Made by a program: the position numbers and the translations under genes. Positions 1 through 40,919 of a DNA stretch of 40,919 nucleotides are shown here, piece by piece. The DNA is taken from the NCBI GenBank assembly GCA_022925895.1, contig JAKSYS010000578.1, positions 1 to 40,919 of the forward strand, written 5' to 3'. Origin of the DNA: Fragilaria crotonensis. Its lineage: Eukaryota; Bacillariophyta; Fragilariophyceae; Fragilariales; Fragilariaceae. The notes beneath the pieces were generated by a model. The model did not search any database and had not been told where the DNA came from. It worked only from the letters and a program-made list of their open reading frames with translations. Position 1 is the first letter of the stretch, and every line of letters starts with the position of its first letter.

Positions 1-913
1 TGATCTGAAACGCCAAATTGGGTCTACCGCAAGGGAGATTGGGGACACCGAATGGAGCAGATTATGAGACATCCGTGCCATCAAGAACACAAGCAAACGC
101 AACACACGGCGAACAAACATAATTGCCGGTGTCGTTTGGAAGGTGTTCTGCTACGACTCTACAAGAGTAGCGTCTCACCGCTGACAATATCCTGTTGGAG
201 CTTGGAGCACTGAGGACAGCGTAAACGAGAATCCGTGTCTTGGATCTCATGCAGCGGCATGGATCGGTGTCATTCTCGACACGAGTGCGACAGCGGACGA
301 CACATGACACTGTAGCGTTGTCACGCTGAACGTGTGTGTTGTTTAGCAGCAGAGATACCCGAAGGATTCCCAACGCCATTCGTGACTTTCTCATCACATC
401 ATCTTCAGAGATCGCTTCCTCGGGCTGTTTTGCTGAAAGAGATGCCCATAGAGATGTCAAGGACTGAAGGACCGTCCACACCATTCGTGATTTTCTCATG
501 GCATCATCGCAGGAGATTTGCGAAAACTAATCGTCTTCTCGAGGAGGACCTATACTGTGTCGTGGCCAAGTACAAGCTGAAGAACCAAACCATATTCGTC
601 ACGATCCGTCAAATATGGAGCGTGCACTCACGTAATCGAAGTATATAGGCATTGTTGTTCCTCGTCGAACTTGTTGAAGGCATTGACACTGACTCAGTCG
701 TCTGTGCCACTGTCATGTACAATGTAAACTGAATACTTTTGTTAAACTCGCACTTGGCAATTAGCGTCGACTTGTACCTTGACGCTCCTTTTGTATTACT
801 TGCATGTACACATGAATGAAATGAATAATTTTACTATAACATGCATACTATAGGGCGCCAGGCTATTCTCAGGCAAACATGATGGGAATACAACTGGAGT
901 ACTTCCGGTAGTA
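1..913. repeat. 3'-flank module, copy 1 of 3
   Basis: This stretch aligns almost base for base with 30155-31071 and, more loosely over its central part, with 13590-14160. In copies 1 and 2 it ends exactly at the stop codon of a kinase gene (gene 1 and gene 3), so its right part is their shared 3' flank. It contains an internal near-duplicate: the string around 380-410 (attcgtgactttctcatcac) recurs around 484-510. An open frame on the minus strand (62-499, 145 codons) is partly kept in copy 2 but resembles no protein I know. High DNA identity alone would keep it open, so I do not call it a gene. The left edge is cut by the window. Confidence 0.75.
895..911. repeat. Short direct repeat at the 3' edge of gene 1
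   Basis: The 17-mer TGGAGTACTTCCGGTAG lies just beyond the gene 1 stop codon (914-916). A copy with one mismatch lies just before the start codon at 5169-5185, in the same orientation. The same pair brackets genes 3 and 4 (31053 and 37243). Confidence 0.7.
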
Positions 914-3900
914 CTAGGTTCTGGTGGTGTCATCTTCATGATTGACACGCACGGTATAAAACTTCGCATACTCACCCTTCACCCAAATGGGAGTTCCGTT
1001 CTCGTCCAAAACAGGAACCATCTGAGGTGGCATCCACTGTGATCTCTTTTCTTTCCTTGCCTTTTCGGCTCTGAACTTGAACGCACCTCCTGCTAGTGTC
1101 TGCACTTGACCGTACGTATCGATTGACATGGTGTCATTCTCAAGGAGAGCTTCACATGCCTCGCAATGTGTCACAACTGCATGCGATGCTTCCTGAAGCA
1201 CAGAATCGAGGAAAGCATTCATCGTCTCGCATTGTTCGAAAAATGGGAGATCAGGGTCTGGGAAGGGAAGGGCTTGAGATTTGGCGATCACTTTGATTAC
1301 CTTGAGACACAATTTCAGCCAAGGTGCAATCTTCACAATCCATTCTCGAGGCATGTCGATCTCAAAGGGTTCGTGACCTGGTTCACCCGAGCGAGCACAG
1401 ATAAAGACAACGCTGTACTTTTTCGTGAACCACTTCTTGGGATGTTCCAGGATTGTCTTATCAACCACGACGGGCGTCATCCAAACCAGATTCGGGCACT
1501 CCTTGAACTGATCGGCTGACAGATGCGCTAACGCTGCCAATGACCGGTCCAATCCTTTCTTCAGTCCCATTAGCACCCGCAGCTGTTTCTGCAACTGTGC
1601 TCTATTCTCGTCGAATCCCACTTTGACATCATCTTTGATGCCATCCAAATCGAATTTCAGCCCGGAAACTTGGGACTGCAGACCAGCCACTTGCCCAAAA
1701 AGATGTGATTGGAAACCAACAAATCGCGATTCAAATTGGAGGAAATAATCGTCCCATGTCTTCCTCTCAACACGTTTTTCAACATACCGATTGTACGTCT
1801 CAGTAGGAATGTGTTGACAAAGATCCTTGTCGTGAATTTTGCTGGAGCACTCCTTGATCAGGCACAAAAGTTGGCATCCGCTGTCATCAGCAAGCTTGTC
1901 CACAATACAAGGTGGGCACAGCGCGTGCCCTTCACTGCATGTTATATCTGTACGATAGTTGTTACAAACATCGCAGAATGAACCGCTGTCTATTGCAGTC
2001 ACAGCCTCAGAATTCTGAACGCCTGCGTTGGTATTCAAACGGATTGCATCTCTGAGCTCATCGAGGAGTTCCTTCGTGCTCAACCGTTTTTTAGAAGAGG
2101 GATGCATGCACTTAATAGCAGCCTTGCACACGAGTTCAAGAGACGCTGCATTCCAGATGATAGTGGGATCTGCATCACGTTTGAGCTTTCCCCATCCATC
2201 GTCAATCCGTAGATGATCCTCATCCTGTACGTAGGTCTGAAACACATCATGGAATTCAGTGTTAGAGGGCATCGATTGCCCTCTATTCAAGCGTCCTAAA
2301 ATTAGCTCAACCATCACAACACCAATGGAATACACATCGTAAGCAGCTTTATACGGACCCTTCTTCCACAGATACTCTGGACAAACATATCCACTAGTTC
2401 CAGATGGTGGCCCATCAGGTTTGCTCCAGTAAGAAACTGTCAACGATCCCGGAGTAGCACTGTAGTTGTCGTCCGGTACACATTTGGCAAGTCCACAATC
2501 AATCAGTCGGGGGGTGAAATCGTCAGCCAGACAAATGTTGGCACTCTTGATATCGCGATGAAACACTTTCCAACCATCGCCTGTCACCTTTTTGCAACCG
2601 CCAGTATGCAAGAAGTGAACCGCTCGCACCAACTGGAACATGATGGACAATCGAATGTCTGACGACAGGCGCGCTCTGTTGCCGACATCAGTAAAGAAGC
2701 CAGCGAGGGAGCCATTTGCGGCGTATTCATACACCAAGCACTGCTGTGCACGGTTGGCATTTAAACTGTAGCCATACAAGACAATAATGTTGGGATGCCG
2801 GCATTTCTTAAGCGTCTGGATATAATGTACAAATTGAGCGGTAGGAAGACGTAATTGGTCGTGACAAGGGAGATCATTGCTGCTCCTTATCAGAGACAAT
2901 TCAATACAGAACTTACCGAAAGCTCCGTCCGAAAGGTTCTACGAATTTCTTTGATATTGGCATCATCACATTTAGTAGGTCTAATCATTTTCACTGCAAA
3001 CTTTTTAGGCAGACGACTATCTTCCGCCAAAAACACGTCGCCAAAGGCGCCCGATCCAAGTTTGTGGTCCTTCTTGATGCATCGCTCTACGTATGCCAAG
3101 GAGAGTTCCACAGGTTCAGCGGAGGTTGTATTCATTACATGGTGAAGCTTCCTTCGGAATTGTTCAATCTTGAAGCTTGAAAAAGCATTCAAAGAACCCC
3201 AAATACTAGCGCAAGCGAGAGCCATCCATGTCCAGCCAATCTTTTTTCGACGGTCACGCTTTATATGCAACTCCAAGAGAAGTGCGACATCTTCTTTTTT
3301 CTGCCTGCGAGCGCAATCAAGAGCTGTGGCGCCATGGTTATTCTTGATATTCATATCCACTCCATCGTGCTCCAATAATGCACGAACCACTTCCACATGG
3401 CCATCGTAGCTCGCCAAGGTGAGAGCGGTGTTGCCATTGTTATTCTGAATATTCACATCCACTCCATGATGCTTCAATAAAGCACGAGCCACTTCCAAAT
3501 GACCCTTCCAGCTGGCCAAGATGAGAGCTGTGTCGCCATGGTTGGTATTCTTGATATTCACATCCACCCGCACGTGATTCAATAAGGCACGAACCACTTC
3601 CACATGGCCCATTTCGCTTGCCAAGGTGAGAGCTGTGGCGCCATGGTTATTCTTGACATTCACATCCACTCGACGGTGATTCATCAACGCATGAACCAAT
3701 TCCACACGGCCACTCAAGCTTGCCAAAAGTAGAGCTGCATCGCCATTATTATTCTTCGTATTCACATCCACACCTGCGTGATTCAATATAGCACGAACCA
3801 CTTCCACGTGGCCCTTCTCGATTGCTATGATGAGAGCTGTGGCGCCATGGTCATTCTTGATATTCACATCCACTCCATCGTGCTTCAGTAACGCACGAAC

Positions 3901-5166
3901 CACTTCCAAACGGCCCTTTTTACTTGCGGCGATGAGAGCTGCTACGCCAAAGTCATTCTTGGTATTCACATCGACTCCATCGTGAACCAATAAAAAACGA
4001 ACCACTTCCAAATGGCCAAACATGCTTGCACGGATAAGAGCTGTGTAACCATATTCATCTTTGGCATTCACATTTGCCCCACTTTTCAAAAGGTCCCGAA
4101 CCTTGTCGAGATTTCCATCTCTGGCTTTGCGAACCAAATCAACGCTTAGATCACGCTCTTCCTCCTTGAAAGACGTTTGCTCTTCCTTCTTGTGAAGCCT
4201 ATCAGGTTCCACGTGTTCCACCAAGGGACGTGCCGAAATGTCCCAATCACGTGATGCGGCGCCATGATTGTCCGTGATGGGCACATTCACCCCTTGGTGA
4301 TTCAATAACGCGCGAACAACCATCCAACATCCCCAAGCGCAAAAACAAATGAGAGCTGTTTGTGTCCAGCCAATATTGTTTCGACGTTCACGATTTATGT
4401 GTTTTTCTTCCAAAGCTTTTAAACGTGCAGCATCGTCACGACGCTTTTCAAGTTCTTTTTCCAACGCATCCTTGAGTCGCGCCTGCGATTCCTCTATGCG
4501 CCGCTTCGCTTTTTCCTCCTCCTCACGACGCTTCCGCTCTTCCTCCTCATAACGCTTTACAAATTCTTTTTCCAATGCATTTAAACGTTCAGCCTTCTCC
4601 TTGAGACGCGCCTGCGCTTCCACATTTAAACGTTCAACCTCCTCCTTGAGACGCGCCTGCGCTTCCACAATTAAACGTTCAGCCTCCTTGAGACGCGCCT
4701 GCGCTTCCTCCTCTCGACGCTTCCGCTCTTCCTCCTCACGACGCTTCCGCTCTTCCTCCTTGCGAAGCTTCTCCCGTTCCATGTGTTCCTGCAAGAGACG
4801 TGCAACATCACCTTTGTTCTCCTTGCGAGCAACGTCAAGAGCTGTTTCACCATCTTCATTCTGGATATTCGCATCCACTCCGTTGTGCATTAATAAAGCA
4901 CGAACCACTTCCAATTGGCCCTTATAGCTTGCACCGCTGAGAGCAGTCCAGCCTTTAATACCCTGGATATTCACATCAACTCCATCGTGATCCAATAGAG
5001 CACGAACCACTTCCAAATGGTCATTCCAGCTTGCCACGATGAGAGCTGTCCAGCCATATTTACCTTTGGCATTCACATTTGCCCCTCTTCGCAAAAGGTC
5101 ACGAACCTCGTCGAGATTTCCATCTCTGGCATTGTACATCAATTCATAATCAAGAGTCCAAGTCAT
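914..5166 (-). CDS. Gene 1: ankyrin-repeat TKL kinase with RING-like and C-terminal modules
   Basis: Two exons (5166-2917 and 2815-914) encode about 1,383 residues. In order they are ankyrin repeats (about 5-125), a long Glu/Arg/Lys coiled coil (about 125-267), a second ankyrin block (about 340-636), a hydrophobic stretch, and a protein kinase. The kinase shows the glycine loop LGSGAFG (703-709), Lys726 in FAVK, Glu748 of helix C, HRD at 836-838 and DCG in place of DFG at 856-858. A Cys/His zinc-binding region near 1030-1085 resembles the first RING of RBR ligases. A coiled coil and a C-terminal module starting at ECPNLVW (about 1184) follow. The kinase resembles TKL/Pelle kinases, so Ser/Thr phosphorylation is the expected activity, probably triggered by ligand binding to the ankyrins; both points are inference. 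The start matches the equivalent ATG of gene 4. No frameshift is present, making this the best-preserved member. Confidence 0.88.
2816..2916 (-). other. Intron of gene 1 (phase 0, 101 bp)
   Basis: On the minus strand the exon ends GAGCTTTCG, followed by GTAAGT, and the intron ends in TATCCAG before ACGCTTAAG. Joining gives FRTELS-TLKKCRHPNI, the normal helix-C to beta-4 run of a kinase. Genes 2 and 4 are interrupted at the same codon. Confidence 0.92.
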
Positions 5167-5168
5167 AG

Positions 5169-5185
5169 TGGAGTACTACCGGTAG
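5169..5185. repeat. Short direct repeat at the 5' edge of gene 1
   Basis: TGGAGTACTACCGGTAG ends three bases upstream of the gene 1 ATG. It is the partner of the copy at 895-911 (one mismatch). It contains the palindrome CTACCGGTAG. Confidence 0.7.
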
Positions 5186-5434
5186 GCAGCTTCTCTAATT
5201 CTTACAAATGTGCTGTGTTTGAGCTGCAATGCTGGTCTGCAAAAAGTGCCAAATGGCGGCACAAATGGCCATGAGAGAAATGCACGCGTTTGAGAGATTT
5301 CAGCTTGAGTTCTGCACAGATTCACAAGACACCAAGAGATGCGAATTTTTCTCATCTCGCGATTAACCGTATTTGTTATATATGGAAGCGCATGCAACAT
5401 GCAACGAGGCTACCAGGTACAACAGTAGATGTAC

Positions 5435-5471
5435 ATACTCGTACTACCGTGTATCATACGAGTACGAGTAT
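5435..5471. repeat. Inverted repeat in the gene 1 5' flank
   Basis: ATACTCGTAC (5435-5444) is the exact reverse complement of GTACGAGTAT (5462-5471). A diverged version survives upstream of gene 4 (37554-37561 with 37577-37584). It could be a dimeric factor site or a hairpin; neither is proven. Confidence 0.5.
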
Positions 5472-5790
5472 ATTCATTTACGTATGCAGTCATGTGCGTG
5501 TATGGACGTCGCGCAACTGACAACTAAACCGATGTGTATACCTGTAATAATGAGTAGTACTAGTCGTAGTAATTACCATGAGATTGACGGCGACGGCGAT
5601 GGAGACAATGTTCCATGGGAGAACTCCATAACAGCAAACAGTTCTTTTGGTGCGAGTAGGAGGAATGAGGCTAGCCAAAGCTAACAATTACATGCACATT
5701 CGCCATTGTATGACACAGACAATAATCAACTCGGACAGGCACCCCTTTTCTCCAACACCAAATAAGCGTTGTTGGTGCGTTACAATTGCT

Positions 5791-6289
5791 GCTGTTGTTG
5801 TTGGTTGTGTTGAAATAGAATCCCATGCAATCCATCTGCACTTGTCCATTGTAATCTCTGCAAGAGAATCGCTTGTGGATTATAAACACAACAACCTCCA
5901 ATCCGTATGTTCGAGAGTGTATGAATCTATGATACCAGGTACCGTATTCATCGGAGTGCACGTGACTGATATGATGCGAAAGGTGACATCGGCAACTACT
6001 CGTACCCAGTAACAAGTGTGTTTGGTGTGATGACGATGTGCTGATTGTTGCATCTCAACCGTCATTGTGTTCAGCCGCCAATGTGCGAGTATAACAAGTC
6101 AAGAAATCAACAAACAGCCTCGATTGCTGAGGAGCAGTGCGTGCGATCACGTTTGTCAGCAGGGACCACCGTGTGCGGATGCAGCGAGCTTGACAGGGAC
6201 TCTCGTTCCGCCTGACAATGGATTGATTATACTCTTCCACAGTGTTTTTCGAATAGACAATGCTACGCCGAGCGTGCACGTTTCTTTCC
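5791..6289. other. Intergenic stretch without a recognised gene
   Basis: Several open frames on both strands overlap here, but none shows a known domain or is shared with a paralogous block. I see no RNA gene or repeat. Confidence 0.5.
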
Positions 6290-6885
6290 AGGAAGAACGT
6301 GATGGTGATAATGACGGTGAAAATTTCGTGGACTACGAATGATGAATGCGCACCATTGTATGGATTGTATTGGTCTGTATCAAGATTTGGACTACCGCGT
6401 TGATTGTATTTCGACTTTCTAGGAATGCATTCCCAAAGAGTCCATCTCGGTACCATGGAAAGGAAAGACGTTCTTCCGAGTACAGCTGTGAGGACTGCCA
6501 TTCAGCTGTTTGGTCCAACAATACGACTTCGTTTCCGATGTTATGGAACAACGTCATAAGCAACAATACACAGGAAGTTCTCGTTCATGGCGACTTGCCG
6601 CATCTGATACACAACAAGGAAAGTGACGATAAGTACGACGACGACGATGATGATGACGCACTCGGAGATTGATAATGACAAGGAGGGCCGTAAGAACGTT
6701 CTGTCAATACCGCCAAGGGCCATTCCGATATCTCGTGTGTCAGTGCGATGGAGAAGACCTATACAGCAGCAAGTCTATTGTTGGTGTAGACGATCGTAGT
6801 TGTAAAAACACTCGGAATGACTTTCCATTTCCAAGGCCTTGGGATGAATCCTACTAGATTCGCTGTAGCTCTCGATGCAGAATGA
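6290..6885 (+). pseudogene. Small conserved ORF repeat, copy 1 of 3
   Basis: Three dispersed copies (here, 17690-18261 and 33050-33465) share a reading sense on the plus strand. The comparable peptide blocks are EVLVHGDLPH, an acidic Asp-rich stretch, then YVLLTPPKP (clearest in copies 2 and 3), DLYSSKSL, and a C-terminal RFAVA-PDAE type ending followed by a stop at the same place in all three. Copy 1 keeps the HGDLPH block and the ending but has stops and frame changes between. All three carry TAG in the same place before the last block, so an intron ending in GTGTAG is possible there. I do not recognise the protein family. Confidence 0.5.
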
Positions 6886-7135
6886 AAAGAAATCAAAAAC
6901 AATAATCCCACTACCTTGGGGTCGCACTTCTATACTCTAGTACATGACCATAACTGATGCATCTAATCAACCAGATCGACTTGCAATTGCTTTTTGAATG
7001 CCGGTATACATTTTTCATTGAAAGGTTTGCATTCTTCCGTTGGCATCAAATCAGGGTTTGACACCTTAGGGAGCGCATTGCGGATTGACCTACGAAATCG
7101 ATTCTCCGTTGCGTTCCGCTTCAATGTTCCTTCGC
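6886..7135. repeat. Continuation of the dispersed repeat, shared with 18262-18490
   Basis: DNA after the small ORF stop still aligns with block C. Both contain TTGCATTCTTCCGTTGGCAT and the sequence around it. No coding content is evident. Confidence 0.55.
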
Positions 7136-8048
7136 CTCCACGTCAAAAAAGTGCTTGTCGTCTGTTTTCTACAACGTCCGACCTTGATGTACTTTCACGG
7201 AGTGTCATTCATGCCCGAGTCGAACTCGCATCTAGCAGCAGCGAAGGAAGGGTTCAAAGACCTTTTTCCTTTGAGTGTCTTTTTTACGAATGGCGCCCGG
7301 TCCATGCTCCATGCGTTCTCCAATTTCCAAAACACTCGTGAGAGCATCCGATGCTCTCGTCGTTGTTTTTCAGCACGTTTGTTTGAGAAACCTTGACGAA
7401 TTGTACATCCAACTAATTGTAGCCAGTCCTTGTCTTGAAGACGATGGATGCGTTGGCGTTACCAGCCTTGTAGGGTGGGAATGACATTCTTGAGCAACAT
7501 TTCGTTCGATTCCTGTTCCTAAAATGTCCTCTTTCTTCTCTCTCATCGATATCATGGAGAGAGAGCAAAGAACAGCGTCGCGTTTCTCCCGAAAGTCTCA
7601 TTTGTTACTTGTCGAACAGCTCCGAACGCATTGGTCGAAATTGAACGACCGCAGGAACACCCACACTTTTTTTCGTCTCCAGCAAAGATGTAAAATGTCG
7701 TCAAAAATCGGCTCCGCGGTGAAAAGTGTCTGCAGGATTATGGATTATTCCCAATCCATTCATGCGATTCCCGTCAGTTCGAAATCACACACAACATCAG
7801 TGTCGTGTAATTCAAATTTGCACGCCACTGATGGGCGTTCGGGTACCATCGTTGGAGTTCGGAACCTCTTTATAATCAACGGAGAGACTTCAAACGTGTC
7901 GAAAACTGATTTGCCGAACTCACTGATTTGGTGAGGTCAATCGTCAATCAATCTCCATGGTCATGGATTTATAGTCAGGTATTCGTATGGCTGGATTCAC
8001 GAACAGGATTCGCGAGGTAGAGCTCTACGTACTAGTACCACGATTTTT
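7136..8048. other. Intergenic stretch without a recognised gene
   Basis: The frames 7524-7934 on the plus strand and several short ones overlap, but none has a recognisable domain. The segment separates the duplicated block A from the transposase gene and may hold one end of that element; I could not identify terminal inverted repeats. Confidence 0.4.
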
Positions 8049-8553
8049 TTAATGCGTGCGCATCGAAAATAGATTTATGCGTCGAATCACTTGCTTCTCA
8101 ACCCCATTGACCTTGACAGTCCATACCTTCACCAATTCTTGATATTCCGTGGAGCTTCTTGAAGATATTTCATCTCCTTGTTCATCATGAGTGAAAACAC
8201 GCTGAAGCTCCACAGAAATCGGATCAGGTATCAGTTCGTTAGAAGTAGTTTCAACGCTGTTTTGCAAGATTCACGACTTCATGAAGTTTGGTGGCAAGCG
8301 GACACATTGCTGGATGAAATCAATACAAGGTGCCAGCTTCAAGATGATTTGAAGGTGAAAAGTCAGAGCTTCTACGTGTTGTGGGAAAGGAGTACCATGA
8401 GAAGTCCATTGAGGTAACATCTTTGTCGGTGGTGGCGGCGAACAACTGAAGCTTTTTCGACACGACTTCAAAGCAAGGGAAGACGGAAAGCAACAGAAGT
8501 ACAATTTCTTTCAGGTTTCTGTAAAGGATGTCCCCAATCCTACCCGACCGCAT
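8049..8553 (-). pseudogene. Possible small gene, broken, divergent to the transposase
   Basis: Read on the minus strand, three partial frames can be followed in order: an N-terminal part from 8553 (MRSGRIGDILYRN), a middle part rich in Leu and Phe, and a C-terminal part ending INLFSMRTH near 8049. One frame shift and one TGA separate them. The pieces look coherent as a protein, but I do not recognise it. Its head overlaps the start of the transposase gene, so it may be a second gene of the same mobile element. Confidence 0.3.
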
Positions 8554-11244
8554 CCAATTCAGTAGCTTGGAAAGAGCAAATGCCTCACACCCGCTGCCTC
8601 CAAGGACTCGTCAACATGTTGACTTCACCACATCATCCTCCTCGCAATTTTTTTCGGCTGTTCCTGGACCTGTGAATACTAAGAAGCGTAAGCTTGCTTC
8701 TGACCAAGCAAACGAAACTCAGATAGAGGAAACAACCCTACTAGTTCCTTGTTGATCCTCACCGCTCAAGAACCGTCGCTGCAATTATCCTCGTATTGGG
8801 AATCTGGCGATTCCAGAAAGCTCTTCGCACCAAAGTTGTATTATGGCACTGATTGCGATGTTCGGAAAGCTGTCATGGATCGAATTGAAAAATTGGAGAT
8901 GGTTAACAGTATTGCTGCAGATTGGAGGACACTTGTAGATGGTGGCGATCAAGAGGATTTGTGTTCAGAACACGACATCTTTATGATCAGGCATCGGAGC
9001 ATGTACCTTGCATGTGCCTTGCGAAAATTTGTCGACGAGGCGAGCAAAACATCGAGGTGGACATGGCAGCAATGTATCGAGTACTCAATTGGATTGATGA
9101 ATGATGTCGGGTTGAGCTACTCCCATTGGCGACCACTGGCAAGGTGGCACAGACGACTGGCCTACAGCCCGAAAGGCACCTTTATCAAATCACCTGTACC
9201 CAAAATTGCTTGCCACCGTTCTTTATCGAGAATCCAGACGCAATGGATGCTTTCAGGAAACATGGAGTAAGCATTCTGAAAGAACTGTCGGTGGAAAGAA
9301 TGCACACGTACGTGCTTGAAACATTGATTCCAACGATGATGGCAAGAGTTGAGCGAGGCATCGAGGAGACTTCTGACAATTCGCAAGAAAATGACCTTGT
9401 TACACCGCCAGTGCTGGAGCTATCGCAAGAGACGAAGAGCTTCCTTCAAAGTTACCGTTTATCTAAGATATCCATTGCCACAGTTGTTCGATGGATGCAT
9501 GCCACGGGTTTCAGATACAAAAACCGCAGCAAGCATTATTTTGTTGATGGACACGAGAAGGCGGAAACACTTGCTTATCGGCCTGTCTTCACAAAGCGAT
9601 ACATCGCTCATGAAGTTCAAGCTCATCGGTGGGTTCAGCTTAGTCTTGTAGCTTCTAAAATTCTAGAGGCACAAGATTCGGTTGCAAAACTGTGGCTATC
9701 ATTACGTAGATCCTATCAGTAATGTTGAGATGGTGGAATATCACGTTGACGCCATTTCGAGTGAAGCAGTGGCGGATATAGTAGGGACGGCGTTCTTTGG
9801 AGCACACTTAAGCATACGACGGGACACAAGCAAGCCAATAGTCATCTTTGTCGGGCAGGACGAGGCCATCTTTAAGCAGTTCTCGTTTCTTTCAAAGATG
9901 TGGACAGGTCCCAAAGGCGAGCGTCCTCTCCTCCCCAAGGATGAAGGAGCGGGGTGATGATATCATCATTTATCTGCAGGGAATATGGTTTGATCCAAGA
10001 ATTAGATCAAAACACACTAGACTCAGTGAACGAGATACGGCAAGGAACGAGATATGCCGATGAAGAAGCAGCAATGGAAGTCTTAGGCTCTTCCCTTAAG
10101 CCCCTTCTATTAGCTGGCAAGTCGCCATTCCTAACATACTTCGACTACAGGGAAAACAAAGAGGGCTACTGGGATTATAATCACATGGTGCTACAGTTCG
10201 AAGATGTCGTTGATTGTCTAAAGGTTATGCATCCACAGGTCCATTTTGTATTTCTATTCGATCATTCATCAGGACACGCAAAGCAGCGCCCCGATGGTCT
10301 CAATGCAGCTAAAATGAATAGATCATTTGGTGGAAAATGCCCAGTCATGCACCCGACTGTCATTGAAAGGGAATCCGGCTTCCTCGGTCCATATGCACGT
10401 ATCCTGGAGCCCGGCCAAACTCAGCGATTGACATTTACCGAAGTTGATGTTGGACCTTTCTGGATGATACCAAACGAACGCATTCTCAGTCGCCTTGATC
10501 AAGTCGATGGCGATCCGTCAAATGTCTCAAGAAACAAATCCGAATTAATCCTCGAACTACGTCGTCAAGGCATTAACACCAAAGGAAAGAACAAAAAAGA
10601 ACTGATCGCTATTTGTATCGACAAAAATATCCCGATCAATCGCGAAGTTCTAAAATAAAGGAAGGTTGGGTGGGAAAGGCAAAGGTTTGCTTCAGGTGTT
10701 GTGGGAGCGAGGATATATTGATATGAACAAGCTGTCAAGCTATACACTTACCGGCAGGAAGGATGAGCTCGAAACGTGGACTTGAGCTTGAGTTTGCGCC
10801 ATCTAATGGCGATGTGTTCTGATTTCTTGAACGAAGAAAGCATGATGGAGCATGTCGGAGCAAAATTGGCGTGGAAGTCATGCTAACCCCAAGTGTCATG
10901 CCGAAATAGCAGGTGAAGGCGTTGAGTACATGTGGGCATGCAGCAAAGGTGCATACCGCAATCTCACCTTAAAAGAAAAGAAAGGGAAGGAAAATTTCAT
11001 GGCAGGCGTTAGATATTCTTTGTCGGAGAAAGTCCTTTCAATTGAACGCATTCGAAAATTTGCGAAACGAGCTCGTCAATATCTTCTTGCTTACCACGCC
11101 ATTGATAGCGGGCAAGTCAGTGCTGAAATACAGCAAGACTGTGCAAAGTATGGTCCTGTTGCATTGGAGAAACTGCTTCGGGAGTTCAAAACACATCGAT
11201 GTGTAATGGACTTCGATTTCAAGTTTGTGATGAATCCAGATTAG
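8528..11244 (+). CDS. DDE-type transposase gene with SAP-like motif, apparent frameshifts
   Basis: The coding path runs through all three frames but reads as one protein of about 900 residues. It has a basic N-terminal stretch (KKRK), a helix-turn-helix-like part (SIATVVRWMHATGF), YFVDGHEK, a DDE core with GQDE near 9859, FDHSSGH near 10258 and LNAAKMN, then a SAP-like helix pair near 10530-10610. The tail reads VLWERGYID, CHAEIAGEGVEY and RIRKFAKRARQY. From memory this order matches a transposase-like family common in fungal genomes, with a Tc1/mariner-like DNA-cutting core. Every frame change falls at a homopolymer and is repaired by adding one base (two near 9688): near 8752, 9201, 9688, 9952, 10655, 10683, 10775, 10873 and 10885. 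No other stop interrupts the corrected path, so many of these may be consensus errors. Confidence 0.7.
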
Positions 11245-11494
11245 AAACCTCGATCCATTTGCGTTTGCGTAGACTTAGTATACTTTCTACGTCTGAACAA
11301 AAACATTGAATACTACGACCTACGTGGGGCTACCTCGTGTACCCAGAATATGCATCCAGCCATATGATACCTCTCATGCACCGACAAACCCTTCGGAGTC
11401 ATGAAACAGATTGCGGCATGCGTTGCGTAGAGCGTGGTATCTTCGTATATCCATATATGCGTATCTTTGTATCTTTATATTACGTATCTTTAGT
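11245..11494. other. Spacer between two mobile elements
   Basis: AT-rich DNA without a gene. Irregular repeats of GTATCTT occur from about 11438 to 11491, directly before the left end of the next element. AGT at 11492-11494 is the left target-site copy. Confidence 0.5.
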
Positions 11495-11516
11495 GGAGCG
11501 ATCCCAAAACCTCAAA
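11495..11516 (+). repeat. Left terminal inverted repeat
   Basis: Starts GGAGCGATCCC and matches the reverse complement of 13041-13062 at 21 of 22 positions. The matching stops abruptly after position 11516. Confidence 0.88.
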
Positions 11517-11753
11517 TTCTCAAATAGCCATTTCTTCCGTTGTACATGTATTGAAGTCATGTTTTCCATGTGTACGACATGCAATACATGTTACACTAAC
11601 ACATGTAAAATGAAAAACAGTGTTTTGAGGAAATGGTGTGATATCATACGTAGAATCCTAAAACTCGAAACACGAGTATTAATTTTACCATCCAAGAACA
11701 CCAGACAATCCACCGCACCTGTGCTCCGCTGCTGTTAGTACCTCATCTCCACC

Positions 11754-12480
11754 ATGCTGGATGACATTGACATGATGCTGCTCTTCCTTCTCTACCGCAG
11801 AAAACCAAGAAGAATTCATTTCAAGTCCATTCAAGGTATCGGAAGAAGTTCCTAAAGAATCTCAGGTCACTGCAGCGCCGATTGCGCCAACGTCGTATTC
11901 CTCGTGTTTCGCTTCAAGACGCTTCTCAAAGTGCGTGGAAAACGCTGTTCAACTCAGGTAATGATCAGGCGTTAATTACCTTGACAGGCTTAACCTTTGA
12001 AGTATTCAATTGGTTGTTGCCTAAGTTGAGTGAGTTGTATGATACGCATTCACCTTTTGGTTCCGCTGATGGTTCAATCATTGCAATTCACAATGATCAG
12101 GTGATCAACCGAGGAGGACGACCAAGGATGATGAAAGCAACAGACTGCCTTGGTATGTCTTGCATGGACCAGGACAAGGGGCTCAAGTATGGTGCTGCAG
12201 ATTACTATCTTTGGGATGACTGCAACGTCCGTCAGCCTCTACCTTCAGTTCGGTCGACGAATTTTAGTTGAGGTTCTTAAAAATGAGCCACTTTCAGCCA
12301 TCGGGATTCCCAGCATTGAAAATATCAGAACTTATCAGGCAGTTATTAGGGGAGTCAACAGGATCCTGCTGCCAATAATGTTGCTGAGTTTGCCAGAGGT
12401 GTTAGAATGAACAGGGAAGCAACTGCTATGCGGCAATCTGCCGAGTGGGGGATGCGGGCCATTCAGTCAACAGTCTGTCT
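11754..12480 (+). pseudogene. Harbinger-type transposase relic
   Basis: From the ATG at 11754 (preceded by ACC) the N-terminal half can be followed with frame changes near 11840 and 12150. It passes LITLTGLTFEVFNWLLPKL, HSPFGSADGSI, RPRMMKATDCLG, AWTRTRGSSMVLQI, LQFGRRILVEVLK and IENIRTYQAVI. It then jumps to NREATAMRQSAEWGMRAIQS near 12410, which belongs near the C-terminus of this family. The segment between, which should hold the Asp residues of the DDE centre (roughly 200 residues), is absent. The C-terminus is also lost, running into the tail of the opposing Myb-like ORF. The transposase would have cut the element's own ends. Confidence 0.75.
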
Positions 12481-12751
12481 TGTTTTTAATCAATTCGTAG
12501 ATTCTCTTCGCTCTTCTCACATCTGGAGGACAGTTTGGGTCTCCAGTTGGAGTCTTCTCAAGATAAAGCTTTGCAAACTTTCGGCGCAAGGCATCTCGGC
12601 TCCTATCACGGTCAGGGTACATACTGTGATGCTGCCTTTCAACATCATCCCATTCTCCCATTCCAATGGGTAGAATCTCTTCAATGACATCAAGGAGGGA
12701 GTCCAGCTCCGTTTGGGAGAAGCCCGGGCCTCTCTTCTTCCTGGGAGGCAT
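12467..12751 (-). CDS. Myb/SANT-like DNA-binding protein of the Harbinger element
   Basis: Ninety-four residues starting MPPRKKRGPGFSQTELDSLL. The pattern has a basic start, then Trp in GEWDDV, then RDALRRKFAKLY and a PTGDPNCPPDVRRAK run with a final helix. This fits the single Myb/SANT-like domain of the accessory proteins that accompany PIF/Harbinger transposases and help them bind DNA and enter the nucleus; the family role is established, the assignment here is by eye. The frame is open and complete although the partner transposase is dead. It is convergent with the relic and overlaps its 3' end. Confidence 0.7.
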   Translation of the reverse strand: MPPRKKRGPGFSQTELDSLLDVIEEILPIGMGEWDDVERQHHSMYPDRDRSRDALRRKFAKLYLEKTPTGDPNCPPDVRRAKRIYELIKNKTDC

Positions 12752-13040
12752 GAGAGGATGCGATGAATTGCAGTGTGAAAAACTTCTGATTCTTGTGTTG
12801 AGAGCTCTGTGCGTTTCGAAAGAAGCTGGTATGTTTTTGTCCGTAGACTTGAACGTGAACGGAAATTTGAGGTTCTGGGTATCATGACCAAATTCTGGTC
12901 AACCTCAATTTGAGTTTGACAAGAATTTGTGTTTTTGGGGATTTGACTGTCGCCCATTTCTGGCGCGAAGAATTGAAAAAAATCGCATCCCGCCAAAAAA
13001 AAAGATGATTTGGGTATTTGGTACCTGAAAATTATAGGTG

Positions 13041-13062
13041 TTTGAGGTTTTGGGATCGTTCC
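13041..13062 (-). repeat. Right terminal inverted repeat
   Basis: Ends GGGATCGTTCC and is followed by AGT (13063-13065), the right target-site copy. The outer DNA differs from the left flank beyond the three bases. Confidence 0.88.
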
Positions 13063-13589
13063 AGTATCTTCGTATCTCTTCTACTGGTCGGAGTTCTTTA
13101 CTGGAGTATTGTACATACTCTACTAGCTAGCTACGTGGTAGTACTCTGCATACCGGTTGTTGTTTCCAAGTGTTTCATCAAGGCGCCATCGACTCAAAAC
13201 TCAAACACACCTGCTCCAACGGCCACCTTCCGACTTCGACTCTCTGTCGCTTTCATGTACTAGGAGTACTCCGTATAGTAGTACAACACGGTGTCGAGTT
13301 GAGAGTCATTCTCAGATGCTGCTGCTCATCTGCTATCATCAATAATGATTGCTCCTATTCTCCAATACTCCAACCATCGCAGCATGCCACGATTCCTGTT
13401 TGCATTGCATTGCAAAGCAGTCGACAACATCAAAAAAAGGACATTCATTACCGGCAAGTGCCATTAGTCATGAACCATGAACTTTGTCATTATTCTTTGC
13501 TGAAAGGCCCACCAGGCACACTCGACATCCATCAGCGGCGGGTATCCCTGGCTCCTGGGTTCTGTCGCCATCGTTGCCCTCGCACATAC
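13063..13589. other. Intergenic stretch without a recognised gene
   Basis: The start is rich in TAC/GTA/CTAG palindromic runs (13080-13150). The part around 13440-13500 weakly resembles 30045-30105, hinting that the duplicated block reaches this far left. No coding signal. Confidence 0.45.
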
Positions 13590-14160
13590 AATTCAGATAC
13601 TCCATGACAGGAACGCCCTGCTTTGGAAATTGTTCTGCTACGACTCCATGAGTCGCGTCCAACAAGATTCAGCATGCACCAGATGCTGTTGCATACTAGC
13701 TTGCTTCGAGTTTGGCTACTTCACTTGACCATCCAATGAAAAAACAAAAAGTGTGCCACAAACGCACACCACCGTGCCCATGTTTCAAGTGCAAGGATCG
13801 CTCTGTTGCATTTGCAGATCATTCAATCTGGTTTGCGTTGGGCATGTCTCTGTCGATATTCTGTTGCAAGCCCAAGGACAGCGCAGGAGAAACTGCGCCT
13901 TGAATCTTTCGCAGCGGCATGGATCGGTGTCATTGTCGATGAGTGGCTGGAGCGGATGACACTCGACACTAGCCTTGTCAGACTGTGCGTGTATATTGTT
14001 TAGCGGAAGTGACGCCCGTCGACATTGTAAGGACCAAAGGATCCCCACCACAGCATTCGTTTCTTCTTTCAGATCTTTGATGTACCGAGGCCACGTGAAA
14101 GCTGCTGCAACGAACTATACTCGTCACGATCCGTCAAATACAGCGCGTGCACCCCTCATA
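13590..14160. repeat. 3'-flank module, copy 3 (diverged)
   Basis: Shares GGCATGGATCGGTGTCATT near 13915, TTCTGCTACGACTC near 13630, and the CACGATCCGTCAAATA run near 14130 with the two other copies. Many indels separate it from them, so it is the oldest copy. In the other blocks a kinase gene follows at once; here about 800 bp and an ankyrin pseudogene follow. Confidence 0.65.
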
Positions 14161-14949
14161 AGTGAACTATGTGTCGCCGCCGAGTTCGTGAAAGGCAGTG
14201 CTTCTCTTTTTCAAGTATTGGAGACAACATTTGCTTGTTGCAAAGAGCACTTCCACTGCGTCATTTGCGGTCGAAAGTTCTGTGCGATTGCGACTTGCAC
14301 AGTGGCGACTCCTCCTTCTGTTTATGTCTCTGTCAACATGGACGTTGCTGTTGGTGCAGTCATATGATTGCGAACACAACGAGCCACATGAACGATGATT
14401 CTCAATACGCAATTGCGATCATCCACAACTTTATGAACGTGACTTGCGAGCGCCACCTCGAAAACGATTCCAAGTCGTGCCTTCACAACCGGCAACATCA
14501 ACACTTAACTTCCCTTGACATTTACTCGCGCAATGTAAACCCAACATTTGCAGATTTCCCATGTCCGCCTCATCCACGATGAAGCGACGAGGTCCGTTTG
14601 TTATAGTCCCACATGAGCCATCCCCGACGTTCCAACAGCCGAGAATCTGTTGTCGTCGTTGGTCTTCGAATCCCACGACCATGAGCCTTTCCTGCAGTGT
14701 CGTCACTCCGGTGCGGTACATTTCAGATATGTGATGGAGTGAGTGCATTGGTGTCCTGTGTGATTTGTAGGACAATGGAGAGATTGTCATTTCGTCAATG
14801 GTGATTTGCGATTTGATTGTGTGTTCGGTGCGCGATTCTTATCTAATCCCTGATAGGGCCTATATAACTTTTTAAAGCATCTTATAGTCGCAAGCTATAC
14901 ATGCAGAATATAAAAAATATGTAAAAATGCATATCGAAAGGGTTCCAGG
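14161..14949. other. Unassigned stretch with one open frame on the minus strand
   Basis: An open frame at 14790-14431 (minus, 119 codons, MTISPLSYKSHRTPM) has no recognisable domain. It has no paralogue in the other blocks, so I leave it uncalled. The segment 14880-14945 aligns with 38085-38130 and is the common flank of two ankyrin relics. Confidence 0.4.
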
Positions 14950-16158
14950 CTCACATTTCATAGTTCACACGTGACCTTTCACCATACTGGCTGCGATTCC
15001 GCCGAACGACGCTTCTGTTGTTCAACCTCTCGAAACCTCTGTACTTCCACCACAAGACGTCTCGGCTCGTCTTCCTCGAGACGGTTCTCGTGTTCCGTGT
15101 GTTCCTCCGAGTGACGTGCAACGTCTTAATTCTCCCGGCGGCATGCCACATCCTAGAGGATATCAGATTAGGTATTCATGCATCTGGCATTCACATCCAC
15201 CTTATCGTTTTGGTGCAACAAACGGACAACTTCCACATGGCCATTTTCACTCGCAATAATAAGAGCTGTTTTGCCATCGGTGCATCGGAGATCCACCTCA
15301 ACATCGTCGTCGCCGTCTTGGAGCAACTCGCGAACAACGTCTGCATGGCCATTTTCACTCGCAATGTAAAGAGCTGTTTTACCATCGGCGGTGCATTGGG
15401 CATTCACCTCCACGTCGACGCATTCGAGTAACTTCCGAGCAACTTTCTCATGGCCATTTTCACTCGCAACGTATAGGGGTGTTTTATCATCAGTGCATCG
15501 GGCATTCACATCTACCTCATCATTTTCGAGTAATTCCTGAACGACTTCCACATGGCCCTTTTCACACGCAATGAAGAGTGCTGTTTTACCATTAGTACAT
15601 TCGAGATTAACAACCACATTGATGTGGTGTTGTTGCAATTCGTCGAGGACTTCCGCACTGGAATCGTCACATGAAGGGCTCTTCTCGTTTCAACGAGCAG
15701 GGGTTCTGCGTGGCACTCGATGCTCAGCTCCGCTTCCTGCAGGCTTTCTATTAAACAACTCTTGTCGACGTTCAGCATCTTCATATCTTCGTTGTTGTTC
15801 CTCCTCAGGACGTCTCTTCTCTTCTTCCTCGCGATTATTCTGGTCCGTGGAATAGCCCTGTATCCTTGCTCGTTTTCTTGGTGAATTTGCGGACTGCGAA
15901 TCGGTTTCGATCCAATGTACTTTCTGTGCCTCCACGCGACGCCTCCGTAGGTTCGTCTTCTCCTCCAAGAGGCGCGCAATATCATCATTACCATGGTTGC
16001 GAGCGTATTCCCATGGCCCACATGGCTTGCACAGATGAGAGCTATATTACCGTATTCATCCATCGCATTCAAGTAAGAGCCCAAGAACCTCGACGAGATT
16101 GAGAACATTTCTGGCGTTCTCAATCCATTGCGAATCATGAGGAAGCGTTTGACTCATA
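14950..16158 (-). pseudogene. Ankyrin gene relic without kinase domain
   Basis: The start ATG (16158-16156) gives MSQTLPHDSQWIENARN, parallel to gene 1 (TLDYELMYNARDG). After one frame change comes an ankyrin repeat (NAMDEYGNIALICASHVGHG), a Glu/Arg coiled coil around 15970-15700 with the RRQELFNRKPA motif seen in genes 2 and 4, and about four well-kept ankyrin repeats at 15638-15168. A stop (TAA near 15168) follows, then decayed DVARHSEEHTEHENRLEEDE-like coiled coil to about 14990. No kinase follows. The last ankyrin block is cleaner than the rest, so a short ankyrin-only protein from 15638 remains possible. Confidence 0.7.
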
Positions 16159-16724
16159 ATGCGCAGACTTCTCTGAAATGGAACAACACGAACTGTCAAT
16201 TGAAATCAAAATGTTGGCAGAGACGTGACTGACGGATGGCTCGTGGCTAGTGGCTCACGGGTGATCTGTCACGCCAATGCAAGATCTGTTGTCCACTTGT
16301 GCCCCACAATTATGCATAGAGTAGATGTGATGAAGTTTCATGCTGTCTTTGGTATGGGTATCTTTTCTCGGAACAATCACAACATTCGCAACAGATTTTG
16401 TCCTCCCACACGATGCATGCGATGCATTTACTGCAGGAGGCTGTTCCGAGTTCCGATGCACCGGGTGAAGGAAGGTCCGCGCCAGATTATTTCGATTTTC
16501 GCCACCGTAGCTTCTGGTACTGTAGTTGTAGCACTTTGAATCTTTGTATAATATACATACATGCAAACTGCATATACTCGTAGTACATGTCACTCACTCG
16601 TACTAGTACACCAATAATATGACAAAATTCAAAACTCAGAACGAAAACGCTCCCATCACAAGTCACAATGCCGTTCGCAACTGGAATTGCTATTAATTGA
16701 CCGTATTGTTGATTTCATCATTAC
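16159..16724. other. Intergenic stretch without a recognised gene
   Basis: AT-rich with TAC/GTA runs near 16550-16620. No frame with recognisable content and no clear match to the other blocks. Confidence 0.45.
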
Positions 16725-17541
16725 GAATTGTTTGTTCCAGAAATGATTGATTTGGCTTTGGAAAAAGAAAGGAAGAAAAGGCATTCAGAGGCGGCTATTT
16801 GGTTCGATTACCTCAAGATACAATGTCATCCAAGGTCGTGCAGTCGTCGCAATCCATCCTTTTGGATCGTCGGATCCATACGATTCGTTGATGCACTTGT
16901 TGTTCGTGGGAGTGTGCACTTTTGAAGACGACGCTGAAATGTTTCCTTCGCTACTATTTGTGTGATGCATTTCTTGGGATTTCTCAAATCGTTCTTGAAC
17001 TACGGCATCATTCCTCATGGGAGTAGTCAACCAGAAGAGATGTGTCGGGCACCTCTTGAACTGAATCGTGGACAGTTGCGCCGATGCTACGTACCACGAC
17101 CGGTCAACAGTTTAACGATTGCCAACACTGTCCGCTGTCCGAGTATTGAAGCGTAGGTGATTGATGTCGCACTACCAGTACTTCTGTGCTGCACCCTGCA
17201 CCGTGACGGAACGCTGCATTGAGCAGAATTGCAACTTTAGATGTACTGCAGAGACGATGAGGTTAATGCGCCAAATAAGTCAACAAGTCAGCTTGGCAAG
17301 ACCCTCTCTTTCCGACTTTTACTGGATTGCTCGCTTGAATAGTCTGCTGGTTTCACAGGACTTGTCCTCTCAACGAGTTTGCCTTTTTGTGAGTGACAAA
17401 TTGAATGTCACAGTTCGTGCACTGCACTCGTCGTTCCAGGGGTTGGTACCCAAAGAGAAAAGCGCGTGAAAGGCTCGGTAGAAAATGCATGTTGTACCTC
17501 ATGGCAAACCGCCATTGCGATCTCGTCGTCGTCGAGACCAA
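16725..17541 (-). pseudogene. Decayed kinase-gene C-terminal region
   Basis: The plus-strand DNA around 16800-17120 follows that of genes 1 and 3 in order: a TTCGATTACCTCAAG run, an AATCCATCCTTTTGG run, TTTCTTGGGATTTC, GGCACCTCTTGAACTGA, then ACCACGACCGGTCAA. These correspond to the C-terminal module (APWLKLCL, P-WI, KYSVVF, FKECPNLVW). No long frame survives. Farther upstream a minus-strand frame at 17541-17353 has CTNCDIQF, perhaps the ruined zinc region. It lies left of the small-ORF repeat, as gene 3 does in block B, so it is probably the block C counterpart of gene 3. Confidence 0.6.
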
Positions 17542-17689
17542 CTAGCCGTCAAGTCCAATGATACTGCTGCTGCGATTTTTACTAGTACTGCCATGCCAAG
17601 CATCGAGAGCGGCGCAGGAAGAAACCGCCTGCATCGCAAGAGGGATCCACAGGAAATACCACAAGAACAAGAACAACCACTACTACCAT

Positions 17690-18261
17690 CACTACCAGAT
17701 CTTTCGAGCCAGCTTCTTGTCGGACTACGAATGGTGGTTACGTACCATCACATGGGTTGCATTGGTCGCAAGATTGGAGTGCCATAGTGCTTACATTTCG
17801 ATTTGCTTGCTAGGAATGCAGTCCCAAAGGCTGTTTCGGAACAATGGAAAGGAAAGATGTACAGCTATAAGGTGCGGCATTCAGCTGTAGGCTCCAACAA
17901 TACGGCTTCGTTGTTGCTTACAATGGAACAATGTTGAAAACAAATAAACTGGAGGTTCTCGTTCATGGCGACTTGCCGCATGCATCCGATGCACGAGCGT
18001 GACGACAATCACGATGCCGTCCACAATATTGAATTGTATTGGGAGATTGGTAAGGATGACGAGGGACACAAATACGTTCTGTTGACACCGCCAAAGCCAA
18101 TTCCAATAGATTTGTGACAGCTCGATGGAGTAGACCTATACAGCAGCAAGTCTCTGTTGGTGTAGACGATCGTAGTCTTAAAAGCACTCGGAAAGGCATT
18201 GCGTTTCCAAGGGTTTGGGATTGATCTTGCTAGATTTGCTGTTGTTCCCGATGTAGAATGA
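17690..18261 (+). pseudogene. Small conserved ORF repeat, copy 2 of 3
   Basis: Shows LEVLVHGDLPH near 17960, then a well-kept acidic and aromatic stretch (DDNHDAVHNIELYWEIGKDD), KYVLLTPPKPIPI, LDGVDLYSSKSL, a TAG, and the ending RFAVVPDVE with TGA at 18259-18261. Its middle part is the least damaged of the three copies, but a stop near 18000 and another at about 18115 remain. It is convergent with gene 2. Confidence 0.5.
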
Positions 18262-18490
18262 AGATAAAACAATATTCCCACTACCTTGAGGTCGCAATAC
18301 TCAAGTACATGGCCATAACTGATGCATTCTATTCAACCAAATGGATTTGCTTTTGCATTTTCAATACTGGTATTACGTTATTCATTGAAAGTTTGCATTC
18401 TTCCGTTGGCATCAATTCAGGGCATGACATTTGTCATCGGGAGCACGTTGGATTCGACCACCGCGCCGCTGGTACTCCATTGCGATTCAT
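18262..18490. repeat. Non-coding tail of the dispersed repeat, copy 2
   Basis: Aligns with 6886-7135. The similarity fades near 18490. The next 200 bp up to gene 2 hold nothing recognisable. Confidence 0.5.
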
Positions 18491-18700
18491 TATAGAGTAA
18501 GAGTACTCGAGCATTCGTTTCCAACAAAGGCTGTCCTTGTCGAGGATGACATCAATGTAAGGCGGACGAGGAGCTTGGTGATCAGAAGTCAGAAGACGAA
18601 GTGACAGTGTTTCACCTTCGATTGTCAACTGGGAAACTTGAAAACATCATGATTACATAATTACACCACAACTACTACTATATATTGAACACAAAAAATC

Positions 18701-21700
18701 CTAAACTCGATAGTGATCCTGAAATTCACCCTTCACCCACATTATCGTCCCGTTCCGATCACAGACAGGAACCATCTGAGGTGGCTTCCACTGCGATCGC
18801 TTCTCTTTCTGTGCCTTCTCTGCAATAAGCTGGAACGAATCTCCCGCTAGTGTCTGCATCTGACCATATGAATCAATCGTCATAGTGCCACTCTCAAGGA
18901 GAGTCTCACAACGAGACAAGACAGCGTTCGCACCTTCTTCAATCACAGACTCGAGCAACGTCTTCATTTTTCCGCATTGGTCAAGAAATGAGAGATCAGG
19001 GATGGGAAAGGGAAGTCCCTGCGAACCGGCAGCCCCTTTCAGTGCCAAAAGGCACAATTTCAGCCAAGGTGCAATCTTTGTAATCCAACCTTTTGGCACC
19101 TCGATCTCAAAGGGTTCGTGACCTGGTTGACCTGAGTGTGCGCAAATGAAGACAACCTTGTATTTTTGCTTCAATGCGCTCCTGATCCAATTCTTGGGAT
19201 TTCCCAGGTCTTGCTTCTCAACCGAGATGGGTGCCACCCAAACGAGATTTGGGCACTCCTTGAACTGATTCGCAGCGAGCAACGACAATGCCGCCAATGA
19301 CCGTTCTAATCCGCTTGCCAACCTCTGAAGCATATCCTGCTGCTCCTGCAGCAATTGGTTATTGCGTTCAACGCCAACTCGGACCGCCCTCATCCCGTGG
19401 AGAATTTCGTCCAACTTGGCATGCTCGACTTTCTTCTCAATGTACCGATTGTACGTCTCAACAGATACGCGTCCAAAAAGATCTTCGTCTCGAAAAGGTT
19501 GACTCGAGCACCGGTCGATCAGGCACGATACGTGGTATCCGTTGCTATGCCCGAGCGCGTTCCCGATGCAACCTGAGCACAAAGGATGCCCTTCGCTACA
19601 AGCCATATCCGTACGGCATTGGTTGCAAATAATACAGAATGGGCGGTTGTCTCCTGCGCTGTTAGTCTCGGGGCTTGGTGTTTCTGTGATGGCCGTGCGA
19701 AGCTCTTCAAGGAGCTCGCTGGTGCTCAACCTTGTTTTAGAGGTAGGGGTTATGCACCGAATTGCAGCTTTGCAAACTAATCGAAAAGACCTTGGATCCC
19801 AGATGATGGAGGGGTCTGCATCTTGTTCAAGTATCTTCCACCCATCGCCAATGAGCTCACCATCCTCATCCTTAACATACTTCTCAAACACATCGGTGAA
19901 TTGCGTTCCATTCCTTGTCGACTGCCCATTAATCAAGCACCTAAAATTAATTCAACCATGACAATGCCAATAGAATACACATCAAAGGCGGCAATATAGG
20001 GACAGGACTTCCCCATACCCTTCTTCAAGACATACTCCGGGCACATATACCCACGGGTTCCAAATGCGTGGCCGCCAGTTGTACTCCTTACTGATGGTAT
20101 GACAGAGCCTGGAACAATGTTGAGGTTCTCGTCAGGAACAAACTTGGCAAGCCCACAATCAATGAGCCGGGCTGTGAAATCTTCCGCCAGACAAATGTTC
20201 GCACTCTTGATATCGCGATGAAAGACTTTCCAACCCTCGCAACCACCAGAGTGCAAGAAGTTGACTGCTCTCGCCACTTCGAACATGATTGACAGCCGAA
20301 TATCTGTCGTGAGGCGAGCTCGATTGCCGTCATCTCTCAAGAAACCATCAAGGGAACCGTTGGCTGCATACTCATACACCAAACACTGATCATTAAGACT
20401 GGCATTTAAATTGTAGCCGTACAAGACAATGATGTTGGGATGATGAAATCTCTTGAGTGTCTGCGGAAGATTTGTACACATGCTCTTATGTAAGAAATCC
20501 AGAATATAGGGAGGGTCGTTCTACCATACGCCAATGTTTTGAGAGCACATTTCAGAACTTACCGACAGTTCCCGCTGGAAGCTTTTCCGAATTTCGTTAA
20601 TTGTATCTTGATCACATTGAGCAAGTTTGACCTTTTTGACTGCAAACTTTTTGGGGAGGTGACTATCCTCGGCCAAAAAAGCATCGCCAAAGGCACCTGA
20701 TCCAAGTGTGCGTTTGGTGATGCAATGTTCAATGTACTGATGAGAGAGTTCAACAGGATCATGATCCTTGGAGGTGCTACTCATCACATTGAACAGCTTG
20801 CTTCGGTCCTTTTCAATCGCAGCGTCATCGCTGGGAGGGCTGTTCTCGTTTCGACGAGGGGGGTTGCCTGTCACTCGCTGCCCCGCTACACTTGCTGCTG
20901 CAGGCCTCCTTCTGTTCAACAACTCTTGTCGACGGCGCTTCTCTTCCATGGCCTGCTTCCGTTCATCATCCATGCGACGCCTCCGCTCTTCCTCCTCACG
21001 TCGCTTCTGTTCTTCTTCCTCAAGACGATTCCTCTCGTCCTCCATGTGTTTTTTCAAGAGACGTACGATATCATCGTGCTTTTGTTGGAGCGCTCTATCC
21101 AGAGGTGTTAACCCACCATCACCAGTACATTGGAGGTTTAAATCCACCTTGTTGTTTTGGAGCAACGCCCGGACGACTTCCACATGGCCATTTTGACTCG
21201 CAACGTACAGGGCTGTTGCACCATCATCAGTACGTTGGAGATTCACATTCACCTTGTTGTTTTGGAGCAACTCGCGGACGACTTCCAAATCGCCATTTTG
21301 ACTCGCAACGTACAGGGCTGTTGCACCATCATCAGTACGTTGGAGATTCACATTCACCTTGTTGTTTTGGAGCAACTCGCGGACGACTTCCACATGGCCA
21401 TTATGACTCGCAATCATAAGGGGTGTTGCACCATCAGTCATTCGTAGATTCACATCCGTCTTGTTGTTTTGGAGCAACAAGCGGACGACTTCCACATGGC
21501 CATTACAACTCGCAACGTAAAGGGGTGTAAAACCACCAGTCATTTGGAGATTCGCATCCACCTTTTTGTTTTGGAGCAACAAGCGGACGACTTCCAAATG
21601 GCCATTACGACTCGCGGCGTAAAGGGCTGTTTGACCATCAGTCATTTGGAGATTCACATCCGTCTTGTTGTTTTGGAGCAACAGGCGGACGACTTCCACA

Positions 21701-23437
21701 TGGCCATAACAACTCGCCATGAAAAGGGCAGTTACACCATCATCATCACGTTGACCATTCACATCCGTCTTGTTGTTTTGGAGCAACAAGCGGACGACTT
21801 CCACATGGCCATTACGACTCGCGGCGTAAAGGGCTGTTTGACCATCAGTCCTTTGGAGATTCACATCCAATTTGTTGTTTTGGAGCAACTCGCGGACGAC
21901 TTCCACATGCCCATTTTGACACGCTATATAAAGGGCTGTTGCACCATTAGTGTTAGGGAGATTCACATCCACCTTGTTGTTTCGGAGCAACTCGCGGACG
22001 ACTTCCAGTTGTCCATTTTGACTCGCAACGTAAAGGGCTGTTGTACCATCATCAGTGCGTCGGAGATTCACATCCACCTTGTTGTTTTGGAGCAACGCCC
22101 GGACGACTTCCACATGGCCAAATTCACTCGCAATGTAAAGGGCTGTATAACCACCAGTCATTTGGAGATTTACATCCACCTTGTTGTTTCGGAGCAACTC
22201 GCGAACGACTTCCACATGGCCCTCTTGACTCGCAATGTAAAGGGCTGTTGTACCATCATTTGTACGTTGGAGATTCACATCCACTTTGTTGTTTTGGAGC
22301 AACGCGCGGACGATTTCCACATGGCCCTTTTCTCGCAATGTAAGGGCTGTATAACCACCAGTCTTTTGAGATTCACATCCACCTTGTTGTTTTGGAGCAA
22401 CGCGCGGACAACTTCAAATGGCCAAATTCACTCGCAATGTAAAGCGCTGTTGTACCACCATCATCAGTACGTTGGAGATTCACATCCACCTTATTGTTTT
22501 GGAGCAACTCGCGGACGACTTCCAGTTGTCCATTTTGACTCGCAACGTATAGGGCTGTTGTACCATCATCAGTGCGTCGGAGATTCACATCCACCTTGTT
22601 GTTTTGGAGCAACGCCCGGACGACTTCCACATGGCCAAATTCACTCGCAATGTAAAGGGCTGTATAACCACCAGTCATTTGGAGATTTACATCCACCTTG
22701 TTGTTTCGGAGCAACTTGCGAACGACTTCCACATGGCCCTCTTGACTCGCAGTGTAAAGGGCTGTTGTACCATCATTTGTACGTTGGAGATTCACATCCA
22801 CCTTGTTGTTTTGGAGCAACGCGCGGACGATTTCCACATGGCCCTTTTCACTCGCAATGTAAAGGGCTGTATAACCACCAGTCTTTTGGAGATTCACATC
22901 CACCTTGTTGTTTTGGAGCAACGCGCGGACAACTTCCAAATGGCCAAATTCACTCGCAATGTAAAGCGCTGTTGTACCACCATCATCAGTACGTTGGAGA
23001 TTCACATCCACCTTATTGTTTTGGAGCAACTCGCGGACGACTTCCACATGGCCATTTTGACTCGCCATGTAAAGGGCTGTTGAACCACAAGTATGTTGGA
23101 GATTCACATCCACCTTGTTGTTTCGGAGCAACTCGCGGACGACTTCCAGTTGTCCATTTTGACTCGCAACGTAAAGGGCTGTTGTACCATCATCAGTGCG
23201 TCGGAGATTCACATCCACCTTGTTGTTTTGGAGCAACGCCCGGACGACTTCCACATGGCCAAATTCACTCGCAACGTAAAGGGCAGTTACACCAATATCA
23301 GTACGTTGAGCATTCACATTGGCTCCCGCTCGTAACAGGTCACGAACCTCTTGGAGATTACCATCAAAGGCACTGTTAATCAATTTCCGATCATTCGCAC
23401 TCGACGGCTCCTTCCTTTTCGAAAAGATAGATCGCAT
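18701..23437 (-). CDS. Gene 2: ankyrin-repeat (about 23) TKL kinase with RING-like module
   Basis: Exon 1 (23437-20563) starts MRSIFSKRKEPSSANDRKLI and carries about 23 ankyrin repeats with the consensus GTTALYVASQNGHVEVVREL and NNKVDVNLQRTDD. A coiled coil (RLEEEEQKRREEEERRRR) and RRQELLNRRRPAAAS follow, then the kinase glycine loop LGSGAFGDAF and FAVKK. Exon 2 (20460-18701) has HRDIKSAN, DCG for DFG, the zinc region (FCIICNQCRTDMACSEGH), a coiled coil and the C-terminal module (FKECPNLVW, PGHEPFEI, final WVKGEF). Two spots break the frame. Near 22335-22410 five bases are missing relative to an almost identical copy 519 bp away; near 19942 one base is missing in a G run (gene 4 keeps it). 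With these restored the product is about 1,545 residues. I therefore call it a probable functional gene with consensus errors. Confidence 0.78.
20461..20562 (-). other. Intron of gene 2 (phase 0, 102 bp)
   Basis: Donor GTAAGT after GAACTGTCG; acceptor TTCCGCAG before ACACTCAAGAG. The joint gives FQRELS-TLKRFHHPNI. Same codon as in genes 1 and 4. Confidence 0.92.
22041..23078 (-). repeat. Internal 519-bp tandem duplication in the gene 2 ankyrin array
   Basis: The segment 22041-22559 recurs almost unchanged at 22560-23078. It covers five ankyrin repeats of 33-35 codons. Shared odd features include the variant ttggagatttacatcc, TTGTTGTTTCGG and the codon variant AAAGCGCTG. Outside this pair the repeats are more diverged, so it is a recent unequal exchange or slippage event. 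Confidence 0.8.
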
Positions 23438-23640
23438 GGCTTGAAGTTTAAAGACGCAAGGTCAAGGGATGCACAAAAACCATGAAGAATCAATGAGCGC
23501 CCTTTTTCGTGCGAATACATAACTGAGGATCGTACGCGCTTTCGTAGAGGGATTTACCCGAGAGGTATACACTTTCTGTATATCCTTAAAATCCATTTTG
23601 TGTAGAGTGTAGTATATATGGAAGGTACACGCTAGGCCTG

Positions 23641-23678
23641 CCCCAAAAGTCATACACCTAAGCGTATGACTTTCGGGG
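23641..23678. repeat. Perfect-looking hairpin upstream of gene 2
   Basis: CCCCAAAAGTCATAC (23641-23655) pairs with GTATGACTTTCGGGG (23664-23678), one mismatch in 15, over an 8-base loop. One more G-C pair extends the stem outward. It lies about 200 bp upstream of the gene 2 start codon. No run of T follows that would suggest a Pol III stop. Confidence 0.6.
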
Positions 23679-25789
23679 CGGACCTTATCTGATTCAGGTC
23701 CATGTCTGAGTAAGTGCTGTCAGTTAAATAGTGGTTTTAGAATACATATACTTAGACGATTTGAATTCCCATATCGAGGGCATCGACAAGTGACAAGTAG
23801 CACTTGCTACAACTATGTTGTAACAGGGTATCGGGGTAAGACTGGTTTGGCTGTCGGAATCTGTGGGCTTTGCGTCCAATTCGTTGCGAGCTTGTTCATC
23901 TGCTCAGTGTCTCGGACATCCATTGTCTTCCGTTCCACTGCTTCAAAATCTGGAGTGCTGCCAAAATTGTCTGGAAACCAAAATCACCATTTAGCCTCCC
24001 GCGACATCACGTCAAAAAGTTGCTCCTTGCTTGAAGCTTGTCCAACTACTTTACTCGAAGTAAATGAACAATCTACGATGGTAAGGGAGTCTATTTTTTA
24101 GGATACAGTCTTATGGGCTACAGAGTATTGGTCGAATTTTTCGCCACCAGTTTTATTTTTACAAACGAGAAATTGGTCATATCCACTTGAGCAGGAGCAT
24201 GATTGACAAAAGGAAACAGACAAGAATAGGCTCACTCCCTGGGTGCTGCCTATTTAAATTGACCTCATGCTGTGGGTCTGAAGCGCCGTTGTGGTGCAAA
24301 CACTGCCACAATCCGTCTGGAACAGCCTGAGCGAAAATGTCATCGTGGCCCGCACACTGCGATTGAGCAGCAGGAGGTTGCACAGTAGGTCGCGTGGTGG
24401 CGCGAACAACAACTCCCGCCACAATGATGACTAAGGGATCCTGCAGCGACAGTAGACTCCTTTACTGAATTTAGAAACCTGTAAAAAAGGAGCAAGGTAC
24501 ACAGTGAGAAACAGTTGAAACATCCATCGGCATCACAATAACAGAACAATGCACAAGAGGAACCGCTGATTACATACCTTTTTATACAGAGAAGACAAAC
24601 AAAAACTACGGTTTCACTCCAGGTAAGATGGAACGGGCATTGAGTATCAAATGACGTGGTGGACTGGGTTGTTTGGCACCACGTCGTCACATGACAACAT
24701 GGTGTCAAATGGCTCCAAAGTCCCTCTGTGGTTTTTGTGTTTACAGTGTGCTCGAAACTCAGAGTTTTGTTCTCGAGTATTAAAATGAACACATCTCTGA
24801 GTGGCTACATTCGTGACACTCGTGATTGTACTTTGCAAGTATCTTGCGGTCTTTTATTCTAAGTAAGTAAAAAATCTGAGAGAACTTCATTGCCTTGTAC
24901 AATACATACCCTATTCTAGAGGCATATGCATACCTTAGTAGGTGTATACTTTCCTCGCTCGCTTATACATACACCCTGATTGAAATTCGTTCCGAGTTCC
25001 GAGGGAGTCTTGATTCGTGTTGCGTGTTGCGCCCCATCGATTCCAGCGTGCATATCATCATCACTTATACTGCTACGGTTACGGTACGCCTACATTTCTC
25101 GTCAACACACGGGAGGAACGGCGTGCACAAGTCGTGTGCTAGTAGAGAGATGATATTGTAGGATACATGCATGTTTCGTACGCCTGGTACCAGTATTGTA
25201 CCAGCTCTACATACGGGGTTTTGTCGTTATGCACCTTTATGCATGTATGTATATATGTTGCGTGCGATTGAAGATTCTATTCTGATATATCGTATATACA
25301 GATGTAAAGTATATGAAATATGTTCTACGTGAATGGGTACGTACAGCTGGTTGCACAATTAAATGGCATCGCTTAGAACGTAGTAATATTTCTACAGGCG
25401 TTCAATAATCTCTATAGTAGACGTCAGCAGAACAATTTGAATGGCTGCTACGGTAGGCTCCTGATGAATGGTATCTTTCCACAAGTGATGTCTCATTCCG
25501 TCTGCCCTGTTCGGATGCGACTCGCAATGCTCCCAATCCATACTTGAAGAGCAGTTTGATGCACCAGAAGATTGCTCTTGTCGTGACTCTAGACAGTGGT
25601 TTTGAACACTCCCGTGTTTGTGAGTGGTACTTTGGAGGCAGGACCATTCGAGACGAGGCGTTTTTGCGCCGATCTGGCACGCCCACCAGTAGCCCATTTG
25701 TGTTGGACTGAGCTGTGCGCTGGATGCTCAGCATGGTTCCGTTTGAGGAGCGTCTCGCAAAACGTACCGACGTGTTTCTGGCTTGTGTA
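23679..25789. other. Long intergenic stretch; one weak spliced-gene candidate
   Basis: No recognised gene. On the minus strand a textbook intron shape occurs at 24577-24479 (GTATGT to CTCCTTTTTTACAG, 99 bp, like the kinase introns). A frame after it, ending near 24177, finishes with a hydrophobic segment (PILVCFLLSIMLLLKWI). The frames on either side do not join cleanly, so I do not call a CDS. The minus strand at 25734-25402 weakly recalls an integrase core (FKYG, EQGRRNE) but is not convincing. TAC/GTA-rich simple sequence covers 25150-25340. Confidence 0.35.
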
Positions 25790-27034
25790 AAGTAATGCGG
25801 CGGGTCTCCCGAACGGCATGAGTGGGTACGACGACATGCCCGATGCGATGGTGCAGCACAACGAGGTGTTTTCCGTCAAGGGGTGGCTGAACATGGTGGT
25901 TGGTTGTTGTGGGTCGACACCTCCTCACATCAAGGCGATCCGCGAGATGGCTGCGAACTACAAGCCTCGCAAGCTTCCCGACGCGGGTCGTCCGAAGATG
26001 TGGCTGTCAGGTCTTGAGGATCATGTAGTTGAGGACGTGCATAACCAGCACGGCAGGCCGTTCTTGAAAATGGGTGAGCGATGCAACCTGAGGGGCTCTA
26101 TTAAGTTCAAGAAGGTCATGATGGCGGGTGATTTTGGAGCTGCCATGGATATTGCAAAGAAACAAGTTGAGGATGGAGCACACGTGATTGACATCAAATG
26201 TCGATGACGGTGTGCTTGATGGACTCGCGGCAATGCAGAAGTTTGTGAAGATCGCCGTGACTGAGCCTGAGATCGCGAAGGTTTCGTTCATGTTGGACGC
26301 ATCGAAGTTCGATATTGTTCTTGCTGGGTTGAAGTGGTGCCAAGGGAAGTGCATAATCAACTCGATCTCGTTGAAGGTTGGCGAGGACTGAGTTCGAGGA
26401 GCATGTGGCATAACTGAAGATGCATGGAGCCGCTGTCGTTGTGATGGCGTTCGACGAGGAAGGTCAGGCCGCGACAGAGGATGAAAAGCTACGCATCTGT
26501 AAGCGCAGTTGCGACATCATGCTAGTGAACGAAGTCCGCTTTCCTCCTGAGGATATCATCTTTGATCCCAACGTGTTGACGATGGGCACTGGTTTGGAGG
26601 AGCACAACAACTATGTCTTTAACTTTATTAATGCTATTAACTTTATTAATGCTGTTAACTTTATTAATGCTGCGAAGATAATTAAGGAAGAATGTCCGTA
26701 GTATGTGAAGATTTCTGCTGGTATCAGCAACTTGTCGTTCGGCTTCCGCGGCGTGACAACGATTCGCGAATCGATTCACTCCGTGTTCTTACACCATGTC
26801 ATCTTGGAGGCTGGTATGGACGTGGGTATAGTTAATGCGTTGGAGTTGCTTAGCATTGATGAGCTTGACCCTGAATTGAGAGAAGCCAGCGAGAACGTCG
26901 TGTTGAACAAGATGGAGAATGCGACAGAAGTTATGATAGATTTGACTTGTGAGTCAGATTTTGCTGCTCGCATGCACAGAAACTCACCAAGCAAGCATGC
27001 ACAGAAACTCACCAAGCAAAAGAAAGTCACATAA
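25790..27034 (+). pseudogene. metH: Truncated cobalamin-dependent methionine synthase pseudogene
   Basis: Starts inside the protein at NAAGLPNGMSGYDDMPDAM, includes the homocysteine-domain zinc Cys pair (VVGCCGSTPPHIKAI), then much of the pterin-binding domain: [85 protein letters not shown] and [10 protein letters not shown] up to LDPELREA. The enzyme (EC 2.1.1.13) methylates homocysteine from methyl-tetrahydrofolate through B12. The N-terminal part and the whole cobalamin and reactivation domains are missing. Frame breaks occur near 26205 and 26390, stops near 26410 and at 26699-26701, and an 18-bp repeat expansion near 26619. These lesions are not homopolymer gaps only, so this is a true pseudogene. 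No introns are seen. Confidence 0.88.
26619..26672 (+). repeat. 18-bp tandem repeat, three units, inside the metH pseudogene
   Basis: The unit TTAACTTTATTAATGCTG occurs three times (the first ends in A). It translates as NFINA plus one residue per unit. The intact family has a single FINA-type segment here, so the extra units are an expansion after loss of function. Confidence 0.85.
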
Positions 27035-30000
27035 AGGCACTCCAAATTATAACAAATTGTGGGGTTGTGATGTGAAAACTGACAACATCACTCATGTTGC
27101 TCAATCCTCAAGGTAGTTCGCAAGGTAATGATATAGGGCATGTTGTCAGTTTGCCACAGTGTGGGCCTTGTTGACCCGCTGATGCCCCCATGATCAACAC
27201 ATGATATTACCGTGTTATTTTTTTTACTACCCAAAAGGACGAATCTGTTTTACTTAGGCAAAAAAGCTTTTAACGTGCAAAAACTGCCAAGATCTACGTT
27301 GGGTTATTTAATTGTGCAAACAGCTGTACCAACCGCATAAGGAGAATTTTGGACAGCTAATATGGCTTATGAGATGCACAGCATATGTATGACAGTACGA
27401 CAGCATCATCATCTATCGGCAAAGTTACAACTGTACAACAGATCCACAAATCGCCAAGGTTAATAGAGATAAAACTAGAATGGTAGATCTGCACAGTGAT
27501 TTTGTTGCCTTCAGCTGGTATTGAAACATCGTATTCCCCGACATGGCATTCATCATTTCATGATGAGGGATGCGTGCTACTACTACCTTTTTATTGTACC
27601 AGCAGACTGCTATCGATAGAGAAAACGTCAGCATTAGCCCAAACAATCTTCATAGGCGTCGTCCTCGTCGTCTTGCACCAATGTTTCATCATCCAAAAAG
27701 TCAAAGCTGACAACAACGTCTCGGTCCTGTTTTGCTGTTTTTACCGTCGCCACCATCATCCTTTTAATCTTCATTGGCAAAGAGATGAAAGTCTTCATTC
27801 CTTGACCCAAGTTTGATCTGCAAATCAAAGCTGTAGACGGGCTCGAACTAGATTTTGCAAACCGATACATTCCACTTGCGCCTCTACTTGGCTCTGAGCT
27901 CCAACACGGACGACTTGCATTTCTACCCTTCATCGGACTCTGTGGGTTCCATGTCTCCCTGACAGTACGTCAAACCCGTTCCCAATAAATTCAATGCTTT
28001 GGAGTATAAACGTCGCACCAGTACTCGCTCACACGGACATTTGCGCCATCCAACAAGAATCGTCGGACGACTGGTCGTCCCAACGGCCAAGACCTCTGGG
28101 AACGAAATCGATTGCCGTTGAGCAGAAGAGTTGCGCTCTGCAAATGACATGCCCACGCCAATTCGATCCTCAAGTGAAATTGATTTGGTTGAGTCGCGTC
28201 GCACCTTTCCCTTACTATAGTCACACTCGGAATATGCTCATTACTGAGATGTCCAAACGAAGACTCAGGTTGCGCACGATGGTACAATTTCATGTCAGTC
28301 ATCAAAGTCTCAAATAGATGTGACGGTATGTCGGTTGTCCTTTTTCGACATTGAAAATGAATACAGATTTCATCGTGCGTGTGCCAGCATCCACAATGCT
28401 GAATCGGACACCGAAGTGTCTCTAATGTCGTTTCCACGGTTCTGGGCACGATGACGTACGCTCAAGTTCGACGAAACATCCCTCCTTTCCAACCTGTACA
28501 CTTTGGGAACAACTCGACACGAGAATCTTGATTCCTTCGGAGCAATCGAATGCCAAGTTTTTGGAAATGGTTTCAATCCATGCCTCGAGTTGATTTGAGA
28601 AACATGGTTGTCTTGTTTGGGTCCTCTGTCTGCAGTACTTGGCAAGAACGCCTTTGCTTGTTGCGAACCTTGTCAACATCTGCTCGCTCCAACAAGAAGC
28701 ACGGCAACGAAAGCCAAGATCATACTACTCTCAACCTTTCTCGTCCACCAATCCAAGGATGAATCTTGATGGCGCCAAAATAAGTCACTCGCCTGTTGTG
28801 AGGCGAATGCATCATCATAATCACTTGTAATAGGATCATAGTATCATCATGGACCGATCAAACCGTTTGTTTGTGGAGGGTGTGATGATGATGCCTATGG
28901 ACCAATGGATGGAAGGTTGCTTTTTGACAAGAATCGAGCTGGCCACTGTGGCATGCGTTATATGCATATGATAATGACGCGACAGTGACGTACTGTTTCC
29001 TCCCACGCGTCCAAATGTTGATGTGCATTTTCGCGGAGCCTCAGTTTGTTCTCTTCAAAGGGAATGAAACGTTGTTTTGCAATTTCTCGATTGAGAGTGT
29101 GTGTTGTGTGTGTGCTCGCTGCTTCGAGGGGCGACCACAACGTCTCGTGTGTGTGTGTGGTAATAAGAGTCGAAATTAGTCTCTGTAGCAACAAACGAAA
29201 CAAAAGTGCTCATGGATCATTTTCTGGCGTGTCATTTTCAATACTTGCACCACACCATCCTCCAACATGATGATTTCGGAATGAAAATCCACAATCATTT
29301 TCATAGAGACAGCGCGCGTGCCGCACAAATGCCATATCCTTGTGGATCCTTGATTCATGCCATTATCAAATCTTGACATCCAACCATCATGCCAGCCTTA
29401 GAGGCTGCGTGTCACGTTCAATGTCATTGTATATAATAATGTCGACGCGTGAGTCGTTTGGTGAAAACGACGAGATCGGCAAGGGAATACTGTAGTATTT
29501 CATACGCATTGTTCATGTCAGTTTGCTGTTAAGGTTTCTTTTTTCCGAGTGAAAGAGATGATTTCAACTGGATTCCAAAGAGTGGACTGCTGTGATAGGA
29601 ACGACAGAATGCACAGACATGGAAGAGTATTCGGTTCCGACAGCGGCTGTCCTTGTAGACGATGGATGCATCCATAGAGAGCGGAGGTAAAGGCTGCACA
29701 AAGTGATTTGTGATCGGTGCGAGCGGTGATCGGAAATTGTGACGCCTCCTTTTGTTTTCGTTGTACTCCAGTACTGCACGTACGACTACTGTGGTACAAG
29801 TAATGCATACCAGATAGTAGCGGAGATCTTTTATTGTAGTACCAGGTACCCTGAAGTACAAATCTTGGCGCGCACCTGTCACAATGATGACTTTATTCAT
29901 GTGGACTATTGTCACACTCATTCCTCTGCATTTGATGCAGCATATACCGTATGCCGTATGCAGTCAGCTGAATGATAATCGCTGAATCTCAGAGTACAAC

Positions 30001-30154
30001 CAGGAGCCAGACAGAGACAAGATCATGACGAAGAAAAAGGCGCCGTTCATTACCGTGGCATGCCGTGTGTTGTGTTGAATGTCATCAATTATTCTTTGCA
30101 ATCATCGCTGTGCATACTATCATACATACTCCGAGTACTGCATATAATGTACCC
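27035..30154. other. Long intergenic stretch without a recognised gene
   Basis: Many short frames overlap on both strands between 27420 and 28830 (for example minus 28449-27991 and 27933-27634). None shows a domain I can name and none repeats in another block. They may be a decayed gene. The segment around 30045-30105 resembles 13440-13500. No RNA gene was seen. Confidence 0.4.
29095..29160. repeat. Interrupted GT dinucleotide tracts
   Basis: GT-rich runs at 29095-29114 and 29146-29160, separated by about 30 bp of unique sequence. A short microsatellite. Confidence 0.6.
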
Positions 30155-31071
30155 CTGAAACGCCAAATAGGGTCTACCGCAAGGGAGATTGGGGACACCG
30201 AATGGAGCAGATTGTGAGACATCCATGCCATCAAGAACGCAAGCAAACGCAACACGGCGAACAAACAAAATTGCCGGTGTCGTTTGGAAGGTGATGTGCT
30301 ATCACTCCTTGTAGCGTCCCACCTGATACGGTTGGACATTTGGCATGTCTCCTTCTCCGCTGACAATATCCTGTGTGTTGGAGCGTGGAGCACTGAGGAC
30401 AGCGTACACGAGAATTCGTGTCTTGGATCTCAAGAAGCAGCATGGATCGGTGTCATTCTCGATATGAGTGCTGCAGCGGACGACACATTACACTCGAGCC
30501 TTGGCACGCGGTGCGTGTGTGTTGTTTAGCAGAAGAGATACCCGAAGGATTCCCAACGCCATTCGTGACTTTCTCATCACATCATCTTCAGAGATCGTTT
30601 CCTCGGGCTGTTTTGCTGAAAGAGATGCCCATCGAGATGTCAAGGACTGAAGGACCGTCCACACCATTCGTGATTTTCTCATGGCATCATCGCTGGAGAT
30701 TGCGAAAACTAATCGTCTTCTCGAGGAGGACCTATACTGTGTCGAGGCCAAGTCACGATCCGTCAAATATGGAGCGTGCACTCACGTAATCGAAGTATCT
30801 AGTAGGCATCGTCCTTCCTTGTCGAACTTGTCGAAGGCATTGACTCTGTCTCAGTCGTCTGCGCCACTGTCATGTACAATGTAAACTGCTTACTTTTGTT
30901 AATCTCGCACTTGGCAATTAGCGTCGCCTTATACCTTTATGCCCCTTTTCTATTTGCATGTACACATGAATGAAATGAATAATTTTAATATATAACATGC
31001 AGATACTTTAGGGCGCCAGGCTATTCTCAGGCAAATATCATGGGCATACAACTGGAGTACTTCCGGTAGTA
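30155..31071. repeat. 3'-flank module, copy 2 of 3
   Basis: Near-collinear with 1-913, differing by substitutions and a few small indels (for example about 30 extra bases near 30310-30360). It ends at the gene 3 stop codon just as copy 1 ends at the gene 1 stop codon. This defines the left edge of block B. Confidence 0.8.
31053..31069. repeat. Short direct repeat beyond gene 3
   Basis: TGGAGTACTTCCGGTAG, identical to 895-911. Its same-orientation partner is upstream of gene 4 (37243-37259). Confidence 0.7.
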
Positions 31072-33144
31072 CTAGGTACTAGTGGTGTCATCCTCATGAT
31101 TGACACGCACTCCATAATGCTTCTTCGCACAGTCACCCGTCACCCAAATGGTAGTTCCGTTCTGGTCCACAACAGGAACCATCTTAGGTGGCATCCACAG
31201 ATGCCTTCTCTTGTCTTTCTGTGCCTTTTCTGCGATTAACTCGTATGCAGCTCCTGTCAGTTCATGCATTTTGCCGCATGCTTCGATTGGCGTGGTGTCG
31301 TCATTCTCAAGGAAAGCCTGAAAACTGTCCAAGACGGCACCCGCTGCTTCGTCAATCACAGAATCAAGAAACCCCGCCAATTTTTCGCATTGGTCAAGAA
31401 TTGGGATTGGAGGGATTGGGAGGGGAACACCATAAGCTTCGACAACCTTTTTGATTACCCAAAGACACACTTTCAGCCACGGTGCAACCTTCACGATCCA
31501 TCCTCGAGGCATCTCGATCTCAAAGGGTTCGTGCCCTGGCACACCCGAGTGTGCACAGATGAAGACGACGCTGTATTTTTGCAGCACTTTGTCCTTGCTC
31601 CACCCCATTGGATCTTTCAGGAACTTCTCATCAAAAACCAAGGGTGTCATCAAAACCAGATTCGGGCATTTCTTAAACTGATTTGCTGACAGTAGCGCTA
31701 ACGCTGCCAATGACCGGTCTAATCCTTTTGCCAACCTCTGTAGCATGTGCTGCTGCTTCTGTAGCAACTCGTTTGAATGTTCAACACCAACATGGACCAC
31801 GTATATATCAGATCTCACCAGGTACACTTGGCGGAGACATTCGTCCACCTTCGTCTGGTCGGCGCGTTGTTCAACGTAACGTTTGTACGTCTCAACAGGA
31901 ATGCGTCCATAAAGATCCTTGTCGTGGATTTTGCTTGGGCAATCCTGAATCAGGCATACAAGTTGGCATCCGTTCTCATCACAGAGCTTATCCACAATAC
32001 AAGTTGTGCACAGCGCATGCCCTTTGCTGCACTTGAAATCTGAACGATATCTGTGGCAAGTTTCACAGTATGCATATTCATATCGGCCGGTGTTCGTATT
32101 GCGCCATATGCTGACGTGGCTTGCAAAGATTGCGAAGATCGTGACTCCGATGATTAGGAAATTGGCGACCCGTAAATCTGGAGCAAAACAAACGGAAATC
32201 GTCAGCAAAAAAGTGGCAAGCACTGCGACGCTTCGCACTCCATCAGGTTGTCGAATGCCTTCGTCGGCATTCAAATTGATTGCATCTCTGAGCTTATCGA
32301 GGAGTTCCTTCGTGCTCAACCTTTTGTCAGGCAGAGGAGCCATGCAGGCAATAGCAGCCTTGCATAAAAGTTGAAGAGACGCTGGATTCCAGATGATGGT
32401 GGGATCGGCATCATCCATGAGCTTTTTCCATCCTTTGCGAATCGGCCGATCACGCCCGTCCTTGACATATCGACGATATGCATTCTCGAGTTGCACCCCG
32501 TTGGTCGTCGGAAGCCCTCCCGTCACGCATCCCACAATGAGCTCAACCAAGACAACGCCAACGGAAAACACGTCATAGGCAGCGATATAGGGCCACGAAG
32601 CGCTTTCCGATTTCATCTTGACATACTCTGGGCACATGTATCCGCGAGTTCCAAATGCAAACGCGCCGTTTGTGCTCTGCAAAGACCCCGGAGTAGCCCT
32701 GGAGTTGTCGTCAGGTACAAATTTGGCCAGCCCGCAATCAATCAGCCGGGGGGTAAAATCTTCCGCCAGACAAATATTGGCACTCTTGATATCGCGATGA
32801 AACACTTTCCAACTTTTGCCTGCCACCTTGCACCCGCCCGTGTGTAAGAAGTGCACTGCTCTCACCAATTTGAACATGATGGACAATCGAGTATCTGCCG
32901 ACAGGCGGGCTCTGTTGCCGTCGTCAGTAAAGAAGCCAGCGAGGGAGCCGTTAGCGGCATGTTCGTACACCAAACACTGCTGTGCACTGTTGGCATTTAA
33001 ACTGTAGCCATACAAGACAACAATGTTTGGATGCCGGAATCTCTTCAGACGCTCCGAGTACAGCTGTAAGGACCGCCATTCAGCTGTTGGGTCCAACAAT
33101 ACGGCTTTGTTTCCGATGTTATGGAACAACATCATAAGCAACAA
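31072..33144 (-). CDS. Gene 3: 5'-truncated TKL kinase with membrane segments and RING-like module
   Basis: An uninterrupted frame of 690 codons. True homology to genes 1, 2 and 4 begins at RLKRFRHPNIVVLYGY (about 33050), exactly where their exon 2 begins. The 31 residues before it (MLLMMLFHNIGNK on) are encoded by the antisense of the small-ORF repeat. So the ankyrins, glycine loop, ATP lysine and helix-C glutamate are all missing. HRDIKSAN and DCG are present. Unlike its relatives it has two hydrophobic segments between kinase and zinc region (VAVLATFLLTISVCF and ANFLIIGVTIFAIFA), which could anchor it in a membrane. The zinc region (CETCHRYRSDFKCSKGHALC), coiled coil and C-terminal module are complete. 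Without the N-lobe it cannot be an active kinase. It may be a dead fragment or a kinase-like membrane protein. Confidence 0.65.
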   Translation of the reverse strand: MLLMMLFHNIGNKAVLLDPTAEWRSLQLYSERLKRFRHPNIVVLYGYSLNANSAQQCLVYEHAANGSLAGFFTDDGNRARLSADTRLSIMFKLVRAVHFLHTGGCKVAGKSWKVFHRDIKSANICLAEDFTPRLIDCGLAKFVPDDNSRATPGSLQSTNGAFAFGTRGYMCPEYVKMKSESASWPYIAAYDVFSVGVVLVELIVGCVTGGLPTTNGVQLENAYRRYVKDGRDRPIRKGWKKLMDDADPTIIWNPASLQLLCKAAIACMAPLPDKRLSTKELLDKLRDAINLNADEGIRQPDGVRSVAVLATFLLTISVCFAPDLRVANFLIIGVTIFAIFASHVSIWRNTNTGRYEYAYCETCHRYRSDFKCSKGHALCTTCIVDKLCDENGCQLVCLIQDCPSKIHDKDLYGRIPVETYKRYVEQRADQTKVDECLRQVYLVRSDIYVVHVGVEHSNELLQKQQHMLQRLAKGLDRSLAALALLSANQFKKCPNLVLMTPLVFDEKFLKDPMGWSKDKVLQKYSVVFICAHSGVPGHEPFEIEMPRGWIVKVAPWLKVCLWVIKKVVEAYGVPLPIPPIPILDQCEKLAGFLDSVIDEAAGAVLDSFQAFLENDDTTPIEACGKMHELTGAAYELIAEKAQKDKRRHLWMPPKMVPVVDQNGTTIWVTGDCAKKHYGVRVNHEDDTTST

Positions 33145-33465
33145 TAAACAGGAGGTTCTCGTTCATGGCGACTTGCCGCATCCGATAGACTACAAGGAAC
33201 GTGACGATAAGTACGACGAAGACAATCATGATGAAATGCACTGGAAGATTGATCATGACAAAAAGGGATGTACGTACGTTCTGTTGACACTGCCAAAGGC
33301 CGATCCCAATAGCTGGTGTGACATTGCGATGGAGTTGACCTGTACAGCAGCAAGTCTCTGTTGGTGTAGACGATGGTAGTTGTACAAACACTCGGAACGA
33401 CGTTGCGTTTCCAAGGGCTTGGGATGAATCCTACTAGATTCGCTGTTGCTCCCGATGCAGAATGA
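33050..33465 (+). pseudogene. Small conserved ORF repeat, copy 3 of 3, fused to gene 3
   Basis: The longest undisturbed reading of this family: SEYSCKDRHSAVGSNN, QEVLVHGDLPHPIDYKE, then the acidic stretch and TYVLLTLPKADPN, running open to about 33379. The common ending RFAVAPDAE and TGA at 33463-33465 lie in another frame. Its 5' part is cut off by the junction with gene 3 at about 33050. The short string AGACG at the joint is also found at the matching place in copy 1. Confidence 0.5.
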
Positions 33466-33845
33466 AAACGAAGCAATAATCCCACTACGTTGGGATCGCA
33501 CTACCATACTCAAGTACTTGTCTCTTGTCAGTTTGACCCATCATGCCATCACACACGTACACCATACTTGTGTGCCATGTACTACAAGTATCGTACTACT
33601 ACTAACAAATACAAGCTTCAAGCTACTAATACTACGAGGTAGTTCTCGACGTGCATTCGAAGTAATGGAGTCTGGAATACGAGAATGTTGTGTGTGCTTT
33701 AGGTACTGATTATGATGAGTACACGATGACTACAGTTTGATGTTAGATATATATATGATACACCAATTCAACGAAACGCATCTCCAAACTTGAACGAATG
33801 ATATGCATACAACAGCTACTATGTACTAAGTTAACACGAACAATC
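33466..33845. other. Short intergenic stretch between the repeat and gene 4
   Basis: TAC/ACTAC-rich simple DNA (33570-33650) and AT-rich DNA near 33740. It probably holds the gene 4 3' untranslated region. No gene. Confidence 0.45.
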
Positions 33846-36800
33846 CTAAACTCGATAGCGATCCTGAAATTCACCCTTTACCCACATGATCGTCCCGTTT
33901 CGATCACAGACAGGAACCATCTGAGGTGGCTTCCACTGCGATCGCTTCTCTTTCTGTGCCTTCTCTGCAATAAGCTGGAACGAATCTCCCGCTAGTGTCT
34001 GCATCTGACCATATGTATCAATCGTCATAGTGCCACTCTCAAGGAGAGTCTCACAACGAGACAAGACAGCGTTCGCACCTTCTTCAATCACAGACTCGAG
34101 CAATGTCTTCATTTTTCCGCATTGGTCAAGAAATGAGAGATCAGGGATAGGAAGGGAAGTCCTGCGAACCGGCAACCTTTCAGTGCCAATAGGCACAATT
34201 TCAGCCAAGTGCAATCTTTGTTATCCATCCTTTTGGCACCTCGATCTCAAAGGGTTCGTGACCTGGTTGACCTGAGTGTGCGCAAATGAAGACAACCTTG
34301 TATTTTGCTTCAATGCGCTCCTGATCCACTTCTTGGGATTTCCCAGGTCTTGCTTCTCAACCGAGATGGGTGTCACCCAAACGAGATTTGGGCACTCCTT
34401 AAACTGATTCGCAGCGAGCAACGACAATGCCGCCAATGACCGTTCTAATCCGCTAGCCAACCTCTGAAGCATCTCCTGCTGCTCCTGCAGCAATTGGTTA
34501 TGCGTTCAACGCCAACTCGGACCGCCCTCATCCCGTGGAGAATTTCGTCCAACTTGGCATGTTCGACTTTCTTCTCAATGTACCGATTGTACGTCTCAAC
34601 AGATACGCGTCCAAAAAGATCTTCGTCTCGAAAGGTTGACTCGAGCACCGGTCGATCAGGCACGATACGTGGTATCCGGTGCTATGACCAAGCGCGTTCC
34701 CGATGCAACCTGAGCATAAAGGATGCCCTTCGCTACAAGCCATATCCGTACGGTATTGGTTGCAAATGATACAGAATGGGCGGTTGTCTCCTGCGCTGTT
34801 AGTCTCGGGGTTTGGTGTTTCTGTGATGGCCGTGCGAAGCTCTTCAAGGAGCTCGCTGGTGCTCAACCTTGTTTTGGAGGAAGGGGTAATACACCGAATA
34901 GCAGTTTTGCAAACTAATCGCAAAGACCTTGGATCCCAGATGATGGAGGGGTCTGCATCACGTTCAAGGATCTTCCATCCATCGACAATAAGGTCATCGT
35001 CCTCATCCTTGACGTACTTCTCAAAAACATCGTCGAATTGCGTTCCGTTCCTTGTCGACTGTCCACCAATCAAGCATCCCAAAATTAGTTCAACCATGAC
35101 GATGCCAATAGAATACACATCAAAGGCGGCAATGTAGGGACACGACCTCCCCCTACTCTTCTTCTTGACGTACTCTGGGCACATATACCCGGGGGTTCCG
35201 AATGCTGGGCCGCCAGTTGTACTCCTTACCGATGGTATGACAGACCCAGGAACGATATTGGGGTTCTCGTCAGGAACAAACTTGGCAAGCCCACAGTCAA
35301 TGAGCCGGGCTGTAAAATCTTCCGCCAGACAAATGTTCGCACTCTTGATATCACGATGAAACACTTTCCAACCCTCGCAACCACCAGAGTGCAAGAAATT
35401 GACTGCTCTCGCCACTTCGAACATGATTGACAGCCGAATGTCTGCCGTGAGGCGGGCTCGATTGCCGTCATCTCTCAAGAAACCATCGAGGGAGCCGTTG
35501 GCGGCATATTCATACACCAAAAACTGATCATAAAGACTGGCATTTAAATTGTAGCCGTACAAAACAATGATGTTGGGATGATGAAATCTCTTTAGTGTCT
35601 GGCAGAATTGCGCTCTCTTGTTAGAGGGGGGGGGGAGGGTCATTCTTCCAGACGAGGCAGCAACGTACCGAAAGTTCCCGCTGGAAGCTTTTCCGAATTT
35701 CGTTAATTGTATCTTGATCACATTGAGCAAGCTTGACCTTTTTGACTGCAAACTTTTTGGGGAGATGACTATCCTCGGCCAAAAAAACATCGCCAAAGGC
35801 ACCTGATCCAAGTGTGCGGTTGGTGATGCAATGTTCAATGTACTGATGAGAGAGTTCAACAGGATCATGATCCTTGGAGGTGCTACTCATCACCTTGAAC
35901 AGCTTGCTTCGGTCTTTTTCAATCGCGGCGTCATCGTTGGAAGGGCTGTTTTCGTTTCGACGAGGGGGGTTGCCTGTCACTCGCTGACCAGCCACACTTG
36001 CTGCTGCAGGCCTTCTATTAAGCAACTCTTGTCGACGGCGCTTCTCTTCCATGGCCTGCCTACGTTCATAATCCTTGCGACGACTCCGCTCTTCCTCCTC
36101 ACGACGCCTCCTCTCTTCCTCCTCAAGACGATTCCTCTCTTCCTCCTCATGTTTCTCCAAGAGACGTACGATGTCATCGTTGTTGTACTTGCGAGCGTTA
36201 TCAAGAGCTGCGTTGCCATCATTGTCCTTCATATTCACATCCACCCCTACGTGATTCAATAAAGCACGAACCACTTCCACATGGCCCCGATGGATTGCCT
36301 GGATGAGAGCTGTGGCGCCATGGTCATTCTTGATATTCACGTCCACTCCATTGTGCTTCAATAGAGCACGAACCACTTCCAAATGGCCGAGATAGGTCGC
36401 GTCGATCAGGGCAGTGGTGCCCCAATTATTCTTCATATTCACATCCACTTCATCATGATTCAATAACGCAAGAACAACTTCCATTTTGCCTGAAAAGCTT
36501 GCCCGGATGAGGGCTGTGAAGCCATCTTCATCCTTGGCATTCACATCCACTCCGTTGTGCACTAATAAAGCACGAACCACTTCCGTATGGCCATTATTGC
36601 TTGCCAAGATGAGAGCTGTGAAGCCATGATTATTCTGGATATTCACATCTACTCCGTTGTGCATTAATAAAGCACGAACCACTTCCAAATGGCCATTAAT
36701 GCTAGCATGGATGACAGCTGGGTTGCCATATTGACCCTTGATATTCACATCCACTCCATCGTGATTCAATAAAGCACGAACCACTTCCAAATGACCCTTT

Positions 36801-37240
36801 TTGCTTGCCAAGATGAGAGCTGTGTTGCCATCATTATTCTGGATATTCACATCCACTCCATCGTGATTCAATATAACACGAACCACTTCCGAATGGAAAC
36901 TCTCGCTCGCTTTGATGAGAGCTGTATCGCCAACATTATCCTTGATATTCACATCCACTCCATTGTGATTCAATAAAGCACGAACCACTTCCACAAAGCC
37001 ATACCAGCTTGCCCTGTAGAGAGCTGTGTCGCCCCATCTATCTTTGGCATTCACATCCACTCCATCATGATTTAATAACACACGAACCAATTCCAAACGA
37101 CCCCCAGTGCTTGCCCAGATGAGAGCTGTCCAGCCATCTTCATCTTTGGCATTCACGTTTGCCCCTCTTTGCAAGAGGTCACGAACCTTGTCGAGATATC
37201 CATCTCTGGCATTTTTAATTAATTCTTGATCAAGAGTCAT
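33846..37240 (-). CDS. Gene 4: mosaic ankyrin-repeat TKL kinase with RING-like module
   Basis: Exon 1 (37240-35669) starts MTLDQELIKNARDGYLDKV, matching the gene 1 start. It carries about twelve ankyrin repeats of the gene 1 type (HNGVDVNIKNDHGATALI), a shorter coiled coil, then RRQELLNRRPAAASVAGQRV, LGSGAFGDVFLAED and FAVKKVKL, which match gene 2 almost residue for residue. Exon 2 (35598-33846) has HRDIKSAN, DCG, the zinc region and C-terminal module, again of gene 2 type. Against gene 2, 34140-34640 lacks single bases at about eight places, all in runs (near 34151, 34160, 34175, 34205, 34304, 34501, 34632), with no insertion. Exon 1 is fully open. With the bases restored the product would be about 1,110 residues. 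Consensus error is more likely than decay, but only reads can tell. Confidence 0.75.
35599..35668 (-). other. Intron of gene 4 (phase 0, 70 bp)
   Basis: Donor GTACGT after GAACTTTCG, acceptor ATTCTGCCAG before ACACTAAAGAG. It is shorter than its counterparts and holds ten C in a row on the coding strand (35626-35635), absent from the other two introns. Confidence 0.88.
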
Positions 37241-37910
37241 AGTGGAGTACCACCGGTAGGCAGCTTGTCTAATTCTTACAGATGTGCTGTGTTTGAGCTG
37301 CAATGCTGGTCTGCAAATAGTGCCAAATGGCGGCCCAAATGGCCATGAGAGGAATGCACGCGTTTGAGAGATTTCAGCTTGACTTCTTCACGGATTCACA
37401 ACACCACAAGACGCGAGAATCCGAACGCTCTGGTCACGGTACTGGCACGGGTGCCCGTATACTACCGTAGTACAAGGATTCGAGTTCGAAGGAAAGAAAG
37501 CAACGCGAAGCCCTAATCTAAAATGCGAAGACAGCGCTATATAGTAGATGTACATACTCGTCCTACCGTCTGTCATACGAGTATGAGTATATTCATTTAC
37601 GTATGCAGTATGTGCGTGTATGCATGCCGCTGAACTGACAACTAAACCGATGTGTACATACCTGTAATGAGTAATACCGATGAGATTAACGACGACGGCG
37701 ATGGAGACAGTGTTCTAAAGGAGAACTCCATAACATCAAACAGTCAACTGAAGTTCTTTAGGTTCAACTAGGAGGAACGGGGCTGTCAACGTTTAGCCGA
37801 TCGAATACATACACATTTGCCGTATATGGTATATGGCACAGTCAACAAATCAGCTCGGACTGGCACCTCTTTTCTCCAACACCAAATAGCGCTGTTGGTG
37901 CGTTACAATG
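37241..37910 (-). promoter_or_regulatory. 5' flank of gene 4, conserved with gene 1
   Basis: Collinear with 5167-5790, including the direct-repeat motif at 37243-37259, the leader around 37270-37380 and the palindromic TACTCGT/ACGAGTA region near 37554-37584. About 100 bp of extra sequence near 37430-37540 is absent from gene 1. Promoter role inferred. Confidence 0.55.
37243..37259. repeat. Short direct repeat upstream of gene 4
   Basis: TGGAGTACCACCGGTAG, two mismatches from the copies at 895 and 31053. It ends the gene 3 plus gene 4 unit. Confidence 0.65.
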
Positions 37911-38129
37911 TCATTGTTTCCAAAGGCTGGGAAGCGGAATTGAAAACAACACCAGCGCAGAATGAAATGGCAAAAAGTCCATGAAGATTTGTGAGCGATT
38001 CGAGTATGTACTCGGTGCTTTGTGTTGTTAAATTTATACTTAGTTGGGCCTGCGGATCATATTGTTGTCATCATCTCGTTGCAACCAACAATACATGCTG
38101 AATACAAATAACATGTAAAGCGTGCATGT

Positions 38130-38370
38130 CGAAGGGCTCTACTACCGGTAGGCTCTCACGTCAAAGTTCATGCGTTCCTCATCCTTTCGGCGATTCGTCT
38201 CTTCTTACTAGAGACGCTTCTTATTTTGTTTCATGCGCATGTGCGCTCCTACAAGAGACGAGCTACAGTATCATTATTATTGTATCGATCCCCGATAAGG
38301 GGTTGTGTCGCCATTATTATGCTAAATACGGCAGTATTCACATCCCCTACTTGATGCGACGAAATGCATT
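38130..38370 (-). pseudogene. Ankyrin gene remnant (last repeat and coiled-coil start)
   Basis: The minus strand reads DVNTAVF near 38340 and then GDRYNNNDTVARLL, matching the end of the gene 4 array (ARKYNNDDIVRLLEKH). A stop then replaces the coiled coil. Flanking DNA at 38085-38130 matches 14880-14945, so it is a remnant of a gene like the one at 14950-16158. Confidence 0.55.
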
Positions 38371-38808
38371 GGATATTGCACTCTCTACGGTGGGGCCAAG
38401 GAGCGATCCTTGGTCAAGTGCAAAGGGAACTCGGCGATTTCAGATCGATGCAAATCCTAGAGTCAACCATAACATCACAGTGTCAGTATCTATTCAGACT
38501 GTCATGAGGGTATGCCATACCCCGGTCGCACATTCTCACATCAGTCACGACAAACGTATACACACTACTACAAATGCGTTGGACGATTCAAAACGGAATT
38601 CAACTCCTCATCTCCTCGCTTGCTACTGTACCTGCAAACGATTTCGCTCCTGCAATGAAACCTTGAGTTATGAAGGAATCTTTTAGAGATGGTATCGATG
38701 CAAATAATCCATAAAAAGTAATCGATTGAAAAAGATAGGCGCTTGACTCGTTTCTTCAAGGATCGAACTATTCCCACAAGCTATTCGGAAATTTCCGGAT
38801 GGATCTTT
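38371..38808. other. Intergenic stretch without a recognised gene
   Basis: The plus-strand frame reaching 38686 starts inside the ankyrin remnant on the wrong strand and has no recognisable content. Confidence 0.45.
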
Positions 38809-39294
38809 CTAGAATACTCGTACTAGCTTGAGGCACGTAGACGTGTGCAATCGGAAGCGAATTTGACACTCCGACGGCCATGATGCGCTGGATCCAAGGC
38901 TCATGGTGGAGGTTAGCAAGCAAAGCCCCCCCACGTAGCCCAACGAAGCGGAAGAGGAGCATGGAAGACACGTGGTGCCAAGACGTGCAGGGTTTTCTGG
39001 AGCTCGAGCGTATTCGAGCACGGCTTCCTTGAAATTCTGCACATTCACTCCTGCAGAAAGACAAAGCGGATCAGGTGGTAGTGGCACACCTCCTGGGCTA
39101 GCAGCTTGCTCTTGAGCCGCCTGGATAGCCTGAACAAAGACTTCCACGTTCTGCCAGGCAAAAATCATGGGCGGATAATCTTCCGCGTCAACAGCGAGTT
39201 CTACCATCTTCTTAAAGAGGTGTTCCTCGCCATTTCCCTTCAAAACATCTTCGAGCAGGGCATTATCGGCATCAAACACTTCTTCAGGCGTCAT
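38809..39294 (-). CDS. Hypothetical protein, uncertain
   Basis: A 161-codon frame starting MTPEEVFDADNALLEDVLKG. The first 105 residues look like a soluble, helical, Asp/Glu- and Ala-rich protein. After about NPARLGTT the composition turns to Ser/Cys/Leu, as if the reading frame were wrong; another minus frame (39064-38768) has a more protein-like end (NSLPIAHVYVPQAST). One missing base near 38980 would join them. I recognise no family. It could be a small gene or a piece of a mobile element. Confidence 0.35.
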   Translation of the reverse strand: MTPEEVFDADNALLEDVLKGNGEEHLFKKMVELAVDAEDYPPMIFAWQNVEVFVQAIQAAQEQAASPGGVPLPPDPLCLSAGVNVQNFKEAVLEYARAPENPARLGTTCLPCSSSASLGYVGGLCLLTSTMSLGSSASWPSECQIRFRLHTSTCLKLVRVF

Positions 39295-39929
39295 CTTTGC
39301 GGATGTTGTTGATTCAATTCAGAAAGGAACACAATGAAATTGTGATGCTGTTGATCTAAAAACCATGAATACGTCGTAGAACTCGGGCGTTGTGCGACAG
39401 ATAGTGCGATCTGATAAGTATCAAGTGGTCCTTTGTGTGGAAAATATGCTGCACGATTAAAGAAGAAGTGAATATCAACAAACTTCATTGTCGACTTTGC
39501 CGTACCCCCTAGAGACATGAAAAACGTGCATGCACCAATTGGGCATTGGACCACACATTCGCGAGCTTGCGAGGGCATCGGTCAGCCTACATTTGCATAC
39601 TGCGATCACGAATCACAAGTGCACTTATTTTCCGTCGTGTTCGTGGTGATAAAATCTGTTTGCCACCTGGATCCCCCCAAACGACGTGGGAGATCCACAT
39701 TATCCAACATGCTGGCTTTGTTGTCGCCCCTACCTTCGATAATTGGGCGTGCATTGTTTTTTTTTCAGTCTGCTCCAATCAGCATTGTTTTTTTTCAGTG
39801 TGCTCCAATTGCCCAGACGTCCCCATAGTGAGAGAACAACTTTCATGCAAAGTTGACGATCGTCACGTCTTGAGAATCGCACCGTCTTCTCTTGTTGCAA
39901 AGCACATCTATTGGCAGACGACCCTGATC
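39295..39929. other. Intergenic stretch without a recognised gene
   Basis: Contains the 31-bp tandem repeat at 39751-39811. Frames on both strands (for example plus 39546 onward) have no recognisable content. Confidence 0.4.
39751..39811 (+). repeat. Two-unit tandem repeat with poly-T and CAG
   Basis: GCATTG, nine T, CAGTCTGCTCCAAT is followed at once by GCATTG, eight T, CAGTGTGCTCCAAT. Each unit looks like a plus-strand 3' splice site. Confidence 0.75.
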
Positions 39930-40640
39930 AATCTCAACGACGTGCCATCAAACCATCGATATTGCCGGCATTCAGATTCACCGTTACGTCCTCCAATATC
40001 TCTGCCATCAGCTCCAAATAGTCCCTTTTACTCGCCACGATGAGGGCAGTTTTCGTTCGCTATCTGCGGCATTCGTGTCCTACCTTTTGGCACTTCATTG
40101 ACTGTCTGGCCAGCTTTACCGACGTCATTTCAAGACATTGCCGACTGCTTCCCTCGTTGCTCACCGCGGCAAGCGCTGTCATATCATCGTTACCGGCCTT
40201 ACCATTCCTGGCATTCAAATCACCCATGAGGTTTCTCAAAAACAGCGCAACGCTTTCCAAGTGACCCTTTAATTCGCAATGGATAGCGCCATGTGCCCAT
40301 CGTCAGCTTCAACATTTACAACCAACCTTACATGCTTCTATATGGCTCGCCTCGCGAACAATTTCATTATATCCGAATTCGCTTGCTTCCAATAGGGATG
40401 TGTAGCCGCCATTGTCTTTGGTATTCACATGCCAGCATGCAATTGTCATGTTTCACAAACTTGCGAACCACTTCCAAATGGGCATTCCAGAACCGCCACC
40501 CAAAGACAAGTGCCACATAGATTCCGTCGTGTTCCAAGAGGTCGCGAACGACGTGCGAAAGGGCTGTTTATATTTTGCGGCGATTGTGGCCGGGAAACCA
40601 GTGCAATTGTGCGCATTCACATGTGCCCTTCTCAACGATT
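39930..40640 (-). pseudogene. Decayed ankyrin gene
   Basis: Ankyrin fragments can be read in order on the minus strand through shifting frames: HVVRDLLEHDGIYV and NAHLEVVRKFVKHDN (40550-40440), VNTKDNGGYTSLLEASEFG (near 40400), VVNVEADDGHMALSIA (near 40300), LESVALFLRNLMGDLNARN (40260-40200) and KTALIVASKRDYLELMAEIL (near 40040). Stops and frame changes lie between each. No kinase follows downstream. It is diverged from all other ankyrin genes in the window, so it is an old copy. Confidence 0.65.
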
Positions 40641-40919
40641 CGATGACGCTGAAAGGAAACGACCAAAAACAAGGACTCGTCTCTGCTGACGAACAACGAA
40701 TTCTGCTCTTGTCATCATCCTGTAGTATCTCGAACGATACGAAATAAATCTCTGTACGAAAAACGATCCTGAATCCTCCTCACTCATCCCTGATGAACGT
40801 TCTGGAAAGAGGGTGTGTGTACCGACGGGTGCATTTGATAGATCAGATGATGCTTGTGTTGGATGCTGATTTTCAACGCATTTGATAATCCAACAGGGCG
40901 TAGTATTGTACTGTGTGCT
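40641..40919. other. Right end of window, nothing recognised
   Basis: No coding or repeat signal recognised. The upstream end of the ankyrin relic may extend into it. Confidence 0.4.

Follow-up and report, generated by a model that had tools for sequence, protein, structure and literature searches.

What kind of protein family is encoded by the ankyrin and kinase genes clustered in this part of the diatom genome, and do its members evolve as recognition receptors? The locus occupies a 40,919 nucleotide contig of Fragilaria crotonensis (the window, by which we mean the whole stretch of DNA analysed). A preliminary description had assigned its genes to a family of ankyrin, kinase and RING-like proteins with a shared C-terminal module (CTM), and had likened their variation to that of receptors of innate immunity. 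We consider the chances about even that the window contains one cluster of a large diatom family of modular, fast-diversifying recognition receptors. The coordinates of the relevant features are summarized in the table.

Features of the ankyrin-kinase cluster in the window (positions counted from the first nucleotide)
Feature	Position	Strand	Basis or content
Gene 1, intact	914..5166	-	ATG at 5166; 1383 aa (ORFs and splice joint)
Gene 1 ankyrin repeats	3260..5100, approximate edges	-	Pfam Ank_2, E 6.6e-80
Gene 1 kinase	2047..3057, end approximate, intron inside	-	Pfam Pkinase, E 1.4e-26 (exon 2)
Gene 1 zinc region	1765..1980, approximate edges	-	Alignments; predicted RBR RING1-like fold
Gene 1 CTM	944..1546	-	Alignments and model of a paralogue's CTM
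Decayed member	14950..17170	-	Ankyrin repeats, charged stretch, CTM remnants; many stops
Gene 2	18701..23437	-	16 ankyrin units by pattern, kinase, zinc region, CTM
Gene 3, 5'-truncated	31072..33162	-	Kinase without N-lobe, two hydrophobic segments, zinc region, CTM
Gene 4	33849..37240	-	Ankyrin array, kinase, zinc region, CTM; several frame breaks
Decayed ankyrin stretch	39793..40555	-	Near contig end

Gene 1 is composed of exon 1 (5166-2917), a 101 nt GT..AG intron (2916-2816) and exon 2 (2815-914), and its spliced frame contains no internal stop. Its ankyrin arrays lie within one exon, with a short N-terminal set (~5100-4840), a charged coil and a main array (~4130-3260), and pattern search recovers nine units. 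The plan originally proposed for the cluster (ankyrin array, coil, kinase, zinc region, coil and CTM) is recognizable in genes 1, 2 and 4, with Ank_2 matches on the minus strand at Pfam E-values of 1e-75 to 1e-124, but genes 2 and 4 are broken. In gene 2, frame breaks affect the ankyrin array at about 22.4 kb and the kinase at about 19.94 kb; those of gene 4 are located in the zinc/CTM part. Gene 3 is truncated as claimed, with neither an ankyrin array nor a kinase N-lobe, and its 5' start is similar to intergenic DNA at 6456-6584. Gene 1 is therefore the sole intact full-length member in the window. Part of the frame breaks may be sequencing or assembly errors if the assembly is of the Nanopore/Canu/Pilon type. 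Elsewhere in the window, six frames that do not belong to the cluster genes had no Pfam match at E<=0.1. Transposon-like frames, judged by eye, occur within and near clusters. The family members had also been described as soluble, which does not hold in general: gene 3 and a copy on contig C608 carry two membrane-helix-like segments, called by hydropathy alone, between the kinase and the zinc region.

Counting members genome-wide, as had been proposed, yielded approximately 73 CTM loci on 36 contigs, a figure that comprises matches of two queries at E<=0.001 joined within 700 nt, takes in fragments as well and may count alleles or the parts of split genes separately. The joined span exceeds 350 nt in 51 of them. 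At least two CTM loci are found on 16 contigs, with a single-strand arrangement in 13, and several family members have uninterrupted frames 900-1235 codons long. A contaminant contig is an unlikely source because matches to light-harvesting proteins (61 in the genome) and to the CTM share contigs C786 and C284. Those 61 matches mark the genome as that of a photosynthetic alga and led us to reject an oomycete origin, which genome size, GC and kinase number had at first suggested; elicitin and Crinkler families also had no match, but their controls were equally silent and the result carries no weight by itself. A primer-pattern search recovered no 18S region.

Whole modules have been swapped between copies, with junctions close to the edges of domains. 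Genes 2 and 4 are 92% identical from the coil to the CTM, and their ankyrin arrays have no match in the same search. Similarly, gene 1 and a copy on contig C210 share 88% identity across the ankyrin and kinase parts, stopping before the zinc region. The tandem duplication, the domain exchange and the presence of pseudogene-like copies noted previously are real features of this family; three of the four copies in the window are damaged.

The kinase of gene 1 displays the motifs GSGAFG (residue 704), FAVK (723), HRDIK (836), LIDCG (854) and CPEY (895). DFG is replaced by DCG, and the catalytic Lys, the HRD and the metal-binding Asp are all kept. HRD-K and D-x-G patterns were detected in 15/18 ORFs, the unmatched ones (L006, L008 and L015) being broken, partial or off-pattern. 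When paralogue L003, read as a frame through its intron, was searched against PDB sequences with phmmer, IRAK1 (2.5e-17) and SymRK (5.2e-16) ranked first, followed by PBL2, IRAK4 and IRAK3; BRI1, CERK1, FERONIA, BIK1 and FLS2, together with CTR1 (2 rows) and NEK2 (1 row), were also among the best 60 of 66 matches. By sequence similarity, the kinase is nearest to IRAK and receptor-like kinases (RLKs) among the matches listed. It resembles IRAK/Pelle/RLK proteins in this respect and in its intact catalytic motifs, but differs in the ankyrin array placed in front, in DCG for DFG and in having no death domain or ectodomain among the matches listed. No N-terminal death domain appeared among the Pfam matches listed for the 8 window frames and 10 paralogue frames scanned, which included the first exons of some paralogues only.

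The zinc region of gene 1 has the ligand order C-x2-C, C, H, C-x2-C, C-x4-C. Eight Cys/His ligands in C3HC4 order are invariant in three window copies, six are invariant in a 19-row alignment in which the first pair is unaligned in some rows, and the ligand pattern is found in 22/26 ORFs. Profile searches and structure prediction, both suggested earlier, returned weak RING-family scores and a RING1-like predicted fold. Among 19 members, Sina_RING scored a best E of 0.0025 (5/19) and zf-RING_5 an E of 0.031 (1/19), with neither IBR nor RING2 among the Pfam matches at E<=0.1; the best hit of the PDB profile search was RNF4 at a weak E of 0.11. The model reaches pLDDT blocks of 68-93 over its first 80 residues and predicts a long helix after the zinc region. 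VIA-align matched it to RNF216 (Z 8.7, 83 residues, 2.7 A), to the UbcM4-interacting protein 4 RING (Z 6.5) and to parkin (Z 5.2), to be compared with the best Z of typically 7 to 8 that VIA-align states for models without a clear match. We take the matched regions of the three proteins to be RING1. Plain Foldseek on a zinc-CTM model, the CTM part of which was poor, gave no match at E<=0.001 and only weak unrelated ones. The predicted fold suggests that the zinc region resembles RING1 of RBR ubiquitin ligases such as RNF216 and parkin, with the difference that IBR and RING2 were not found here. A kinase nearest to IRAK/RLK kinases followed by a predicted RING1-like domain fits the earlier idea of a kinase joined to a possible ubiquitin-ligase-like region.

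The same two approaches were applied to the CTM. Cys-Pro, Cys, Gly-His and Trp are invariant among 29 aligned copies, and the CTM of a paralogue was modelled with a pTM of 0.69. In Pfam there were three weak matches, each with one member only (best E 0.03), none of which was accepted, and PDB sequences had nothing at E<=10. The structure model compared with the PDB reached a best Foldseek E of 0.078 (rmsd 12.6 A) and a best VIA Z of 2.3, and viral structures yielded no match at E<=0.001. Pattern-matching stretches were collected from viral contigs (67) and prokaryote genomes (50), none of them confirmed. These searches covered Pfam, the PDB, and viral and prokaryote data, with other eukaryotes outside their scope, and the fold may still be a known one. 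The CTM may resemble a domain found at the C-terminus of some repeat proteins of Mucoromycota. It is unnamed and has a foldable core, and no match in the searched libraries was accepted.

The ankyrin surface had been singled out for a check of positive selection. Mean pairwise identity among the 31-residue units is 0.49-0.77, with single pairs up to 1.00. We calculated pN/pS by a counting method, uncorrected for multiple hits, in which repeat pairs are non-independent and the unit-finding pattern is biased toward conserved scaffold positions. Of 18 family arrays with any unit, the 13 with at least five were kept (C294b had 4 usable). At the contact positions (-4, -3, -1, 8 and 9 around the T of TAL), a set fixed after the per-position table had been inspected, family pN/pS was 1.59 with kappa set to 1 (bootstrap 1.25-2.09) and 2.04 with kappa set to 2 (1.62-2.65), versus 0.23 and 0.26 for the scaffold. 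Contact values exceeded 1 in 11/13 arrays (kappa 1) and 13/13 (kappa 2), and all five positions were among the six with the highest pN of 31. We assume this set to correspond to the positions that are randomised when ankyrin proteins are designed. Control arrays of ankyrin repeats from this genome, on contigs without a CTM match (9/12 loci with at least five usable units; L063, L065 and L068 dropped), presented a weaker form of the pattern, with contact pN/pS of 0.93 (kappa 1) and 1.14 (kappa 2) and values above 1 in 3/9 and 6/9 arrays, respectively; the difference from the family is partly one of divergence because the control arrays are more saturated. Beyond the family, the genome is also very rich in ankyrin repeats (1713 first-look Ank_2 candidates, 150 scored).

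For the remaining modules, dN/dS was computed from 14/18 ORFs (L006, L008, L014 and L015 were left out as broken or partial), using pairs with dS of 0.1-0.8 (kinase 80, zinc region 65 and CTM 62 of 91). The median was 0.51 for the kinase, with 0/80 pairs above 1, 1.07 for the zinc region and 0.86 for the CTM. The proposed conservation of the signalling half is therefore borne out for the kinase but not for the zinc region and the CTM, which evolve near neutrality; this could reflect relaxed constraint on an E3 role.

How might such proteins work? The ankyrin array would act as the sensor, its repeats being copied and swapped while the scaffold is kept, and contact residues driven to change would let different copies bind different partners. 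Ligand binding or coil-mediated clustering might activate the IRAK/Pelle-like kinase. The RING1-like domain, if it has E3 activity, could bring in an E2 enzyme, and the protein would then give a kinase signal and a ubiquitin signal together. The CTM would be a novel domain that may serve oligomerisation or docking. We infer from these features a putative role in non-self recognition, whether of chytrids, bacteria, viruses or mates, and possibly in immunity. The receptor-like evolution initially envisaged is supported by the excess of contact-site change, the number of CTM loci, often in same-strand arrays, and module exchange.

The same observations can be approached from other directions. An amplified housekeeping or developmental scaffold family, serving cell-shape, vesicle or stress signalling like plant KEEP ON GOING (KEG), would owe its ankyrin diversity to many internal partners. 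KEG likewise has a RING, a kinase and ankyrin repeats in one protein, and it takes part in the control of hormone signalling, as described in the available sections of PMC5385374, and the genomic abundance of ankyrin repeats beyond the family also agrees with a scaffold. Excess change at contact positions, module exchange, a fast zinc region and CTM and many broken copies would nonetheless be atypical of it, and we regard it as unlikely. A second possibility is selfish or near-neutral amplification, in which a repeat-rich gene multiplies by unequal crossing-over and gene conversion and most copies are non-functional. The damage to three window copies, the many fragments among the 73 loci and the transposon-like frames seen by eye in or near clusters point that way; however, purifying selection on the kinase, the strongly kept repeat scaffold and the long open frames of several copies make this account quite improbable.

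A narrower alternative concerns what is recognized: the proteins could be self/non-self receptors for allorecognition or mating instead of pathogen receptors. Fungal NLRs are under a similar evolutionary regime and some act in incompatibility, according to the accessible text of PMC4986451. Nothing in our data separates such a role from pathogen recognition, and we give it a very small chance. Returning to recognition receptors in the wider sense, we tentatively suggest, as a possible but doubtful extension, that diatoms, or at least the F. crotonensis lineage, have their own combinatorial innate recognition system. It would consist of dozens of ankyrin receptors in which sensor, IRAK-like kinase and RING/CTM cassettes are swapped near fixed junctions, the sensor surface and the RING/CTM end are both diversifying, and the CTM, in which two Cys and a His are invariant, is a new domain for ubiquitin transfer or receptor assembly. 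A family that evolves in the manner of fungal NLRs and would signal through an IRAK/Pelle-like kinase joined to a RING1-like domain would indicate a further lineage in which repeat sensors came to be linked to kinase and ubiquitin signalling, and would offer a direct handle on the encounters of bloom-forming diatoms with chytrids, bacteria and viruses.

Among titles and abstract openings of the open-access literature, no account of an ankyrin-kinase-RING-like family in a diatom was found. Several known systems share parts of its design. Like KEG, which contains RING, kinase, ankyrin and HERC2-like repeats and regulates ABA and jasmonate signalling, the family unites RING-like, kinase and ankyrin parts in one protein, but it differs in its ankyrin-kinase-RING-like order, its new C-terminal module and its dozens of loci (PMC5385374, accessible portion). 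No HERC2/RCC1-like repeat was among the Pfam matches listed for family frames. In KEG, the RING comes first. Oomycetes share with this diatom a stramenopile expansion of TKL kinases; the P. infestans kinase table, in the parts at hand, contains 3 ankyrin-bearing kinases (AGC, TKL) and has no RING among accessory domains (PMC3019232, PMC3681718).

Brown algal ROCO and NB-ARC-TPR proteins are candidate immune receptors, also of a stramenopile, in which repeats are shuffled; in ROCO, the concave face is under diversifying selection as well. They combine LRR with ROC-COR or TPR with NB-ARC instead of ankyrin repeats, kinase and a RING-like domain, and every LRR of ROCO has an exon to itself (PMC11378527, available text), unlike the arrays of gene 1 within a single exon. 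No ROC-COR, NACHT or NB-ARC domains were among the Pfam matches listed for 8 window frames (both exons of gene 1 included) and 10 paralogue frames. In fungal NLRs, ankyrin repeats show positive selection on inner helices and hairpin, repeat number varies and modules are joined combinatorially, as presented in the accessible part of PMC4986451; fungal NLR repeats of high internal conservation are >85% identical, against a mean of 0.49-0.77 here, although the two measures differ. The family shares with them an ankyrin sensor of similar repeats, contact-site diversification, variable repeat number and module joining (PMC4986451, same portion). Overall, the best reading is that the family is analogous to fungal ankyrin NLRs, with the sensor placed N-terminally and a proposed output through an IRAK/Pelle-like kinase and a RING1-like domain.

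As in the preliminary description, one plan is shared by four genes in the window, all on the minus strand. This plan is complete in gene 1, the intact copy, which encodes in order a short ankyrin set, a charged coil, the main ankyrin array, a kinase, a Cys/His stretch (the zinc region), a coiled coil and an unnamed C-terminal module (CTM), and carries one intron of 101 nt (2916-2816). Genes 2 and 4 are frame-broken (gene 2 in both the ankyrin array and the kinase) and gene 3 is truncated.

Members of the kinase gene family and relics in the window
Feature	Position	Strand	Description
Gene 1	914-5166	-	Intact: ATG at 5166, 1383 aa, 0 internal stops
Relic	14.95-17.17 kb		
Gene 2	18701-23437	-	Order as gene 1; 16 ankyrin units by pattern search
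Gene 3	31072-33162	-	Without ankyrins and kinase N-lobe
Gene 4	33849-37240	-	Frame broken within the zinc region and CTM part
Relic	39.79-40.56 kb		

The 5' start of gene 3 is similar to intergenic DNA upstream of gene 1. Flanks of the gene copies read alike by eye (6456-6774, 17963-18332 and 33160-33600, minus strand) and were probably duplicated along with the genes. Downstream of the kinase and ahead of the zinc region, gene 3 and a copy on contig C608 carry a pair of hydrophobic stretches (L012, L014), a sequence feature that suggests a membrane-anchored subgroup. A 643-codon open frame antisense to the gene 2 ankyrin array (21448-23379, plus strand) probably results from the repeats alone. 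A series of open frames at 8704-12271 (plus strand) looks by eye like what is left of a transposon; a Pfam scan of four of these frames gave nothing above cut-off.

The assembly containing the window comprises 62.1 Mb in 881 contigs. With 61 matches to light-harvesting proteins, the genome is that of a photosynthetic alga; contigs C786 and C284 each have a light-harvesting match alongside one to the CTM. The published F. crotonensis SAG 28.96 assembly (61.85 Mb, 879 contigs, 47.40% GC) derives from a non-axenic culture and was built from Nanopore reads with Canu and Illumina polishing (PMC9476933). If the two assemblies are the same, frame breaks in the repeated genes may therefore partly be assembly errors.

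Genome-wide, the gene 1 CTM gave 105 exon-level matches (E<=0.1) and a distant CTM query 66. Joining the matches of both queries at E<=0.001 yielded 73 loci on 36 contigs, a count that possibly includes alleles; the joined span exceeded 350 nt in 51 of the 73. Sixteen contigs held two or more loci, all on a single strand in 13 cases. Pfam recognized a kinase in 8/10 paralogue frames, together with ankyrins in 3/10; by our reading the remaining seven are short or start close to the intron site or downstream of it. Runs of kinase matches on contigs C854 and C143 mirror each other and are perhaps uncollapsed haplotypes.

Parts of these genes have been exchanged as cassettes. Genes 2 and 4 share 92% identity across 2.4 kb, a stretch that starts directly behind the ankyrin array and reaches beyond the CTM, while the same search (matches >=150 nt at E<=1e-20) found no match between their ankyrin arrays. 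Gene 1 and a copy on C210 are 88% identical over main ankyrin array and kinase, the match stopping just before the zinc region, and copies b and c on C163 share 90% identity over a stretch that starts shortly ahead of the CTM and runs into the 3' flank, against 79% upstream of it. Nearest neighbours also differ by domain: the zinc region of paralogue L024 is closest to that of L022 (0.89), and its kinase is closer to L005 (0.77) than to L022 (0.69).

Repeats were compared within each of 13 family arrays. Five positions (-4, -3, -1, 8 and 9 around the T of TAL), which we take from designed ankyrin proteins to be the contact face, had a pN/pS of 1.59 at kappa 1 (95% bootstrap over arrays 1.25-2.09) and 2.04 at kappa 2 (1.62-2.65), against 0.23 and 0.26 at scaffold positions. 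All five rank within the top six of 31 positions by pN, and the value was 1.81 at kappa 2 in the ten arrays that we classed as unbroken. Ankyrin repeats are extremely abundant in this genome (1713 first-look Ank_2 candidates, of which the 150 scored gave at least 246 matches, many in long frames), and the control arrays fetched are mostly much like the family in their 34-residue repeat style. Nine controls from contigs without a CTM match gave 0.93 (kappa 1) and 1.14 (kappa 2) at contact positions, although these arrays are more saturated than those of the family and the comparison is imperfect. Among repeat pairs differing at <=20% of bases the values were 3.09 for the family (310 pairs) and 1.33 for controls (42 pairs). 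Single controls exceeded 1 in 3/9 cases (kappa 1) and 6/9 (kappa 2); the ankyrin arrays of this genome therefore show the pattern generally, in weaker form. The contact set agrees with the inner helices and hairpin mapped in fungal NLRs (PMC4986451).

Among the matches listed, the PDB sequences nearest to a paralogue kinase were IRAK1, SymRK, PBL2, IRAK4 and IRAK3, with BRI1, CERK1, FERONIA, BIK1 and FLS2 ranking lower; CTR1 and NEK2 were among the matches too. The gene 1 kinase retains the Lys, the HRD and the Asp of D-C-G, and HRD and D-x-G patterns occur in 15/18 ORFs. The zinc region has the ligand pattern C-x2-C, C, H, C-x2-C, C-x4-C. In 19 members Pfam gave no RING match that passed the cut-off, the best being Sina_RING in 5/19 (E 0.0025), and no IBR or RING2. 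In an AlphaFold model of zinc region and CTM (mean pLDDT 60.9), 10-residue blocks scored 68-93 across residues 1-80, a long helix followed the zinc region and the CTM part was poor. Plain Foldseek with this model returned 0 matches at E<=0.001; a structural aligner matched RNF216 (Z 8.7), the UbcM4-interacting protein 4 RING (Z 6.5) and parkin (Z 5.2) to the zinc region. The zinc region is accordingly predicted to be RING1-like.

The signalling half had been described as conserved. Across 14 genes, this holds for the kinase (median dN/dS 0.51; 80 pairs, 0 above 1) but not for the zinc region (1.07; 65 pairs, 36 above 1) or the CTM (0.86; 62 pairs, 17 above 1), so conservation is confined to the kinase. 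Fast change outside invariant residues may reflect relaxed constraint or diversification. In 29 aligned CTM copies 12 columns are invariant, including Cys-Pro, Cys, Gly-His and three Trp, and one copy was modelled moderately well (pTM 0.69, mean pLDDT 74.7). No match to the CTM was accepted among PDB sequences, PDB and viral structures, viral contigs, prokaryote genomes or Pfam, the last giving three weak matches, each in a single member (best E 0.03).

Taken together, these features resemble those of a recognition-receptor family: the ankyrins diversify at their contact sites, the kinase is IRAK-like and the zinc region RING1-like, the clusters include damaged copies, and cassettes are exchanged. 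In such a protein the ankyrins would bind a ligand, clustering would activate the kinase and the RING1-like domain would recruit an E2. The open-access literature searched listed no account of a diatom family of this kind. The family belongs to none of the fungal NLRs, ROCO, RBR or KEG proteins, because NACHT/NB-ARC, ROC-COR, IBR/RING2 and HERC2 repeats, respectively, were not found in the domain scans made of family frames. Among stramenopiles, the LRR repeats of brown algal ROCO genes are under diversifying selection (PMC11378527). For the sensor, the nearest precedent is found in fungal NLRs (PMC4986451), and for the domain set in plant KEG (PMC5385374).
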